Part shown: in pieces, positions 1 to 64,000 of the stretch
How the letters are laid out: every line of letters starts with the position of its first letter
How positions within the stretch are numbered: position 1 is the stretch's first letter
Assembly: GCF_025061645.1 (NCBI RefSeq)
Contig: NZ_JANYMP010000024.1
Coordinates: forward strand, 83,877-147,876
Direction of reading: 5' to 3'
Length of the DNA stretch: 64,000 bases
DNA from: Umezawaea endophytica
Lineage (GTDB): Bacteria > Actinomycetota > Actinomycetes > Mycobacteriales > Pseudonocardiaceae
Notes under the pieces: generated by a model
The model's input: only the letters and a program-made list of their open reading frames with translations
Database searches by the model: none
Told to the model about the DNA's origin: nothing
Program-made: the position numbers and the translations under genes

Positions 1-917
1 GCCAGCGACGTCTTGCCGAGCCCGCCCGTTCCGCTGACCAGGGCGATCGGCGTGCCCTCCGCCTCGTCCGGCAGGAGCGCGGCCGACAGCGCGCGCAACT
101 CGTCGGCCCGCCCGACGAAGTGGCGCGGCGCGGGAGGGAGCTGGCGCGGCACCACGACCCGCGCCGCCGGGACGGGGTGGGCCGTCAGCTCCGGGTCCTC
201 GGTCAGGACGCGGTGGTGCAGCGAACGCAGCGCCTCACCGGGATCGACGCCGAGCTCGTCGCGCAGGCGGTCGCTGATCTCCCGGTAGCGCCGCAGCGCG
301 TCGGCCCGCTGCCCGCCGCGGTGCAGGGCCAGCACCGCCTGCGCCGCCAGCCGCTCGTCCAACGGGTGCTCCGCGCCAGCGTCGGACAGTTCGGCCACCA
401 CCTCGGCGTGCCGCCCGAGCCGGATCCGGACGTCCACCGAGTCGAGGAACGCGGCGTGCCGCTCCTGTTCGAGCGCGGCGCGCTGCTCGGCCAGCCACGA
501 CGACTCCAGCCCGGCGAAGGGATCGCCCTGCCACAGCGCCGACGCCTCCTCGTAGAACTTCGCCGCCCGCGCGTCGTCCTCGTCACGGGCCTGGCGGACC
601 AGGTCCCGGAACCGGTGCAGGTCGATCGACATCTCATCGGCGGCGAGCAGGTAACCGTTGCCGCGCCTCACGATGTCCGCGCCGGAGCCCGCCAGCGTCG
701 CGCGCAGCCGCGTCACGTAGCTGTACAGCGAACTGTGCGCCCGCGGCGGCGCGCCCGTCCCCCACACCCGGTCGATCAGCACGTCGACGGGGACGACCTG
801 GTCCACCTTGACCGCCAGCACGGCGAAGACCGTTCGGCGCAGGGAAGGGCCCAGTGCCAGCGAAGTCCCGTCCACCTGCGCGTCCACGTCACCGAGCAGT
901 CGGAACAGAACGGCCAC
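1..917 (-). CDS. SARP-family transcriptional regulator with NB-ARC ATPase domain (partial, 3' end off the window)
   Basis: This is a pathway-type activator of the AfsR/SARP class. The GTG start at 917 follows a GGAGGA ribosome site, and the frame stays open to the left edge. The N-terminal residues (about 1-95) form a winged-helix DNA-binding domain of the OmpR type. The bacterial transcriptional activation domain follows (about 100-245) and ends in the usual RYREISDRLRDELGVDP helix. The last residues visible are the start of an NB-ARC NTPase with a Walker A loop, GTGGLGKTS. Family members bind direct repeats upstream of antibiotic genes and activate them; ATP binding tunes activity. The neighbours are a small LuxR-type HTH protein and a divergent O-methyltransferase, so this may be the regulatory edge of a cluster lying to the left. 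Its target is not shown by the sequence. Confidence 0.9.
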   Translation of the reverse strand, partial: MAVLFRLLGDVDAQVDGTSLALGPSLRRTVFAVLAVKVDQVVPVDVLIDRVWGTGAPPRAHSSLYSYVTRLRATLAGSGADIVRRGNGYLLAADEMSIDLHRFRDLVRQARDEDDARAAKFYEEASALWQGDPFAGLESSWLAEQRAALEQERHAAFLDSVDVRIRLGRHAEVVAELSDAGAEHPLDERLAAQAVLALHRGGQRADALRRYREISDRLRDELGVDPGEALRSLHHRVLTEDPELTAHPVPAARVVVPRQLPPAPRHFVGRADELRALSAALLPDEAEGTPIALVSGTGGLGKTSL

Positions 918-1006
918 TCGTAGTCCTCCCGCACACCGACCCCACCGAGCGGCGACGGATCAGGCGTCCCACCCGCGAGGAGGCATGTTATCGGGAGCCG
1001 GGACGG

Positions 1007-1240
1007 TCAGATGGCACCGGTCCTGATGGCGTGGGCGACGGCCTGCGTGCGGTTGCGCACCCCCAGCCGCGACGTGATCTCGTGCAGGACGTTCTTCAGC
1101 GTGCTGTCGGAGTAGCCCATCCGCGCGGCGATCTCGTCGATGGCGAGACCGTCGGCGAGGCCGCGCAGCAGGTCCAGTTCACGCTCGCTCCAGCCCGCTC
1201 CGAGCAGCTCGCCGCCCGCCGTGGACTCCCCACAGGTCAC
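1007..1240 (-). CDS. Stand-alone LuxR/GerE-type helix-turn-helix protein
   Basis: This small protein of about 77 residues is essentially one GerE/LuxR DNA-binding domain. The sequence LSERELDLLRGLADG-type first helix (here WSERELDLLRGLADG) is followed by the recognition helices IDEIAARMGYSDSTLKNVLHEI and a C-terminal helix RTQAVAHAIRTGAI. No receiver, PAS or AAA domain precedes it. I place the start at the GTG at 1240 because GGGGAGGGG lies six bases before it; an in-frame GTG at 1270 would add ten residues. It lies 89 bases upstream of the SARP gene on the same strand and could be co-transcribed with it. Free-standing GerE domains exist in actinomycetes, but their partners are rarely known. 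The DNA target is not visible here. Confidence 0.8.
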   Translation of the reverse strand: MTCGESTAGGELLGAGWSERELDLLRGLADGLAIDEIAARMGYSDSTLKNVLHEITSRLGVRNRTQAVAHAIRTGAI

Positions 1241-1440
1241 GGATGTCCCCTCCCCGAACTCCGGAGCCACCGGTCACGGCTCGCGGGTGCCAAGGCTCGC
1301 GCACCGACCTTGTCGCGGGCTTGTCGAGCAGGCGATCCCGCGCCCGAATCGGCCACCACGGGGAGCAACATCACCACCTGTCGTCGTCGTACTAAGGTAG
1401 CCGGCGCATCTTGACGTCGACGCGGAACGGAAGTGGCGGA

Positions 1441-2469
1441 ATGGCAGAGCAGAAGGACACACCGACTCCGCCGCCGTTCGCGGTGATGGCCCGATTGCTG
1501 GACGGTTTCCAGGTGTCCCAAGCGCTGTTCGCCATCGCGGATCTGGGGGTGCCCACGATCCTGGACCAGGAAGGCCCCACGCCCCTGGCCGTTCTGGCCG
1601 AACGGACGGCCGCGAACCCCGACGCCTTGCGCAGGCTCGTCCGCTCCCTCGCGCCGCTCGGGGTTTTCACCACCGACGGCGACCAGGTGAGCATCACCCC
1701 GCTCGGGGCCACGCTGTCGGAGAACCACCCGCACTCCCTGCTCGGCGTCGCCAGGGCGGGGATGCAGTTCCACTACCTGCCCTTCACCGAACTGCGGCAC
1801 ACGCTGCGCACCGGCCAACCCGCCGCCGACAAGTACTACGGCATGCCCTACTTCGACTGGCTCGCCGCCGATCCCGCCCGATCCCGCCTGTTCAGCCAAG
1901 CGATGGCCACCTTCGCCACCACTCTGCGCGCGGGCATCTTCGACGGCTACCGGCTGCCGCGGGGGAAGACCATCGCCGACATCGGCGGATCCGACGGCAC
2001 CATGCTGGCCCGACTGCTCGACCACGACGACGATCCGGCCCGCCGCGGCATCGTCCTCGACCTGCCCGCGACCATTCAGGCCGCGCGCACCTCACCGACC
2101 GCCACCGAACTCGCCGACCGCCTGGAGTTCGTGGCGGGCGACTTCTTCACGGCCGTCCCCACGGCGGACATCTACCTGCTCGGCTGGATCCTGCACGACT
2201 GGAGCGACCAGGACGCCCTGCGCGTTCTCGGCTCCATCTCCGCTGCCGCGAACCCCGGTGCGAGAGTGATCATCCTGGAGGGGATCGTTCCGCCCGGCGA
2301 CCAGCCCCACCCCACCAAGGCACTCGACTTGGCCATGCTCGGGATCCTCGGCGGGAAGGAACGCACCGAACAGGAATACCGGGATCTGCTGGAGAGCGCC
2401 GGTTTCACCCTCGACCGGGTTCTGGACACCCCCAGTCCCTACGCGATCCTCGAAGCCACCCTGCGCTGA
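1441..2469 (+). CDS. SAM-dependent O-methyltransferase (plant/actinomycete small-molecule type)
   Basis: The product is a two-part small-molecule O-methyltransferase of about 342 residues, the usual family length. An N-terminal helical dimerisation/winged-helix part (about 15-100) carries the pattern LLDGFQVSQALFAIADLGV, which is typical of enzymes that methylate polyketides and phenols. The Rossmann-like SAM domain starts near residue 170 with IADIGGSDGT, where the usual GGG has become GGS, and continues to the LGWILHDWSDQDALRVL motif, whose His-Asp pair is the usual catalytic base region. I use the ATG at 1441, preceded by GGAAGTGGCGGA; a TTG at 1411 is in frame. It is divergent from the LuxR-type and SARP genes and could be their target. 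The substrate cannot be read from sequence. Confidence 0.88.
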   Translation: MAEQKDTPTPPPFAVMARLLDGFQVSQALFAIADLGVPTILDQEGPTPLAVLAERTAANPDALRRLVRSLAPLGVFTTDGDQVSITPLGATLSENHPHSLLGVARAGMQFHYLPFTELRHTLRTGQPAADKYYGMPYFDWLAADPARSRLFSQAMATFATTLRAGIFDGYRLPRGKTIADIGGSDGTMLARLLDHDDDPARRGIVLDLPATIQAARTSPTATELADRLEFVAGDFFTAVPTADIYLLGWILHDWSDQDALRVLGSISAAANPGARVIILEGIVPPGDQPHPTKALDLAMLGILGGKERTEQEYRDLLESAGFTLDRVLDTPSPYAILEATLR

Positions 2470-2488
2470 CACCCCCGCGCACCATCAG

Positions 2489-3595
2489 CTACTCCGCACG
2501 AGGGTCGACGGCTTGTCGTCGGCCTGTGGCGGCGGACCGGACGATCGCGTCGAGGAGCCGGTGGCGCTCGACGGCGTCGGTGAAGTCCGGGGCGACGGCC
2601 GTTCCGCGGACGAGGTCGTCCCGGATCGCGGCGTAGGCGTGCGCCAGGGTGTGGACCACCGTTCCGGTCAGGGCGGGGTAGTCGTCGTAGCCGCTGGGCA
2701 GCGTGAGTTCCGCGGGCCGACCGCCGCCGCGCGTGCCGCGCACCGTGACCGGACCGATGTGCGGGAACTCGGCGCCGCTGATCTCGAGCCTTCCCCCCGT
2801 GCCGTCGATGATCAGGGAGAACCCCGCGCCCGATGCCGCGCCTCCGCGGTGGTGGACGGACAGGACCGCACCGCCCGCAAGGGTGCCCGAGATCGCGATC
2901 TGGTCCTCGGCGGTCATCGGAACGACCTGCCCGGTACGCCCGAGGGGGACCTGGCTGCGCCGGGTCGCGGTCGTGGCGACCACGTCCCGCAGCTCGCCGA
3001 CGACCATCGACACCAGGTCGATCGTGTGTCCGAACGGGATGGTCAGCATCGTGGCCCCGAGTTCGCGGTCCAGCGTGTAGACCATGTTCGGGGACACCGG
3101 AGTGCCCCACTCGGTCGAGGACGCCACGACGGTGGCGGAGAGCACCTCCCCCACGAAGCCGTCGGACACGAGGTCGGCCAGCCAGCGGAAGGTGGGCGAG
3201 GAGCGTCCCTGAAGACCGACGAAGGTGCGCGTCGTCCCGGCGGCACGCGCCATCTCCTCGGCCTCGCGCAGGTCGACGGCGAGCGGCCACTCGGAGAGCA
3301 CCGGCACGCCGGCCTTCAGCACGGGCAGCACGAGTTCGCGATGCCGGGGCACTTTGACGGCGACGACGACGAGGTCGACGTCCTCGTCGACGGCGAGTTG
3401 CTCGACCGACGTGTACGCGGGTACGCCGTACGCCGCTCCCGCGGCCTGGGCCGAGGCCTCGGAACTCGCCGCCAGCGCGCGGAGTTCGATCCCGTCCACG
3501 GCGCTCAACGCGGGCAGGTGGGCCCCGGCCGCCCAGCCTCCCGTGGCGCTCAGGCCGACGATGCCGACGCCGATCGGCTTGCGTGAATCAGGCAC
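2489..3595 (-). CDS. Gfo/Idh/MocA-family NAD(P)-dependent oxidoreductase
   Basis: The 368-residue protein has the two-domain architecture of the glucose-fructose oxidoreductase family. The N-terminal Rossmann fold (about 8-130) opens with [12 protein letters not shown] and holds the [31 protein letters not shown] segment, where the family's EKP motif reads EWP. The C-terminal alpha/beta domain covers about 140-360. Family members oxidise or reduce a hydroxyl/keto group on sugars, inositols or secondary metabolites. The GTG start at 3595 overlaps the stop of the upstream SnoaL-like gene by eight bases, so the two are translationally coupled. The replacement of the catalytic-loop Lys by Trp in EKP is unusual and may mean altered chemistry. 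The pair lies downstream of a TetR-type operator at 4024-4037. Confidence 0.87.
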
Positions 3596-3980
3596 CGAGC
3601 TGCCGCTTCAGGGTCTCGGCGTCGTGCAGGGCCGTCATGTGCACGAACCGCCCGTCGCGAACCTGGTAGACGGCGTACTCGACGATCTCGAACGAGGCGC
3701 CGGTGGGAGCCGCGCCGAGCCACTCCTTGGCTGGTGTGCCGGTGTTGGTCAGACGGGCGGCCAGGCGATCACCGTCGACGGCGATCTCCGTGGGCTCCCA
3801 GTGGAAGTCCGGGACCGCGTCGACGAGGCCGTTCAGCACGGCGACGACCTGGTCCCTGGTGGCCGGCTCGCCGTTCAGGGTGGTCTCGTCGTTGATGAAC
3901 TCGGCCATGCGGTGGATCTCGTGGGCGTTGAGCGCCTCGATGTAGCGCAGGTAGAACTCGCGCAGGTCGGTGTCGGACAT
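3588..3980 (-). CDS. SnoaL-like / ester-cyclase-type small protein
   Basis: This 130-residue protein has the cone-shaped NTF2/SnoaL fold signature: an N-terminal helix ([24 protein letters not shown]), a middle segment [29 protein letters not shown] and a C-terminal strand [20 protein letters not shown]. Family members are polyketide cyclases, ester-cyclase-like proteins or proteins of unknown role. The ATG at 3980 has GAAGGGGATC just upstream; a longer frame to 4067 has no ribosome site. The gene is first in an operon with the Gfo/Idh/MocA oxidoreductase. A sequence matching the operator of the neighbouring TetR gene lies 44 bases upstream of its start, so it is probably under that repressor. 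The substrate is unknown. Confidence 0.8.
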
Positions 3981-4023
3981 GATCCCCTTCTCGGCTGGGT
4001 GAGGTGTCACCGCTCCCACTTCT

Positions 4024-4037
4024 GTTCCGAGCGGTAC
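4024..4037. promoter_or_regulatory. TetR-type operator upstream of the SnoaL/oxidoreductase operon
   Basis: The bases GTTCCGAGCGGTAC differ by one arm position from the perfect inverted repeat GTACCG-N2-CGGTAC found in front of the aldo/keto reductase. The site lies 44-57 bases upstream of the SnoaL-like start codon. I infer that it is bound by the TetR protein encoded at 4082-4663. Confidence 0.6.
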
Positions 4038-4081
4038 CGAAGTTTTACCACACCTTCGCCGTGCCACGGCACGAACAGCCG

Positions 4082-4663
4082 CTACGCGGGCCAGCCGAGC
4101 ATCGCCGTGTCGACGATCTCCTCGAGCTCGGCGGGACCGAGGCCGTTGGCGGCCTGCACCGCGATGCCGAAAGCCGTCGTCATGATGAATCGGGCAAGAC
4201 GACGCGGGTCGGCGCCGCTCGGAAGATCACCCTCGTCGACGGCACGCCGGAAGCGCTCTTCGAGGTGAACCCCCGCGGCGTTGCGCCAGTCGACGAGCAA
4301 GTCGCGGACGGCCCGACCCTCGTCGCTCGACGCGAGCGCACCCTGCACGGTCAGACACCCGGAGGGACCGCCGGGAGGGGTCGTGGCGCAGACCGCCCCG
4401 CAGAGGAACGCCAAGGCCACAGCCCGCGCGTCGGACTCCTCCAGTGCGCGCGTGACGTAGGCGGCGGGCCCCGCGCCGTAGCGCTCGAGGGCCTTGCGGA
4501 ACAACTGCTCCTTGTTGCCGAAGGCCGCGTACATGCTCGTCTTGGTGATCCCCATGACGCCGGTCAACTCGGCGAGGCTCGCACCTTCGTAACCCCGCGC
4601 CCAGAACACCCGCATCGCGCGTTCCAGCGCCTGGTCGATGTCGAACTCCCGCGGCCGACCCAT
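4082..4663 (-). CDS. TetR/AcrR-family transcriptional repressor
   Basis: The protein of about 193 residues starts with [20 protein letters not shown], the standard lead into a TetR helix-turn-helix, followed by the recognition helix region [21 protein letters not shown] (about 30-52). The C-terminal part is all-helical and carries the [15 protein letters not shown]-type segment (here [15 protein letters not shown]) typical of the YxaF/LmrA-like branch that senses quinones or other electrophiles. An in-frame ATG at 4687 would add eight residues; I prefer 4663 because family members begin here. The gene is divergent from an aldo/keto reductase and tail-to-head with the SnoaL operon. Three operator-like inverted repeats lie in the divergent promoter region and one in front of the SnoaL operon, which suggests autoregulation and control of both sides. 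Confidence 0.9.
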
Positions 4664-4696
4664 GACGGCCTTGCCAGCGTCACCCATACCACAAGT

Positions 4697-4811
4697 GTAC
4701 CCCTCGGTACAGATATGCGCCGACCAGCCATTTTCGCCCCACCCAGACGTTCGAACCGCATATAAGTACCGACCGGTCCCGATGTGTTAGAGTTCAGTAC
4801 CGAACGGTACT
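4697..4811. promoter_or_regulatory. Divergent promoter region with three TetR-type operator repeats
   Basis: Three related inverted repeats lie between the TetR and aldo/keto reductase genes. The best is AGTACCGAACGGTACT at 4796-4811, with perfect arms around AA. A second, AGTACCGACCGGTCCC at 4765-4780, has imperfect right-arm bases. A third, GTACCCCTCGGTAC at 4697-4710, sits just upstream of the TetR start. The centres of the first two are 31 bases apart, about three helical turns. The spacing and match to the site at 4024 support one repressor acting on all of them. Confidence 0.7.
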
Positions 4812-4838
4812 TATCTAACGGGATGGGAAGTCCTCACC

Positions 4839-5810
<972 letters not shown>

Positions 5811-5835
5811 CCGTAGGCGCACCACCACGCGTCCA

Positions 5836-6387
5836 CTACCGGTCCGTTGTGGACGGTCGGCGGAGGAAGCCGGTCTTCGGCTTCTTCGGCGCGGCGAACC
5901 GGGCGCGCATGGCGGGCCGGGTGACGAACCACAGCAGCGCGGCCAGAACCGCTCCCTGGACGACCTGCTCGACGCGCATCCACCACGGATAGCTGTCGGA
6001 CAGCAGCAACGACAGCAGGCCGAGCAGTCCGCCGATCGAGATCCAGACGACCCTGCGGTAGGCGGCGCGGTGCCCGCGGCGCAGCCGGTAGCCGACGCGC
6101 AGGTACATGGCGGACACCAGGAGCACCCCGGCGACACGGAACCACACCTGCTGGTGCAGCACCGCGCGGAACCGCTCGACGTCGGTGCCGGGCTGGAGGA
6201 CCGTGTGCGCCAACTGGTAGTCGACCAGGCTGTCGCGGAAGACGAACACCAGGACGGTCAGCACCACGCTCAGGCCGAGGTTCGTGAACAGCAGGACGAA
6301 GACCGTCCGCAACTCGGGTGGCACGGGCCCGTCGGCGGGGTCCGCGGCAGCGGTGACGCGAGGGGCCTTCGGCAGGCCGGTGTCCAT
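5836..6387 (-). CDS. Hypothetical four-helix membrane protein
   Basis: The 183-residue protein begins at the ATG at 6387, which has GAAGGA upstream. A soluble leader of about 30 residues is followed by four hydrophobic segments: FVLLFTNLGLSVVLTVLVFVF, a second near VWFRVAGVLLVSAMYL, a third near ISIGGLLGLLSLLLS and a fourth near VVQGAVLAALLWFV. The C-terminus is basic (RFAAPKKPKTGFLRRP) and likely cytoplasmic. It resembles the unassigned actinobacterial membrane proteins of similar topology, but I recognise no catalytic motif. It converges with the aldo/keto reductase and is divergent from the histidine kinase at 6596, so it may belong to that system's output. Function unknown. Confidence 0.82.
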   Translation of the reverse strand: MDTGLPKAPRVTAAADPADGPVPPELRTVFVLLFTNLGLSVVLTVLVFVFRDSLVDYQLAHTVLQPGTDVERFRAVLHQQVWFRVAGVLLVSAMYLRVGYRLRRGHRAAYRRVVWISIGGLLGLLSLLLSDSYPWWMRVEQVVQGAVLAALLWFVTRPAMRARFAAPKKPKTGFLRRPSTTDR

Positions 6388-6595
6388 GGTTTCCTTCTTC
6401 CGCCGGGTCCGAGCGCCGTTCGCCGGACTGCGGCCAATCGTGTCGTCGACCCGCTGCCCGGCGCATCGGCCCGCGAGCGGTCGCCACCCCCTCCCGAAGT
6501 CGGTGATCCGGGCAGCGCGACCTACGACTTCCGGACCGCGCGAGTAGCCAGTTGGCCAACTGCGGCCCCGACCCGACCGGCTTAGGCTGATCGCC

Positions 6596-7843
6596 GTGGA
6601 CAGCGCACAGGAAGGACCTGGTTTCGGCTGGTGGAGGACGCGGCGCGGTGCGGCGTTCGACATCGCGCTGGCGCTCGTCGTCACGGCGGTGCCGGTGCTG
6701 GCGTGGCTGCTGGCCGCGTGGACGGCGCCGTTCCTGCCGACCATCGCCGCCACCGGTCAACCGGCCACCACACCGCAGGTCGTCTCGGTCGCCGGGCTGT
6801 TCAGCCACCTCGCGGGGTCGGCGTTCACCCTCGCACTGGTGGCACGCCGCCGTTTCCCCGTGGTCGTCCTGCTGGTGGTCGTCGTCGCGGAGGCGTTCGG
6901 CCACGCGACGTTGCTCGGCCTGTCGATCGCCCTGTACACCCTCGCCGCGAGTGGGACGTCCCGCGTCGTGCTCGCCGGAGGGGGCCTGCTGGCCGTCGTC
7001 GCGGGTCTCAAGCCGTGGTCCTGGACCGACATACCCGGCACCGCCGCGCTGTACCTGGTCCTGGGCTTCACCGGGGTTCTGGTGCTGGTGGCCGTGGTGC
7101 TGCCGATCGTGCTGGGCCTGTACATGAACGCCCGGCGCGGGCTCATGGCGTCCCTGCGGGAACGGGCACAGCGGTTGGAACGGGAGCGACGGCTGCTGGC
7201 TCAGCAGGTCCGCACCGAGGAGCGCACCCGGATCGCCAGGGAGATGCACGACGTCGTGGCGCACCGGGTGAGCCTGATGGTCGTGCACGCGGGGGCGTTG
7301 GAGATGAAACCCGACCGGGAACCCGTCGCGGTCGCGGAGGCGGCGACCCGGATCGCCGACATCGGCAGGCAGGCCCTGGGCGAGTTGCGGCAGGCCGTCG
7401 GCGTGCTCAAGGTCGACGACGTCGGGGACACCGCGCCGCTGGCCCCGCAGCCGACCCTGGACGACCTGGCGGAGTTGGTCGAGCAGTCGCGCAGCGCCGG
7501 GGTGCCGGTCGACTACCGCGTCGAGGGCAGGCGGCGGTTGGCGAACGTGGCGGAGCGGACCGCCTACCGCATCGTCCAGGAGGGTCTGACCAACGTGCAC
7601 AAACACGCGTTCGGGGCGCGCACCGAGATCTCGTTGCGCTTCCTGCCCGACCGGCTCGAGGTGAGCGTGCGCAACGACGCGCCGCGCCGGTCGACCGGCA
7701 TCGACCTGCCCAGCGGCGGACACGGGCTGGCCGGTCTGAAGGAGCGCTTGACGCTGGTCGGCGGCGAGTTCGAGTCCGGCCCGTTGGACACCGGTGGCTT
7801 CCGGATCGCGGCCAGGATCCCGATCGCGGTGCCCGCCGGATGA
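6596..7843 (+). CDS. Two-component sensor histidine kinase (NarL/HisKA_3 type)
   Basis: The 415-residue protein has an N-terminal membrane part with several hydrophobic segments (about residues 20-175: for example FDIALALVVTAVPVLAWLLA and LYLVLGFTGVLVLVAVVLPIV), then a dimerisation/phosphoacceptor domain with the H-box EMHDVVAHRVSLMVVHAG, His at about 217, and a C-terminal ATPase domain with RIVQEGLTNVHKHA (N-box) and GHGLAGLKERL (G-box). This is the class that pairs with LuxR-type response regulators. The GTG start at 6596 is the most likely. Its stop overlaps the regulator gene by four bases (ATGA), so the two are translationally coupled. The signal sensed is unknown; there is no recognisable extracellular sensor domain. 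Confidence 0.93.
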   Translation: MDSAQEGPGFGWWRTRRGAAFDIALALVVTAVPVLAWLLAAWTAPFLPTIAATGQPATTPQVVSVAGLFSHLAGSAFTLALVARRRFPVVVLLVVVVAEAFGHATLLGLSIALYTLAASGTSRVVLAGGGLLAVVAGLKPWSWTDIPGTAALYLVLGFTGVLVLVAVVLPIVLGLYMNARRGLMASLRERAQRLERERRLLAQQVRTEERTRIAREMHDVVAHRVSLMVVHAGALEMKPDREPVAVAEAATRIADIGRQALGELRQAVGVLKVDDVGDTAPLAPQPTLDDLAELVEQSRSAGVPVDYRVEGRRRLANVAERTAYRIVQEGLTNVHKHAFGARTEISLRFLPDRLEVSVRNDAPRRSTGIDLPSGGHGLAGLKERLTLVGGEFESGPLDTGGFRIAARIPIAVPAG

Positions 7844-8496
7844 TCCGGGTCCTGATCGCCGACGACGAGGAGCTGATGCGCGTCGGCCTGCGCACGATGC
7901 TGGAGGCCGACGACGACATCACCGTGGTCGCGGAGGCGCGCAACGGCGACGAGGCCGTCACCGAGTCGCGGGCGCACCGGCCGACCGTGGTGCTGATGGA
8001 CATCCGGATGCCGCAGTCGGACGGGCTCACCGCGACGAAGGCGTTGGCCCTGCTGCCGGAGCCGCCGAAGGTCATCGTGCTCACGACGTTCGACCTCGAC
8101 GAGTACGTGCACGCGGCGCTGCGGGCGGGCGCGGTGGGTTTCCTGCTCAAGGACACCCCGCCCCGTGACCTGATCAAGGCCGTGCACGTGGTGGCCGACG
8201 GCCAGGCGATGCTGTCGCCGTCGGTGACCCGGAACCTGATCTCGGCGTTCGTCGAACGCGACTCCCCCGTCGGCGACGACGCCCGCAACCGGCTCAAGGT
8301 GCTGACCGACCGGGAACGCGAGGTGCTCGCGCTCGTGGGCCGCGGCTTGTCCAACACGGAGATCGGCGAGCGACTGCACAACAGCCAGGCCACCGTGAAG
8401 GCGCACATGAGCCGCCTGCTGACCAAGCTCGACCTGTCGAACCGGGTCCAGGCGGCGATCCTGGCCCACGACGCGAACCTCGTCGAAGGCGGCTGA
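7840..8496 (+). CDS. LuxR/NarL-family response regulator
   Basis: This 218-residue regulator has a receiver domain (about 1-120) with acidic pocket IADDEE, phosphoacceptor Asp in VVLMDIRMP (about residue 54), Thr in VLTTF and Lys in GFLLKD, followed by a GerE helix-turn-helix (about 150-210) with LTDREREVLALVGRGLSNTEIGERL. It is the cognate partner of the overlapping histidine kinase. NarL-type regulators bind DNA as dimers after phosphorylation. The targets are not evident, although the adjacent divergent membrane protein and the downstream MDR/hydrolase operon are candidates. Confidence 0.95.
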   Translation: MIRVLIADDEELMRVGLRTMLEADDDITVVAEARNGDEAVTESRAHRPTVVLMDIRMPQSDGLTATKALALLPEPPKVIVLTTFDLDEYVHAALRAGAVGFLLKDTPPRDLIKAVHVVADGQAMLSPSVTRNLISAFVERDSPVGDDARNRLKVLTDREREVLALVGRGLSNTEIGERLHNSQATVKAHMSRLLTKLDLSNRVQAAILAHDANLVEGG

Positions 8497-8685
8497 CCGG
8501 GCCGACATCCCGTCGGTGGGCAGCGCTGGACACCGGCGAGCACTCCAGGACGTGGAGACCGGACACCGGTGTGGCGCACGGTGGCAGTCATGAGCCGTCG
8601 AAGACCAGCGGAAATCGGCTGACGACGGCGTGGGGCACCCGCGTGAGCGCATCGACCAGGCCGCCGCCGGTGACGGACACCACTT

Positions 8686-8744
8686 ACTTCGAATTCTAAG
8701 CAAGTGGTAGCTTAACCCTCAGATGCTTCGAACTCGAAGCAAGC
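8686..8744. promoter_or_regulatory. Tandem palindromic operators upstream of the MDR/hydrolase operon
   Basis: Two 20-base elements, 8686-8705 and 8725-8744, agree at 16 of 20 positions. The second contains a perfect inverted repeat GCTTCGA-AC-TCGAAGC at 8725-8740. The first contains the weaker CTTCGAATTCTAAG. They start 39 bases apart, and the second lies about 30 bases before the start codon of the oxidoreductase. This looks like a repressor site, but no regulator gene is adjacent, so the cognate protein is probably encoded elsewhere. Confidence 0.6.
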
Positions 8745-8771
8745 CCCACTCGAACGAAGGCAGGCCCTCCC

Positions 8772-9716
8772 ATGAAGGCAGTGCGATTCCACGGTTTCGG
8801 TGACCCCGACGTCCTCCACTACGAAGACGTCGACATCCCCACGCCAGGCACCGGACAGGTCCGCCTCCGCGTCGCCGCGACCTCGTTCAACCCCATCGAC
8901 GCCGGCGTCCGCGCAGGCAACATGCAAGGCCCCATGCCCGTCGCACTGCCCCACACCCCCGGCCGCGACGTCGCCGGCACGGTCGACGCACTGGGCTCGG
9001 ACGTGGACGGCCTGGCGGTCGGCGACCAGGTCGTCGGCTTCCTGCCGATGACCGACGACGGCGCGTCCGCCGAGTACATCCTGATCCCGGCCGAACTCCT
9101 GACGCCCGCGCCCCGGAGCATCCCTCTCCCGGACGCCGCCGCGCTGCCGCTGGTGGGCCTGACCGCGTGGCAGGCGCTCTTCGACCACGGCGGCCTGACG
9201 ACCGGCCAGCGCGTGCTGATCAACGGCGCGGGCGGAGCGGTCGGCGGCTACGCCATCCAACTGGCCAGGTGGGCCGGGGCGCACGTGATCGCCACCGCCA
9301 GCCCGCGCACCGGCGAGCGCGCCAAGACCTACGGCGCCGACGAGATCGTCGACCACACCACCACCGCGCTGACCACCGCCGTGACCGAACCGGTCGACGT
9401 CGTGCTCAACCTCGCACCAGTCGCCCCCGAGCAACTGGCCGAACTGACCACCCTCGTCCGGTCCGGCGGTGTCGTCGTCAACACGACGGTGTGGATGCCC
9501 GCACCCACCGACGAAAACCGCGGCGTGCGCGGCATCAACCTCTTCGTCCGCAGCGACGCCAACCAACTGGCCAAGCTCGTGGAACTGGTCGACAGCGGCG
9601 ACCTGCACGTCGACATCGCCCAGCGGGTGCCCCTGGCCGACCTGCCCGCACTCCACGCACAAGCCGCCACGGGCGCGTTGCCGGGCAAGGTCGTCGTCCT
9701 CGTGCCCGGCGCCTGA
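8772..9716 (+). CDS. NADPH-dependent quinone-oxidoreductase-like MDR enzyme
   Basis: The 314-residue protein is a zinc-free medium-chain dehydrogenase/reductase. The N-terminal GroES-like half begins MKAVRFHGFGDPDVL, and the Rossmann half holds the NADPH loop VLINGAGGAVGGYAIQLARWAG (about 155-175). No structural or catalytic zinc cysteines are present. Family members reduce quinones or alpha,beta-unsaturated carbonyls. Two palindromic sites precede it and an alpha/beta hydrolase follows 36 bases downstream, so the pair forms a small operon. The physiological substrate is unknown. Confidence 0.92.
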   Translation: MKAVRFHGFGDPDVLHYEDVDIPTPGTGQVRLRVAATSFNPIDAGVRAGNMQGPMPVALPHTPGRDVAGTVDALGSDVDGLAVGDQVVGFLPMTDDGASAEYILIPAELLTPAPRSIPLPDAAALPLVGLTAWQALFDHGGLTTGQRVLINGAGGAVGGYAIQLARWAGAHVIATASPRTGERAKTYGADEIVDHTTTALTTAVTEPVDVVLNLAPVAPEQLAELTTLVRSGGVVVNTTVWMPAPTDENRGVRGINLFVRSDANQLAKLVELVDSGDLHVDIAQRVPLADLPALHAQAATGALPGKVVVLVPGA

Positions 9717-9752
9717 CACCCCAACCTCACAGCTCCGAGAAGGAATCCGGTC

Positions 9753-10703
9753 ATGTCGTTGAACCTCGACCCCGAGATCGCCGAAGCACTGGCCCCGATG
9801 GCGGGCGCGATGGCGGAGGCCACCCCGCCCGCGGTGGGTGACGTCGCGGCGCGGCGCGCACTGTGGGAACCGATCATCGGCGCCGCGGGAACAGCCCAAC
9901 CGATCCCCGCCGACGTCACCACGACCGACCACCAGGTGACGACAGCCGACGGCACGCAGATCACGGTCCGCTGGTACACCAAGAACGACGCCGCACCCGG
10001 CCCGGCCTCGCTGTTCTTCCACGGCGGCGGGTACATCTTCGGCCACATCGACCTGTTCGACGGACCGGTCTCCCGCTACGTCTCCGCCAGCGGTGTGCCG
10101 ATGCTGTCAGTGGAGTACCGCCGTGCCCCCGAACACCCGTTCCCGACGCCGCTGGAAGACGCCTACGCCGCACTGCGCTGGCTGCACGAACACGCCACCG
10201 AACTCGGCGTGGACCCCGACCGGATCGGCGTGATGGGCGACAGCGCCGGAGGCGGTCTGGCCGCGGCGCTGTCGATCCTCGCCCGCGACCGCGGCGGCCC
10301 GAACATCGCCCAGCAGATCCTGATCATGCCGATGCTCGACGACCGCACCACCACACCCGACCCCCACATCGAGCCTTACCTGCTGTGGTCCTACGACGAC
10401 AGCCGCACCGCGTGGCCCGCGCTTCTCGGCGAAGCCGCGGGCGGCCCCGACGTCCCACCGACCGCAGCTCCGGCCCGACTCGAGGACGCCACCGGCCTGC
10501 CGCCCGCCTACATCGAGGTCGGCCAACTCGACGCCTTCCGCGACGAGGACACCGCCTACGCGACCAAGCTCAGCCAAGCGGGCGTGACCGTGGAGTTCCA
10601 CCTGCACCCCGGAGCCCCGCACGAGTTCGACTCCATCGCCTTCACCTCCGACGTCGCCAAGCGCGCCATCGCCGACCGCGTCCGGGTGCTCAAGTCGATC
10701 TGA
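9753..10703 (+). CDS. Alpha/beta hydrolase of the hormone-sensitive-lipase (HSL/acetylhydrolase) family
   Basis: A 316-residue esterase-type hydrolase. The oxyanion motif HGGGYIFGH is near residue 90, the nucleophile elbow GDSAGGG near residue 165, and the C-terminal acid and base lie in GQLDAFRDED and GAPHEFD. No signal peptide is visible, so the enzyme is cytoplasmic. HSL-family enzymes cleave short acyl esters and acetyl groups. It follows the MDR gene by 36 bases with GAGAAGGAA upstream of the ATG. The substrate is not predictable; the context suggests detoxification. Confidence 0.92.
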   Translation: MSLNLDPEIAEALAPMAGAMAEATPPAVGDVAARRALWEPIIGAAGTAQPIPADVTTTDHQVTTADGTQITVRWYTKNDAAPGPASLFFHGGGYIFGHIDLFDGPVSRYVSASGVPMLSVEYRRAPEHPFPTPLEDAYAALRWLHEHATELGVDPDRIGVMGDSAGGGLAAALSILARDRGGPNIAQQILIMPMLDDRTTTPDPHIEPYLLWSYDDSRTAWPALLGEAAGGPDVPPTAAPARLEDATGLPPAYIEVGQLDAFRDEDTAYATKLSQAGVTVEFHLHPGAPHEFDSIAFTSDVAKRAIADRVRVLKSI

Positions 10704-10795
10704 GCGGCTTGGCCGTTCCACACGCCTGCGCGGCGTAGCGACAACATCCTCGGTTGACGAAGGAGCACACCGTTGGGACAGTGATCACGGGACAC

Positions 10796-10811
10796 GTGAG
10801 AGCGCTTTCAC
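10796..10811. promoter_or_regulatory. LacI-family-type operator
   Basis: GTGAGAGCGCTTTCAC is a near-perfect palindrome with the central GCGC and flanking GA/TC pattern typical of LacI/GalR operators that govern sugar genes in actinomycetes. It lies about 150 bases upstream of the ricin/sugar-dehydrogenase gene. No LacI gene is in the window. Confidence 0.6.
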
Positions 10812-10960
10812 GGGCTCTCACCGCCCCGGCCCCGCAGCCATCCGCCCTGGCCGCGGTGCCGTGCCACACCCTGGCGTGACTCTTCGACGACCGCGCTTTC
10901 GCCGGCTGCCCAGCATCGTCCGCTCTGACCTACGGCAGTTCCCAGTCCTAGGAGTTGTGA

Positions 10961-13036
10961 ATGCTCGCACGGGTCCACCGCAAGCGATCACGGTTGCCGG
11001 CCGCCGTCCTGGCCGTCCTGGCAGTGCTGTCCGTGGCGGGCGCGGTGCCTGCGTCGGCCGCGGCGGCCACGACCGTGGTCGGCGTGGCCTCTGGCCGCTG
11101 CCTCGACGTGGTCGGCAACGTCCGGGAGCCGAAGACCGCCGTCAACATCTACGACTGCAACGGGCAGGCCAACCAGGCGTGGACCCTCACCTCGACCGGG
11201 GAACTCAGGGTGTACGACGACACCCTGTGCCTGGACGTGGTCGGTCAGAGCACGACCGCCCCGGCCGCGGCGCAGGTCTACACCTGCACCGGCGGGGCCA
11301 ACCAGCGCTGGACCCTCAGGTCCGACGGCTCCATCGTCGGCGTGCAGTCAGGTCTGTGCCTGGACGTGACGGGGCAGAACACCGCCAACAGCTCCCCGGT
11401 GGCGATGTGGACCTGCAACGGCCAGGACAACCAGAAGTGGCGGACGTCCGGCGGCAGCGCCGACACCCAACCCCCGACGGTGCCGGGCAACCCCAGGGTG
11501 AGCGACCTGGTGTGCGACTCGGTGACGTTCGCGTGGAACGCCTCCACGGACGACGTCGGAGTCGTGTTCTACGACGTCTACCACGACGGCCAACTGATGA
11601 AGTCGGTCAACGGCGCCACCCTGTCCACCAGCCTCCCCGTGGTCGCGGGCGTGACCTGGGGCCTGTTCGTCAACGCGCGTGACGCGGCGGGCAACGTCTC
11701 CCAGGCCAGTACCACCGTGCCGATCACGCCCCCGCAGTGCCAGGCCGACACCCAGCCGCCGACCGCGCCGACGCGACTCGTGGGCACCGCTTCCGGCACC
11801 ACGGTGACGTTGTCGTGGACCGCGTCCACCGACAACATCGGCGTCCGCGCCTACGACGTCTACCGCGACGACGCCAAGGTCGGCACGGTGACCGGCACCG
11901 CCACCGTGCCGCCCGCCACGTCGTTCATCGACAGCGGGCTGGCCCCGAACACCGGGTACCGGTACTCCGTGACGGCGCGCGACGGGCAGGCCAACGTGTC
12001 CGCGCGCAGCGGCACCGCGGCCGTGACGACCGGCGCGGGATGCGCCAACCCGGTGTGCGCCGTGACGCAGGTCGGGACCGACACCGACATCCCGTGGGGG
12101 CTGGTCGCGCTGTCCGACGGCACCGTCCTCTACAGCCGCCGCGACGCGCACGACATCGTCCGCCTCAACCCCACCACCGGGGCGAAGACAACCGTGGGCA
12201 CCGTGCCCGGCGTGTCCGGCACCGACGGTGAGGGCGGGCTGATGGGCTTGGCCGTCTCCTCCACGTTCGCCAGTGACCACTGGCTCTACATCATGCACAC
12301 GTCGGCCAACGACAACCGGATCGTGCGGATCAAGCTGGAGAACGACCGGCTGGACACCGCCACCGAGCAGGTCCTGCTCAGCGGCATCCTGCGCAACAAG
12401 TTCCACGACGGCGGCCGGTTGCGCTTCGGACCCGACGGCAAGCTCTACGCGAGCACCGGTGACGCCCAGAACGGCGACAACGCGCAGAACAAGACCAGCC
12501 TCAACGGCAAGGTCCTGCGGCTCAACCCGGACGGCAGCGTGCCTTCGGACAACCCGTTCGGCAACTACGTCTGGAGCTACGGCCACCGCAACCCGCAGGG
12601 GTTGGCGTTCGACTCGCAGGGACGGCTGTGGGAGCAGGAGTTCGGCAACTCGCTGATGGACGAGACGAACCTCATCACGAAGGGCGGCAACTACGGCTGG
12701 CCCGCGTGCGAGGGCACGTCGGGCTCCTGCGGCACCACCGGTTTCATCGCGCCGAAGCGCACCTACCCCACGGCGGACGGCTCCTGCTCCGGCATCACCG
12801 TCGTCCGCGACGTGCTGTACGTGGCCTGCGAACGCGGCACCCGGCTGTACCGCGAAGTGATCAGCGGCGACGGCCTGCCCACCGCGGACGTGTACTTCAA
12901 TGGCACCTACGGACGGCTGCGCACGGTGGAACCCGCGCTGGACGGCGGGCTGTGGCTGACGACCTCGAACCTCGGGGACAAGGACAGCACCCCCAACAAC
13001 AGCAACGAGAAGATCCTGCACGTCGCTCTCGGCTGA
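10961..13036 (+). CDS. Secreted ricin-lectin/FN3/FN3/PQQ-type sugar dehydrogenase
   Basis: The 691-residue protein starts at an ATG with AGGAG seven bases upstream. A Sec signal peptide covers about 1-35 (RSRLPAAVLAVLAVLSVAGAVPASAAAA). A ricin-type beta-trefoil lectin follows (about 38-160) with three repeats of SGRCLDVVG / DTLCLDVVG / SGLCLDVTG and their QxW motifs. Two fibronectin type III domains (about 168-262 and 264-358) each open with DTQPPT. The rest (about 365-691) matches glucose/sorbosone dehydrogenases: IPWGLVALSDGTVLYSRR, GEGGLMGLAV, YGHRNPQGLAFD and GGNYGWPACEG. The likely role is extracellular oxidation of a sugar while bound to polysaccharide; the lectin and FN3 parts would supply binding and spacing. 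It probably needs pyrroloquinoline quinone. The gene is followed by a GH2 enzyme and preceded by a LacI-type operator. Confidence 0.92.
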   Translation: MLARVHRKRSRLPAAVLAVLAVLSVAGAVPASAAAATTVVGVASGRCLDVVGNVREPKTAVNIYDCNGQANQAWTLTSTGELRVYDDTLCLDVVGQSTTAPAAAQVYTCTGGANQRWTLRSDGSIVGVQSGLCLDVTGQNTANSSPVAMWTCNGQDNQKWRTSGGSADTQPPTVPGNPRVSDLVCDSVTFAWNASTDDVGVVFYDVYHDGQLMKSVNGATLSTSLPVVAGVTWGLFVNARDAAGNVSQASTTVPITPPQCQADTQPPTAPTRLVGTASGTTVTLSWTASTDNIGVRAYDVYRDDAKVGTVTGTATVPPATSFIDSGLAPNTGYRYSVTARDGQANVSARSGTAAVTTGAGCANPVCAVTQVGTDTDIPWGLVALSDGTVLYSRRDAHDIVRLNPTTGAKTTVGTVPGVSGTDGEGGLMGLAVSSTFASDHWLYIMHTSANDNRIVRIKLENDRLDTATEQVLLSGILRNKFHDGGRLRFGPDGKLYASTGDAQNGDNAQNKTSLNGKVLRLNPDGSVPSDNPFGNYVWSYGHRNPQGLAFDSQGRLWEQEFGNSLMDETNLITKGGNYGWPACEGTSGSCGTTGFIAPKRTYPTADGSCSGITVVRDVLYVACERGTRLYREVISGDGLPTADVYFNGTYGRLRTVEPALDGGLWLTTSNLGDKDSTPNNSNEKILHVALG

Positions 13037-13116
13037 CGATCCCGCGAGCCCGCGCGAAGTCCGGCACCGTGACCTGTTTCAGCACAACCGGGACAACAAC
13101 TACGGAAGGTCTCGAC

Positions 13117-15915
13117 GTGGAGATCAAACGGCGCAGTCTGCTGGCCGCGGGTGTGAGCACGGCAGGGCTGTCCGCGATCGGCATCCCCCTCGCGGGACCC
13201 GCCGCCGCGGCCCCCGGCGCGCCCGTGACGGAGACGATGTTCCTCACCGGCACCGACGCGGACCACACGGTCGACTGGGACTTCCGGGTCACCGCGGGTC
13301 GCCGGAGCGGGGTCTGGAGCACCATCCCGACCCCGTCGAACTGGGAGTTCCACGGCTTCGGCAGCTACAACTACGGATCATCGCTGGTGCCCGACGAGAA
13401 GGGCGACTACCGGCTCACCTTCACCCCACCGGCATCGTGGACGGGAAGGCCGATCTTCCTGGTCTTCGAAGCGGCCATGACGGACACCGACGTGCGCGTC
13501 AACGGGGCATCCGCGGGACCGACGCACCAGGGCGGCTTCTACCGCTTCCGCTACGACGTCACGTCCCTGGTGAAGCCGGGCCAACCCAACCTGCTCGAGG
13601 TCACGGTCGGCAAGGAGTCCGCGGACAACTCCGTCAACAACGCCGAACGTCGAGGTGACTACTGGAACTTCGGCGGGATCTTCCGCCCCGTGACGCTGGA
13701 AGCCCATCCGGTCACGCGAATCGACCACGTCGCCGTCAACGCGCGGGCCGACGGGACGTTCACCGCCGAGGTGGCCCTCGCGGGCGTCGGCTCGGCAGGC
13801 CGGATCGTCGGCCAGATCAGGCGGTTGGACGGTTCCGCCGTGGGCAGTCCTTTCTCGACGGTGGTCCCGGCGAACGCGACCAGGGCGACCATCACCACCA
13901 CCGCCGATCAACCCCTGCTGTGGACGGCCGAAACGCCGAACCTGTACCAGGTGGACCTGACGCTCACCGATGGCGGCGGTTCGCCGCTGCACACCGGCAC
14001 CGTGCGGTTCGGGTTCCGCACGGTCGAGGTCCGCGCGGGTGACGGCATCTACGTCAACGGCAAGCGGATCGTGCTCAAGGGCTCCAACCGGCACACGTTC
14101 TGGCCCACGCTGGGGCGCGCGTCCAGCCCCCGGCTCGCCCGGCAGGACATCGGGCTGATGAAGGACATGAACATGAACGCCGTCCGGATGTCGCACTACC
14201 CGCCGGACAGCTACTTCCTCGACCTCTGCGACGAACTGGGCCTCTACGTCCTGGACGAACTCGCGGGGTGGCAGAAGCGCTACGACGAGGGCGTCGGCGC
14301 GCCGCTGGTGGCCGCGACGGTGAAGCGCGACGTGAACCACCCGTCCATCCTGTTCTGGGACAACGGGAACGAGGGCGGCTGGAACACCGCCCTGGACGAC
14401 GACTTCGCCCTGTACGACCCGCAGAAGCGCGCGGTGCTGCACCCGTGGACGACCTTCGGCGGCGTCGACACGAGCCACTACCAGACCTACTCCAGCACCG
14501 TCGCGAAAGCGGCAGGTAGCACGGTCTTCATGCCCACCGAGTTCCTGCACGGTCTCTACGACGGTGGCTCGGGTGCGGGCTTGAACGACTACTGGAAGGT
14601 CATGGGCGGCGCGCAGCGGTCCGCGGGCGGGTTCATCTGGTCGTTCGTCGACGAGGGCGTCGTGCGCGACGACCGCGGCGGTGCGATCGACACGGCGGGG
14701 AACCTCGCACCGGACGGCATCCTCGGCCCGTTCCGCGAGAAGGAGGCGAGCTTCCACACGATCAAGGACATCTGGGCGCCGGTCCAGTTGACCAATCCCG
14801 GCTACTACGCGTCGGCCTTCCCCGCGGGGTTCGACCAGACCGTCAAGATCGTCAACAGGTACGACTTCACCAACGTCAACCGGTGCCGCTTCACCTGGCG
14901 GCTGCTGAGGTTCGTCTCCCCCGGCTCCGGCAACGGCCACACCGTCGTGGCCGAGGGCTCCTTCGCCGGACCCGACATCGCCCCCGGCGCGAACGGGGTC
15001 CTGTCGTTGGACCTGCCCGCCACCTGGGCAGAAGCTGACGCGCTGAGCTTGACCACGACGGACGCGGTCGGCCGTGAGGTGAGCACGTGGACGTGGCGCA
15101 TCAAGAAGGCCGCGGACCACGCCGCCAGGCTGGTGCTCCCCCAGCCGGGGAGCGTCACCGGGACCGAGGACTCCACCACGGTGACGATGACCGCCGGGAC
15201 CACCCGGATCACCATCGGCAAGGCGACCGGACGTTTGGTGGGCGTGACCCGCGACGGGACCGCGGTGTCACTGGCCAACGGCCCCGCACTGGCCGTCGGC
15301 ACAGCCGAGCTGTCCGGCTTCCGCCACTTCCGCGACGGCACCGGGTGGGTCGTGCAGGCCGACTACACCGGTGACCTCACCTCGGTGCGGTGGCGCCTGG
15401 ACGCCAACGGCTGGCTGCGGTTGGAGTACGACTACCACCGCACCGGCAACCACGACTTCCTCGGCGTGAGCTTCGACTACCCCGAGGCGAACGTGCGCGG
15501 TCTGACCTGGCTCGGCGACGGCCCGCACGGCGTTTACAAGAACCGGATGAGGGGTGCGACGCCCGACGTCTGGACCAAGGCGTACAACAACACGACCGTC
15601 GGCGCGAACGGCTGGGAGTACCCCCAGTTCAAGGGCTACCACGCCAACGTCTGCTGGGCCGTGCTGACCACCTCCGAGGGCGCCATCACCGTCGTGTCAG
15701 CCGAAGAGGGCCTGTTCCTCCGGCTGTTCACCCCCACCGTCGGCGCCAACCCGCAACAGGCCTTCGCCCCGTATCCGCCCGGTGCCCTGTCGTTCCTGGA
15801 CGGCGTCCCCCCTATCGGGAACAAGTTCCACGCCGTCGGCCAATTGGGGCCGGAGAGCGCACCGAACGTCGCCAAGGGGAACTACCACCGCTCCCTCTAC
15901 TTCCACTTCCGTTGA
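13117..15915 (+). CDS. Tat-exported glycoside hydrolase family 2 protein
   Basis: A 932-residue enzyme starting at GTG 13117 with GGAAGG upstream. The N-terminus KRRSLLAAGVSTAGLSAIG is a twin-arginine signal. The order is a jelly-roll sugar-binding domain, an immunoglobulin-like domain (about 205-300) and a TIM barrel (about 310-600). The catalytic acid/base is Glu in WDNGNEGG (about 419) and the nucleophile Glu in MPTEFLHG (about 475), followed by GGFIWSFVDEG, which lines up with the LacZ-type nucleophile region. A C-terminal beta-sandwich resembling the fifth domain of beta-galactosidases ends in RSLYFHFR. It likely removes beta-linked galactosyl, glucuronyl or mannosyl units outside the cell and feeds the upstream sugar dehydrogenase. 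Its last 29 coding bases are repeated at 19261. Confidence 0.92.
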   Translation: MEIKRRSLLAAGVSTAGLSAIGIPLAGPAAAAPGAPVTETMFLTGTDADHTVDWDFRVTAGRRSGVWSTIPTPSNWEFHGFGSYNYGSSLVPDEKGDYRLTFTPPASWTGRPIFLVFEAAMTDTDVRVNGASAGPTHQGGFYRFRYDVTSLVKPGQPNLLEVTVGKESADNSVNNAERRGDYWNFGGIFRPVTLEAHPVTRIDHVAVNARADGTFTAEVALAGVGSAGRIVGQIRRLDGSAVGSPFSTVVPANATRATITTTADQPLLWTAETPNLYQVDLTLTDGGGSPLHTGTVRFGFRTVEVRAGDGIYVNGKRIVLKGSNRHTFWPTLGRASSPRLARQDIGLMKDMNMNAVRMSHYPPDSYFLDLCDELGLYVLDELAGWQKRYDEGVGAPLVAATVKRDVNHPSILFWDNGNEGGWNTALDDDFALYDPQKRAVLHPWTTFGGVDTSHYQTYSSTVAKAAGSTVFMPTEFLHGLYDGGSGAGLNDYWKVMGGAQRSAGGFIWSFVDEGVVRDDRGGAIDTAGNLAPDGILGPFREKEASFHTIKDIWAPVQLTNPGYYASAFPAGFDQTVKIVNRYDFTNVNRCRFTWRLLRFVSPGSGNGHTVVAEGSFAGPDIAPGANGVLSLDLPATWAEADALSLTTTDAVGREVSTWTWRIKKAADHAARLVLPQPGSVTGTEDSTTVTMTAGTTRITIGKATGRLVGVTRDGTAVSLANGPALAVGTAELSGFRHFRDGTGWVVQADYTGDLTSVRWRLDANGWLRLEYDYHRTGNHDFLGVSFDYPEANVRGLTWLGDGPHGVYKNRMRGATPDVWTKAYNNTTVGANGWEYPQFKGYHANVCWAVLTTSEGAITVVSAEEGLFLRLFTPTVGANPQQAFAPYPPGALSFLDGVPPIGNKFHAVGQLGPESAPNVAKGNYHRSLYFHFR

Positions 15916-15918
15916 CGT
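15887..15918 (+). repeat. 32-bp direct repeat, copy 1 (3' end of the GH2 gene)
   Basis: This stretch encodes the last residues of the GH2 enzyme, includes its stop codon and runs three bases past it. It matches 19261-19292 at 31 of 32 positions. The single difference changes a Phe codon to Leu in the second copy. Flanking bases differ on both sides. Confidence 0.85.
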
Positions 15919-15925
15919 AGGCAGC

Positions 15926-15939
15926 GCACACGGGTGTGC
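15926..15939 (+). terminator. Short hairpin after the GH2 gene
   Basis: GCACAC-GG-GTGTGC forms a small perfect hairpin 11 bases past the GH2 stop, with no following T-run. It could be a weak terminator between convergent genes. Confidence 0.35.
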
Positions 15940-15962
15940 TCCGGCCTATTCCACCGAAGCGA

Positions 15963-16562
15963 TCAAATGTGCCCGCCCGAGCGGACCGAGGCGATGCACC
16001 GGTCGTAGACGTCGGCTCCGTCGATCGCTTCGCCGCCGTCGAGGCGCATCTGCGTCGCGACGTCGAGACAGGCGAAGGTGGTCGCGATCAGCGCACGAGC
16101 GCGTACGTGCCCGTCCTGGCCGGCGTCTCCGGTGCGGGCCACGACGATCGGTAGCAGATCAGCCTGCCAGAGCAGGCGCTTTTCCAGGTAGCGGGCATGC
16201 AGGGAGGGGGTGCCGAAGATCAGCCGAGTGAGTTCCAGCGCTCTTTCCGGAGTGTGGTTGGCCGTGGCCACCACCGCGAACCCCATGCGCACGGCATCCC
16301 AGGCCGACATGTCCGCGGGCGCTTCCTCCACCGTCCGGCACAGCAGCGCGCCCAATTGCTCCTGGTCGCCGCACACCAGGTCTTCCTTCGAACCGAAGTA
16401 GCGGAACAACGATCGCTGGGAGATCCCCACCTCTTTGGCGATCTGGGCAATCGTCGTCTCTTCATAACCTTGTGCGATGAAAAGGCGCACCGCGGTGTCC
16501 AAAATCGTTTCCACGGCCAACTGCCTTGACCGGTCCCACAAGGTCGACGGCTTGTGCACCAT
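15963..16562 (-). CDS. TetR/AcrR-family transcriptional regulator
   Basis: This protein of about 199 residues has a TetR helix-turn-helix (DTAVRLFIAQGYEETTIAQIAKEVGISQRSLFRYFGSKEDLV, about 20-60; shown here in parts) and an all-helical ligand domain with ALELTRLIFGTPSLHARYLEK, as in the branch of TetR proteins with a C-terminal MftR-like fold. I use the ATG at 16562 (MVHKPSTLWDRSRQ); a TTG at 16589 would extend it by nine residues. It is divergent from an SDR gene, and a small inverted repeat lies just upstream of that gene's -35 element, so the SDR (and perhaps the carboxylesterase behind it) is the likely target. The gene lies inside the segment bounded by the 32-bp repeats. Confidence 0.88.
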   Translation of the reverse strand: MVHKPSTLWDRSRQLAVETILDTAVRLFIAQGYEETTIAQIAKEVGISQRSLFRYFGSKEDLVCGDQEQLGALLCRTVEEAPADMSAWDAVRMGFAVVATANHTPERALELTRLIFGTPSLHARYLEKRLLWQADLLPIVVARTGDAGQDGHVRARALIATTFACLDVATQMRLDGGEAIDGADVYDRCIASVRSGGHI

Positions 16563-16595
16563 GCGGTCACTATAGCTGACCGGTGACAAGCTGGC

Positions 16596-16636
16596 AGTTT
16601 ATGCAAACTTGACAGTCACTGCCTGATCGACATAGC
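16596..16636 (+). promoter_or_regulatory. SDR promoter with candidate TetR operator
   Basis: A TTGACA -35 element at 16609-16614 and CATAGC at 16631-16636, spaced by 16 bases, form a plausible promoter. AGTTT-ATGC-AAACT at 16596-16609 is an inverted repeat that overlaps the first base of the -35 and may be the operator of the divergent TetR gene. Confidence 0.45.
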
Positions 16637-16668
16637 GTGCCATCACAGCACGTCGAGAGGGAGTCGAG

Positions 16669-17487
16669 ATGGCCGCAGTGGACTACCGCGCGCAGACCAC
16701 GTTGATCACGGGCGCCAGCGCCGGTATCGGGGAGCAGTTCAGTCGTCGACTGGCCGCGCTCGGGTCCGACCTCGTGCTCGTCGCTCGACGAGAGGACCGC
16801 CTGGAGCGCCTCGCCGAGGAACTCCGCGCCGCGCACGGCGTGCGGGTGCACGTGGTGGCGATCGACCTCGCACAGGCCAATGCCGGAGCGGCTCTGGCCG
16901 AGAACCTGGCGCGGGCGGGAGTCCGGGTCACCAGCGTGATCAACAACGCCGGGTTCGGCACCTACGGCCTGTTCCACGAGGAGGATCCCCAGCGGCTGCG
17001 CCAGGAAATCGCTCTGGACGTGATGGCGGTGGTGGACATCAGCAGGGCGTTCATCACGCAGCTTCGCGCGGCGGGCCACGGATTTCTCCTCAACGTGGCG
17101 AGCATGGCCGCCTACCAGCCCAACCCCCGCATGGCCGTCTACGGTGCCGCGAAGGCCTTCGTGCTCAACTTCACCGAAGCCCTGTGGGAGGAGTCCCGAG
17201 GCAGCGGCCTCCGGGTCATGGCCTTCTCCCCTGGCGCCACCCGGACGGAGTTCTTCGACGTCGTCGGCACCGAGGACGCCGCGGGTGGCACCACCCTGCG
17301 GTCCCCCGTCGAGGTGGTCGAGAACGCGCTCGCGGCGCTGGGTCGCAAGCGGACGCCGCCGAGCATGGCTTCCGGCCGCATGAACCGCGTCGTCGCCGCC
17401 GTCATGCACCGTGTGCTGCCCCGGCGGCGAATCGTCCAGATCATGGGGCGGATGACCACTCCGAAGACCAAGCCGATCTCCGCTTGA
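16669..17487 (+). CDS. Short-chain dehydrogenase/reductase
   Basis: A 272-residue classical SDR. The cofactor motif TGASAGIG is at about 15-22, NNAG at about 88, Ser in NVASMAAYQ and the catalytic YGAAK at about 160. The sequence RREDRLERLAEELRAAHG after the second strand carries two arginines that favour NADP(H). The long helical C-terminus with MNRVVAAVMHRVLPRRRIVQIMGRM resembles SDRs annotated as acting on fatty-acyl or lipid substrates. It starts 106 bases from a divergent TetR gene and precedes a Tat-exported carboxylesterase. Substrate unknown. Confidence 0.92.
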   Translation: MAAVDYRAQTTLITGASAGIGEQFSRRLAALGSDLVLVARREDRLERLAEELRAAHGVRVHVVAIDLAQANAGAALAENLARAGVRVTSVINNAGFGTYGLFHEEDPQRLRQEIALDVMAVVDISRAFITQLRAAGHGFLLNVASMAAYQPNPRMAVYGAAKAFVLNFTEALWEESRGSGLRVMAFSPGATRTEFFDVVGTEDAAGGTTLRSPVEVVENALAALGRKRTPPSMASGRMNRVVAAVMHRVLPRRRIVQIMGRMTTPKTKPISA

Positions 17488-17594
17488 ACTCTTGCCGCTG
17501 AACAGCGCCGCAAACGCCCGGAGGACTGCTCGCCGGATGCCGGCGTCCACACCCGGCAGAACTCCCTGCTTCCAACCACCACATCGGAGTGACG

Positions 17595-19226
17595 ATGAAC
17601 GATTCGGGATCCTCCCAGGTCAGTCGACGAACCGTGCTCGGGGCGCTCACCATGATCGGGACCACGACGTCGCTGGGACTCGGCTCTGCTTCGGCCACCG
17701 GCGCCGGGTCGACCGCAGACGCCCGGACGGAGTCGTCCGCACCGGAGGCGACCACCAGGCACGGCAAGGTCCGGGGAAAGCGGACCAGTGGCGGCGGCAG
17801 CGCTTTCCTGGGCATCCCCTACGCCCAGCCCCCTGTGGGCGACCTGCGCTTGGCACGACCCGCTCCCCCGATCCCCTGGACCGGCGTTCGCGACGCGGTT
17901 GCCTTCGGTCCCGCGGTTCCCCAGGTCCCGCCCAACACCGCCGTACCCGCGGGCGACGACTGGCTCACCCTCAACATCTGGTTGCCGCCGGGTGCGGACA
18001 AACCGGTTCCCGTCATGGTGTGGATCTATGGTGGCGGCTACGCGAGCGGCAGCGCGGACGAGCCGACCTTCGACGGCTCGGTGCTGGCCCGCGAGGGCCG
18101 GGTCGCCGTCGTGACGTTCAACTACCGCACCGGCGTGGACGGGTTCAGCCACATTCCCGGCGCTCCGGCCAACCGCGGTCTCCTCGATCAGGTAGCACTC
18201 CTGCGTTGGCTGCGCGAGAACGTCGGCGCGTTCGGCGGCGACGCCCGCAACGTCACCGTGTTCGGCGAGTCCTCCGGAGCGGGTTGCGTTGCCGCGCTGC
18301 TCGCGATGCCCTCGGCCCGAGGACTTCTCCGACGGGCGATCGTGCAGAGCATGCCCCGTCCTTACGTCACAGCCCGACTGGCGTACGAGATCGGCGGGGA
18401 GATCGCCGCCTCGGCCGGGGTGGGGTTCTCCCGAGAAGAGATGGCACGGGTGCCCGCGCAGACCCTGGCGGAGCACGGCGCCGGGCTACAGGCTCGAACG
18501 CCCGACTTCATCGACCGCTGGGGACAGGTCGCGGCGGTGGGGGGCGTGTACGGCCCGGTCGTCGACGGCGTGGTGCTACCCGTCGACCCGTACCGGGCAC
18601 TGGCCGACGGCGCGGCGTGCGATATCGAGTTGATCGTCGGACACACCAGGGATGAGAACCGCCTGTTCACGGCTCTGACCGGACAGGTCGGCAAGATCGG
18701 TCCCACTCAACTCGAACAAGCGCTGAACATCTTCGCACCGCACGGCGATCCGGTCGCGTACCAGAACGCCTTCCCCGGAGCCACGGACGAGGAACTGTAC
18801 GAGATCGTCCGGTCGGACTGGCTGTTCCGCATGCCCAACATGGCTCTCGCGACCGCGCACGCGAGAGCCGGTGGACGCACCTACTTCTACGAGTTCGTCC
18901 ACGAGGCCGTCGGCGTTGGTGGCATCCGCGCCTCGTTGCACGGCATCGACGTCCCACTCGTCTTCGGGAACTGGGTTCCGGGAACCTACAGCCTCGTCTT
19001 CGCCAACCCACCCACGGACGAGGACCACAGGCTGGGCACCGAGGTGCGGAGAGCGTGGACTCGATTCGCCCACACCGGCAGCCCCGGCTGGCCGCGGTTC
19101 ACCGGCGAGAGGAACGCTCCCACGAAGATCTGGGGCCGCGGCGACCATGTCGGCCTCTACCCCGAACTCACGTCCTGGAGCCTCGCGCACGGAGAGCGGT
19201 ACAGCCCCTACGACGTCGTGGAGTAG
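17595..19226 (+). CDS. Tat-exported type B carboxylesterase
   Basis: A 543-residue enzyme of the carboxylesterase/lipase family, starting at ATG 17595 with GGAG six bases upstream; a GTG at 17589 is also in frame. A twin-arginine signal (SRRTVLGALTMIG) precedes the mature domain. The family motifs are visible: FLGIPYAQPPVGDLR, the oxyanion loop IYGGGYASGS, the nucleophile FGESSGAGC (Ser about 226) and the His region LHGIDVPLVFGNW. The length is normal for the family. It is an exported esterase, possibly acting on acylated sugars or plant esters, given the GH2 and lectin genes beside it. It ends 34 bases before the second 32-bp repeat. Confidence 0.93.
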   Translation: MNDSGSSQVSRRTVLGALTMIGTTTSLGLGSASATGAGSTADARTESSAPEATTRHGKVRGKRTSGGGSAFLGIPYAQPPVGDLRLARPAPPIPWTGVRDAVAFGPAVPQVPPNTAVPAGDDWLTLNIWLPPGADKPVPVMVWIYGGGYASGSADEPTFDGSVLAREGRVAVVTFNYRTGVDGFSHIPGAPANRGLLDQVALLRWLRENVGAFGGDARNVTVFGESSGAGCVAALLAMPSARGLLRRAIVQSMPRPYVTARLAYEIGGEIAASAGVGFSREEMARVPAQTLAEHGAGLQARTPDFIDRWGQVAAVGGVYGPVVDGVVLPVDPYRALADGAACDIELIVGHTRDENRLFTALTGQVGKIGPTQLEQALNIFAPHGDPVAYQNAFPGATDEELYEIVRSDWLFRMPNMALATAHARAGGRTYFYEFVHEAVGVGGIRASLHGIDVPLVFGNWVPGTYSLVFANPPTDEDHRLGTEVRRAWTRFAHTGSPGWPRFTGERNAPTKIWGRGDHVGLYPELTSWSLAHGERYSPYDVVE

Positions 19227-19260
19227 CAACAGCGGCGACGCGTGGTCGAACAAGCACTGG

Positions 19261-19292
19261 ACCGCTCCCTCTACTTGCACTTCCGTTGACGT
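19261..19292 (+). repeat. 32-bp direct repeat, copy 2 (relic of a GH2 3' end)
   Basis: The sequence matches 15887-15918 with one mismatch and still reads DRSLYLHFR followed by a stop, but no GH2 coding sequence precedes it. It is followed at once by a strong hairpin. It looks like the original or duplicated end of the GH2 gene, separated from it by the TetR/SDR/carboxylesterase segment. Confidence 0.85.
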
Positions 19293-19345
19293 CGCCGCGA
19301 GCTGACCTGCGACACCCTGACGCGCGGGTCAGCTCGTCGGGCGAC
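19291..19345. terminator. Bidirectional hairpin terminator
   Basis: CGAGCTGACC at 19298-19307 pairs perfectly with GGTCAGCTCG at 19327-19336, and the outer GTCGCC/GGCGAC (19291-19296, 19340-19345) can extend the stem. It lies between the relic repeat and the stop codon of the convergent small membrane protein. Confidence 0.65.
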
Positions 19346-19549
19346 TCACCCACGCCCGTCGGCACGCCTCTTGCGGTAGCTCGAGTACAGCGCGACGCCT
19401 GCGACCACGGCGACCACCCCGAAGGCGGCGCTGACGTAGACGCCGAGGCCGATGGCCTGGGCCGCGACGTTGGCCGCGAGGCTGACCACGACGACCGCCC
19501 AGAGGGTCACCAGCTTGCCGGACGGGGACGACTTCGACTCGTTGTTCAT
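19346..19549 (-). CDS. Small two-helix membrane protein
   Basis: A 67-residue protein beginning at ATG 19549 (MNNESKSSPSGK). It has two hydrophobic segments, LVTLWAVVVVSLAANVAA and VYVSAAFGVVAVVAGVALYSSY, and ends with the basic tail RKRRADGRG, which is presumably cytoplasmic. The pattern is that of small actinobacterial membrane proteins of unknown function. A longer frame to 19627 has no support. Confidence 0.7.
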   Translation of the reverse strand: MNNESKSSPSGKLVTLWAVVVVSLAANVAAQAIGLGVYVSAAFGVVAVVAGVALYSSYRKRRADGRG

Positions 19550-19658
19550 GTCGACAAACCTAGGCACCGCCCTGGCCCCAGCCGATACAGCGAGCGCCCG
19601 AAAACATGGTGTAGCAGGCTCTACCACGCAGGCCTCGCGGGAAGCGGTGCGACCGCCG

Positions 19659-20402
19659 TCAGAAGATCGACCGGCTGAGTCCCCCGTCCACCGCGATGGT
19701 CGTGCCGGTGACGTACGAAGCCGCGGGCGAGACCAGGAACCCGATCACGGCGGCGAACTCCTCCGGCGTGCCGAGCCGCCCCATCGGGATGTCCGCGATG
19801 GCCGACGCGGGGACACCGTCCGGGTACAGCAGGGACGCGCGCGAGGTGTGGATCCGGCCAGGGGCGACGCAGTTGACCGTCACCCCGTCCGGGGCGAGTT
19901 CGCCCGCCAAGGTCTTGAGGTAGCCCGCGATTCCGGGCCGGACCAGGCTGGACACCGCGACCTGGGAGGTCGGTTCCTTCACCGTGGACGCGGTGATCGC
20001 GACGATGCGCCCGGCCGGGCTACGCCTCAGGTGCGGAACGGCCGCACCGACCAACCGGAGCAGCGGCAGCACCATCGCGCGGAACGCGGCGTCGGCGGCG
20101 TGTTCGTCGACCTTCAGGGCAGGGCCCGGCGCAGGGCCGCCCGTGTTCCACACCAGGACGTCGAGGCCGCCGAACAGGCGGACCGCGTGCTCCACGACCC
20201 GGTCCGCGGCACCGTCCTCCGCGAGGTCGGCGACCAGGGGTGACGCGCCGATGCGTTCGGCCGCGGGTTCCAGCGTCTCCGCTCTGCGGGCGACGGCGAC
20301 CACGTCCGCACCCGCACGGCGCAGGTGTTCGGCCGTGGCGAGGCCGAGCCCCGACGACGCGCCGCACACGATCGCGGTCCGGCCTTCGAGTCCGCTGGTC
20401 AT
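19659..20402 (-). CDS. Atypical short-chain dehydrogenase/reductase without the YxxxK motif
   Basis: The 247-residue protein has the SDR fold: cofactor loop CGASSGLGLA (about 13), the modified NNAG motif WNTGGPAPG and the C-terminal YVTGTTIAVDGGLSRS. The catalytic Ser region is ITASTVKEP, but where YxxxK should follow the sequence is LVRPGIAGYLKT, so the usual Tyr and Lys are absent. This matches a known atypical SDR subgroup in which the Tyr-Lys pair is lost and whose chemistry is poorly defined. The ATG at 20402 has AGGAG five bases upstream. It is the last gene of the seven-gene catabolic operon. Confidence 0.88.
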   Translation of the reverse strand: MTSGLEGRTAIVCGASSGLGLATAEHLRRAGADVVAVARRAETLEPAAERIGASPLVADLAEDGAADRVVEHAVRLFGGLDVLVWNTGGPAPGPALKVDEHAADAAFRAMVLPLLRLVGAAVPHLRRSPAGRIVAITASTVKEPTSQVAVSSLVRPGIAGYLKTLAGELAPDGVTVNCVAPGRIHTSRASLLYPDGVPASAIADIPMGRLGTPEEFAAVIGFLVSPAASYVTGTTIAVDGGLSRSIF

Positions 20403-20469
20403 CACTTCTCCTCGTTCGAGATGGCGGGCAGTGCGGGCGCGTCGTTTCGGAACCGGATGGCGCCGCGTT

Positions 20470-21513
20470 CTAGGCGTTTCGACCGGCGGCGCTGTCGAGG
20501 ACCTCGCGCAGTGCCGCGCTCACCTCCGCGGGGCTTTCCAACGGCCAGAAGTGACCACCGGGCACCAGGCGGAGGTCGACGCTCGGGACCTGCGGCAGGT
20601 GTTCGGCGGCGTCCTCGTAGAACTCCCGTGGCTGGCTGCGGGAATCGTGTCCCTGCACCACCGTGATCGGGCACCGCCACCGCGGCATCAGGTCGGCCCG
20701 GCGTTCGATCCACTCCTTGCGGAACGTCGAGTTCATGCTGTAGCGCGGCACCGCGCGGACGACTCCGGGGTAGGAGAACTCCTGGACCGTCCGACGCAGG
20801 TCCGCCTCGGAGACCTGCCGGACGCCCATGACGGCGTAGGCCCACACCACGAACCGCCGGGGGTCCTCCATCAGCCCGGTCCACGGTGCCTCGGCGAGCA
20901 GGTCGTCCTGCGGGGCCAGGTCCGGGTGGAAGTGGGCCAGGTGCTGCTCGCCGCGCACGTAGTGCCGGATCCGCTCGGGGTGCCCGGCGACGACGTGGTC
21001 GCCCAGCACCGTGCCGCGGTCGTGGGTGACGAGCGTGACCGCGTCGAGCCCCAACTCGTCGAGCAACGCCACGACCTGGCCCGCGACACCGCGCTGCGTG
21101 TAGTCGCCGCGTCCCTTCTCCGACTGGCCGTACCCCTTGAGGTCGATGGCGATGCTCCGGTACCCGTCGGCGATGGCCGCCATCTGGTGGTGCCACAGGA
21201 ACCACGAGTCCGGCATGCCGTGCAGGAACACCACCGGTTCGCCCTCGCCCGCCTCGACGTGGTGCCAGCGAACGGTTTCGTGGTCACCGGGCGCGTCGGT
21301 GAAGTGGTGGGTGAAGGCGACGCCGTCGAGGACTTCGACGTCGCCTTCCCGATCAGCGGCGCGCGGCGGCACCTCGCCGAGCTGGGCGAGGCGGTCGGCG
21401 ACGAGTTCCGGCGCGGGGGCGAACGCGGTGATGGCCTCCCGTGCTCGAAGCGGCAGATCGGTGTACGACCAGGAAGTCCGGTGCTCGACGAGTCCGGTCT
21501 GGTGCTGGTTCAC
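20470..21513 (-). CDS. Epoxide-hydrolase-like alpha/beta hydrolase
   Basis: A 347-residue alpha/beta hydrolase starting at GTG 21513 with AGGAG eight bases upstream. The oxyanion motif is FLHGMPDSW and the nucleophile elbow is VTHDRG, with Asp as nucleophile, as in epoxide hydrolases and haloacid dehalogenases. The catalytic His is in PGGHFWPLE near the C-terminus. An N-terminal extension of about 60 residues (REAITAFAPAPELVADRLAQLG) precedes the core. No signal peptide. It probably opens an epoxide or cleaves an ester/halide in the pathway of this operon; the substrate is unknown. Confidence 0.9.
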   Translation of the reverse strand: MNQHQTGLVEHRTSWSYTDLPLRAREAITAFAPAPELVADRLAQLGEVPPRAADREGDVEVLDGVAFTHHFTDAPGDHETVRWHHVEAGEGEPVVFLHGMPDSWFLWHHQMAAIADGYRSIAIDLKGYGQSEKGRGDYTQRGVAGQVVALLDELGLDAVTLVTHDRGTVLGDHVVAGHPERIRHYVRGEQHLAHFHPDLAPQDDLLAEAPWTGLMEDPRRFVVWAYAVMGVRQVSEADLRRTVQEFSYPGVVRAVPRYSMNSTFRKEWIERRADLMPRWRCPITVVQGHDSRSQPREFYEDAAEHLPQVPSVDLRLVPGGHFWPLESPAEVSAALREVLDSAAGRNA

Positions 21514-21562
21514 GCTGTTGTCTCCTGTTTCGCTAGCGGTCGCCGAAGAGGTCGCTTCGGGG

Positions 21563-22492
21563 TCATCTGAGGTCCAGCACCGCTTTCCCGTGCAGCCGCC
21601 GGTCCAGCAGCGCCTCGACCGCCGACGCGGCGTCGTCCCACGGACCACGCCAGGCGATGCTCGGTTCGAGTTCCCCCGCGGCCACCATCCCGGCGAGCAC
21701 GGTGAGATCTCGGCCGAGGCCGTGACATCCCAGGAGGTAGAACGTGACGAGCGCGCGGTCGTGTCCGGCGGGTGCGCCCGCGAACGCGCCATCGGGGAAG
21801 GACACGGGTCCGGGTGCCGCGCGTCCGATGTGGACGACGGTGCCGCCCTGCGTCAACCGGGCGAAGCCGTCGACGAGCTGCCTGCCGCCGACCGTGTCCA
21901 CGATTCCGTCGACGAGGCCGTCGATCCGGCCGGGGTCGGTGACGACCTCGTGGGCACCGAGACTCGTGAGGCTCGGCCCGTGGCTGTCCGGATCACCGGT
22001 GCACGCGATGACGTGGGCACCGCCGCGCCGGGCGAGCTGAACCGCGAACCGGCCGACACCGCCGGTCGCGCCGGTCACCACGATCCGCCTGCCGAGCACG
22101 GGCCCGAGTCGGTCCAGGGCGCGCAGGGCGCTGGCGCCCGCGACCGGCACGGTGCTGACGGCTCCGGGGTCGGCCCCCTGCGGGACCACTCCGATCAGGT
22201 CGACGTCGACCGCCCGCAGCTCCGCCCAGGCCCCCTGCGCGCCCAGCGTGACGACCGGGGTGCCCACCGCGGGACCGGTGCCGTCCGCCGCGGCTCGCTC
22301 CACGACGCCCGCGGCGTCCCAGCCGAGCACCGTGCCCGGCTCGGCGGTGCTGAGGCCGCGCTTGACCTCGCCCGAGTTCAACGAAACGGCGGCAACGCGG
22401 ACGAGTACCTGGTGCGCCGACGGCCGGGGATCGTCGGCTTCACCCAGCCGCAGGGAACCAGGCGCCGCGGGATCGACGAGGAGTGCGCGCAA
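21563..22492 (-). CDS. Zinc-free MDR oxidoreductase
   Basis: A 309-residue medium-chain dehydrogenase/reductase. The GroES-like half carries VLVRVAAVSLNSGEVKRG, and the nucleotide loop is IVVTGATGGVGRFAVQLARRGG (about 135-155). There are no zinc-ligand clusters. The start is a TTG at 22492; no better start is close. It lies 34 bases after the RraA-like gene and 49 before the hydrolase gene, in the same operon. Relatives reduce enones or quinones. Confidence 0.87.
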   Translation of the reverse strand: MRALLVDPAAPGSLRLGEADDPRPSAHQVLVRVAAVSLNSGEVKRGLSTAEPGTVLGWDAAGVVERAAADGTGPAVGTPVVTLGAQGAWAELRAVDVDLIGVVPQGADPGAVSTVPVAGASALRALDRLGPVLGRRIVVTGATGGVGRFAVQLARRGGAHVIACTGDPDSHGPSLTSLGAHEVVTDPGRIDGLVDGIVDTVGGRQLVDGFARLTQGGTVVHIGRAAPGPVSFPDGAFAGAPAGHDRALVTFYLLGCHGLGRDLTVLAGMVAAGELEPSIAWRGPWDDAASAVEALLDRRLHGKAVLDLR

Positions 22493-22526
22493 GACCGGAG
22501 GTCCTTTCTTCGTGTTGTCAACGGGT

Positions 22527-23174
22527 TCAGTGCGAAGGGCCGAACTCGTCCCCGACCGCCTCGAACCCGGCGGCGATGGACCGGTGAGCCCTGGCCTGGC
22601 CCACCCACCGGCGTTCGAGCTCTTCGATCCGGCACGCGCGGTCGAGGACCTCGTCGGCCCGCGCCAGCGGGACGCTCACGACGCCGTCCCCGTCGGCGAC
22701 GACGAGGTCGCCGGGCGCGACCTCGACCGCGCCGAACCGCACCGGCCCGCCGATCGCCGGGCAGCACGGCCGGATCGCGCGCGGATGGGCGCGGCGGTAA
22801 TGCACCGGCAGGTCGTAGCCCGCCATCTCGTCGGCGTCGCGGATCAACCCGTCGGTCACCGCACCGACGAGCCCGCGCGCGGCCGCCGTTCCCACGATCA
22901 CCCCGCCGAGCGCGCTGATCGCGGCCCCACCGGCGGCGACGACGAGGACGCTGCCCGCCTGCGCCGTGTCGACGGCCTGCCAGAAACGCCTGCCGTCGTC
23001 ACGACCGGGCTGCCCCGGTTCGAGTCGCACGGTCACGGCCGGTCCGATGAACCGCCGGGACCCGATGATCCGTTGCGGCCCGTCGACCACACCGTCGAGT
23101 CCCAGCTCGTCCAGCGCGTCGGCGACCGAGGCCGTACCGACCTCGGGGTAGTCGCCGGAAACGGGGTTGTGCAT
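22527..23174 (-). CDS. RraA-like aldolase/decarboxylase
   Basis: A 215-residue member of the RraA/HMG aldolase fold, which includes 4-hydroxy-4-methyl-2-oxoglutarate aldolases with oxaloacetate decarboxylase activity. The family's pattern GTAAARGLVGAVTDGLIRDADEM holds the Arg-Asp pair that binds pyruvate and metal. The ATG at 23174 has GAGG upstream. In meta-cleavage pathways such enzymes split the last C6 or C7 hydroxy-oxo-acid to pyruvate plus a keto acid. Its presence in this operon suggests that a ring-derived acid is degraded to central metabolites. RraA proper (RNase E inhibitor) is unlikely in this context. Confidence 0.88.
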   Translation of the reverse strand: MHNPVSGDYPEVGTASVADALDELGLDGVVDGPQRIIGSRRFIGPAVTVRLEPGQPGRDDGRRFWQAVDTAQAGSVLVVAAGGAAISALGGVIVGTAAARGLVGAVTDGLIRDADEMAGYDLPVHYRRAHPRAIRPCCPAIGGPVRFGAVEVAPGDLVVADGDGVVSVPLARADEVLDRACRIEELERRWVGQARAHRSIAAGFEAVGDEFGPSH

Positions 23175-23188
23175 GCTCTTGCCTCTCG

Positions 23189-24523
23189 TCACGCGGCCCG
23201 GTGCGCGATGGCGCCCGCCGCTGGATCGTGGCCGCTGACGTCCGTGGTGGACTCGCTCGGGGCGTTCCGGGGCAGCAGCAGAACCGCGAGAACGCCGAGG
23301 ACGGTCGGAACCATCAGCGCGTAGAAGTTCCACTGGACGGCCAGGCCGACCGCGACGATCCAGCCGAGCGCAAGCGGCCCGACCACGCTCCCGACCCGCG
23401 AGATCGCCAGGTACGTGCCGACCGCGGACGCCCGCACGGCAGGCGGGAAGCACGTACCCGCGAAGACGTGCAAGATCACCGCTGTTCCGCTCCCGCCCAC
23501 CCCCGCGAGGACCACCGCCCCGTACCCGACCGCCGTCGGCGGGCCGGAACTCAGCACGGCCAGTGCGACCACCCCGATGCCGAGCCCGGACAACAGCACC
23601 CGGCGCGGGCCGAAGCGGTCGGCGAACGACGACATGACGAGGCTGCCGACGATCGCACCGGCCGACAGCGCGGCGAGGAAGGCCAACGCGGACGTCAGCC
23701 CGTAGCCCGCCGCCCGCATGATCTGCGGCAGCCAGGTGTTGAGCCCGTAGATGAACACCTGCACGCCGAAGCCCGCCAGCCCGAACAGGGCGAGGTGGCG
23801 CAGCAACGGCGGCCGGGTGAGATCGCGCCGGGCAGATCGACCGGGTGCCGGGGTGCTGTCGACGTCGGGCATCGGCAGGCCGTAGCGGAGCGCGACGGCG
23901 CGGGCCTCGTCCACCCTGCCCTTGGCCACCAGGAAGTCCACCGACTCGGGCAGCAGGACCATCGCGACCGGCATGAGCAGGAGCAGCACGCCCGCCATCG
24001 CGTACATCGGTCGGAAGCCGAGATCCGGGGTGATGACGATGCCGAGCAGCGCGGAGATGACCGCGCCCACGGCGAAGCCCGCGTTGCCGATCGCGGTGAA
24101 CAGGTACCGACGCCCCGGCGGGGCGAACTCGACGGTCAAGGCGATGCACACCGGGATCACCCCGCCGAGGCCGAGCCCGCCCAGGAACCGGAACAGCGCG
24201 AACAGCTCGCGCGTCGGTGCGGCCGCGCAGACCAGCATGCACACCGAGAACCAGCTCGAGCAGAGGATCAGCATGCGCTTGCGGCCCAGCACGTCCGTCG
24301 CGAAGCCGCACAGCAACGAGCCGAGCAGCAGACCGACGAGGGCGAGGCTCGCGATGAGCCCGGCGCCCGCCGCGTCGAGGCCCCAGGGCTCGTACTCGAG
24401 CAGGACGGGGATCGTGGTGCCGTACACCGAGACGTCGTAGCCGTCGAAGATGATGACCAGGCAGCAGAACGCGGGGACGAAGTAGGTCAGCCGCCTGCCC
24501 CGGAGGACGCCGGGTGAACGCAT
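23189..24523 (-). CDS. MFS transporter of the aromatic-acid:H+ symporter (AAHS) type
   Basis: The 444-residue protein has 12 predicted hydrophobic segments, and the loop after the second carries CGFATDVLGRKRML, the MFS signature. VIIFDGYDVSVYGTTIP in the first helix is the DGYD motif of aromatic acid symporters. It is expected to import an aromatic or related organic acid with protons at the plasma membrane. The ATG at 24523 has AGGAG upstream. It lies between the SDR and RraA genes, so it probably supplies the substrate of this operon. Confidence 0.93.
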   Translation of the reverse strand: MRSPGVLRGRRLTYFVPAFCCLVIIFDGYDVSVYGTTIPVLLEYEPWGLDAAGAGLIASLALVGLLLGSLLCGFATDVLGRKRMLILCSSWFSVCMLVCAAAPTRELFALFRFLGGLGLGGVIPVCIALTVEFAPPGRRYLFTAIGNAGFAVGAVISALLGIVITPDLGFRPMYAMAGVLLLLMPVAMVLLPESVDFLVAKGRVDEARAVALRYGLPMPDVDSTPAPGRSARRDLTRPPLLRHLALFGLAGFGVQVFIYGLNTWLPQIMRAAGYGLTSALAFLAALSAGAIVGSLVMSSFADRFGPRRVLLSGLGIGVVALAVLSSGPPTAVGYGAVVLAGVGGSGTAVILHVFAGTCFPPAVRASAVGTYLAISRVGSVVGPLALGWIVAVGLAVQWNFYALMVPTVLGVLAVLLLPRNAPSESTTDVSGHDPAAGAIAHRAA

Positions 24524-24552
24524 GGGGGTCTCCTCGCCGTTGGGGTGGTCGG

Positions 24553-25332
24553 TCAGATGTTCACGGAACCGCCGGTGACGTCGAGGCAGGCGCCGTTGAC
24601 GTAGCTCGCCTCGGGCGAGCAGAGGAACGCGATGGCCGCGGCCTGTTCCTCCGGCGCGGCCAGCCGCCCCATCGGGTGTTGCGCACCGGCCGCGGCGCCG
24701 CCGTCGGGGTACAGCGACCGGATCCGGTCGGACAGCGTGGTGGAGGGCGCGGTCGCGTTGACCGTCACGCCGTGCGCGGCGACTTCGCGCGCGACGTGCT
24801 TGGTCAGGCCGATCACGCCCGCCTTGGCCGCCGCGTAGGCGGAGACGCCCACGCGGGTCGGCATGCGCCCGGCCTCGCTCGCGACGGTGACGATCCGGCC
24901 CCAGCGGCGTTCGATCATGGCGGGCAGGACGGCGTGCACGAGGAGGAACGCCGAACGCAGGTTGACCGCGACGATGCGGTCCCAGTCCTCGACGGCCAGT
25001 TCGGCGGTCGGGGCGAGCGTCGTGAACCCGCCCGCCGCGTGCACGAGGATGTCCGGTGGGCCGAAGTCCTCGGTCGCCTCGGCGACGAGGGCCTCGACGA
25101 CCGCGGCGTCGGAGACGTCCCCGAAGGCGAGCCGGGCGCGGCCACCGGCGGCGGTGATCCGCTCGACGACCTCCTCGCCGCCCTCGCCCGGCTTCAACGT
25201 CGCCACGGTGACGGCGACGCCCCGCGTGGCGAGGTCGCGCGCCGCGGCGGCGCCGATACCCGCCGCGGCCCCCGTCACGATCGCCGTGCGGCCCGGCCAC
25301 GTCGACGGGTTGGTGGTGGTGTGGTCGGTCAT
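24553..25332 (-). CDS. Short-chain dehydrogenase/reductase (FabG-like)
   Basis: A 259-residue classical SDR with AIVTGAAAGIGAA at the N-terminus, HAAGG in place of NNAG, the catalytic Ser in TVASEAGRM and YAAAK with the surrounding VGVSAYAAAKAGVIGLTK. The C-terminus SYVNGACLDVTGGSVNI is canonical. The ATG at 25332 has AGGAG upstream. It is the second gene of the operon and likely oxidises a hydroxyl of the imported substrate or its hydrolysis product. Confidence 0.93.
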   Translation of the reverse strand: MTDHTTTNPSTWPGRTAIVTGAAAGIGAAAARDLATRGVAVTVATLKPGEGGEEVVERITAAGGRARLAFGDVSDAAVVEALVAEATEDFGPPDILVHAAGGFTTLAPTAELAVEDWDRIVAVNLRSAFLLVHAVLPAMIERRWGRIVTVASEAGRMPTRVGVSAYAAAKAGVIGLTKHVAREVAAHGVTVNATAPSTTLSDRIRSLYPDGGAAAGAQHPMGRLAAPEEQAAAIAFLCSPEASYVNGACLDVTGGSVNI

Positions 25333-25358
25333 GGGTTCTCCTGCTCGTTCGGGGCGGT

Positions 25359-26507
25359 TCATCGAGCCGTCAACCGCTGCCGCGTCCAGTCGGTGATCAA
25401 CGCGTCCCGGTCGTTCCTGTGGTTGTAGACGCAGTGGTCGCCGTCGGAGAACACGACCATCTCCCGGCCACCGGCCGGTGCGTCCCGCAGCAGCTCGCGC
25501 GCCCAGTCGTCGGTCACCAGCGGATCCGCGCCACCGTGGACGACGAGGAGCCGGTAGTCCGTGTTGACCCCGCGGGCGAGCGGGGTCACCGTGCGCCACG
25601 CCGCGAGCCCTCGTTCTGCCTCACCGGTGCCGCAGAACGTGAGCATCTTGGTGAAGAACGTGCCGGAGGGCGGCACCGCCCACGGTGCCGGGATGCCGCC
25701 GTTGTCGACGCAGGCGCGGATCCGTTGGTCCGCCGCGGCGAACGCCATCGCGAAGCTGCCGCCCATGCTGTTGCCGACGATCCCGAGTGGACGGCCCGGA
25801 GCGCGCGCGTCGAGGAAGTCGACCGCCCGCGAGTAGGCGGCACGCCAGTCCGCGGTGAGGTAGTGGTGGTGGCTGAGCCGCGTCTCGCCCTGCCCCGGCC
25901 CGTCCAGCAGCAGCGCGTCGATCCCGCGGGCGGAGAAGGCGTCACCGAGGCTGTCGAAGTCCATGGCCCAGCCTTCGACGCCGCCGATGACGACGACCGA
26001 GGCCACCGCGACGCCGGTCGCCGGGACCAGCCAGCCCACCACCGGCCCGCCCTCGGTGTCGAGGACGACCCGCTCGCGGTCTCCGGCCAGCTCCGCCGCC
26101 CGCGCGTAGCGTTGGGCGGCTTCGGCGAAGAGGGCCCGACGGTCGTCGGTGTCGGTGAGGATCATCATCTGGCCCATCCGCAACAGGGCCGACGACCGGC
26201 GCAGCAGGGCGATCCGCGTCGTCGGGGTGACGCCGTCCCCGTCGGCTCGCCGCGCGGTCGCCTCGGCGAGTTCGACGGCGGCCGACTGCCAGTCCTGGCC
26301 ACCGAGGACGCGGGCCCGCAGCTCGACCGCGTCGGCGTGGTCCACGCCGTAGCCCGTCGTGCGGTCGAGCGAGAACTGGCGCAGCGCCGCCTGCGCCTCG
26401 GGAGCCAGCGCGGCGAGGTCGGCTTCGGTCTCGGCACGCCGTCCGGTGTGCTCCCGGTTCACCACCGGCGGTGGTTCCACGAGCGTCACCTCCCCTTGTG
26501 CGGTCAT
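25359..26507 (-). CDS. Two-domain alpha/beta hydrolase, 2,6-dihydroxypseudooxynicotine-hydrolase-like
   Basis: A 382-residue hydrolase starting at ATG 26507 with AAGGAG eight bases upstream. Roughly 130 N-terminal residues are helical (QAALRQFSLDRTTGYGV, AQRYARAAELAGDRE). The catalytic domain carries the nucleophile elbow GIVGNSMGGSFA, the acid in GGADPLV and the His in DGDHCVYN. This helical-lid plus core arrangement is that of carbon-carbon-bond hydrolases such as the nicotine-pathway enzyme and of FrsA-like esterases. It is the first gene of the operon, divergent from the LysR gene and 103 bases from a perfect LysR-type palindrome, so it probably performs the pathway's key ring-fragment cleavage. 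Substrate class is inference. Confidence 0.87.
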   Translation of the reverse strand: MTAQGEVTLVEPPPVVNREHTGRRAETEADLAALAPEAQAALRQFSLDRTTGYGVDHADAVELRARVLGGQDWQSAAVELAEATARRADGDGVTPTTRIALLRRSSALLRMGQMMILTDTDDRRALFAEAAQRYARAAELAGDRERVVLDTEGGPVVGWLVPATGVAVASVVVIGGVEGWAMDFDSLGDAFSARGIDALLLDGPGQGETRLSHHHYLTADWRAAYSRAVDFLDARAPGRPLGIVGNSMGGSFAMAFAAADQRIRACVDNGGIPAPWAVPPSGTFFTKMLTFCGTGEAERGLAAWRTVTPLARGVNTDYRLLVVHGGADPLVTDDWARELLRDAPAGGREMVVFSDGDHCVYNHRNDRDALITDWTRQRLTAR

Positions 26508-26610
26508 CGCGAGTGCTCCTTCCGGTGCGGCGCGAGTCGCCATCGGACTTCGCGATCTCATCCTGAGTTCAGCGGCGAGCGGCGTCCAATATCAGTTCTG
26601 ACCTGTGCGC

Positions 26611-26625
26611 ATAGGCGTGGCCTAT
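26611..26625. promoter_or_regulatory. LysR-type operator in the divergent promoter
   Basis: ATAGGC-GTG-GCCTAT is a perfect interrupted palindrome that contains the LysR signature T-N11-A. It lies 17 bases before the GTG of the LysR gene and 103 before the hydrolase start, as expected for a shared autoregulated promoter. Confidence 0.75.
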
Positions 26626-26642
26626 CTGCTACGGTCGCTGCT

Positions 26643-27545
26643 GTGCGCCTGCGCCAGCTCGAGTACCTGATCGCGATCTGCGAAACCGGTTCCTTCAGCG
26701 CGGCGGCCAACGAACTGCTCGTCGCGCAGCCCTCGCTGTCCCAGCAGATCAAGGCGCTCGAAACGGAACTCGGGGCCGACCTGCTCGAACGCGGCCGCCA
26801 GGGCGTCGCGCTGACCGCGGCCGGGCGCCTCTTCCTCCCCCAGGCCCAGGCGGCGCTGGCCGCCGTCGAAACGGGCCGCCAAGCCGTGGCGGACCTGGTG
26901 AGCGGCCTGGTGGGTGAACTGCACGTCCTCACCGTCCGCTCGGTGGCCTCGGGGGTCCTGCCGTCTGGCGTGGTGCGCTGGTACGAATCCCACCCCACGA
27001 CCGTGTTGAGGCTGCACGACTACTCGCACCGCCGCGACCTGGAAGCCGCGATGCGCGCGGGCCGTGGTGACCTGGCCGTCGGGCCGCGGCCGCGGGACTG
27101 GGACGGCGACGTGATCTCACTCGGGTTCGAGAGCATGGTGGTGTCGGGCCAGGGCCCGTTCGCCGCGGAGCGGGCCTCGACCGCCGAACTCGGCGCGGCC
27201 GGTTGGGTCCACTTCGAGGCCGAGCAGGGCATGACGGAGGTCCTCGACTGGGCGGCCCGGTCGCTCGGGTTCACGCCGCGGGTGGTCGCGAGGGTCGGCC
27301 AGGTCGCCGCGGCCCTGCGGCTCGCCGTCGAGGGCGTCGGCCTGACCATCGTGCCCGCGAACGCCGTGCCGCAAGGGTGGGCCGCCCACGTGCGCACGAC
27401 GGAACCCCCGCTGTACCGGGAGCTGACCGCGTACGGCCGTGGTCCGCTGGTGCAGCTCGCCAGCCGGTTCGTCGACCTGCTGGAGGAGACCGAACTCCCA
27501 CTCGTCGCACGAGCCGACCTGCCGCCGGGAGCGCTCGTCTTCTAA
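26643..27545 (+). CDS. LysR-family transcriptional regulator
   Basis: The 300-residue protein starts at GTG 26643. Its N-terminal helix-turn-helix (about 1-60) reads RLRQLEYLIAICETGSFSAAA then QPSLSQQIKALETELGADLLERG, and the rest is a periplasmic-binding-protein-like sensing domain (about 90-295). LysR proteins usually activate divergent catabolic genes on binding a pathway intermediate. The palindrome at 26611-26625 overlaps its own promoter region. A related site lies upstream of the zinc alcohol dehydrogenase at 29877-29891. I infer that it controls both minus-strand operons. Confidence 0.94.
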   Translation: MRLRQLEYLIAICETGSFSAAANELLVAQPSLSQQIKALETELGADLLERGRQGVALTAAGRLFLPQAQAALAAVETGRQAVADLVSGLVGELHVLTVRSVASGVLPSGVVRWYESHPTTVLRLHDYSHRRDLEAAMRAGRGDLAVGPRPRDWDGDVISLGFESMVVSGQGPFAAERASTAELGAAGWVHFEAEQGMTEVLDWAARSLGFTPRVVARVGQVAAALRLAVEGVGLTIVPANAVPQGWAAHVRTTEPPLYRELTAYGRGPLVQLASRFVDLLEETELPLVARADLPPGALVF

Positions 27546-27558
27546 GCGGGCGACTGCG

Positions 27559-28707
27559 TCAGTGCGGGGTCGTCGCCCGGTGCGCCGTGAGCGGATCGAG
27601 CCCGAAGTCGCCGAGCGGGTCGCGCCACACGGAGTGGGCGTGGTTGGCCTGCCGCTGGGTGTTGTCGTACTCCGCCAGCAGGCGCGGGCCGGTGAGCCGG
27701 TAGTAGTGCGGCTCCCCCGCCCCCAGTCCGCCTGCCCACGCCAGGTGCACGAGGTCGAGGTTCCGGTCGTCGCGGTAGTGGCGGCGCTGCGCGGCCGCGA
27801 TCGGTCCGGGCGACCGGTCGGTGTAGGTGGCGATCAGGTCCCGCAGCAGCCGGCGCTGCTCGGCCGAGAGGTCGCGGGCGGCGATCCCCCGCGGCTCGCG
27901 GGTCAGGGCCAGCCGCGCGTGATCGGCGTCGGTGTAGCCGGAGCCCTTCTCGGCGGCCTCGTCGATGCGGTCGACGAGATCCGCCAGGCGAGGCGTGGGC
28001 AACGGGCCGCGGAACAGCTCCGGCATGTGGATCATCCGGTCGCCCGTCCGGACCTGGGGACGGTTGCCCGAGACGATGTCGGAGACGGCGCGCGGGTGCA
28101 GCAGGGCCCTGGCGCGATCGTCCGTCGAGAGGGTGGCCAGCACCGTGCGTGCGAGGTCCTCGACACCGCCCAACGGGCGCAGGGTTCCACCCAGCAGGGG
28201 TGATGTGGCGGGATCGGCGCCGAAGAACGACGGCGTCACCGCGGCGATCCGCCCGGCCCGCACGAGCAGGTTCACCGACAGGTGGTGGCCACCGACGCGC
28301 CAGCCCCACGTGGCCTCCCCCGGCCGCCCGAACACGCGCACCCAGTAGAGCCCTGGGTCCCGGCCGCGTTCCCGGCCCCAGTCGACCTGCCACCCCTCGA
28401 CCTCGTCGAGCACGTTCTCCAGGCCCATCACCAGACAGGCGGTCACGTAGGCCTGCCGGGTCAACCCGCTCGCCAGCAGCCGCATCGCCAGGCCCTGCTG
28501 CCGGGGCGACAGCTCCCGCAGCGGGATCCCGCCGTGGTCCGTGGGGGTGTAGAACCACCGGACCCGCTCAGCCGCCACCTCGGGGGAGTCCACCGGAACC
28601 CGCTGCGCACGAGCGCGTGCCGCCGGTCCCAGGGAATCGAGGAACTCCTCGGCGCAGCGGGTCATGTCCTCGACGGCAGAGCGCTCGGTCCCGGTCACAG
28701 GGCTCAC
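27559..28707 (-). CDS. DUF3500-family protein
   Basis: A 382-residue protein. The segment WGWRVGGHHLSVNLLV followed by TPSFFGADPA is characteristic of DUF3500 proteins, and the N-terminus RVRWFYTPTDHGGIPLRELSPRQQGLA also fits. No signal peptide is visible and no enzymatic activity is established for the family. The GTG start at 28707 overlaps the stop of the alcohol dehydrogenase by four bases (GTGA), so the two genes are coupled. The conserved His/Trp-rich motif could bind metal or haem, but that is conjecture. Context suggests a role in the same catabolic pathway. Confidence 0.8.
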   Translation of the reverse strand: MSPVTGTERSAVEDMTRCAEEFLDSLGPAARARAQRVPVDSPEVAAERVRWFYTPTDHGGIPLRELSPRQQGLAMRLLASGLTRQAYVTACLVMGLENVLDEVEGWQVDWGRERGRDPGLYWVRVFGRPGEATWGWRVGGHHLSVNLLVRAGRIAAVTPSFFGADPATSPLLGGTLRPLGGVEDLARTVLATLSTDDRARALLHPRAVSDIVSGNRPQVRTGDRMIHMPELFRGPLPTPRLADLVDRIDEAAEKGSGYTDADHARLALTREPRGIAARDLSAEQRRLLRDLIATYTDRSPGPIAAAQRRHYRDDRNLDLVHLAWAGGLGAGEPHYYRLTGPRLLAEYDNTQRQANHAHSVWRDPLGDFGLDPLTAHRATTPH

Positions 28708-29789
28708 GCGTCCGCGATGTCGAGCATGACCTTGATCGCACCACCCCGGCGCTCGGCGTAGGTGTCGAACGCCGCGCCCACCTCTTCGAGCGGGAAGTGG
28801 TGGGTGACAAGACCTTCGGTGACGAGCCGCCCCTGACCGGCCAACGACACCGCACGCGCGACCGAGCCGGCGCCTTCCCCTCGCACCGTCCGCAGCGTCA
28901 CGCCGTTCATCACGGCGCGGTTGAGGTCGGCGGTCACCGGCCTGTCGAAAAACCCCACCAGCACGACACAACCACCGCGTTTGACCAGCCGCAGCGCGTC
29001 ATCCACGGCGGAGGGCGCCCCCGAGCACTCCAGGACGACATCGGCACCCCGTCCACCGGTGGCGTCCAGAACGCGCTCGACACCGTTGCCGTCGCGAGCG
29101 TCCACCACGACATCCGCACCGAAGGCCCGCCCCAGCTCCAGGCGTTCTTCCCGCGTGCCGGACAATGTGACCAGGTCCGCTCCCAGGACCTTCGCGACCT
29201 GGACGGCCAGCAGTCCGATCGGCCCCGGACCGAGGACGGCGACCCGTGCGCCGACGAGCAGGTCACCCACCACGTCGTAGGCGTGCATGACGGTGCCGAC
29301 GGTCGTCAGCACCACACCGGCGTCGAAGCCGACCCCGTCCGGCAGACGATGCAGCGTCGACACGTGGTTCAGCGCGTAGTCCGCGAACCCGCCGTTGACC
29401 GTCATGCCCTGCGCACGATGCCCCTTGTCCCGGCGGCCGCTGTTGAGGCACGCGGTGTACGACCCGGAAAGGCAGTTGGCACAACGCATGCAGCCCCGGT
29501 GCGCCTCGGTCACCACGCGGTCGCCGACACGGAACTCGTCAACCGAGGCACCGACCGCCACCACTTCCCCCGCGTACTCGTGACCGGGCACGAACGTACC
29601 GGGCGGCGGCCCACCGTCGGCGAAGAACGCCCGGCTGCGGATCTTGAGATCAGTGCCGCACAGGGACGCCCGGCGAACCCGCACGAGCACGTCGTCAACC
29701 CCCGGCTCGGGCACCGGCAACTCACCCACGCGAATCCGCCCCGGTTCGGCCAGCACCGCCGCCCGCATCACCTCGGCGATCACCGCCAT
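28704..29789 (-). CDS. Zinc-dependent alcohol dehydrogenase (MDR, threonine/sorbitol-DH-like)
   Basis: The 361-residue enzyme starts at ATG 29789 with GAGGAG upstream. Catalytic zinc ligands appear in SLCGTD and GHEYAGEV. The structural zinc is in GCMRCANCLSGSYTAC, a four-cysteine lobe. The cofactor loop is VLGPGPIGLLAVQVAK (about 180-195). It oxidises a primary or secondary alcohol with NAD(P)+. It is the first gene of a two-gene operon with the DUF3500 gene. A LysR-type site lies about 90 bases upstream. A frame extending to 29855 has no ribosome site. Confidence 0.93.
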   Translation of the reverse strand: MAVIAEVMRAAVLAEPGRIRVGELPVPEPGVDDVLVRVRRASLCGTDLKIRSRAFFADGGPPPGTFVPGHEYAGEVVAVGASVDEFRVGDRVVTEAHRGCMRCANCLSGSYTACLNSGRRDKGHRAQGMTVNGGFADYALNHVSTLHRLPDGVGFDAGVVLTTVGTVMHAYDVVGDLLVGARVAVLGPGPIGLLAVQVAKVLGADLVTLSGTREERLELGRAFGADVVVDARDGNGVERVLDATGGRGADVVLECSGAPSAVDDALRLVKRGGCVVLVGFFDRPVTADLNRAVMNGVTLRTVRGEGAGSVARAVSLAGQGRLVTEGLVTHHFPLEEVGAAFDTYAERRGGAIKVMLDIADA

Positions 29790-29876
29790 CAGCAGCTCCT
29801 CACTCCCGCGTCGTGCCGGGAGCCAGTGTCGAACGGCGGGTCCGGGGGTGTCCAAGACCAGTCACCGTCGTGCTCG

Positions 29877-29891
29877 ATAGCCGCTGTCTAT
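29877..29891. promoter_or_regulatory. Second LysR-type operator
   Basis: ATAGCCGCTGTCTAT matches the perfect site at 26611-26625 at 11 of 15 positions and keeps T-N11-A. It lies 87-102 bases upstream of the zinc alcohol dehydrogenase start. No other gene occupies 29790-30019, which appears to be promoter DNA. Confidence 0.5.
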
Positions 29892-30019
29892 GGCCACCGT
29901 TCGCTGCGCGGTGCTTCACACCGTTGCGTATGCGTGGTTGGCGGCGTACCAGCCACCGCCCCGAGGTGACGTTGACGCGAACCCGGCTCGACCACGTGCG
30001 ATGCGCCGGGTTCCGGCTA

Positions 30020-31171
30020 CTACCCGGTCTTTCTGTCCGCGATTTCACGAGAGGTGATCCGGTTCGTGCGACCGATCGCGCGGCCCACCGCGTTGCGCAC
30101 CGCGAGGCCTGATCGGGTGCTGGGCACCATGAGCCTGGCGAGCAGGCCGACGCGTCGCTGCCGTGGTCGCACCTCGCGGCGGAGCCGGGACTCGTAGCCG
30201 GCGAAGGCGCGGGAGTGGTCGCCGTGGTGGGAGGCGAGTTCTTCAGCGAGGGCATACGCCCCCGCCATCGCCAGACTGGACCCGTCGCCCAGCAGGGCCG
30301 TGGCCGCCGCCGCGTCGCCGAGCAGCACGACCCGGCCATGGGACCACGAGGGCATCCGGACGGTCGTCAGGGGGTCGAAGAACGGGGCGGGGTGGGCGAG
30401 GTAGGCCGCCACGAGTTCTGGCGCCCGCCACCGCACGTCGGCGTACGCGTCGGCCACGGTCTGCTTGTGCAGAGCGACGTTCTTGCGGTCGTGGGGCGCG
30501 GGCAGTGCGGCCCGGAAGGTGAAGATCGCGAGCGGCGTGGTTCGGGAGGGGTGGACGACCAGCATCCGGTTCGGCGCGGTCAGCATCGTCAGTTCGGTCG
30601 GGTCGTCGACGGCGTCGGGGTCCAGCGGGACGGTCGCGCCGTAGAGGCCCAGGTCGCCCACGAACTGCCGCTCGGGCCCGAACACCAGACGCCGTACGGT
30701 GGAGTGCATCCCGTCGGCGCCGACCACCAGGTCGAAACGCCGTGGCGCGGACCGGCCGAAGGTGACGTCGACCCCGCCGTCGTCCTGGTCGAGCGCGGTG
30801 ACCGTGTCGTCGAACACGAACTCGACATCGCCCCGCGCCGACCGGTGGAGCACCTCGGACAGGTCGGCGCGGGTCACCTCGACCGCCGGCGCCCCTCCCG
30901 AGGAGGACGGAAGTCGCAAGACTGGTGTACCTGCCGGGTCGAGCAGGGTCAGCGACCGGTTGCGGGTGGCGAGTTCGCGGAGCCGCGGCAAGACGCCCAT
31001 GTGCTCGGCGACCGGTATCGCGGGCCCCTTCACGACGATCGCGCTGCCACCGGAGCGCAGGTGCCGGGCGCGCTCGACCACGGTCGGCCGGTAGCCGTTC
31101 CGGGCGAGCCAGTACGCGAGCGTAGGCCCGGCGATTCCGGCGCCGACCACCAGCACCTCGGGCTTCTTCAT
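30020..31171 (-). CDS. FAD-dependent monooxygenase (PHBH fold)
   Basis: A 383-residue flavoprotein of the aromatic-hydroxylase class. The FAD-binding GxGxxG is VVGAGIAGPTLA at the N-terminus; DG is in VVGADGMHSTVR (about 160) and GD in VVLLGDAAAATALLGDGSSLAMAGA (about 290). Relatives hydroxylate phenols, polyketides or antibiotics such as tetracyclines and rifamycins. The ATG at 31171 has GAGAGG upstream. It is divergent from an ArsR gene, and two copies of one inverted repeat fill the promoter. Expression is therefore probably inducible. The TetX-like resemblance is general, and the substrate is unknown. Confidence 0.92.
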   Translation of the reverse strand: MKKPEVLVVGAGIAGPTLAYWLARNGYRPTVVERARHLRSGGSAIVVKGPAIPVAEHMGVLPRLRELATRNRSLTLLDPAGTPVLRLPSSSGGAPAVEVTRADLSEVLHRSARGDVEFVFDDTVTALDQDDGGVDVTFGRSAPRRFDLVVGADGMHSTVRRLVFGPERQFVGDLGLYGATVPLDPDAVDDPTELTMLTAPNRMLVVHPSRTTPLAIFTFRAALPAPHDRKNVALHKQTVADAYADVRWRAPELVAAYLAHPAPFFDPLTTVRMPSWSHGRVVLLGDAAAATALLGDGSSLAMAGAYALAEELASHHGDHSRAFAGYESRLRREVRPRQRRVGLLARLMVPSTRSGLAVRNAVGRAIGRTNRITSREIADRKTG

Positions 31172-31213
31172 GACACGACCTCTCGAAAGAGACGACCAAG
31201 GTCCCGGCCGCCT

Positions 31214-31275
31214 AGGTACGATGGATTTCGTACTCGAGTAGATCACGCCACTCAGGTACGATGCAAGACGTACCT
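31214..31275. promoter_or_regulatory. Duplicated ArsR-type operators
   Basis: AGGTACG-N8-CGTACCT at 31254-31275 is perfect. A second copy, AGGTACG-N8-CGTACTC, at 31214-31235 has two changed bases. They are 40 bases apart between the ArsR and monooxygenase genes, and the former reaches to within 12 bases of the ArsR start. Confidence 0.75.
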
Positions 31276-31287
31276 GAAGGAGGTGTC

Positions 31288-31623
31288 GTGGCCAGGACGA
31301 ACCCGGTCGGCCCAAAGGTCGACGCGCTCGAACTGGGCGTGGTGCTCCGCGCTCTCGCCGACGAGCACCGCCGTTCGGTGATGACGGAGTTGGCCGCGGA
31401 CCACACCGACAGCGAACGCGGCTGCAACTCGTTCGCCCTCCCGATCTCGAAGCAGACCCAGACCCACCACTTCCGGGTCCTGCGCGAAGCGGGCCTCATC
31501 GACGAGATCGACTACGGCAACCGCAAGGGCATCCGCCTCCGGCGCACGGACGTCGAGAGCAGGTTCCCCGGACTGCTCGCACTGCTGGAAGCCGAACACC
31601 CGAACGGAACCGGTGCCTGCTGA
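31288..31623 (+). CDS. ArsR-family transcriptional repressor
   Basis: A 111-residue winged-helix repressor. The recognition region is ISKQTQTHHFRVLREAGLIDEIDYGNRKGIRLR; the lead helix is LGVVLRALADEHRRSVMTELA. No CxC metal-binding pair is in the helix, although Cys residues occur in ERGCNS and at the C-terminus, so metal sensing is not evident. The GTG at 31288 follows GGAGG; an ATG at 31261 lies inside the operator and is less likely. It probably represses itself and the divergent FAD monooxygenase. Confidence 0.92.
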   Translation: MARTNPVGPKVDALELGVVLRALADEHRRSVMTELAADHTDSERGCNSFALPISKQTQTHHFRVLREAGLIDEIDYGNRKGIRLRRTDVESRFPGLLALLEAEHPNGTGAC

Positions 31624-31774
31624 GCACGACCTCCCCGAAGCCCCTGGCAGCAGGGCAGCCCTCCAGGACCGGTTAGCTACCAGGGGTTCTTGACGCGGTG
31701 GGCAGCGGGTCATCGGGTCGGAACGGCTGCCCTCGTGGCACGAACAGGTCCCGAAGCGGAAGGTCCTACGACGG

Positions 31775-32320
31775 TCACGCGGAGACCGGCCTGAAGATCC
31801 AGTGCTGCTTGGCACCACCCCAGCAGTCCCACACCATCGCGGGGGCGGGCATGTCGAGGCCGCTGCCCGCGATGTCCAGGCACCTGTCGATGAACCGGTT
31901 CCGGATCTCGACGTAGCCGGAGCCCGCGTCGACGAGCCGCCAGTGCTGCTTGGTGCCGCCCCAGCAGTTCCACTGCATGGCGGGAGCCCCCAGGTCGCCG
32001 CCCGGCCCGGCGATGTCGAGGCACCTCTGGCTGTTGAGCGGGTGGATCTCGTAGAACCCGTTGCCGACCGCGGCGAGCCGCCACTTCTGGTTGGCTCCGC
32101 CCCAGCAGTCGTAGACGTCGACCGGAACCCCGTCGCCGTTGCCCGCACCGCGCACGTCCAGGCATCTCCCGGTGAGCTGCGATCGGATCTCGTAGTACTG
32201 GTCGGCGAACGCTGTCACCGGCCGGTCCGGTGAAGCACTTGCCTGACCAGATAACAAACCCGTGCACACCATCGCCAGTGCCATCGCGAAAACGCCCGAA
32301 TAACGACGAAAATTGACCAT
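31775..32320 (-). CDS. Secreted ricin-type beta-trefoil lectin
   Basis: The 181-residue protein starts at ATG 32320 with GGGAGACGAGGAC upstream. A signal peptide (RRYSGVFAMALAMVCTGLLSGQASA) is followed by three beta-trefoil repeats. Each has a YEIR/YVEIR strand, a CLDV/CLDI cysteine segment and a CWGGxxQxW motif. It is almost entirely lectin, so it probably binds galactose-type or other glycans outside the cell. No catalytic domain is fused. Confidence 0.93.
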   Translation of the reverse strand: MVNFRRYSGVFAMALAMVCTGLLSGQASASPDRPVTAFADQYYEIRSQLTGRCLDVRGAGNGDGVPVDVYDCWGGANQKWRLAAVGNGFYEIHPLNSQRCLDIAGPGGDLGAPAMQWNCWGGTKQHWRLVDAGSGYVEIRNRFIDRCLDIAGSGLDMPAPAMVWDCWGGAKQHWIFRPVSA

Positions 32321-32498
32321 GTCCTCGTCTCCCTGGTAGCGCGGTCACCCCGCGAGTCGATCCTGACCGATGCCGAGGTAGTCGGGTAAGCGTCCAATCC
32401 CGCCCACGGGCGCATGGGTGGAATTGCCCATCGCGGATGCGGCCGTGCAGCCGTCCGGGCGAGTGCCATCAGGCTGAGGACACCCCAGACTTGGCGTT

Positions 32499-33698
32499 GT
32501 GCGGTCGATCGACATCTCGGACAACGGCGCTCGACATCATGTGTTGGCGGAGATCCTGGGGGCGCAGATCGCGTGGTGGCAGCTCGGTTTCGGGGTCCGG
32601 CGGGAGGTGTTGAGGGCGGCCAGGCGAGGAACGCGCTTTCCTGAACCGGACGTGTGGCGCGTGGCCGTGGGCTGGGCCGGGCAGTGGCTGGCCGCACCGC
32701 GGTGGTGGCGGTTGCTCTTCGGCACCGGCGTGACGGTGCTCGCCATGGTGTGCTTCGCCGCGCTGGCCAGCGGACTGGCCGAGGTCGACGAGCTGACGGC
32801 GCTGAGCGTGGCGACGGCCGGGGGCGTTCCGCTGGCCACCGCCTGGGCCTCGTGGCAGGCACGGCGCGCCAGGTCGCTCGTCCGACTGGACCCGGACGCG
32901 GGCAGCACACCGGAACGGTTGTCCTCACGGGGTTTGACCGTCCGCGCGCTGGCGACGCTGCTCACCGCCGTGACGGCCGCCGCCACCCTGGTCGTCGCCG
33001 CTGCCCACGAGCGCTCATCCTGGCCGAAGTGCCCGCGGTTCACCGTCGACCCACCGGTGCTCGACTGGTGGCGACGCGACCCGGCGGGCTGCCCGGCGGG
33101 CGACACCCTGGTCGGTGCCGCGGGCTTGCGCTACACGCCGTGGACCACGACCGAGCGGTTCACCGGGCGCGAGTTGGACAACGTCGTCTACGTCGCGCCG
33201 GAGGGACCGCTTCTGCTGCCGACCGCCATCTTCGCCGTGTGGGCCGCCTCGGGAGGCCCCTCCGGCGAGCTGGGACAGCCCGTCGGTGGGGCGACCAACG
33301 ACCTCGTCGCCTACATGAACTTCCGCGGCGGTGCTGTCGTGGCGCACACCGGCGGGATTCCGAAGGTCCACCTGGGGCAGGAGTACTCCCATTCCCGTGC
33401 GCCGGACAGCGCCTGCGTACCGCATGACCGACCCTGCGTCACCGAGGCGTACGCCGACGCGGCGGGCATCCACCTCGGCTGGCACCACGGGATGGCCGAC
33501 GCGTTCAACGTCGCCTGGTGGCCGCGAGGCGAACCGGAGCTCATGGCGGGACGAGAGGTGGCCGGGTACGAGTTCACCCTGCCCGACCCACGGCCGTCGA
33601 CGGTGTACGTGCTGGAGGTCTCGGCCTGCCACAAGCGGTTCCTGCGCCGCTCCCTGTGCACCTGGCAGTCCGACCCGGTGACCGTCGGGGTCGGGTAG
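32499..33698 (+). CDS. Membrane-anchored protein with LGFP-like extracellular domain
   Basis: A 399-residue protein with a GTG start at 32499. The N-terminal 85 residues are cytoplasmic and basic. Two hydrophobic segments follow (LFGTGVTVLAMVCFAALASGL and a second near VATAGGVPLATAWAS), then another at LATLLTAVTAAATLVVAAA. The extracellular part (about 175-399) contains AIFAVWAASGGPSGELGQPVGG followed by FRGGAVVAHTGGIPKVHLG, which resembles LGFP repeats found in cell-wall-associated proteins of actinobacteria. Paired cysteines suggest disulfides. It is joined end-to-start with the histidine kinase. It may present the ligand or stress signal to that kinase, which is inference. Confidence 0.75.
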   Translation: MRSIDISDNGARHHVLAEILGAQIAWWQLGFGVRREVLRAARRGTRFPEPDVWRVAVGWAGQWLAAPRWWRLLFGTGVTVLAMVCFAALASGLAEVDELTALSVATAGGVPLATAWASWQARRARSLVRLDPDAGSTPERLSSRGLTVRALATLLTAVTAAATLVVAAAHERSSWPKCPRFTVDPPVLDWWRRDPAGCPAGDTLVGAAGLRYTPWTTTERFTGRELDNVVYVAPEGPLLLPTAIFAVWAASGGPSGELGQPVGGATNDLVAYMNFRGGAVVAHTGGIPKVHLGQEYSHSRAPDSACVPHDRPCVTEAYADAAGIHLGWHHGMADAFNVAWWPRGEPELMAGREVAGYEFTLPDPRPSTVYVLEVSACHKRFLRRSLCTWQSDPVTVGVG

Positions 33699-34853
33699 AT
33701 GCCCCCAGAGAGCCTGAGGCATCCCGCGCCGATGCTGCTGGTGCTGGCACTGAGGTGGCTGGCGTTCGGCTGGATGCTGGTGGTGGCGGTGCTCAGCGGG
33801 CAGATCCAGCGACCGGTCGAGGCGGGCGTCGTCCTAGTGGTCACGGGGTGTTGGACGGCTTGGCTCACGCTGGCGGCGGTGCGGCGCATGGGGTACGTGC
33901 TCGCCGTCGACCTCGCACTGGCCGTCGTGCTTATCGTGGCGTACGGCCACGTGTACCCGCCGGACGCGGTGCTGACCGATCATCCCTCGTTCATGGGGGC
34001 CTACCCCACCGCGGCGGTCGCGGCGTGCGGGGTCGTCCACCGGCTTCCCGGCGGGGCGGCCGCGGGCGCGCTGCTCGGGCTCTTCCTGCCCTTCGCCTAC
34101 GCCGCCAACGAGGTCGCGATGACGAGCCTGTCGTTCCTCCAGGTGTTGACCATGATCGGGTGGGGTCTGTCCTACGTGCTGCTGGGCGGCGCTGTCGGGG
34201 TGGCCGCCGGACAACTCGACGGGCTGCACCGACAGATCGCCCGCAGCGGTAAGCAGGCGGCGCGGCTGGCCGAGCGGCAGCGGCTCGTCGCCCGGATCCA
34301 CGACGACGTGCTCCAGGACTTCGCCCGGCTCCGCGCGCGGATCGGGGAGTTGTCCGACAGGCCCGCGCTGAGCGCCGTCGCGGAGGGGATCGCCAGGCAG
34401 GAGACGGTGTTGCGGGAACTGGCGCTGTCCGGGCCGAGCACGTCACAGCCGGGCAGCGCGTCGCTGCGCGACCGGTTGGCCGGGCTCGCGGAACGGCACG
34501 AGGGGATACCGGTTCGGCTGGTCGCGAGCGGCGCGGTCTGGTTGCCGGGGGACGTGGTGGACGAGATCGGCGCCGTGGTCGCGGAGTTGCTGACCAACGT
34601 CGTCAAGCACGCGCGGGCGCGGCGGGTGTGGCTGACGATCCTGCACGACGGGGAGCACATCGTGGTCAGCGTCCGGGACGACGGCGTCGGTTTCGTGCCG
34701 GAGCGGGAAACCGGCGGTCTCGGCCTGCGGCTGTCCGTCCGCGCCAGGGTGGAACGCCTGGCCGGACGGACGCGGATCCGCAGCGGTCCCGGCCGGGGCA
34801 CCGAGGTGGAGTTGCGCGTCCCGGTTGCGCTGGCGGTCGGCGGGGAAAGGTGA
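33699..34853 (+). CDS. Two-component sensor histidine kinase (HisKA_3-like)
   Basis: The 384-residue kinase begins with ATG immediately after the stop of the preceding gene. Residues about 12-175 form six hydrophobic segments (for example LVLALRWLAFGWMLVVAVLSG and VLTMIGWGLSYVLLGGAVGVAA). The phosphoacceptor region is RQRLVARIHDDVLQDFARLR, with His at about 205. The ATPase domain carries VVAELLTNVVKHARA and DDGVGFV, with G-box GGLGLRLSVRARVERL. It partners with the overlapping response regulator. Sensing appears to occur in the membrane or via the upstream LGFP-like protein. Confidence 0.93.
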   Translation: MPPESLRHPAPMLLVLALRWLAFGWMLVVAVLSGQIQRPVEAGVVLVVTGCWTAWLTLAAVRRMGYVLAVDLALAVVLIVAYGHVYPPDAVLTDHPSFMGAYPTAAVAACGVVHRLPGGAAAGALLGLFLPFAYAANEVAMTSLSFLQVLTMIGWGLSYVLLGGAVGVAAGQLDGLHRQIARSGKQAARLAERQRLVARIHDDVLQDFARLRARIGELSDRPALSAVAEGIARQETVLRELALSGPSTSQPGSASLRDRLAGLAERHEGIPVRLVASGAVWLPGDVVDEIGAVVAELLTNVVKHARARRVWLTILHDGEHIVVSVRDDGVGFVPERETGGLGLRLSVRARVERLAGRTRIRSGPGRGTEVELRVPVALAVGGER

Positions 34854-35485
34854 CCGCGCAGGAAGGGCTAGCCACGGTGCGGGTGCTCGTGGTGGACGAC
34901 CATCCGGTCATCCGCGACGGTGTCCGAACAGGACTCGAGCGCGACGGCCGGGCGCTGGTCGTGGCCGAGGCCGCCGATGCCCGGACCGCGTGCAGGCTGG
35001 CCGAGCAGGTGCGCCCCGAGGTCGCCGTGGTCGACCTGCGACTGGACGCGGGCGGCCACGGTGTTGACGTGATCCGGTACCTGCACCTGCACCTGCCCAC
35101 CGCGAGGATTCTCGTGCTCTCCCAAGCGGGTCCGGCCGACATGGTGGCGGCGATCCGCGCGGGCGCGCACGGCTGCGTCAGCAAGGCGGCCACCTCCGCG
35201 GAGCTGGCGCGAGCCGTCGCGGACGTGCTCACCGGGCCCGTGCTGCCCGCCGAACTGGCCGCGCACCTGATCGGTGAACTGCGGCAGGAGAGCAGATCTC
35301 TCACCGCGCGCGAGCGGGAGGTGTTGCGCTGCCTGGCGAAGGGCTACGACAACCGCGAGATCGCCGACGACCTCGACATCACCGTGCGCACCGTCAACCG
35401 CCACCTGGAGAACATCCGCGGGAAGCTCGGCCACCGCCGCCGGTCCGAACTGATCCGCATCGCCCGCGCCCGCCACGACGGGTGA
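34850..35485 (+). CDS. LuxR/NarL-family response regulator
   Basis: A 211-residue regulator whose GTG overlaps the kinase stop (GTGA). The receiver has VVDDHP, phosphoacceptor VAVVDLRLD, Ser in place of Thr in VLSQAG and Lys in GCVSKAA. The GerE domain is LTAREREVLRCLAKGYDNREIADDLDITVRTVNRHLENI (about 150-190). The gene's 3' end is 16 bases from the convergent 3-hydroxyacyl-CoA dehydrogenase gene, so the biosynthetic operon ends here. Confidence 0.95.
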   Translation: MTAQEGLATVRVLVVDDHPVIRDGVRTGLERDGRALVVAEAADARTACRLAEQVRPEVAVVDLRLDAGGHGVDVIRYLHLHLPTARILVLSQAGPADMVAAIRAGAHGCVSKAATSAELARAVADVLTGPVLPAELAAHLIGELRQESRSLTAREREVLRCLAKGYDNREIADDLDITVRTVNRHLENIRGKLGHRRRSELIRIARARHDG

Positions 35486-35501
35486 ACCCGGACCACCCCG
35501 A

Positions 35502-36362
35502 TCAGGAGAGGACGCGGCCGCGCACCGAGACGTGGAACCCGTGGCCGGTCTTCTCGCCGAGCCGCCCGGCGGACACCAGTTCGGCGAGCAGCGGGGTCGG
35601 TCGGAACCGCGGGTCGCCGGTGAACTCCAGCAGCACCGCCAGGGTGTCGACGATGGTGTCCAGGCCGATCAGGTCGGCGGTGCGCAGCGGTCCCATCCGG
35701 TGCCCAAAGCACCGCTCGAACACCGCGTCCACCGTGGCGGCGTCGGCGGTGCCCTGCGCCAGCACGGCGGCCGCCTCGTTGACGGTGAGCATCAGCACCC
35801 GGTTGGACACGAACCCCGGTCCGTCGCCGACCACGATGGCCTCCTTGCCGAGGCGACCGAGCAGTTCCGTGGTGCGGCGCAGGGTGTCCGGGGAGGTGCG
35901 GGGGCCGCAAGCCACCTCGACGGTGTCCTTGAGCGGGGCGGGGTTCATGAAGTGGGTCCCGATCATCCGGCCGGGGTCGCCGATCCAGCGGGCGAGGTGG
36001 TCGATCGGGATCGCCGACGTGCAGGAGGCGAGCACGGCGTCGGGCGCGCTGTGCTCGTCGGCCGCGCGCAGCACCTGTTCCTTGAGCGGCAGTCGTTCCG
36101 GCACGCACTCGACCACGAACCCCGGTGACCCCAACAGCTCCCAGCGGTCGGTCCACCGGATGCGGCCCAGCACCTCGTCCGGGTCCGCGTCGGTACGGCG
36201 CAGCATCCGGGCCAGGCGCACCCCGTCGCGCACGCGCCGCGGCCCGGCTTCGCGCGCGGCGGCGGAGGGCTCGAACACCGCCACGGTGTGCCCCGCGGCG
36301 GCGAGGCACTGCGCGACACCGCAGCCCATCGTCCCGCCGCCGAGCACCGCGTAGTTCTCCAT
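35502..36362 (-). CDS. 3-hydroxyacyl-CoA dehydrogenase-like enzyme (FkbK type)
   Basis: The 286-residue protein has an N-terminal Rossmann fold with VLGGGTMGCGVAQCLAAAGHTVAVFEPS and a C-terminal helical dimerisation part with GHRMGPLRTADLIGLDT. The catalytic His/Glu pair lies in GTHFMNPAP and FVVECVPE. In hydroxymalonyl-ACP and methoxymalonyl-ACP pathways the FkbK-type enzyme oxidises the C3 hydroxyl of glyceryl-ACP to the aldehyde. The ATG at 36362 has GGGGAGG upstream; a start at 36401 that overlaps the preceding gene is less likely. It is the last gene of the operon. The neighbourhood identifies the function, not this sequence alone. Confidence 0.87.
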   Translation of the reverse strand: MENYAVLGGGTMGCGVAQCLAAAGHTVAVFEPSAAAREAGPRRVRDGVRLARMLRRTDADPDEVLGRIRWTDRWELLGSPGFVVECVPERLPLKEQVLRAADEHSAPDAVLASCTSAIPIDHLARWIGDPGRMIGTHFMNPAPLKDTVEVACGPRTSPDTLRRTTELLGRLGKEAIVVGDGPGFVSNRVLMLTVNEAAAVLAQGTADAATVDAVFERCFGHRMGPLRTADLIGLDTIVDTLAVLLEFTGDPRFRPTPLLAELVSAGRLGEKTGHGFHVSVRGRVLS

Positions 36363-36387
36363 CTCCGGTTCCTCCCCTGGGTCGCGG

Positions 36388-37419
36388 TCAGTGAACGGCA
36401 TCGGTGAGCACCCGGATGTGCGGGGAACGCGACACCAGCGCGCCCCGGTGCGCGAGCAGCACCCGGTCCCCGTCGTCGCGCTCCGCCTCGAAACCGCTGA
36501 ACCTCAACGTGACGAGCATGATCCGGTTGACCGGGGTGGGCACGAACTCCGCCATCGGCAGGAGCCCCGCCGCCAGCGACCGGCGCACGACCTGCTCGAT
36601 CAACGCCGCGCCCGCACCGCGCGAGGCCACGCGGCAGGAGGTGAGCAGCAGTTTCATCGTGGTGCTCGTGGCGTCCCGCTCGGTCACGGCCAGCCCGATG
36701 ACCCCGTACGGACCGAACCGGTCGGTCAGCTCGGCGACCAGCACCTCGTGGTCGGGTGAGGCGGACAGCCCGCGCAGGTCGACCTCGTCGAAGGTGAGGC
36801 CGGTGGTGTTGAGCTGGTGGGTGCGCACGGTGAGCTCGTGGGCCCTGGCCAGGTCACCGGCGGTGGCGCGGCGAACCACCATGGTGAGGTCGAGCGAGGC
36901 CAGGAACTCCGGCGCGGTGCCGTCGTGCTCCTGCTCCGCCGCCCGTCTGCCCGCCTCCACCTGGTACATCTGCCTGCGCCGGGCCGATTCCGCGGTTCGC
37001 GTCACCGGCCGGAACTCCGCCAGGTCCGGGAGCGAGCCCACCTCCTCGGCGGTGTACGCCCGGACGTCCGGCAGCGCCGCGACGACCTCGGCGCGTTCGA
37101 CCGGGTCGTTGTCGACGAAGGCGAAGCTGTCCAGGCCGAGGTTCAGCAGGTCCGCGACGCGGCGGACCGAGGCGGACTTGGCGCCCCAGCCGACCCGCAC
37201 CACCGTGAAGAGGTCTCGGAGGCCGAGGCGGTCGAGGTGCGCGACGGCGGTGGCCTCGTCACCGCGGCTGGCGACCGCGTGCAGGATGCCGCGTTCGTCG
37301 AGTTCCCGCAGCGTCCTGACGGCTTCCGGGAACGGCGCGGCCCGATCGCCCTCCAGCACCACCCCTCGCCACAGGGTGTCGTCGAGGTCCCAGACGAGGC
37401 ACTTCACCGGCCGGGTCAT
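36388..37419 (-). CDS. FkbH-like HAD-family glyceryl transferase/phosphatase
   Basis: The 343-residue protein has the HAD motif VWDLDDTLW (first Asp nucleophile), the second motif around VASRGDE and the acidic motif FAFVDNDPVERAE. The C-terminal half (about 190-343) is GNAT-like. FkbH proteins take 1,3-bisphosphoglycerate, dephosphorylate it and load a glyceryl group onto a discrete ACP. Both the ACP and the oxidising enzymes for the next steps are in the same operon. The ATG at 37419 overlaps the stop of the acyl-CoA dehydrogenase by four bases (ATGA). In tetronate pathways an FkbH homologue acts with an ACP and a KAS III-like enzyme. Confidence 0.92.
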   Translation of the reverse strand: MTRPVKCLVWDLDDTLWRGVVLEGDRAAPFPEAVRTLRELDERGILHAVASRGDEATAVAHLDRLGLRDLFTVVRVGWGAKSASVRRVADLLNLGLDSFAFVDNDPVERAEVVAALPDVRAYTAEEVGSLPDLAEFRPVTRTAESARRRQMYQVEAGRRAAEQEHDGTAPEFLASLDLTMVVRRATAGDLARAHELTVRTHQLNTTGLTFDEVDLRGLSASPDHEVLVAELTDRFGPYGVIGLAVTERDATSTTMKLLLTSCRVASRGAGAALIEQVVRRSLAAGLLPMAEFVPTPVNRIMLVTLRFSGFEAERDDGDRVLLAHRGALVSRSPHIRVLTDAVH

Positions 37420-38504
37420 GTCATCCCCCCAACCCTGTACTTGCGCAGCAGGTGATCGGCTATGTGCAGTTCGGACACCTGGTCGGAGCCCTCGATGATC
37501 TGCATGACCTTGGCGTCGCGGAAGAACCGGCCGACGCGGCTGTCCGACGCGCACCCGGCCGATCCGAGTAGCTGCACGGCGTCCTGGCTCGCCGAGGCGG
37601 CGGCCCGCGCGGCCGCGTACTTCGCCATGACCGTGCCGGCGACCGCGTCGAGCTCCCCAGCGTCGCGGGCACGGGCCGCGGCCACGCACAGCCCACGCGC
37701 CGCGGTGGCGTCCACCGCCATCCGGGCCAGCGTCGAACGCACCACCTGGTGCGCGGCCAGCGGGACGGCGGCCTGGCGTCGCCGCACGGTGTGCTCGGCC
37801 GCGTCCGCGACGCAGGCGGCGGCCATCCCGGCACAGCCCCACGCGACGGTGAAGCGGCCGTGGTCCAGCGCGGTCGCGGCCACGTGGGACAGGCCGAAAC
37901 CCGGTGACGCCACCAGGTTCCCCATCGGCACCCGCACCCCGTCGAAGCGGACGTGCGCGATCATCGCGGCGCGCAGGCCGAGCTGCCCGCGCACCGGGAC
38001 GGTGCTCACCCCCGGCCCCGCCTCCACCAGCACCGTTGCCAGGCGGCCGTCGAGCTTGCCCAGCACCAGGAACGCGGTGGCCTGCTGGCCGAACGTGACC
38101 CAGCGCTTCTCGCCCGTCACGGTGATCGCGCCGCCGGTCACCTCGAACCGGGTGTCCACAGCGGACAGTTCGGTGCCCGCACCCGATTCGGTCGCGGCGA
38201 ACCCGGCGAGGTGCTCCCCTGCGGCCAGCGCGGGCAACCAGGTCGAGCGCTGCTCGGCGGTGCCCCAGCGGGTGATCGCGGCGGACACCATGCCCTGCAC
38301 GGTGATCAGCGCGCGAACCGAGCCGCACACGGCGCCGATCTCGGCGCACAACTCGCCCAGTTCCGCCTGGGTACCGCCCTTACCGCCGTGCTCGGCAGGC
38401 AGGTCGACGCCGAACCACCCCGCCCGCGCGGCGGCTTCGCGCATCTCCAAGGGCAGCACGCCGCGCTCGTCCCAGCCGGAGGCGTCGAACTCGTCGGGTC
38501 GCAC
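37416..38504 (-). CDS. Acyl-CoA dehydrogenase-like flavoprotein (FkbI type)
   Basis: A 362-residue acyl-CoA dehydrogenase. FAATESGAGTELSAVDTRFEV is the FAD/substrate region, with TGEKRWVTFG just after it. The helical C-terminal domain has MQIIEGSDQVSELHIADHLLRK. In the hydroxymalonyl-ACP route the FkbI-type enzyme oxidises the aldehyde, formed from glyceryl-ACP by the FkbK enzyme, to hydroxymalonyl-ACP. The GTG start lies one base past the ACP stop. Relatives in other clusters act on acyl-ACPs rather than CoA thioesters. The presence of FkbH, FkbK and an ACP supports the assignment. Confidence 0.9.
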   Translation of the reverse strand: MRPDEFDASGWDERGVLPLEMREAAARAGWFGVDLPAEHGGKGGTQAELGELCAEIGAVCGSVRALITVQGMVSAAITRWGTAEQRSTWLPALAAGEHLAGFAATESGAGTELSAVDTRFEVTGGAITVTGEKRWVTFGQQATAFLVLGKLDGRLATVLVEAGPGVSTVPVRGQLGLRAAMIAHVRFDGVRVPMGNLVASPGFGLSHVAATALDHGRFTVAWGCAGMAAACVADAAEHTVRRRQAAVPLAAHQVVRSTLARMAVDATAARGLCVAAARARDAGELDAVAGTVMAKYAAARAAASASQDAVQLLGSAGCASDSRVGRFFRDAKVMQIIEGSDQVSELHIADHLLRKYRVGGMT

Positions 38505-38505
38505 C

Positions 38506-38760
38506 TCAGCCCGCCGTCTTGCCGAGCACGAACCCGGTCAGCCGGTTCACCGTGCGGAAGTTGTCCAGGTCCAGGTCCTCCACCCGCACGGTGATCCCGA
38601 ACCGGTGCTCCACGAAGGTCACCAGCTCCAGCGCGGCCAGCGAGTTGACCAGTCCCAGTTCGAAGTAGTCCTCGTCGGGGCCGGGCTCGGCATCGACCAG
38701 CGAGGTGACGAACGCCAGCAACTGGCCGCGCACCTCGTCGGCCGGGAGACCGTTCCGCAT
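38506..38760 (-). CDS. Discrete acyl carrier protein (FkbJ type)
   Basis: An 84-residue carrier protein. The phosphopantetheine Ser is in LGLVNSLAALEL, and the surrounding FGITVRVEDLDLDNFRTVNRL is the standard third-helix pattern. The ATG at 38760 has AGGAGG at the ideal distance. It is the expected carrier for glyceryl and hydroxymalonyl units made by the three enzymes downstream. The adjacent KAS III-like gene ends eight bases before it. Confidence 0.94.
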   Translation of the reverse strand: MRNGLPADEVRGQLLAFVTSLVDAEPGPDEDYFELGLVNSLAALELVTFVEHRFGITVRVEDLDLDNFRTVNRLTGFVLGKTAG

Positions 38761-38768
38761 CGTTCCTC

Positions 38769-39767
38769 CTACAGGTAGTGCGTTTCCGCTTCGCCGCCGC
38801 CGTGTTCGACGAGCAACAGGCTCCAGGCCGCGACCGGGCTGGCGTTGAACACGACCGCGCGCGACCCCGCTGGCAGTTCCCCCTCGGCGATGGCGGTGTA
38901 CAGGTTGAGCAGGACGTCGTTCGGCCCGAGATGGCCGTACGACGCGAGGTTCTTCGCGCACACCGGCGAGAGCCGGACGTCGAGCGCCTCCTCGGTGAAC
39001 CGGAACGCCCCGGCCGACAGGTTCTGGCTGACGTGGCAGGTCACGTCCGCCGCGGTCATCCCGTTGCGGTCCAGCAGCTCGCGGTACAGGTCACGCAGCC
39101 GCGTCCGGCCCTCCATCGCGAGCTGGAACGAGTACCGCCGCGGGTCGGCGCACTCCTCGCTCCAGTCCGCCTGGGCCCGATCCCGGAAGTCCACCGTGTA
39201 CAGGTCCCAGTAGTGGCCGTTGGTGGCCTGCGCGATGTCGAGCACCCGCACGGGCCCGGTCCTGGACAGCAGCACCGCCTGTCCCCCGTCGCCGCTGACG
39301 GTGACCGGGTGCCGGTACCGCCGCGGCGTGGGCGGCTTGCTCCCGTGCACGACCAGCACCTGGTCCAGCTCGGGATCGGCGGCCAGCAGGCCCCGTGCGG
39401 TGAGCAGGGCCGGGGTGAGCGAGACGCAGCCGAGGCCGCCCACCGAGAAGGTGAGCGCGTCGGTGAGGCCGAGCAGCGCCTGCAACCTGGTGGCCTCCGA
39501 GCTCATCAGCCGCTCGGGCGCGCGCGAGCCGATCACCAGCAGGGCGCCGGGGGTGGCCCCGGTCTCCGCCAGCAGCTTCCCGGCCGCGGTCGCCGCCAGT
39601 TCCACCGCGTCGTACCGCGGATCCGCGCGGACCCGGTCGATCCCCAGCCCGAGGCAGGCCTGCCGTCGGTCCTCCGACAGCTCGGCCAGTTCCGGCAGGT
39701 CGGACAGCTCCGTCACCCGGTCCGGCCGGAAGTCGGTGATCGCGCGCACCGCCAGTGGCGCGGTCAC
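38769..39767 (-). CDS. KAS III-like ketosynthase/acyltransferase
   Basis: The 332-residue protein has the thiolase fold of beta-ketoacyl-ACP synthase III. The active Cys is in GGLGCVSLTPA (about residue 114); the His is in TCHVSQNLSAG, a match to the HQAN region, and the last residue of the triad is Asn in AKNLASYGHLGPNDVLLNL. The GTG at 39767 overlaps the NRPS stop by four bases (GTGA). KAS III-like enzymes in secondary metabolism start chains, transfer acyl groups to sugars (CerJ type) or, in tetronate pathways, join a beta-keto thioester to glyceryl-ACP. Its place between the NRPS and the ACP suggests it acts on either. No thioesterase is present in the operon. Confidence 0.9.
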   Translation of the reverse strand: MTAPLAVRAITDFRPDRVTELSDLPELAELSEDRRQACLGLGIDRVRADPRYDAVELAATAAGKLLAETGATPGALLVIGSRAPERLMSSEATRLQALLGLTDALTFSVGGLGCVSLTPALLTARGLLAADPELDQVLVVHGSKPPTPRRYRHPVTVSGDGGQAVLLSRTGPVRVLDIAQATNGHYWDLYTVDFRDRAQADWSEECADPRRYSFQLAMEGRTRLRDLYRELLDRNGMTAADVTCHVSQNLSAGAFRFTEEALDVRLSPVCAKNLASYGHLGPNDVLLNLYTAIAEGELPAGSRAVVFNASPVAAWSLLLVEHGGGEAETHYL

Positions 39768-42700
39768 GCGCCCGCGCCCAGTTCGGCGAAGGCCTCGGCC
39801 ATCCGGTCGGCGAGCACCTCGGCCTCCTTCGCGCTGAACCGTCCACTGTGGATGACGCGGACCTCCGTCCGCCCGTCGACCACGCCGGTGGACAGCAGCA
39901 GCGGGTGCAGCTCCAGCAGGCTCGGCAGCGGCAGCGGGATCGGCGTCGACCGGATCGACAGCGGTCCGCCGAGCCGGATCGGGTGCATCCCGCTGGCCGT
40001 GTGCTCCACCAGCGCCACCGGCTCGGCCAGCGAGCGCAACTCCCGCACCGCGGGCGTCGGCGGGCTCAGCCTGCGCAGCATCCCGTAGCCGACGCCGTCG
40101 TTCGGCACCGAGCGCAGCACCTCGACGACCTCGGGCAGCGCGTCCGCGGCGTTCGTCGCCGGGTCGACCGGCAGGTGCACCGGGAACGCGTTGGTGAACC
40201 AGCCGACCGAGCGCGACCGGTCCTCCGGCCGGAACGGGTTCGGGGCACCGTGGCCGATGGTCGCCAGGTAGGCGCCCGGCTCGCCGCGCCAGCGGGACCA
40301 GCCGCAGGCCAGCGCGCACAGCGAGGCCTCCCGGCTGGACGGCCCCGGCGCCGAGAGCAGCGCCGCCAGGCGCTCGCCCTCCACCACCCTCACGACGACC
40401 CCCGGATCGCCCTCCACGCTCGCGGGCAGCGTCCCGGCGGCACCCCGGCGCAGCACGCTCGTCCAGTAGTCGCACTCGCCCGCCAGTTCGTCGCTCTGCG
40501 CCAGACCGCTCAGCAGCCGGGTCCAGTCCCGCCACGCCGCCGGCCGCACCGGCGCGGCACCGCCACCGGTCAGGGCCTCGTTGAGGTCCTCGAGCAGCGG
40601 CACGGTGGAGACCTCGTCGTGGACGAAGTGGTGCACCACCAGCAGCACCAGCCCGGAACGGCTGGCGCCCCGGTCGTAGTAGCGGGCCCGCAGCAGCGGC
40701 CCGCGCGCGAGGTCGAGGTCACCGACCAGCTCGACGGCGTCAGCGCTGAGCAGTGCCATTTCCTCGTCGTGGTCCATCAGCGGCAGCACCTTCGTGTCCA
40801 CAACGGACTCCGAACCGGCCTCGGCGATCTCGATCCGCCACCCGAGCCGGTTGCGGCGGAAGCGGTACCGCAGCGGCTCCTGCACCCGGACCAGTTCGGC
40901 GAACGCGGCCCGCAGCCGGTCGGGGCGCACACCCGGCGCGACCTCCAGCACCTCCGACACCACGAAGTCGGGCGCGCCCGGCGAGAACGGCTCGGCCGCG
41001 TCCAGCAGGTCCAGCATGAGCGGGGTGAGCGGGATCGGCCCGGTGTCCACGGCCGCAGCGGGCCGGTCCGCGGGTGGCACGGCGGGCGACGCGACGGCGG
41101 CCAGCTCGCGGAGGGTGGGGTACCGCAGCACGTCCTGCGCGGTGACCGACACGCCCGCCCGTGCCGCGCGGGCCGCGACCCCCACGCTCAGGATGGAATC
41201 GCCGCCGATGCGGAAGAAGTCCTCGTCGAGGCCGATGGACTCGCGACCGAGCAGGTCGGCCCAGATCCCGTGGAGGACCCGCTCGGTGTCGGTGGGCGTG
41301 CTCATCGAGTCTCCCTCGTCGCCGGTCAGCGCGGCGCGGTCGAGTTTTCCGTTGACAGTCCTCGGCAGCGTGCGGTGCCGCACGATCCGGGCGGGCACGA
41401 GGTGGTGCGGCAGCCGCGCGCGGAGTGCCGCGAGCAGCCGCCCGTCGTCCGGCAGCGCGCTCCCGGCGATGTGGGCCACCAGCCGCGGCACGACGGCACC
41501 GCGCCCGTCGGCGACCACCGCGGATTCCGCCACTCCGGGCTGGGCGGTCAGCACGCGTTCCACCTCGGCCGGTTCCACCCGGTGCCCGCGGATGGAGAGC
41601 TGGTCGTCCGCGCGGCCGTGGAAGGCGATCGTGCCGTCCGGGCGGACCGACGCGAGGTCCCCGGTGCGGTACATCCGGGAGCCCACGGCACCGAACGGGT
41701 CCGGCACGTACCGCGCGGCCGTCAGCCCTGGCATTCCGTGATAGCCGCGGCCGACCTGGCTTCCACCGAGGTACAACTCCCCCACCACGCCGACCGGCAC
41801 CGGCTCCGCGCGGGAGTCGAGCACGTGGGCGGTGGTCCCGGTGAGCGGACGGCCGAGCACCGGCAGCTCCGCGCCCGTGGAGGCCACCGGGCCGCACACG
41901 GTGAGGACCGTGCACTCGGTGGGGCCGTACAGGTTCAGCATCCGGTACGGGGCGTCCGCCGGGGGCCGGGCGCGCAGCCGGTCGCCGCCCGCCCCGAGCA
42001 CCCGGAGCCGGGGTAGGTGCGGTCGCTCGGCGATGAGGAGTTCCGCCAGCGCGGTGGGCATGGCCGCCACGGTGATGCCGTCCTCGGTCAACGAGCGGGC
42101 CAGCTCGGCGGGCGTGCTCAACACGTCGGGGACGAAGTGCACGGTGGCGCCGTGCACCAGCGCGGAGAGCACCTCCATGATCGCGCCGTCGAAGCCGGGG
42201 GCGTAGAACTGGGCCACCCGGTCCTGTTCGGACAGACCGACTTCCCCGCCGTAGCGGCGCAGGAGGTGGAGCAGGCTCCGGTGCTCGATGTCGCAGCCGT
42301 GCGGACGCCCGGTGGACCCGGAGGTGTGCACCACGTACGCCAGGTTGCGACTCGTCGCACCGCCGGGGAACGCCAGAGGCCCGTCGACGGCTTCGCCGGG
42401 GGCCAGCACCGGCCTCGTCCCGGCGTCGATCCCGACGTCCGCGACCACCACCGGCGGGTCGAGCGACTCGACGATCCCGTCCCGCCGCGCGGCGGGCACG
42501 ACCGGGTCGACGGGCGCGAAGGCGGCTCCCGCGCCGAGCACGCCGAGCCAGGCGATGACCAGCCCCGCTCCCCGGCCGGTGATCACGGGCACCGCGACCT
42601 CGGGCCCGGCGCCCGCGGCGACCAACCGGCGGGACAGCGCCGCCGCCGCGCGGACGATCTCGCGGTAGGTGTGACCACCGTCCCGGTCGACCACCGCGAG

Positions 42701-45700
42701 CCGGCCCGGCCCGCGCTCGGCGTGCTCCAGCACGAGGTCGTGCACCAGTGCCCCGTCGTCGACCGCGTCCCCGGCCGTCGCGACGCTGACCGGCCGGTGG
42801 TCCACGCGCGCCAGCTCGTCCAGCGGTCGATCCGAGTGGTCCAGCGCGTCGATCACGATCCGCTGGTACAGCTCGGAAACCGCGAGCATGGTGGACTCGT
42901 CGAACAGGTCGGTGGCGTACTCGAGGTAGCAGCGCATCGGTCCACCGTCCTGATCGGACAGACCGAGGGTGAGGTCGAACTTCGAGGTCCCGGAGGCGAT
43001 GCCGTAGCCGCCCTCCTCCGGGGTGTTGGTCTCCAGTCCGGGCAGGTCGGCCGGATGGGTCTCGGTGTTCTGGTGGGTGTAGGCCACGGTGAACAGCGGG
43101 TGGCGCGACGGGTCTCGCTTCTGGCACTGGTCGGCCACGATGTCGGAGAAGGGCAGCTCCTCGTGGTCGAGCACGCCCGCGACGGTCTCGGCGCACCGCC
43201 GGACCACCTCGCGGAAGCTCGGCCTGCCACCGAGGCGGGTGCGGAACGGCAGCAGGTTGTTGAAGTAGCCGATGAGTTCGTGGGTCGCGGGGTTGACCCG
43301 ACCGGTCGTGGCCGCGCCGACCACCACGTCCTCGTGCCCGGCCCAACGGTGCACCAGGACGTCGAACACGGCCAGCATGGTGACGAACGTGGTCACCCCG
43401 GCCGCCGTGCTGAACTCGCGCAGGCGTTGGGCGTGCTCGCGCTCCAGGGTGAACCCGAACAGGGCGCCCGCGTGGGACTCGACGGGGGGCCGGGGCCGGT
43501 CCAGCGGCAGTTCCAGGCGTGGCACGCCCGCGAGCTGCGCCCGCCAGAACTCCAGCGCCCGCGCCCGGCGTCCCCCGTCCAGCCAGGAGCGCTGCCAGCC
43601 CGCGAAGTCCGGGTACTGGATCGGCAGCTCGGGCAGCACCGGCGCCCTGCCGGAGACCCGTGCGGCGTAGAGCTCGGCGAGGTCGCGGAAGAACAGCTTC
43701 GGCGACCAGCCGTCGAAGGCGATGTGGTGGTAGGTGCACACGAGCTGGTGGTCGTGCTCGTCCAGTGCGAACAGCACGGCCCGCACCAGCGGCCCCGTGC
43801 CGAGGTCGAACGGCCGGGCCCCTTCCCGCCGCACGGCTTCCGCCAGTTCCCGTTCGCCCGCCGACGTCAGGTCGACGATCCGGAGGTCCAGCGGCGGCAC
43901 GTCGGCCAGCGCGTGCGGACGGCCGTTCTCGTCGGCCACGATCCGGGTCCGCATGGCCTCGTGCCGGACGGACAGGTCGGCGAGCGCCCCGCGCAGCGCC
44001 TCCCGGTCCAGCGGGCCGCGGTAGCGCAGGTCGATGGGGATGTTGTAGAGCGCGGTCCCCGGCTGGAGCTGGTCGAGGTACCAGAGCTGCTCCTGTCCGA
44101 TCGAGACCGGGAGCGGTCCCCCGCGCGGCAGTACCGGGACCGTCCAGTCCTCCGGAGCGGCTCCCTGCCGCTGGGCGATCACCGCCGCGAGCGCCCGGAC
44201 CGTGCGGTGCTCGTACAGCTCGGTGAAGCCCAGCCGGACCCCCAGCTCGGCCTCGAACTCGCGGATCAGGCTGATACCGGCGATCGAGGTGCCGCCGAGG
44301 TCGAAGTAGTCGGAGTCCGGTCCGATGTCGGTGGCCCTGAGCACACGGGTCCAGATCGCCGCCACGGCCTCGTCGAGGTTCCCGGTGGCCCGTCGCGGTT
44401 CCCCGGCGGGCTCGGCGTGCGGGACCCAGCACGGAACCGGCTGGAACGGGTAGGTCGGTGCCTCGATCCGCGGTGGCCGCGTGGTGGCGTGGTGGGCGGA
44501 CCAGTCGACGTCCACGCCGAGTTCGTACAGGTCGGCTAGAGCACCGAGCGGTCCGCGGGCTCCGAGCAGCCGCACGATCGGCAGGCCGGGCTCCAGCGCC
44601 GCGATCTCCCTGGCGAGAACGCCGTCCTCCCCCATTTCCAGCAGCACGGCGCCGTCCGCGACGAACCCGCGCACCGCCCGGCGCAGGCCGTCGGCGTCGA
44701 CCTCCGCCGACAGCCCCGCGGCGGCCGCTTCGGCCTCGGCCGGGGTGATCCGACCGCGCACCAACCGCACCGCCAGGTTTCCGGTGCCGCTGCCGACCAT
44801 CCTGGTGTCGTCGAGCCCGAGCGACCGCACCAGCCCGTGCAGCTCCACCTGCCGCGTCCAGTGCTCGCCGTCGCCGGAGAACAGCAGCACCACCGGTGCC
44901 TCCACGGGCGACGGCTGCTCCGGAGGCACCGCCCGCCGCAGCGCCGCCGTGAGTTCGCCGACGTCGCGCACCACGAAGGCCCGGCGATAGAGGTGGTCGT
45001 CGCGTCCCTCGTTCACCGTCGCGGCGATCTGCGCCACCGGGTGCCCGGTGCGCTCGGTGAAACTCGCCAGCGCCCGCAGGTACTCGCCCAGCGCCGCCGG
45101 GGTCTTCGCCGAGACGGTGACCAGCCGTGGCTCGCCGTCGTCGGGCGCGGCGGGTCGCACCGGCGCCTGTTCCACCACCACGTGCACGTTCGTCCCGGTG
45201 AGCCCGAAGGAGCTGAGCCCCGCCACCCGCGGTCGTCCGTCCTCCGGCCAGTCCTCCGGTTCGGTCAGCACCACGACGGGCGCGGAGAACGACGGGTTGA
45301 CCCGATCGAAGTGCACGGTGGGATAACGGGTTCCGCGGCGCAGCGCGCAGATCACCTTGAGCAGCCCGGTGATCCCGGCGGCGTGGTCGAGGTGGCCGAA
45401 GTTCGCCTTCACCGAACCGATCGCGGGCACGCCGGCGGGGAACGCCTCGGCCAGCCCGGCCACCTCGATCACGTCACCGAGCGGTGTGCCCGAACCGTGG
45501 GCCTCCACGTAGCCGATGGTCTCCGGGGCGATGCCCGCCTCCTGCTGGGCCGCGCGGATCACCTCGGCCTGCGCGGACGAACTCGGCGCGCTCATGCCCA
45601 CCGCGCGGGCGCCGTTCTGGTTGACCGCAACACCGCGGAGCACCGCGAGCACGTTGTCCCGGTCGGCCAAAGCCTCCGAAAGCCGTTTCAGCACCACGAA

Positions 45701-46399
45701 ACCGCCGCCCTCGCCGCCCACCGTCCCGTCGGCGGCCGCGTCGAACGGGCGGCACACGCCGGAGGCGGACATGACCCCCGGCACCGGGTCGTGGTCGTGG
45801 TCGGGCACCAGCACCGACGCCACGCTGAGACCACCGCAGACGGCCAGTCCTGTCCGGCCCGCCCGCAACTGCTCCACCGCCATCGCGACCGCGGTCAGGC
45901 TGCCGCTGCACGCGGTGTCCACCACCAGCGCCGGTCCGGTGAAGTCGAAGAAGTGGGCGATCCTGGCCGCCGCGGCCGCAGGCAGCGAACCGAGGATCTG
46001 CCGGGAGTCCTCGCCGGTGTACAGACCGGCGTAAGACGGGTCGGGCGCGCTGATGATCACCGCCGTGTCCGAGCCGCGCAGACCGGACGGTGCGTGGCCC
46101 GCGTGCTCCAGCGCCTCGTGCACCAGGTGCAGGCTGATCCGCTGGTGCGGGTCCACCAGGTCGCTCTCCCCGCGCGACAGGCCGAAGAACCGGTGGTCGA
46201 ACAGGTCGACCCGGTCCAGGTAGCCCAGCGGCACGTAGTCCACACCGGACTCGCCGCCCGCGTTGACCACGCGCTCCCGCCCCGGTGGGCGGACCGCGTC
46301 CCGCCCGGTGGCCAGCACGTCGTGCAGCGCGTCGAAGGTGCGCACGCCGCCCGGCAGCGCGAACGCCGCCCCGACGACGGCAATCGCCTCGGTGTCCAT
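39764..46399 (-). CDS. Hybrid PKS/NRPS: KS - truncated AT - ACP - C - A - PCP - E-like
   Basis: The 2211-residue megasynthase begins at ATG 46399, with GAGG upstream; a GTG at 46411 overlaps the upstream stop. A ketosynthase (about 1-425) has the triad Cys in DTACSGS (about 164), His in EAHGSGT (about 299) and His in KANFGHLD (about 334). A short AT-like region follows (about 490-655) that starts at LLFSGDGEHW but lacks GHSxG, so it cannot act as an AT. An ACP with LGGTSI (Ser about 703), a condensation domain with HHIAFDGWS (His about 888), an adenylation domain (about 1200-1690), a PCP with IGGDSI (Ser about 1733) and a terminal epimerase-like domain with HHFVHDEVS (about 1920) complete it. 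The A-domain P-loop reads SGSTGRPHG, with His for Lys. No ketoreductase and no thioesterase are present. Confidence 0.92.
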   Translation of the reverse strand: MDTEAIAVVGAAFALPGGVRTFDALHDVLATGRDAVRPPGRERVVNAGGESGVDYVPLGYLDRVDLFDHRFFGLSRGESDLVDPHQRISLHLVHEALEHAGHAPSGLRGSDTAVIISAPDPSYAGLYTGEDSRQILGSLPAAAAARIAHFFDFTGPALVVDTACSGSLTAVAMAVEQLRAGRTGLAVCGGLSVASVLVPDHDHDPVPGVMSASGVCRPFDAAADGTVGGEGGGFVVLKRLSEALADRDNVLAVLRGVAVNQNGARAVGMSAPSSSAQAEVIRAAQQEAGIAPETIGYVEAHGSGTPLGDVIEVAGLAEAFPAGVPAIGSVKANFGHLDHAAGITGLLKVICALRRGTRYPTVHFDRVNPSFSAPVVVLTEPEDWPEDGRPRVAGLSSFGLTGTNVHVVVEQAPVRPAAPDDGEPRLVTVSAKTPAALGEYLRALASFTERTGHPVAQIAATVNEGRDDHLYRRAFVVRDVGELTAALRRAVPPEQPSPVEAPVVLLFSGDGEHWTRQVELHGLVRSLGLDDTRMVGSGTGNLAVRLVRGRITPAEAEAAAAGLSAEVDADGLRRAVRGFVADGAVLLEMGEDGVLAREIAALEPGLPIVRLLGARGPLGALADLYELGVDVDWSAHHATTRPPRIEAPTYPFQPVPCWVPHAEPAGEPRRATGNLDEAVAAIWTRVLRATDIGPDSDYFDLGGTSIAGISLIREFEAELGVRLGFTELYEHRTVRALAAVIAQRQGAAPEDWTVPVLPRGGPLPVSIGQEQLWYLDQLQPGTALYNIPIDLRYRGPLDREALRGALADLSVRHEAMRTRIVADENGRPHALADVPPLDLRIVDLTSAGERELAEAVRREGARPFDLGTGPLVRAVLFALDEHDHQLVCTYHHIAFDGWSPKLFFRDLAELYAARVSGRAPVLPELPIQYPDFAGWQRSWLDGGRRARALEFWRAQLAGVPRLELPLDRPRPPVESHAGALFGFTLEREHAQRLREFSTAAGVTTFVTMLAVFDVLVHRWAGHEDVVVGAATTGRVNPATHELIGYFNNLLPFRTRLGGRPSFREVVRRCAETVAGVLDHEELPFSDIVADQCQKRDPSRHPLFTVAYTHQNTETHPADLPGLETNTPEEGGYGIASGTSKFDLTLGLSDQDGGPMRCYLEYATDLFDESTMLAVSELYQRIVIDALDHSDRPLDELARVDHRPVSVATAGDAVDDGALVHDLVLEHAERGPGRLAVVDRDGGHTYREIVRAAAALSRRLVAAGAGPEVAVPVITGRGAGLVIAWLGVLGAGAAFAPVDPVVPAARRDGIVESLDPPVVVADVGIDAGTRPVLAPGEAVDGPLAFPGGATSRNLAYVVHTSGSTGRPHGCDIEHRSLLHLLRRYGGEVGLSEQDRVAQFYAPGFDGAIMEVLSALVHGATVHFVPDVLSTPAELARSLTEDGITVAAMPTALAELLIAERPHLPRLRVLGAGGDRLRARPPADAPYRMLNLYGPTECTVLTVCGPVASTGAELPVLGRPLTGTTAHVLDSRAEPVPVGVVGELYLGGSQVGRGYHGMPGLTAARYVPDPFGAVGSRMYRTGDLASVRPDGTIAFHGRADDQLSIRGHRVEPAEVERVLTAQPGVAESAVVADGRGAVVPRLVAHIAGSALPDDGRLLAALRARLPHHLVPARIVRHRTLPRTVNGKLDRAALTGDEGDSMSTPTDTERVLHGIWADLLGRESIGLDEDFFRIGGDSILSVGVAARAARAGVSVTAQDVLRYPTLRELAAVASPAVPPADRPAAAVDTGPIPLTPLMLDLLDAAEPFSPGAPDFVVSEVLEVAPGVRPDRLRAAFAELVRVQEPLRYRFRRNRLGWRIEIAEAGSESVVDTKVLPLMDHDEEMALLSADAVELVGDLDLARGPLLRARYYDRGASRSGLVLLVVHHFVHDEVSTVPLLEDLNEALTGGGAAPVRPAAWRDWTRLLSGLAQSDELAGECDYWTSVLRRGAAGTLPASVEGDPGVVVRVVEGERLAALLSAPGPSSREASLCALACGWSRWRGEPGAYLATIGHGAPNPFRPEDRSRSVGWFTNAFPVHLPVDPATNAADALPEVVEVLRSVPNDGVGYGMLRRLSPPTPAVRELRSLAEPVALVEHTASGMHPIRLGGPLSIRSTPIPLPLPSLLELHPLLLSTGVVDGRTEVRVIHSGRFSAKEAEVLADRMAEAFAELGAGA

Positions 46400-46407
46400 C
46401 CCCCGCC

Positions 46408-49400
46408 TCACAGTTCGTGGTCCACGGTCGCCCGCGACTCCGCGCCGACCCGTTTCGCCATCGCCTCGATGGTCGGGTGGTCGAGCAGCACCGCCACCGG
46501 CAGTTCGGTCCGGCCGAGCCGGGCGAACTCGCCCGCGAGCTGGACCAGCGTCAGCGAGGACCCGCCCGCCTCGAAGAATCTCTCCCTGACCCCGATCTCC
46601 TCCCGGCCGAGCACGGCGGCCCAGGCGCGGGCCACCAGCCGTTCGGTCTCGGTGCGCGGGGCCAGGTGTTCGCCGCCGTGCACGGTGCCCGCGCGGGGCA
46701 GCCTCGCCCGGTCGACCTTGCCCCGCGAGGTCAGCGGTATCCGGTCGATCGTGCTGAACTCGGTGGGCAGCAGTTGCTCGGGCAGGATCGCCGCGAGGTG
46801 CTCCCTCAGTTCACCGGCCGACGGGCCGGGGCGGTGGTGCGGCACGACCGAGGCCGTCAGCCGCCGGGCCGCCCCCTCCCCCGTTGCCGCCACCGCCGCC
46901 TCGCGGACGCCCGGATGCCGCAGCAGCGCCGCTTCGACCTCTCCCGGCTCGATCCGCACCCCGCGCACCTTCACCTGGCCGTCCGCGCGGCCGACGAAGG
47001 ACAGCGTCCCGTCCGAGGACCAGCGGGCCAGATCGCCCGTGCGGTAGAGCCGTGCTCCCGGCTCGCCGAAGGGGTCGGCCACGAAGCTCGCCGCGGTCGC
47101 GCCGGGCCGGGCGTGGTAGCCGCGGGCGAGTCCGGGACCGCCGAGGTGGATCTCACCTACCGCGCCCAGCGGAACCGGCCGCAGCGCCGAGTCCAGCAGG
47201 TGCACCACCGCGCCCTCGATCGGCGTGCCGATCGGAGGACTGTCCACTCCGGACAGCGGTGGGCTCATGGTCGCGCAGATGGTGGCCTCGGTCGGACCGT
47301 AGGAATTGAACAACCGGCGCCCGGTCGACCAGCGGGCCGCCAGCCGCGGTGGGAACACCTCACCACCGCAGACCACGGTGATGTCCGGTGGCCACGAGTC
47401 GACGGGCAGCACCGCCAGCACCGACGGCGTCATCATCACGTGGGTCACCCCACCGGCGACCACCACGTCCACCAGGTCGGTGACGGGGGTACCCCGCGGC
47501 ACGAGCACCTGGGTGGCCCCGTTGAACAGCCCGGTGAGCAGTTCCAGGATCGAGGCGTCGAACGCGGGGGAAAGCCAGTGCAGCACCCGGCTGCGCCGGT
47601 CGACGCCGAGCGTCCGGCGCATCGAGGCCGCGAGCACCGCCAAACCGCGGTGCGGCACCACCACCGCCTTCGGCCGCCCGGTGGTGCCCGAGGTGTAGAT
47701 CAGGAAGGCCGCGTCGTCGAGCCGGGACGCGCGGTCGAGCACCGGACCGCCGTCCAGCCGCAGCTCGTCCACCCGCAGCTCCGGCAGGTCCGCGGGCGTG
47801 AACGAGCCCGCCGAGCCCCGGTCGGTCAGCACCACGGCCGCGTTCGCGTCCTCGGCCAGCCACCGGAGTCGTTCCCGCGGCTGGGCCGGGTCCAGCGGCA
47901 GGCAGGTGCCGCCCGCCTGGAGAACGGCCAGCATCGCGGTGATCGAGTCCACCCCGCGGTCGAGGCAGACGCCCACCACGGACTCGGGGCCGACGCCCAG
48001 CGCGCCGAGCCGGTGCGCCAGCCTGCCCGCCCGGTCGTCCAGCTCGCGGAAGGTGAGTTCGGTGCCCGCCGACACCGCCACCGCGTCCGGCACCCGGCGC
48101 ACCTGGTCGGCGAACAGCTCCGCGGCGGTCCGCGGCCGGGCGGGCTCCAGCGGCGAGCGGCTCCAGGTGCCGATCAGCTCCAGTTCCTCGGGCGGCAGCA
48201 CCGCGACCGAACGCAGTGGCCGGTCCGGCGCGTCGACCATCGAGGACAACGCGGTGACCAGCCGGGCGGACAGCCGCTCGGCCGTGACGTCGTCGAACAG
48301 GTCCACGTCGTAGACCAGCTCGAAGCACAGCGCCGACTCGGGCAGCACGACCAGGCCGAGCGGGAAGTTGGTCGTCTCGGCGCTGTCGACCTCCACCACC
48401 CGCGGTCCGTTCCCATCACCGGCGAACGGCTCCTCGGCGTAGTTCTCGAAGGCGATGGCGCTGTCGAACAGGTTCACGCCCGGCGGGACCTCGGTGAACT
48501 CCTGGTAGCGGGCGGCCGGGAAGAACCCGTGCTCACGGGCGTCGAGCTGCCCGTCCTGGATCCGCGAGAGCCAGTCGAGCACCGTGGCGCCCGGATCGAC
48601 GGCGAGCCGCACCGGCAGGGTGTTGATCAGGGGGCCGAAGATCGTCTCGACGCCGGGGAGTTCGGGCGGGCGGAGGGTGACGGTGGTGCCGAAGACCACG
48701 TCCTCCAGCTCGTGCGCGCCGCCGTGCCGGGACAGCAGCAACCCCCAGGCCGCCTGGACGATGGTGTGCACCGTCAGCCGGTGCTGGCGGGCGAACTCCC
48801 GCAGCCCGGCGGTGCGCTCTTCGGTGAGCCGGAAGGCCTTCTTCGCCACCCGCCGGGTGAGGTGGCCCGGTGCGGGCCGCCGGTCGAACGGCAGCGGGGT
48901 CGGCTCGCGCACACCGTCGAGCACCTTGGCCCAGTAGGCCGACGCGGCGTCGTGGTCCTGCGCCGAGAGCCAGTCGCAGTAGTCCCGGAACGGCCGCTGG
49001 GGCGGCAGGTCGGGCGTCGCGCCCCGGCTCAGCGCCACCGTGGCGGCGGCGACGCCGGAGACCAGGCGCGCGATGCTCCAGCCGTCGATGAACAGGTGGT
49101 GCGTGGTCAGCAGCACCCGCACCTGGCCGTGGGGCAGGCGAGCGACGGCCAGCCGGGTCGGCGGGTCGGCGGCGAGGTCGACGCCGTCGGCCTGGTCGCG
49201 GTCCCGCAGGCGCCGCACCTCGTCCCGACGCTGCTCCGCGGAGAGCGCGCGCCAGTCGTACCGGGTCACCGGCAGCTCCGTGCCCCGGTGCACCACCTGC
49301 ACGGGCTCGGGCAGGCCCGCCCAGTGCACGGTGGTGCGCAGCGCGGGCGCCGCGGCGGCCACCAGCCGCCACGCGGCGACGTACGCGTCCAGGTCGGTCA

Positions 49401-52400
49401 CCCCGTCGACGACCAGCTCGATCCGGCGGACGTAGACGTCCTCGGCGCCGCCCGCCAGCGCGTGGAACAGCATCCCGGCCTGGATCGGGGTGAGCCGGTA
49501 GACGTCCTCCACCGCCCGCCCGTCCCCCACCAGCTCGTCCACCGCGAACTGGTCGAGGCGGGCCAGCGGGAAGTCCGAGGGAGTGCGGCCGCCCGCGCCC
49601 TCGGCCAGGCAGTGCTCGACGATCTCCCGCAGCGCGGCCGCGGCGCGTTCGGCCAGTCGGCGCACGGTGGCCCCGGACAGGGTGGCGGGGCTGTAGTCCC
49701 AGTGCAGCACCAGTTCCCCGGCCACCACGACCGCGGTGACCTCCAGCGGGAACGGCCGCACCTCGTCGGGGTGCGGGCCGTCGGCGACCGGCAACTCTCG
49801 CAGGTACAGCTCGTTGGCCGAGTCGGCGAACCGGCCGAGGTAGTTGACGTTGATCTCCGCGCCGTGGCCGCCGTCGAGCGACTGCGTGCCGGACAGGTGG
49901 CGCAGCGCGTCGTAGCCCTGCCCGCGGCCGGGGATCTCGCGGAGCTGTTCCTTGACGGACCTCAGCACCGCCCGCCAGTCCCTGGTCCGCGGCAGGTCGA
50001 GCGCCACGGGGAACTGCGTGGTGAACCAGCCGACGGTCCGGGACGGATCGGCCTGGCCGACCAGTTGCTCCCGGCCGTGGCTCTCCAGGTTCACCAGCAC
50101 CCGGTCCTGGCCCGTCCACTCGGCCACCGCCACCGACAGCGCGCTGAGCAGCACGTCGTTCGCCTGGGTCCGGTAGACGCCGGGCACCTGGCGCAGCAGC
50201 GCGGTGGTCTCCCCGGCGGTCAGCCGGACGGTGAGGGTCTCGGCACGTCCGTCCACTCCGGACCCGTCCAGCGGCAGCGGCGGCGCGGTGCGCTCGTGCA
50301 CCCGTTCCCAGTAAGGCAGTTCGTGGTCGAGCGCGCCCGCCGTCGCCTGGTCGCGGAGCAACCGGGACCAGCGCTGGAACGAGGTCGTCCGCGGCCCCAG
50401 GTCGACCGCGGCACCGGACGCCGCCTGGGCGCAGGCGGTGCGGAGGTCCTCCAGCAGGATGCGCCACGAGACGCCGTCGACGACGAAGTGGTGCACGGTC
50501 AGCAGCAGCCTCGGCGGCCGTGCCGCGCCGAGGTCGAAGTAGTCGGCCAGCAGCAGCGGTCCCTCGGCGAGGTCGAGGTCGGCACGGGCGGTGTCGACCC
50601 GCCACGCGAGTTCGGCGTCCGCGTCGTCCACTTCGGACAGGTCGTGGACCCGGAACACCGGAGCGGTTTCGGCGGCGGGGATGTGCTGCCGCCACTCCCC
50701 GTCCTGTCTGCGGACGCGGGTGCGCAGCGCGTCGTGGTGCTCGACCAGCGCTCGGACCGCGGTGCGTACCGCGTCCCGCTCGACCTCCGGGGCGAGTTCG
50801 AGGTACCGGGACATGGTGAACTGCTCCGGGTGGACGGTGAACAGGTCGAGGAACCACCGCTGGATCGGCGTGAGGTCCACCTCGCCCGAGACGGGACCGT
50901 TCTCCACCGCCTCCGCGACGCGTTCGACGGAGAGACCCGCCGCGAGGTCGGCCACCGTCTGCCGTTCGAACACCTCGCGCGAGGACAGCCGCAGACCGGC
51001 CCGGTTGGCAGCCGCGGCCACCCGGATGCTCAGGATCGAGTCGCCGCCCAGTTCGAAGAAGTTGTCGTCGACGCCGACGCGCTCCACGCCGAGCACCTCG
51101 CCGAACACCCGCGCGAGCAGGGACTCACCGGGGGTGCGGGGAGCGCGGTACTCGGTCCCGGACCTCGCCTCCGGTGCGGGCAGTGCCCGCTGGTCAAGCT
51201 TCCCGTTCACGGTCAACGGCACCTCGTCGATCGCGACGAACACCGAGGGCACCATGAACCCCGGCAGCACCAGAGCGGTGTGCCGCCGCAACTCCTCGGC
51301 CGCCGGGACCGTGGCGCCGCTGCCCGCCACCACGTAGGCGATCAGCCGTCCACCGCGATCGGCGACCACCGCCGCCTCGGTGATCGCGGGGTGCCGGGAC
51401 AGCACCGCCTCGATCTCGGCGGGCTCCACCCGGAAGCCCCGCGTCTTGACCTGGCGATCGACCCGGCCGCGGAACTCCAGGGCCCCGTTCGCCAGGCGGC
51501 GGGCCAGGTCCCCGGTGCGGTACATCCGGGCACCGGGAGGGCCGAACGGATCGGCCACGAACCTCTCGGCGGTCAGGCCGGGACGTCCGAGGTACCCGCG
51601 GCCCACTCCCGAGCCACCGAGGTACAGCTCGCCCTCGACACCCGGCGGCACCGGGCGCAGGTACCTGTCGAGCACGTGGGCCCGGTTGCCCGCGATGGGC
51701 GTGCCGATCGGCATCGAGGCACCTGGCCCCGGATCAGCGGCACGGGGCAGCACCAGACCGGTGGCGTGCAGGGTGGTCTCAGCAGGGCCGTAGAAATTGG
51801 CGAAACCGGCGTGCGGCAGCCACCTGCGGGCCAGGTCGGCCGGGCACAGCTCGCCGCCCGCGACCACCAGCTCCACCCCCGGCACCGACTTCGGGTCCAC
51901 TATGGACAGCAAGGCGGGCGGCAGTGCGAGCAGGGTGATCCGGTCGCGGCGGACCTGTTCTTCCAGCGTCAGCGTGCCGTCCCGCTCCCCCGCCTCGCTC
52001 AGGCAGACGGTCGCCCCGGACAGCAAGGGCGTCAGCACCTGGAACAGCCCGAAGTCGAAGGTGACCGGCGAGTGCAGCAGCATCCGCGTGCCGGGGCCGA
52101 CAGCGAGGTTGACCCGCATGTCCGCGACGCAGTTGACCAGCGAGCCGTGCCGGACCATCACCGACTTCGGTACGCCGGTGGAGCCCGAGGTGTACTCGAC
52201 GTAGGCCAGGTTGTCCGGCCGCGGAACGACTTCCCGACGCCGAGGCGCGACCGGCTGGTCGCCGTCCACCCGGATCACGGACGTCCCGGCGGGCAGCCGG
52301 TCCACACCCGCCGCGTCCGCGAGCACCGGGGACGCGCCGGAATCGGCCAGCAGGGAAGCGATGCGGTCCGCGGGGTGCTCCGGGTCGATCGGCACCAGCG

Positions 52401-55400
52401 TCCCACCCGCCTTGAGCACCGCGAGCAGGCTCACGACCAGGTCCACCCCGCGCGGCAGGCAAACACCCACCAGGGTTTCCGCGCCCACACCGCATTCGGC
52501 CAGTCGGTCGGCGAGCGCTTCCACCCGTCGGGCCAACTGCCCGTAGGTCAGCTCGATCGCTCCGGCCACCGCGACCTCGGCGTGGTGACGACGGACGACC
52601 TCGGCGAACAGGACCGGCGCCACCGGCAGCGACGGCCCGGCGGCGGGCTCGTGCACCACCGGCGCGGCCTGCGTCATCGTCCGCAGTGGACGGTCCGGTT
52701 CCTGGGTAACGGCCGAGAGCACGTCGACGAGCTGCGCGGTGTGCCGTTCGACGGTGCTCGCGTTGTAGAGGTCGGTGCTGTAGGTGACGACGATCCGCAA
52801 CCGGTCGCCGATCAGCCGGAACTCGGTGACGAGGTCGAAGGTCGCCGTGGTGATCGGCAGGTCGACCTCCTCGGCGGACAGTCCGGGGAAGTCGCGCTGC
52901 CGGGCCGGTGCGTTCTGCAACACCACCATGGTCCGGACCAGCGGAAGGCCGGTGAGGTCCCGTTTCGGCGCGAGCGCCTTGACCACCTGCTCGAACGGCA
53001 CGTCCGCGTGGTCCATCGCCTCCAGGACCGTTTCCCGCGTGTCCGCCACCAGATCGGCGAAACCCAGCTCCTCGTCCACGGTCGACCTGATCACCAGGGT
53101 GCCGACGAAGAACCCGGCCACGCCCGCGACCTCGGCCTGTCCCCGCCCGGACTCCACGGTGCCGACCGCCACGTCCTGGTCACCCGCAATCCGGGAGTGC
53201 ACCAACTGGCAGGCAGTGAGCAGCGTGGTGAACAGCGTGACCCGCCGCGCCCTGGCGAACTCGACCACACGTGCGGTCACCTCGGCCGAGAGGTGGACCT
53301 CGTGCGCCGCGCCCGCCATCGAACGGCGGGCGGGCCGAGGACGGTCCGCGGGCAGCTCGAACGGCCGCAGCCCCGCGAGCTTCCCACGCCAGAAGGAGAG
53401 CTGCCGCTCCTCGACCTCGGGCGTGAGCCGTTCCCGTTGCCAGCGGGCGAAGTCCGCGTACCGCAGGGGCAACGGCGCGAGCCGGGACGGGTCTCCCGAG
53501 ACTGCGGCGCGGTAAAGCTCCGCCAACTCGGACAACAGGATCTCGTTGGTCCAGTCGTCGGTCAGCAGGTGGTGCATGATGACCACCAGCACGTGGTCCC
53601 GCTGCCCCAACCGCGCCAGCACCAGCCGCAACGGTGGTCGTTCCGCCAGGTCGAAGACGACGGCGATTTCGGTGCGCAGCAGGGCATCGAGCGCCGCGTG
53701 CTGATCGGGCAGATCAACCGGTTCAAGTTCCACCGGAGCCGACGGGTGTACCACCTGCACCGGCTCGTCCCCCTGGACGTGAAAACTCGTGCGGAGGATC
53801 TCGTGCCGCTCCACCAGCGCGGTCAACGCCGACCGCAGCGCTCCCACATCCAGATCACCCCGCAACCTCAAGGCCTTGGGGAGGTTGTGCTCCGCACCAG
53901 GCGAATGCGTGTGCAGGAACCAGAGCCGCCGCTGAGCGAAAGACAGGGGTAACTGGTCCTCCGACCCGACGTCTCGAACCCGCACCCCGGCGTCCGGAAG
54001 CGTCGGCGACACCGCAAGCTCAGCCACCGTCGGCCGATCGAACAGCGCCCGATAGGGCCACACCACCCCCAACCGCGCCCTGGCCAGCGCGGCCACCTGG
54101 ATGCCAAGGATGGAATCCCCGCCCAGGTCGAAGAAGTTGTCGTCGACCCCGACCCGCTCGACCTCCAGCACCTCCCGCCAGATCCCCACCAGCACCCGTT
54201 CCGCCTCCGTGCGCGGCTCGGTGACGGCGGGCACCTGCGGCGGCGGGGGCAGCGCCCGACGGTCGACCTTGCCACCGGGCAACGTCGGAAACCGTTCCAG
54301 CGCAACGAACGCCGTCGGCACCAGGTGTTCCGGCAACCTGGCAGCGAGGAAGTCGCGTAACTCCTCCCTCGCGGGTGTCCGCCCACCCGCCGGGACGAAG
54401 TACCCGACCAACCTCCGACGGCCCGGCTCCTCGGGCACACCCACCACCGCCCGCTCCACCGCGGCATGACGAGCGAGCACACCCTCGACCTCAGCGGGCT
54501 CGATCCGAAAGCCCCGAACCTTGAGCTGGTCGTCCGACCGTCCCAGGTGCTCCAGGACACCGTCATCCCGACGCCTGACCAGGTCCCCGGTCCGGTACAT
54601 GGTCCGACCAGGCACGAACGGGTCGGCCACGAAGCGGGACGCCGTCAGCCCTGGCCGCCCGTGGTAACCACGCGAGACACCGTCCCCACCGATGTACAAC
54701 TCCCCCACCGCGACCGGCTCCAAGCGGTCGTCCAGCACGTGGAGCACAGTCCCAGGAATCGGCCGTCCGATCGGCACGAACGCCACCTCACGCCAGGACT
54801 CCACCGCCCCCAACTCCAGCCGGAACACACAGGAGTCCGCCGTGGTCTCCGTAGTCCCGAAGGCGTTCACCAACTCGGTCCCCGGCCCCAACAGCGCCAG
54901 CAAATCCCGACCGTCCTGCGCGGGCCACGCCTCGGCACCGACCGACAACAACTCCAACGGCGGCGCACCACCCCGCCGTACAGCCTCCCGACCCAACGCC
55001 TTCGCCAGTGACGGCAACATCTCCAACGCCGTCCCACCAGTGCGTTCGACGAGATCGAGCAGCAGCACCGGATCGGTGATCGCCTCCTGCGGCGCCAGAA
55101 CCATCGTCCCGCCGCGCAAAGCGGACCGCGCGAAGTCGGCGAAGAACAGATCGGTGGTGAAGCTGGTGATCGAGACGAACCGCAGCGGCCGCTCAAGCAG
55201 GCGGTACAGCTCCGCCCAGACGTCGCACACGTAGGCCAACTGGCGGTGCTCGACGGTGACACCCTTCGGCCTGCCGGTAGATCCCGAGGTGTACATGACG
55301 TAGGCGGCCGACGCCGGATCAACCCAACGCTCCGGCAGCACCGGAACCGACTCGTCCACCTCGGCCCGCACCACCACACGGTCCCCAAAACCGCCCGACA

Positions 55401-55731
55401 ACGACGAATCCGACACCACCACCCGCGCGCCCGAGTCGTCGAGCACCCACCGCAGCCGCTCGGCGGGCTGAGCAACGTCCAACGGCACAAAAGCAGCCCC
55501 GGCTCGCAACACGGCGAGCAGCCCGACCACCATCGCCGGACCACGCTCCAGGTGCAGCGCCACCACCACTCCCGGCCCGGCACCGCTTTCGACCAGCGCC
55601 CACGCCAACCGCGCCGACCCGGCGTCCAGGTCCGCGAAGGTCAGGCTGGTCTCACCGCAGACCACCGCAACGGCATCCGGCGTACGGGAAGCCTGAGCAG
55701 CGAACAACTCGATCACCGTCGGTCTCCGCAT
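46408..55731 (-). CDS. Non-ribosomal peptide synthetase: A-PCP, C-A-PCP-E, C-A-PCP
   Basis: A 3107-residue NRPS. Loading module: A1 (about 10-490) and PCP1 (LGGDSI, Ser about 540). Module 2: LCL condensation (HHLLTDDWT, about 718), A2 (about 1040-1520), PCP2 (Ser about 1563) and an epimerase with HHFVVDGVSW and ESHGRE (about 1745 and beyond). Module 3: DCL condensation (THHLFIDGWS, about 2209), A3 (about 2520-3000) and PCP3 (GGSSL, Ser about 3058). The DCL type after the E domain is consistent. Substrate pockets by eye: A1 has Thr instead of the usual Asp (SFTTDLFF), A2 has FDFGLF and NFYGPAE, A3 has FDASILE and NSYGPTE. Substrates are not assignable with confidence. The ATG at 55731 has GGAGGG upstream. 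Its stop overlaps the next gene. Confidence 0.94.
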   Translation of the reverse strand: MRRPTVIELFAAQASRTPDAVAVVCGETSLTFADLDAGSARLAWALVESGAGPGVVVALHLERGPAMVVGLLAVLRAGAAFVPLDVAQPAERLRWVLDDSGARVVVSDSSLSGGFGDRVVVRAEVDESVPVLPERWVDPASAAYVMYTSGSTGRPKGVTVEHRQLAYVCDVWAELYRLLERPLRFVSITSFTTDLFFADFARSALRGGTMVLAPQEAITDPVLLLDLVERTGGTALEMLPSLAKALGREAVRRGGAPPLELLSVGAEAWPAQDGRDLLALLGPGTELVNAFGTTETTADSCVFRLELGAVESWREVAFVPIGRPIPGTVLHVLDDRLEPVAVGELYIGGDGVSRGYHGRPGLTASRFVADPFVPGRTMYRTGDLVRRRDDGVLEHLGRSDDQLKVRGFRIEPAEVEGVLARHAAVERAVVGVPEEPGRRRLVGYFVPAGGRTPAREELRDFLAARLPEHLVPTAFVALERFPTLPGGKVDRRALPPPPQVPAVTEPRTEAERVLVGIWREVLEVERVGVDDNFFDLGGDSILGIQVAALARARLGVVWPYRALFDRPTVAELAVSPTLPDAGVRVRDVGSEDQLPLSFAQRRLWFLHTHSPGAEHNLPKALRLRGDLDVGALRSALTALVERHEILRTSFHVQGDEPVQVVHPSAPVELEPVDLPDQHAALDALLRTEIAVVFDLAERPPLRLVLARLGQRDHVLVVIMHHLLTDDWTNEILLSELAELYRAAVSGDPSRLAPLPLRYADFARWQRERLTPEVEERQLSFWRGKLAGLRPFELPADRPRPARRSMAGAAHEVHLSAEVTARVVEFARARRVTLFTTLLTACQLVHSRIAGDQDVAVGTVESGRGQAEVAGVAGFFVGTLVIRSTVDEELGFADLVADTRETVLEAMDHADVPFEQVVKALAPKRDLTGLPLVRTMVVLQNAPARQRDFPGLSAEEVDLPITTATFDLVTEFRLIGDRLRIVVTYSTDLYNASTVERHTAQLVDVLSAVTQEPDRPLRTMTQAAPVVHEPAAGPSLPVAPVLFAEVVRRHHAEVAVAGAIELTYGQLARRVEALADRLAECGVGAETLVGVCLPRGVDLVVSLLAVLKAGGTLVPIDPEHPADRIASLLADSGASPVLADAAGVDRLPAGTSVIRVDGDQPVAPRRREVVPRPDNLAYVEYTSGSTGVPKSVMVRHGSLVNCVADMRVNLAVGPGTRMLLHSPVTFDFGLFQVLTPLLSGATVCLSEAGERDGTLTLEEQVRRDRITLLALPPALLSIVDPKSVPGVELVVAGGELCPADLARRWLPHAGFANFYGPAETTLHATGLVLPRAADPGPGASMPIGTPIAGNRAHVLDRYLRPVPPGVEGELYLGGSGVGRGYLGRPGLTAERFVADPFGPPGARMYRTGDLARRLANGALEFRGRVDRQVKTRGFRVEPAEIEAVLSRHPAITEAAVVADRGGRLIAYVVAGSGATVPAAEELRRHTALVLPGFMVPSVFVAIDEVPLTVNGKLDQRALPAPEARSGTEYRAPRTPGESLLARVFGEVLGVERVGVDDNFFELGGDSILSIRVAAAANRAGLRLSSREVFERQTVADLAAGLSVERVAEAVENGPVSGEVDLTPIQRWFLDLFTVHPEQFTMSRYLELAPEVERDAVRTAVRALVEHHDALRTRVRRQDGEWRQHIPAAETAPVFRVHDLSEVDDADAELAWRVDTARADLDLAEGPLLLADYFDLGAARPPRLLLTVHHFVVDGVSWRILLEDLRTACAQAASGAAVDLGPRTTSFQRWSRLLRDQATAGALDHELPYWERVHERTAPPLPLDGSGVDGRAETLTVRLTAGETTALLRQVPGVYRTQANDVLLSALSVAVAEWTGQDRVLVNLESHGREQLVGQADPSRTVGWFTTQFPVALDLPRTRDWRAVLRSVKEQLREIPGRGQGYDALRHLSGTQSLDGGHGAEINVNYLGRFADSANELYLRELPVADGPHPDEVRPFPLEVTAVVVAGELVLHWDYSPATLSGATVRRLAERAAAALREIVEHCLAEGAGGRTPSDFPLARLDQFAVDELVGDGRAVEDVYRLTPIQAGMLFHALAGGAEDVYVRRIELVVDGVTDLDAYVAAWRLVAAAAPALRTTVHWAGLPEPVQVVHRGTELPVTRYDWRALSAEQRRDEVRRLRDRDQADGVDLAADPPTRLAVARLPHGQVRVLLTTHHLFIDGWSIARLVSGVAAATVALSRGATPDLPPQRPFRDYCDWLSAQDHDAASAYWAKVLDGVREPTPLPFDRRPAPGHLTRRVAKKAFRLTEERTAGLREFARQHRLTVHTIVQAAWGLLLSRHGGAHELEDVVFGTTVTLRPPELPGVETIFGPLINTLPVRLAVDPGATVLDWLSRIQDGQLDAREHGFFPAARYQEFTEVPPGVNLFDSAIAFENYAEEPFAGDGNGPRVVEVDSAETTNFPLGLVVLPESALCFELVYDVDLFDDVTAERLSARLVTALSSMVDAPDRPLRSVAVLPPEELELIGTWSRSPLEPARPRTAAELFADQVRRVPDAVAVSAGTELTFRELDDRAGRLAHRLGALGVGPESVVGVCLDRGVDSITAMLAVLQAGGTCLPLDPAQPRERLRWLAEDANAAVVLTDRGSAGSFTPADLPELRVDELRLDGGPVLDRASRLDDAAFLIYTSGTTGRPKAVVVPHRGLAVLAASMRRTLGVDRRSRVLHWLSPAFDASILELLTGLFNGATQVLVPRGTPVTDLVDVVVAGGVTHVMMTPSVLAVLPVDSWPPDITVVCGGEVFPPRLAARWSTGRRLFNSYGPTEATICATMSPPLSGVDSPPIGTPIEGAVVHLLDSALRPVPLGAVGEIHLGGPGLARGYHARPGATAASFVADPFGEPGARLYRTGDLARWSSDGTLSFVGRADGQVKVRGVRIEPGEVEAALLRHPGVREAAVAATGEGAARRLTASVVPHHRPGPSAGELREHLAAILPEQLLPTEFSTIDRIPLTSRGKVDRARLPRAGTVHGGEHLAPRTETERLVARAWAAVLGREEIGVRERFFEAGGSSLTLVQLAGEFARLGRTELPVAVLLDHPTIEAMAKRVGAESRATVDHEL

Positions 55732-55770
55732 CAGCCCTCCGGTCGTCCGCTGGTCGAAGAAGATCAGCTT

Positions 55771-55793
55771 GGCGATCCGCTCTCTAGATCGCC
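55771..55793. promoter_or_regulatory. Inverted repeat upstream of the NRPS operon
   Basis: GGCGATC-N9-GATCGCC lies 40-62 bases upstream of the first NRPS start. It could be an operator for the operon or for the divergent SGNH hydrolase gene. No regulator gene is adjacent. Confidence 0.45.
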
Positions 55794-55921
55794 TATACGT
55801 TCGGGTCCGGCGGTGAGGTTCCCCGTCAGATCCGCGACCGTGTCAGAGCCGTGTCAGTCCCCTGTGAGCGGCAGCCACGAGCCTTCGCCCGTCGCACCAC
55901 CACGGACAACGGAGGCAGAAG

Positions 55922-57109
55922 ATGACCGACACCACCAACTGGGTCCGGACCTGGGGCGCCTCGCCCCAGGCGGCCCACGACGGGCTCGGCTCGCTCGACC
56001 ACTACCCGCCCCTCGCCGACGTCACCCTGCGCCAGGTCGTGCGCCTCAGCGGCGGCGGACGCCGACTGCGCGTCCGCCTCACCAACGAGTTCGGGACCGT
56101 GCCCTTCACGATCAGCGCGGCCCGCGTCGGCATCGCCACGCCCGGCGGCGGCGTGCAACCGGGCAGCGAGCGCGTGCTGTCCTTCGCCGGCGCTCCGACG
56201 GTCACCGTCCCCGCGGGTGCCCCGGTCCTCAGCGATCCGGTCGACCTGCCCCTGCCCGCCCTCGCCAAGCTGTCCATCAGCCTCTACCTGCCGGGCGGTG
56301 TGGAGACCTGCACCTGCCACGATCCCGCCCTGGACACCGGCTGGACCATCCCCGGCGACGCCGTCGCCGCCACCACGCTGCCGGACAACGCCGAAGTCCT
56401 GCCCGTGCGGGCCCTCATCTCCGCGGTCGAACTGCTCCCCGACACCCCGGCCAAGACCATCGTCGTGCTCGGCGACTCCCGCACCGACGGCGCGGGCTCC
56501 AGCCCGGACACCAACCAGAGCTGGCCGGAACTGCTGGCCGCGCGGCTCGCCGAGCGGGGAACGACCGGCTACGTCTCCAACCAGGGCATCAGCGGAAACC
56601 GGATGCTCAACGACGGCATCGGCACCGGCGCCCTGGCCCGGTTCGACCGGGACGTGCTGGCGACCCCCGGCCTCGGGTACGTCGTGCTCTCCGTGGGAGG
56701 CAACGACATCGCCATCTCCTGCGCCTCGCGCAACGGCGAGGGCCCGATGGCCGACTTCCTGAAGATGTTCCCCGGCGACCCGGTGACGGTGGACGACGTC
56801 ATCGCGGGCCACCGCCAGATGGTCGCCCGCGCGCACGACCGCGGTGTGCGGGTCTACGCCACCACGATGGCCCCGTTCGGAGGCGCGGACATCTACACGC
56901 CGGAAGGCGAGACCGCGCGCCAGGCCCTCAACGACTGGATCCGCACCGGCGGTGCCTTCGACGCGGTGCTGGACTTCGACGCCGTCTGGGCCGACCCGGA
57001 CCACCCCGCCCGGATCAGGGACGACTTCCACGCGGGTGACCACCTGCACGGCAGCGACGCGGGGTACCAGGCCCTCGCCGACTCCGTGGACCTGTCGCTG
57101 TTCGCCTGA
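55922..57109 (+). CDS. SGNH/GDSL-family hydrolase
   Basis: A 395-residue esterase/lipase-like enzyme. The Ser block I is VVLGDSRTDGAGS, block III GGNDI and block V the DxxH in GDHLHGSDAG. A jelly-roll-like N-terminal part (about 10-175) precedes the SGNH core, as in some acetyl-xylan esterases and secreted GDSL proteins. No clear signal peptide is present: the N-terminus is MTDTTNWVRTWGASPQAAHD. The gene is divergent from the NRPS operon and is followed 28 bases later by a DUF998 gene. It could hydrolyse an acyl ester; a link to the NRPS product is not shown. Confidence 0.9.
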   Translation: MTDTTNWVRTWGASPQAAHDGLGSLDHYPPLADVTLRQVVRLSGGGRRLRVRLTNEFGTVPFTISAARVGIATPGGGVQPGSERVLSFAGAPTVTVPAGAPVLSDPVDLPLPALAKLSISLYLPGGVETCTCHDPALDTGWTIPGDAVAATTLPDNAEVLPVRALISAVELLPDTPAKTIVVLGDSRTDGAGSSPDTNQSWPELLAARLAERGTTGYVSNQGISGNRMLNDGIGTGALARFDRDVLATPGLGYVVLSVGGNDIAISCASRNGEGPMADFLKMFPGDPVTVDDVIAGHRQMVARAHDRGVRVYATTMAPFGGADIYTPEGETARQALNDWIRTGGAFDAVLDFDAVWADPDHPARIRDDFHAGDHLHGSDAGYQALADSVDLSLFA

Positions 57110-57137
57110 GCCACCGCCCCCACTTCCCGAGGACATC

Positions 57138-57869
57138 ATGACTGACACCACGCTCGAAACCCCTGCCCAGCAACGACTTCCGCGCCCGCGGAACCGCGCG
57201 GCGGGCGCTGTCCTCATCGCAGGCAGCGGCGTCTACTTCACCGGCGAGTTCATCACCGCCGCCGCGTGGACCGACCCGCCCTACAGCTACACCTACCACT
57301 TCATCAGCAACCTCGGCGTCCGCGGCCCGGTGACCGCCGTCGGCCAGTTCATGTACTCCCCACTGGCCTCGGTGATGAACACCGGCTTCATCCTTTTCGG
57401 ACTGATCACCATGGTCGGCGTCATCCTGCTGAGGGGACTGCCCGCCGGACGTCGTGTGCCCGCCATCGTGCTGGGCGTGCTGCTCGGCGCGGGCGGGATC
57501 ATGCTGGGGCTCTACCCCGGATCCGCCGAGAACGCCGCCAACGGCGCGCCCGACTTCCACGCGCTGGGTGCCGCCATGGCGTTCATCAGCGGCAACGTGC
57601 TGGCCATCCTCATCGGCAGGTCCCACCACCTCCTCGGCTTCTCCCGAGGCCTCGGGAAAGCACTGGTGCTCTCCGGCCTGCTCGGCTTCGTGTCACTGAT
57701 CGGCTACGGCACCATCCTCGCCAACGGCACCAGCCCCGTCGTCGGTCTGGTCGAACGCGGCATCGTCGACCCGTTCCTGATCGGCTTGATGGTCGTGGGA
57801 GCAGCACTGCTGCGCCAACGCCAGGCCCCGGCCGGAGCCGGCGCGCTGGAGGAGATCGGCGTGGCGTGA
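57138..57869 (+). CDS. DUF998-family membrane protein
   Basis: A 243-residue integral membrane protein with six hydrophobic segments (for example GAVLIAGSGVYFTGEFITAAA and VPAIVLGVLLGAGGIMLGLYPG), as in the DUF998 family. The loop motif YHFISNLG is also conserved. The ATG at 57138 has GAGGA upstream. It is co-transcribed with the SGNH hydrolase. Its function is unknown. Confidence 0.87.
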   Translation: MTDTTLETPAQQRLPRPRNRAAGAVLIAGSGVYFTGEFITAAAWTDPPYSYTYHFISNLGVRGPVTAVGQFMYSPLASVMNTGFILFGLITMVGVILLRGLPAGRRVPAIVLGVLLGAGGIMLGLYPGSAENAANGAPDFHALGAAMAFISGNVLAILIGRSHHLLGFSRGLGKALVLSGLLGFVSLIGYGTILANGTSPVVGLVERGIVDPFLIGLMVVGAALLRQRQAPAGAGALEEIGVA

Positions 57870-57879
57870 CCGACGAGCC

Positions 57880-57904
57880 GCCCGCGGTGCCCAGCGCCGC
57901 GGGC
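57880..57904. terminator. Strong hairpin between convergent genes
   Basis: GCCCGCGG at 57880-57887 pairs perfectly with CCGCGGGC at 57897-57904 across a nine-base loop. It lies 10 bases past the DUF998 stop and 34 bases before the convergent small protein's stop. No T-run follows, as is usual in actinobacteria. Confidence 0.6.
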
Positions 57905-57938
57905 AAGGCCGGCTTCCCGTGACTTTCGGTATTGGGGG

Positions 57939-58214
57939 CTACGGGTGTCTTGCGCTCAGGAGTCGTTCCAGCTCCGTCTCGGCGTCGCTGCTGCCCGCGT
58001 CGGAAAGTCTCTGGAGTTCACGCAGGTCGCGGTTCTCCACGGCCCGACGGGTCAGCAATCGGCCGGCGTGCTCACTGCCCTCGTCCAGCAGTTCGGAGAG
58101 CTGGTCCAGGTCGCCGCGGTCGTCGGCAAGATCGACCAGCCGGTCCAGCGCGGTCTCGTTGCCCTCGTCCGCGAGTGCGCGGAGGGTGTCTTCGTCGAAG
58201 TCGTGTTCAGCCAT
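57939..58214 (-). CDS. Small acidic helical protein of unknown function
   Basis: A 91-residue, strongly acidic, helix-rich protein starting at ATG 58214 (MAEHDFDEDTLRALADEGNETALDRLVDLA, given here in part). Repeats of the pattern LADxGxxxALDRLVDLA and LLDEGSEHAGRLLTRRAV suggest a short TPR-like or Sel1-like helical array. It may bind another protein. It is divergent from a MerR gene 53 bases away. No function is assignable. Confidence 0.7.
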   Translation of the reverse strand: MAEHDFDEDTLRALADEGNETALDRLVDLADDRGDLDQLSELLDEGSEHAGRLLTRRAVENRDLRELQRLSDAGSSDAETELERLLSARHP

Positions 58215-58267
58215 GCGAACATCCTGCGACCTTGCCCCTGGGACAAGGTCAAGCACGATAATGGAGC

Positions 58268-59116
58268 ATGCTGACCATCGGGCAACTCGCAGGCCATGCC
58301 GGCGTGTCGACCAAGGCCATCCGCGTCTACCACGCCAAGGGCCTGCTGCCCGAGCCGGAACGGGACGCCTCCGGATACCGTCGGTACGACGCGCAGGCGA
58401 TCATCGACCTGGCCCGCATCGTCACCCTCGCCCAGGCGGGGGTTCCGCTGGCCCGCATCCCCGACGTGCTGAACACCGACGCGGACGAGGCGGCGGAACA
58501 GATCGATCGGATCGACGCCGAGTTGCGCGCACGCATCCGCCAGCTCAACCAACGCCGGACCCGGCTGCGCCAACTCGACCAGCCTGATCGACTCTGCCTG
58601 CCACCCGAGGCCGTCGAGTACATGACCCGCCTCCGCGCGCTCGGCCTGTCCGAACGCCACGAGCACGCGATCCGCGACGGCTGGATCCTCGCCTGCGCCT
58701 TGGCCCCGGACATCACCCGGACCATCCTGACCTCACGCACCGCCCTGCTGGACGACCCGGACTACGTCGCGGTGCTCCGCGGCTACGACGCCGCCATCGA
58801 CTGGAGCCCCGACGACCCCCGCCTCGACGCGTTCGCCGACGCGGCGGCCGATCTCGCCCAGCGCATGACGCTGCCGTCTGATCTACCGGACTTCAACGAC
58901 GTGCCGCGCGAAGTCGTCGAACTCCTCGCCGGTCACCTCGGAATCGACAGCCCCGCCTGGCAACGCCTCGACCAACTCGTCACCCAACGACTCACGACAA
59001 CCGCGCCTCCACGTTCAGATCGTTCACCGATTGCTTCCGGCGGTTGCGGGCGGCCACCAGTGACTGCTCCAGGCGAGTCGCGAAGTCGGTGTAATCGGCC
59101 AACTGGCCGTCGGTGA
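58268..59116 (+). CDS. MerR-family transcriptional regulator
   Basis: The 282-residue protein starts at ATG 58268 with a MerR winged helix (TIGQLAGHAGVSTKAIRVYHAKGLLPEPERDASGYRRY in parts), followed by the dimerisation helix with DAELRARIRQLNQRRTRLRQL. The C-terminal half (about 115-240) resembles the helical domain of TipA-like and other actinobacterial MerR proteins. The last 40 or so residues (from TTAPPRSD) run over the 3' end of the convergent MarR gene for 125 bases and look unlike the rest. A shorter ancestral protein is likely. The ligand is unknown. Confidence 0.87.
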   Translation: MLTIGQLAGHAGVSTKAIRVYHAKGLLPEPERDASGYRRYDAQAIIDLARIVTLAQAGVPLARIPDVLNTDADEAAEQIDRIDAELRARIRQLNQRRTRLRQLDQPDRLCLPPEAVEYMTRLRALGLSERHEHAIRDGWILACALAPDITRTILTSRTALLDDPDYVAVLRGYDAAIDWSPDDPRLDAFADAAADLAQRMTLPSDLPDFNDVPREVVELLAGHLGIDSPAWQRLDQLVTQRLTTTAPPRSDRSPIASGGCGRPPVTAPGESRSRCNRPTGRR

Positions 59117-59516
59117 GGGCGTCGGCCATTGCGGCCTCGACGGTCGACCACAGTTCGATGATTCCGGGGCGCAGCGCCAGGCCTTTGTCGGTGACGTAGA
59201 CGTTCATGGCGCGTTTGTCGTGGTCGGCTGGGCGTCGGGTCAGCAGGCCCGCCTGCTCCATGCGTCGGATGCTGCGCGAGATGGTGGAGTGGTCGAGCCG
59301 GATGGCCTGCTGGAGGTCGGTCTGGGTTTGGCCGTCCTGGTCGTAGAGCTGCATGAGGATCAACTCCTGCCCAGGGTAGAGCCCCAACTCGAGCAGCATG
59401 TCGTTGCCGAAGTTGTGCAGCGCCCGCCAGAGCGTGAGGGTGCTGAAGCTCATGGGTGCCAGTGAGGACAGGGCCGATCGGTGCCTGGGCGGCTCGGTGT
59501 TGTCGCCAGTAGCCAC
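58992..59516 (-). CDS. MarR-family transcriptional repressor
   Basis: A 174-residue regulator. The GTG at 59516 has AAGGAGG six bases upstream; a GTG two codons earlier abuts the ribosome site. The winged helix region is LYDQDGQTQTDLQQAIRLDHSTISRSIRRMEQAGLLTRR followed by the wing DHDKRAMNVYVTDKG. MarR proteins release DNA on binding phenolics or on Cys oxidation. The intergenic region holds three evenly spaced operator copies, and the divergent gene is a quinone-oxidoreductase-like MDR enzyme. This is a classic MarR/oxidoreductase pair. Its 3' end overlaps the convergent MerR gene. Confidence 0.93.
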   Translation of the reverse strand: MATGDNTEPPRHRSALSSLAPMSFSTLTLWRALHNFGNDMLLELGLYPGQELILMQLYDQDGQTQTDLQQAIRLDHSTISRSIRRMEQAGLLTRRPADHDKRAMNVYVTDKGLALRPGIIELWSTVEAAMADALTDGQLADYTDFATRLEQSLVAARNRRKQSVNDLNVEARLS

Positions 59517-59548
59517 AAGCACCCTCCTTCGTGATGACTGTCACTTGC

Positions 59549-59605
59549 GTTGCGTGGCCGGCCACGCAACTATGTGTCCAGCCACCTAATTAGGTGGCTG
59601 GACAC
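59549..59605. promoter_or_regulatory. Three MarR operators at 20-bp spacing
   Basis: The core GTGGCCGGCCAC at 59554-59565 is part of a perfect 22-bp palindrome (59549-59570). GTGTCCAGCCAC at 59574-59585 and GTGGCTGGACAC at 59594-59605 each match it at 10 of 12 positions and are mirror images, so together they form a perfect 32-bp palindrome. The three centres are 20 bases apart, about two helical turns. Confidence 0.8.
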
Positions 59606-59627
59606 GTAGTATAGGAAGTCGAGTCTG

Positions 59628-60632
59628 ATGAAGGCGATCCAGATCAGCGAGACCGGCTCGCTCGACGTGTTGCACCTGGTCGAGCTCCCGGACCCGCAGC
59701 CAGGACCGGGCGAGGTAGTGATCCGCGTGGAGGCCGCGGGCGTGAACTTCATGGACATCATGCGGCGCAAGGGCGTGCCCTTCGATCTTCCGACGCCGCT
59801 GCCGTTCGTCCCCGGCGGGGAGGCGGCCGGTACCGTCGTCGCGCTCGGTGACGGAGTCGAGAACGCGGCCGTGGGTGACCGGGTCTTCGGAGCGGTCGGT
59901 CCGCTGATGAACGGTGGTTACGCCGAACTGGCCGTCGCGAACGCCGCCGGGCTCTTCCAGGTTCCTCCCGGCATGGACGTCGGACGCGCGGCCGGCCTGA
60001 CCGGCGTCGCCGTGCCCGCGGCCGTCATGCTGATCGGCGCGGCCCGGCTCGAGGCGGGCGAAACCCTGTTCGTGCCTGCGGCGGCGGGCGGCCTCGGCGG
60101 GTACGCGGTGCAGATCGGCAAGGCCCTCGGCGCGACCGTCATCGCAGGCGCCAGCACCGCGGAGAAGAGGCAGATCGCCGTCGAACTAGGCGCTGACCAC
60201 ACCGTGGACTACCGCGAACCCGGCTGGACGGACGAGGTCAAGCGGCTCACCGACGGCCGAGGCGTCGACGTCGCCCTCGAGACGATCGGCCCGGACCACG
60301 CGGGCGAGACGCTCTCCGCCCTGGCGCCTTTCGGCCGGATGATCACGTACGGCACCATCGGCGACCAGAGCCGCCCGATTCCGTCCGCGGCGATGACGTC
60401 CTCGTTCTTCAACCCCGCTCCGGGTCACGCGCTGATCGGTTTCAACGTCGGCTACTGGTTCACCGAGCGCCCCCAGGAGGCGGGCGCCGCCGCCGCGCGA
60501 CTGATGGGCTGGCTGGCCGACGGCACGGTCACCGGCCCGCGCGTCACCAGCCTCCCGCTGAGCGAAGCCGCCTCCGCACAGGCCCTGCTGGAGCAGGGAA
60601 CGAACATCGGCCGGGTCGTTCTCGTTCCCTGA
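59628..60632 (+). CDS. NADPH:quinone-oxidoreductase-like MDR enzyme
   Basis: A 334-residue zinc-free MDR protein. The N-terminal half begins MKAIQISETGSLDVLHLVELPDPQPGPGEVVIRV (in parts) and the cofactor loop is LFVPAAAGGLGGYAVQIGKALG (about 145-165). No zinc-lobe cysteines. It probably reduces quinones or enals with NADPH. The three MarR operators run to 22 bases before its start, so repression by the adjacent MarR protein is very likely. Its ATG at 59628 has AGGAAG upstream. Confidence 0.93.
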   Translation: MKAIQISETGSLDVLHLVELPDPQPGPGEVVIRVEAAGVNFMDIMRRKGVPFDLPTPLPFVPGGEAAGTVVALGDGVENAAVGDRVFGAVGPLMNGGYAELAVANAAGLFQVPPGMDVGRAAGLTGVAVPAAVMLIGAARLEAGETLFVPAAAGGLGGYAVQIGKALGATVIAGASTAEKRQIAVELGADHTVDYREPGWTDEVKRLTDGRGVDVALETIGPDHAGETLSALAPFGRMITYGTIGDQSRPIPSAAMTSSFFNPAPGHALIGFNVGYWFTERPQEAGAAAARLMGWLADGTVTGPRVTSLPLSEAASAQALLEQGTNIGRVVLVP

Positions 60633-60659
60633 CAACCGTTGCCTACGCGACGCGCGGGC

Positions 60660-61841
60660 TCATCGGGCACCACCCGGAGCACCGAGGAGTCCGCGCGCGG
60701 CCAGGTTCCGCATGAGTGCCCTGACCCCGGACGTCCAGGGCGTGGCGTCCTCGCTCTTGACCACCGTGTTCGCCAGCAGACCGAGGTCGGGCGACTCGAT
60801 GGCGACGACGTCTCCGACGTGGTGGGTGAAGCCCATGCCCTGCTCCCCCCGGTCCATCGCCGGGGCGAACGAGGTCCCGGTGAACAGCACGAACCCGTCG
60901 GGGTACTGGTGGTGGCGTCCGCAGGTGGCCGCCAGCAGTTCGGGGAGCGGGCGGCTGATGTCCGCGAGGCGTCCCACGTGGTCGGCCTCGAACCCGTCCT
61001 CGCCGGTGACCCGCGTCGTGATGGTCGTCTTCGCGACATCCGCGAGGCCGAAACCCGCGTCGAACAGGCGGATGAACGGACCGATCGCGCAGGAGGCGTT
61101 GTTGTCCTTCGCCTTGCCCAGCAGCAACGCGCTGCGCCCTTCGTAGTCACGCAGGTTCACGTCGTTCCCGAGGGTCGCGCCGACCGCGGTGCCGTTCGGA
61201 TCCGCGACGAGGACCAGTTCGGGCTCGGGGTTGTTCCAGGAGGATCCCGACAGCACTCCGACGTCCGCGCCGACCCCCACCGCCGACAGGACGGGAGCCT
61301 TGGTGAAGATCTCCGGATCGGGTCCGATGCCGACCTCGAGGTACTGCGACCACAGGCCCTGCTCGACCAGCGCCCGCTTGACCTCCGCGGCCTCGGGGCT
61401 GCCGGGCGTGACGGCGAGGGCCGTACCCACGATGTCGTGCAGGGCCGCGCGGATGCCGTCCGCCCGCGCGGCGTCCCCCGCAACCCGTTCTTCGATGACC
61501 CGCTCGAGCATGCTGTTGACGAAGGTCACCCCCGCCGCCTTGATCACCTGGAGGTCGTTGGGAGCCAGCAGGTAAGCGCTCCCCCGGCCGCCGGACAGAG
61601 TCGAGTGGACGACGTCGCGGAGGTTCCAAGTCCGCCCCTCCGCACGGCGCGCGACGTCCAGGACGTCCGACCGGGCCAGCAGATCGGCGGAGGTCGGCCC
61701 GTGCGGGGTGATGTCGACGAGTTCGTCGCCCCGTCTGACGACCAGGCACGGCCCGTCCGCGTCGGGGTCGAAGACCCGTCCGACGAGCACCGCGGCCGGA
61801 TCGGCGAGAACCACCCGGTCCGCCAACTGGTTGAGGGTCAC
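60660..61841 (-). CDS. Fumarylacetoacetate-hydrolase-family protein
   Basis: The 393-residue protein has an N-terminal alpha/beta part and a FAH-type core. Metal and substrate residues are seen in SGSSWNNPEPELVLVADPNG and GNDVNLRDYEGRSALLLGKAKDNNASCAIGP. In this fold the two Glu of ExE and an Asp bind Mg2+ and the enzyme cleaves C-C bonds of beta-diketo or 2-keto acids. It is longer than typical FAH core enzymes, like those in which residues 1-90 form an extra domain. The GTG at 61841 has GGAG five bases upstream. It is convergent with the MDR gene and follows the MerR gene, so it may be in that regulator's circuit. Confidence 0.9.
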   Translation of the reverse strand: MTLNQLADRVVLADPAAVLVGRVFDPDADGPCLVVRRGDELVDITPHGPTSADLLARSDVLDVARRAEGRTWNLRDVVHSTLSGGRGSAYLLAPNDLQVIKAAGVTFVNSMLERVIEERVAGDAARADGIRAALHDIVGTALAVTPGSPEAAEVKRALVEQGLWSQYLEVGIGPDPEIFTKAPVLSAVGVGADVGVLSGSSWNNPEPELVLVADPNGTAVGATLGNDVNLRDYEGRSALLLGKAKDNNASCAIGPFIRLFDAGFGLADVAKTTITTRVTGEDGFEADHVGRLADISRPLPELLAATCGRHHQYPDGFVLFTGTSFAPAMDRGEQGMGFTHHVGDVVAIESPDLGLLANTVVKSEDATPWTSGVRALMRNLAARGLLGAPGGAR

Positions 61842-61886
61842 TGGTACTCCATAAGGCCGATCACCTGATGCCCGTCGGTGGGCTGA

Positions 61887-62831
61887 TCAACGAGTACGTC
61901 GAGAGGCCGGGCTCGACGTCGTTCCTCCTTCGATGACGATCCGCAGAGCTGTGTCGAGCCAACGAAGTTCTTCTGTGGCGTCCGGAGCACCGTACCGCCC
62001 CTGCACGCGACTGACGAGCCCGCGATACCGTTCCGCGCCCGCGTCGATCCCCGCTTCCAGGGATGCCAGTACCGCGTTCAGATCGGCGTCACCGAACATG
62101 GTGGAGATCAACTCCGCCGCGGCCGGGTCGCCGGGTTCGCTGCCCTCCTCCCTGGCCTGCGCGACGGTGTTCACCACGTGCCGCGCCCACCAGATGGTCC
62201 CTCCGGGCGGTGCCTCCCGCCCAGGGGCGGGTGTGTTGAGTTCCAGGAACTTTCCCAGCCGCACGCGGAAATCCGGGTCCTGCACGAGTTCCGCCAGTTC
62301 GATCCAGGCGTCCACCTGGTCGGGTGTGGGGTCCTCCGGCAGGTCGATGCTGAGTTCACGTATCCGTTCGCGCAGCTCCGGGGCTATGTCGAGGCGGCCG
62401 AACACGTCCGCCTTGAACTCGTCGACGATCTGCGCTCGTTCGGCGGCCGAAAGCCGCGCCAACCGGTTCATCAGTGCTGTCTCCTCAGGGGTGGATCGAT
62501 GTTTCGCCACGGTGGACAGGACGGCCCGGCTCATCTTCAGGGCGCGGATCTGCGTGTCGATCGCAGCCACGTGCGCCTCGGCGACGTCGGCGACCGTCGC
62601 CCTGCGGTCGAGTACCCGACGTACGTCGTCGAGCCCGAAACCCAGCTCCCGCAGCGTGCGGATGAGCTCCACGCGGGCCACGCACGCGGCGTCGTAGAGC
62701 CGATAACCGCCCGCCGTGCGACCCGCCGACGGGATGATCCCCTCGTTCGACCAGAAGCGCAGAGTGCGCGCCGAGGTGCCCGTACGGCGTGCGAGTCGGC
62801 CGATGGTGAGCAGGTCCGTGCGTTCGTCCAT
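61887..62831 (-). CDS. MerR-family transcriptional regulator with long C-terminal domain
   Basis: The 314-residue regulator begins at ATG 62831 (MDERTDLLTIGRLARRTGTSARTLRFWSNEG in parts). The MerR recognition pattern GGYRLYDAACVARVELIRTLRELGFGLDDVRRVLD follows. A helical coiled-coil (VADVAEAHVAAIDTQIRALKMSRAVL) leads to an extended C-terminal helical domain (about 120-310) of a kind seen in some actinobacterial MerR proteins. The palindrome TTGCAG-CCG-CTGCAA lies 18 bases upstream of the start, between a -35-like TTGACT and the start, which is the MerR arrangement for autoregulation. A frame to 62909 is less likely. Ligand unknown. Confidence 0.9.
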   Translation of the reverse strand: MDERTDLLTIGRLARRTGTSARTLRFWSNEGIIPSAGRTAGGYRLYDAACVARVELIRTLRELGFGLDDVRRVLDRRATVADVAEAHVAAIDTQIRALKMSRAVLSTVAKHRSTPEETALMNRLARLSAAERAQIVDEFKADVFGRLDIAPELRERIRELSIDLPEDPTPDQVDAWIELAELVQDPDFRVRLGKFLELNTPAPGREAPPGGTIWWARHVVNTVAQAREEGSEPGDPAAAELISTMFGDADLNAVLASLEAGIDAGAERYRGLVSRVQGRYGAPDATEELRWLDTALRIVIEGGTTSSPASRRTR

Positions 62832-62848
62832 GAGGGCAATCCTCAACG

Positions 62849-62863
62849 TTGCAGCCGCTGCAA
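62849..62863 (-). promoter_or_regulatory. MerR operator in its own promoter spacer
   Basis: TTGCAG-CCG-CTGCAA is a perfect dyad. On the minus strand a TTGACT (-35-like) lies at one edge and a TTGAGG lies about 17 bases away, so the dyad occupies the promoter spacer. Confidence 0.65.
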
Positions 62864-62945
62864 AGTCAACTGCCTGCCGGCGTCCGGCGAACCTCTCCGA
62901 AAGAGGCACTGTTCTACTAGCTATAGATCAGATAGAGTTCCTGTT

Positions 62946-63353
62946 GTGCATCTGACACTGGACCTCGACAGCGAGACACCGATCTACCAGCAGATTCGCG
63001 ACCGCATTGTCGAGGCCATCGCTGACGGGGAACTGGAAGCCGGTGCCGACCTCCCCTCGACCAGGCAGTTGGGCGTCGACCTGGCGATCAACTTCCACAC
63101 CGTGAGCAAGGCGTACGACCTGTTGCGCCGCGAGGGGATCATCCGGATCAACCGGAAGAGCGGTGCGGTCGTCCGGCCGGACGTCAAGCAGCCGTCCGGC
63201 GACGCGGGAACCGACACCGACTGGAAACGGCGTGCCCGGACCATGCTCGCCGAGGCCGACGTCCGCGGGCTGCCGAAGGCGGACGTCCTGGAATTCGTCC
63301 GCACGACCCTGTTCGGGTTCCCCGACCAGGGCGGTGATCCGGGTGAACGGTGA
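62946..63353 (+). CDS. GntR-family transcriptional regulator, YtrA-like
   Basis: A 135-residue regulator with a GntR winged helix: LDLDSETPIYQQIRDRIVEAIADGELEAGADLPSTRQLGVDLAINFHTVSKAYDLL (in parts). The short C-terminal tail, about 60 residues, has the YtrA type helix pair (RRARTMLAEADVRGLPKADVLEFVRTTL). YtrA members are dimeric repressors that often precede membrane-protein or ABC-transporter genes. The start is GTG 62946; an upstream valine could be used. The gene is divergent from MerR and precedes a membrane protein gene 90 bases later. Confidence 0.9.
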   Translation: MHLTLDLDSETPIYQQIRDRIVEAIADGELEAGADLPSTRQLGVDLAINFHTVSKAYDLLRREGIIRINRKSGAVVRPDVKQPSGDAGTDTDWKRRARTMLAEADVRGLPKADVLEFVRTTLFGFPDQGGDPGER

Positions 63354-63443
63354 CCCGAGCATCACGACAAGGAGCGGCCGCGGACAAGCAGTCCACGTTC
63401 CCCGCCCCACCGCCGTGCCCCGATCTCCCCTCAACCGAAACAG

Positions 63444-64000
63444 GTGAACGTCGTGCTGGTCATCGGAGCCCTCAACCTCGGCATCACCGCGATGGTGGGT
63501 GCCCTCCTCCACTTCCTCCCGCATCCACGCCTCAGCCCGCCGTCGATCGCATTCGGAGTCCGGACACCTCCGGACCTGGCAGACGATCCGGTGATCCTCC
63601 AGCAGCGCCGCCGGTACGGCAGCACCCTCCTCGTCACCACCCCGGTGCTGTCGCTGCTCGCCGCTCTCGCCGGGTCGCTGCTCGACAGCGTGGTGCCTGC
63701 GAGCGTGGGTGTCGCGGTCCTCTGCTTCGTCGCCGTCGCACAGTGGGCACGCGCTCACCGCGCGATCAGCCGAGCCAAGGCCACGGGCAACTGGTACGGA
63801 CACCTGCGCCAAGGCGCGGTCACCGACACCTCGCTGCGCACGAACCCCGTCCGCTTCCCCTGGTCGTGGACGACCCCTTCGGCGCTGATCATCGCCGTCA
63901 CCGCATTAGCTGGCGTCGTCGTGTACCCGGACCTGCCCGACACGCTCAAGCTGCCTCGGCATTCGTTCGAGGGAACCAGTTACCGCGAATACGCCACCAC
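63444..64000 (+). CDS. Membrane protein, DUF1648-like (partial, runs off the right edge)
   Basis: The reading frame from GTG 63444 stays open to the end. A GTG at 63453 with AGGTGA upstream is an alternative start. The first 185 residues show an N-terminal hydrophobic segment (VVLVIGALNLGITAMVGALLHFL), then a loop with the DUF1648-like pattern SIAFGVRTPPDLADDPVILQQRRRYG, and three further segments (STLLVTTPVLSLLAALAGSLL, VPASVGVAVLCFVAVAQWA, SALIIAVTALAGVVVY). GntR/YtrA genes are often followed by DUF1648 membrane proteins, so they form a likely operon. The 3' end is missing. Confidence 0.82.
   Translation, partial: MNVVLVIGALNLGITAMVGALLHFLPHPRLSPPSIAFGVRTPPDLADDPVILQQRRRYGSTLLVTTPVLSLLAALAGSLLDSVVPASVGVAVLCFVAVAQWARAHRAISRAKATGNWYGHLRQGAVTDTSLRTNPVRFPWSWTTPSALIIAVTALAGVVVYPDLPDTLKLPRHSFEGTSYREYAT

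Follow-up and report, generated by a model that had tools for sequence, protein, structure and literature searches.

An NRPS-PKS operon of Umezawaea endophytica in which a ketosynthase-like enzyme probably stands in for a lost acyltransferase

Background

ChlB3 of chlorothricin and CerJ of cervimycin biosynthesis are enzymes of the KAS III fold that act on ACP-linked substrates. The sections of PMC9573744 devoted to them describe the transfer of 6-methylsalicyl or malonyl groups in aromatic ester formation, and a catalytic triad (C113/H296/D301 in ChlB3) that is common to CerJ. DpsC, which has a related active site, appears in the same sections as a condensing enzyme.

According to the relevant parts of PMC4207774 and PMC6395733, hydroxymalonyl-ACP is made by FkbH-type, dehydrogenase and ACP proteins for the NRPS-PKS hybrid of zwittermicin, where the acyltransferase (AT) domain of ZmaA (GYSFG) transfers the unit. 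In trans-AT PKSs, AT-less ketosynthase (KS) modules are loaded in trans. The tetronate glycerate-utilisation operon (Mad7/8/16), with the Agg and Rk proteins as further examples, combines FkbH, an ACP and a FabH-like protein. For hybrid clusters of Saccharothrix espanaensis, a legend in PMC3469384 names genes for hydroxymalonyl-ACP and FabH-like ks III genes, not necessarily of one cluster, and the text around it states no role for the FabH-like protein. Foxicin was considered as a parallel and set aside; it has an FkbH domain, but also AT-bearing modules and a thioesterase (TE). Colibrimycin is a possible parallel. The open-licence literature yielded no account of a KAS III-like protein that loads extender units.

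The operon described here, in a 64,000-nucleotide stretch of Umezawaea endophytica DNA (the window), encodes a protein with the fold, triad and triad spacing of ChlB3 and CerJ; unlike theirs, its proposed task is to load a modular PKS with an extender unit. The hydroxymalonyl-ACP genes and the hybrid context are those of zwittermicin, but an AT relic and a KAS III-like protein are found in place of the AT. The KS module lacks a functional AT, as in trans-AT systems; in contrast to these, no FabD-fold AT is encoded on the contig and the proposed loader has another fold. From the tetronate operon it differs by the addition of FkbI and FkbK, by its NRPS-PKS context and by relatives that have a release domain of their own.

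Results

Gene content and boundaries of the operon

ORF calling confirmed seven minus-strand ORFs at 35502-55731, in the order N1, N2, KAS III-like, ACP, FkbI, FkbH and FkbK (Table 1), and so upheld a sequence-only reading of the same DNA, which had seen a complete-looking, single-strand operon of seven genes. Intergenic distances from N1 to FkbK are -4, -4, +8, +1, -4 and +25 bases; the last presumes an FkbK start at 36362, behind AGGGGAGGAACCGG, and from the start at 36401 preferred in that reading FkbK overlaps FkbH. Pfam and NCBIfam assigned three A, three condensation-type and three carrier domains to N1, and a KS, two carrier, two condensation-type and one A domain to N2. The operon appears complete, a hybrid NRPS-PKS unit whose single PKS module is AT-less.

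Table 1 Features of the operon (positions are those of the window)
Feature	Position	Strand	Basis
N1, NRPS, 3107 aa, A1-T-C-A2-T-E-C-A3-T, loading module and two more	46408..55731	-	Pfam/NCBIfam
N2, hybrid PKS-NRPS, 2215 aa, KS-[AT relic]-ACP-C-A4-T-E'	39764..46411	-	Pfam/NCBIfam; no PF00698
KS domain of N2, Cys/His/His intact (DTACSGS, EAHGSGT, NFGH)	45152..46390	-	Pfam, alignment
AT relic of N2, about 177 aa, GSGTG replacing GHSxG	44396..44926	-	alignment
Module ACP of N2, after the AT relic; proposed hydroxymalonyl acceptor	44177..44368	-	PF00550, residues 682-745 of N2
E', divergent E-like C-terminal domain of N2 (TIGHG, no NYLG)	39767..41044	-	motif alignment
KAS III-like protein, 332 aa, C114 Q248 N249 H279 D284; proposed hydroxymalonyl-ACP:ACP acyltransferase	38769..39767	-	NCBIfam, alignments, structure model
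Discrete ACP (FkbJ-like), 84 aa; proposed glyceryl/hydroxymalonyl carrier	38506..38760	-	PF00550, 38.9 bits
FkbI-like acyl-CoA/ACP dehydrogenase	37416..38504	-	Pfam/NCBIfam
FkbH-like glyceryl-ACP synthase, HAD-type, DLDDT	36388..37419	-	TIGR01686, 246 bits
FkbK-like 3-hydroxyacyl-CoA dehydrogenase, alternative start 36401	35502..36362	-	Pfam/NCBIfam
Block collinear with Umezawaea tangerina	35517..55813	-	nucleotide comparison, two pieces

A copy in Umezawaea tangerina aligns at 35517-49767 with 93.1% and at 51835-55813 with 88.6% nucleotide identity. Its flanks differ and similarity ends at both block edges, so the seven genes look like the whole unit. Membership of flanking genes (GDSL esterase, kinase/regulator, others) found no support in an all-against-all comparison of the flanks of eight related clusters, which returned only NRPS/FkbK pieces and antisense noise besides one weak three-genome family.

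Relatives of the KAS III-like protein were found by similar assembly lines in many other actinomycetes, next to hydroxymalonyl-ACP genes and to KS modules that carry AT relics. The 80 best of 144 such relatives were taken as named loci, and 10 of these 80 share with the window the arrangement of N2 and the five genes after it; the operon is thus not unique but belongs to a family that is widespread.

The hydroxymalonyl-ACP genes

The FkbH protein scored 246 bits against TIGR01686, above the cut-off of 146.65. Pfam and NCBIfam agreed with the proposal that FkbH, ACP, FkbI and FkbK occur together without a methyltransferase, and the seven genes leave no space for a further one such as an O-methyltransferase gene. 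With no methyltransferase beside this set, unmethylated hydroxymalonyl is the likely unit. Judged from what is known of these families, the cassette would make hydroxymalonyl-ACP: FkbH would charge the discrete ACP with a glyceryl group taken from a glycolytic bisphosphate, and this glyceryl-ACP would be oxidised by FkbK and FkbI to hydroxymalonyl-ACP.

Domains of the assembly line

Pfam matched none of the seven operon proteins to an AT, KR, methyltransferase or thioesterase family, in accordance with the earlier description of a PKS module with no functional AT and no KR and of an operon with no TE; what is left of the AT is a shortened relic without the active-site serine. Glycine occupies the serine site in 53 of 54 aligned relics, the window included, and the 54th has a gap there. 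The KS catalytic cysteine aligned in all 69 KS rows (the window and 68 named loci).

One condensation-type domain of N1 can be recognised by its customary motifs HHFVVDGVS, NLESHGREQ and NYLG as an epimerisation domain. All three N1 A domains keep the substrate-pocket aspartate, and the idea of an unusual starter, chosen by a loading A domain devoid of this residue, was dropped because the alignment shows it to be present. The C-terminal E' of N2 lacks the epimerisation-domain combination of NYLG and HHxxxDxxS. NYLG is missing from 23/23 E' domains, compared with its presence in 12/12 canonical E domains of the same alignment, while the histidine pair of HHxxxDxx[SA] is retained in 17/23 and the glutamate of EGHG in 12/23, a group of twelve to which the E' of the window does not belong. 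The previous account of the domains had missed the N1 epimerisation domain, the E-like end of N2 and the AT relic.

On collinearity, the KS would join hydroxymalonyl with the N1 tripeptidyl chain to give an internal, unreduced 2-hydroxy-3-oxo unit, and the last NRPS module would add one residue; a four-residue product is plausible on the same ground. The E-like terminal domain bears on this prediction. In the subfamily of the window it is a candidate for release, and one guess is that this E-derived domain frees the chain, for example by attack of the hydroxymalonyl alpha-hydroxyl on the last thioester.

Active site and fold of the KAS III-like protein

Pfam matches to the KAS III-like protein were weak (20.9-24.6 bits, both below the gathering score), and NCBIfam PRK06840 matched at 65.6 bits. 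The predicted model (pLDDT 92.4) has the KAS III (thiolase) fold, and its Foldseek matches include ChlB3, DpsC and FabH at TM 0.7-0.8. Profile searches gave 84.1 and 78.5 bits for FabH, 74.6 for ChlB3 and 34.9 for CerJ; identity to ChlB3 is about 20%.

The protein has the Cys-His-Asp triad of ChlB3 and CerJ and not the Cys-His-Asn of FabH. C114, N249, H279 and D284 are invariant in 96/96 family rows, at least five of which repeat a contig. The spacing from histidine to aspartate (H+5) is identical to that of ChlB3, whose GHLGASD aligns with GHLGAMD of the family. The FabH histidine aligns to Q248 and the FabH asparagine to H279, so that the window reads C114, Q248 and H279 at the FabH sites; histidine stands at 248 in 15 of the 96 rows, which speaks against an acyltransferase role, and asparagine at 279 in none. 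Two loci with FkbH and a KAS III-like neighbour but no FkbI or FkbK (L173 and L179) were examined as possible tetronates; L179 proved to be another system, with a MetRS-like protein, an N-monooxygenase and ATP-grasp neighbours. Since Cys-His-Asp is found in the KAS III-like protein of L179 too, the reaction cannot be read from the triad alone, and because DpsC condenses, active-site residues cannot settle which reaction the KAS III-like protein performs.

One alternative is that the KAS III-like protein condenses the peptidyl chain with glyceryl- or hydroxymalonyl-ACP, forming a C-C bond and releasing the chain. The operon does contain the tetronate set of FkbH, ACP and a FabH-like protein, of which the last forms the ring and frees the chain in the tetronate systems treated in the relevant part of PMC7489565. 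The gene directly follows the terminal module, the contig has no thioesterase, and DpsC, in the sections of PMC9573744 cited above, shows that related enzymes can condense. Against this stand the presence of FkbI and FkbK, the retained catalytic residues of the KS, and the seven proteins themselves, among which Pfam families revealed no further tetronate gene homologue such as an Agg4/Agg5-type acyltransferase and eliminating enzyme. Condensation would also leave unexplained why the AT is absent wherever the KAS III-like protein occurs, and relatives with a reductase release domain of their own still keep the protein. We regard this alternative as unlikely.

Absence of AT and TE on the contig and of AT in relatives

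Neither AT (PF00698) nor thioesterase (PF00975) was matched on the whole 167.6-kb contig (C24), and so none just outside the window, where a discrete AT or TE would have spoken against the sequence-only reading. The 11-Mb genome has 66 AT and 27 thioesterase matches, none on C24. PF00698 was likewise absent by Pfam from 8/8 distant and 4/4 close KS proteins and from the window, and seven of the eight distant ones carry a PF07993 thioester-reductase domain after the ACP. Since PF07993 provides release in those relatives, the KAS III-like protein must have another task there.

No AT of 40 bits or more was found in any of the 80 named loci within the stretch examined for each; FabD-type and discrete ATs scored 76-123 bits with the same profile. 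A KS is present in 65 of these loci, 53 of them with a recognisable AT relic. Some loci speak against a replacement of the AT by the KAS III-like protein. FkbH was not seen in 19 of the 80 in the stretch examined. L087 has no KS in that stretch, and G197 (= L056) has the KAS III-like protein and cassette without a KS on a contig that stops inside an NRPS gene. The L155 cassette has a serine-less AT with neither an intact AT nor a KAS III-like protein within the 19 kb examined; its genome carries a KAS III-like protein on another contig.

Distribution of AT relative to the KAS III-like protein

A survey of 200 genomes from the order found 50 FkbH places, spread over 27 genomes; 26 of the places were complete cassettes (FkbH, FkbI, ACP and FkbK). 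The KAS III-like protein accompanied eight of these and was absent from 18. Seven of the eight have a KS in the stretch examined, and none of the seven an AT; a KS is present in 14 of the 18, and in 13 of these 14 there is an AT whose aligned active site reads GHSxG or GYSxG (0/7 vs 13/14, Fisher p = 6.9e-5, kinship ignored). KAS III-positive stretches were mostly longer than KAS III-negative ones. A strict GHSxG pattern gave 11/14 for the controls, as it missed GYSxG and, in at least two proteins, hit a stray GQSLG. In a further set of 198 genomes from the phylum (eight with FkbH, 10 new places), one KAS III-positive place at a contig end, where no FkbK was seen, has no AT (L223), and one KAS III-negative cassette has ATs and no KS seen (L217); this agrees with the exclusion, with too few places for a test. 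Across loci, identities of the KAS III-like protein correlate with those of FkbI (Spearman 0.86), FkbK (0.85), FkbH (0.74) and KS (0.69); among these four themselves the values are 0.71-0.80.

Co-occurrence does not equal activity, and a discrete AT from another part of the 11-Mb genome could act in trans. An AT of FabD or other discrete type would then load the module, and the KAS III-like protein would have a different task, for instance priming or editing. The genomic AT matches, with short ones on contigs C2, C7, C16 and C21, favour this, as does a Kibdelosporangium contig (L199 and L065) with an AT-less KS protein, a discrete AT next to FkbK and, about 16 kb further, a KAS III-like protein. 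However, a dedicated cassette supplies an ACP-bound unit here, and the ATs known for such units in the part of PMC4207774 that treats them (ZmaA, ZmaF) read GYSxG. A GYSxG AT lies near seven KAS III-less cassettes and no KAS III-bearing one, an exclusion that loading from elsewhere hardly explains, and we consider it improbable.

It is also conceivable, if very improbable, that the discrete ACP feeds the KS directly, the KAS III-like protein shifting the elongated chain to the module ACP or being inessential, or that the module is dead. The AT relic shows that decay has occurred, but the catalytic residues of the KAS III-like family are invariant. Death of the module is further opposed by intact ORFs and KS residues and by a copy at 89-93% nucleotide identity in another genome, from which the operon looks functional.

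Discussion

With gene content, AT relic, triad, fold and co-occurrence all directly observed, we think it likely that hydroxymalonyl passes from the discrete ACP to the module ACP by way of the KAS III-like protein, a trans-acyltransferase of KS III fold in this view. Cys114 would accept the hydroxymalonyl group, aided by His279 and Asp284, and the protein would then hand it to the ACP of the KS module, replacing the lost AT. The sequence-only reading had left the lack of an AT unexplained, with the KAS III-like enzyme as a bystander; the relatives indicate instead that this ketosynthase-like enzyme stands in for it.

A wider reading, that this holds class-wide, is offered more tentatively. 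The AT of the PKS module, of which a serine-less relic stays, may have been displaced by a KS III-fold acyltransferase for ACP-bound extenders, a third loading route in addition to cis-AT and FabD-fold trans-AT; the subfamily of the window would end without TE or reductase in an E-derived domain lacking the epimerase motif, which may release the chain.

If the proposal is true, programs that search for ATs misread at least 144 detected loci as broken or as trans-AT, and the building block of those loci would be predictable as hydroxymalonyl. Few enzyme folds are known to load extender units; this fold would be one more, and the enzyme would provide a new tool for placing hydroxylated units into polyketides. 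The family would also be a test case for the displacement of an essential domain whose relic stays as a scaffold.

Organisation of the operon and its surroundings

The sequence-only reading had described a tightly spaced, seven-gene NRPS/PKS operon with a hydroxymalonyl-ACP route, and this was borne out by gene positions, strand, gaps and domain content. It had also asked whether a discrete AT or thioesterase lies immediately outside the window. Genome-wide, there were 66 AT and 27 thioesterase matches, of which none fell anywhere on contig C24, which spans 167,575 bases of the 11.0-Mb genome and contains the window at 83877-147876. Judged by the operon, and among the best 80 of 144 places with a KAS III-like relative, the closest named relative is Umezawaea tangerina. 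Two pieces of its block were compared with the window (93.1% nucleotide identity to 35517-49767 and 88.6% to 51835-55813), and collinearity ended at both block edges. A flank comparison of eight related clusters gave no trustworthy shared extra gene. Because the contig has no AT or thioesterase, collinearity stops at the block edges and the flanks share no trusted gene, the seven genes look, from sequence, like the entire unit.

Features of the operon, its surroundings and other loci (G000, genome of Umezawaea endophytica; C, contigs; L, related loci)
Feature	Location	Strand	Details
Seven-gene operon	window 55731 to 35502	minus	intergenic gaps -4, -4, +8, +1, -4, +25 bases
N1, NRPS	first operon gene	minus	A-T-C-A-T-E-C-A-T
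N2, hybrid PKS-NRPS	second operon gene	minus	KS-[AT relic]-ACP-C-A-T-E'
KAS III-like protein, ACP, FkbI, FkbH, FkbK homologues	downstream of N2, in this order	minus	
GDSL lipase/esterase gene	window 55922-57109	plus	divergent from N1, starts ~190 bases away, beyond conserved block
Histidine-kinase-like and LuxR-type response-regulator genes	window 33699-35485	plus	convergent with operon end
Ricin-type beta-trefoil lectin domain protein	window 31775-32320	minus	181 aa
Further set of NRPS condensation domains	G000:C24:16343-48583		contig without thioesterase match
Second, distant KAS III-like protein (L043)	G000:C3:99358-101222		39% identity
FkbH and Cys-His-Asp KAS III-like protein (also L173)	L179 5000-12500		adjoin MetRS-like, N-monooxygenase-like and ATP-grasp-like proteins; no KS

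An AT relic follows an intact KS

Approximately 177 residues between the KS and ACP of N2 align to AT, with GSGTG at the GHSxG site. The window and 53 named loci together gave 54 relics that could be aligned. At the serine site, 53 have glycine and the remaining one has a gap; GHSxG, GYSxG and GQSxG occur in none. The preceding KS is intact (Cys in 69/69 rows, His in 69/69, second His in 68/69). The apparent lack of AT is most probably answered by the KAS III-like enzyme of the operon.

Distribution of the KAS III-like protein

Of 298 genomes of the order, 13 encode relatives of the KAS III-like protein, and a search of 84,980 species genomes gave 144 places. FkbH was visible in 12 of 15 neighbourhoods in the stretch examined; of the other three, genome G014 showed FkbI and ACP, G076 showed FkbK, ACP and a weak match to FkbI, and G204 showed no cassette gene. 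The best 80 of the 144 places were analysed as named loci, of which 61 had FkbH (60 of them together with FkbI and ACP), 65 a KS and 77 an A or C domain of NRPS type in the stretch examined. No AT match of at least 40 bits was found in any of these 80 stretches, 16 of which are shorter than 20.9 kb; L122 and L123 gave weak matches (22 and 25 bits). The 15 loci without a KS in the stretch examined include four from Rhodococcus, in which a relic-bearing KS lies ~13 kb further on, again without an AT. The 19 loci showing no FkbH in the stretch examined were counted as exceptions.

Further exceptions were L155, with a Ser-less AT and neither substitute loader in the 19 kb examined, and L056 (G197), where cassette and KAS III-like protein occur on a contig that has no KS and ends inside an NRPS gene. 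Kibdelosporangium is another exception, in that a discrete AT and a KAS III-like protein share one contig. Within ~24 kb, the Kibdelosporangium persicum loci L199 and L065 together encode an AT-less KS, a discrete AT, a KAS III-like protein and a complete hydroxymalonyl cassette; this may be an intermediate between the two ways of loading, or two clusters may lie side by side.

In the L043 neighbourhood, FkbH, FkbI, ACP and FkbK form a cassette, and a KS-ACP-thioester reductase protein there lacks an AT. The gene set of L179 and L173 perhaps serves glyceryl transfer in a different pathway. L223, from a 2.6-Mb genome (G335) of the same phylum but another class, encodes ACP, FkbI, KAS III-like protein, FkbH and NRPS pieces.

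The KAS III-like protein and AT tend to exclude each other near FkbH

As a control, FkbH replaced the KAS III-like protein as bait in 200 genomes, giving 50 places in 27 genomes, 26 of them complete cassettes. Eight complete cassettes had the KAS III-like protein; seven were near a KS, with an AT match in 0/7. Eighteen lacked it; 14 were near a KS, with an intact AT in 13/14 (Fisher p = 6.9e-5, kinship among genomes ignored), and the remaining four of the 18 lacked both KS and AT in the stretch examined. The silence of the AT profile in loci bearing the KAS III-like protein is informative, since the profile does detect short AT genes, three of which scored 76, 100 and 123 bits in the Umezawaea endophytica genome. 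A smaller second sample agrees, contributing one cassette of each sort only. GYSxG, which marks ATs that accept ACP-bound units (ZmaA-AT and ZmaF among them; PMC4207774), was read in 7 of the 13 ATs. L184, L187 and the Kibdelosporangium contig have an AT gene that is separate from the KS gene and adjoins the cassette. The hydroxymalonyl unit thus seems to be loaded in alternative ways, either by a GYSxG AT (integrated in the PKS or discrete) or by the KAS III-like protein.

Transfer or condensation

Cys114, Asn249, His279 and Asp284 of the KAS III-like protein are present in 96/96 family rows, at least five of which repeat a contig found in both sets. ChlB3 has Cys113, His296 and Asp301, with matching residues in CerJ (PMC9573744), and the same His-to-Asp spacing. 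In the profile alignment, by contrast, the FabH His aligns to Gln248 and its Asn to His279; position 248 is His in 15/96 rows. The AlphaFold model has a KAS III fold (pLDDT 92.4), matched about equally by FabH, DpsC and ChlB3. Because the family profile ranks some FabH proteins above ChlB3, and DpsC is a condensing enzyme (PMC9573744), sequence alone does not decide between transfer and condensation.

Transfer is preferred because AT is excluded where the KAS III-like protein occurs. Of eight more distant KS proteins, seven have a thioester reductase (PF07993) behind the ACP; such relatives release the chain unaided yet keep the KAS III-like protein, as does the second locus of the own genome (C3), which also argues for transfer. 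The intact KS leaves a second condensing enzyme unneeded, and the presence of FkbI and FkbK makes glyceryl-only (tetronate) use unlikely, both favouring transfer.

Release and predicted product

The divergent E-like terminal domain of N2, E', lacks NYLG in 23/23 cases, against its presence in 12/12 canonical E domains of the same alignment. The EGHG Glu is retained in 12/23 E' domains and lost in that of the window, and Asn replaces the first His of HHxxxD in 6/23. E' may be a candidate release or cyclisation domain. From collinearity we infer a product in which three residues, with D configuration at the second, precede an unreduced 2-hydroxy-3-oxo unit, followed by a single further residue.

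No published description of such a loader or operon was found in the openly licensed literature, although an earlier one may exist elsewhere. The operon is an ordinary-looking NRPS-PKS that combines known kinds of component: a probable KS III-fold acyltransferase, a hydroxymalonyl cassette and an AT-less module.
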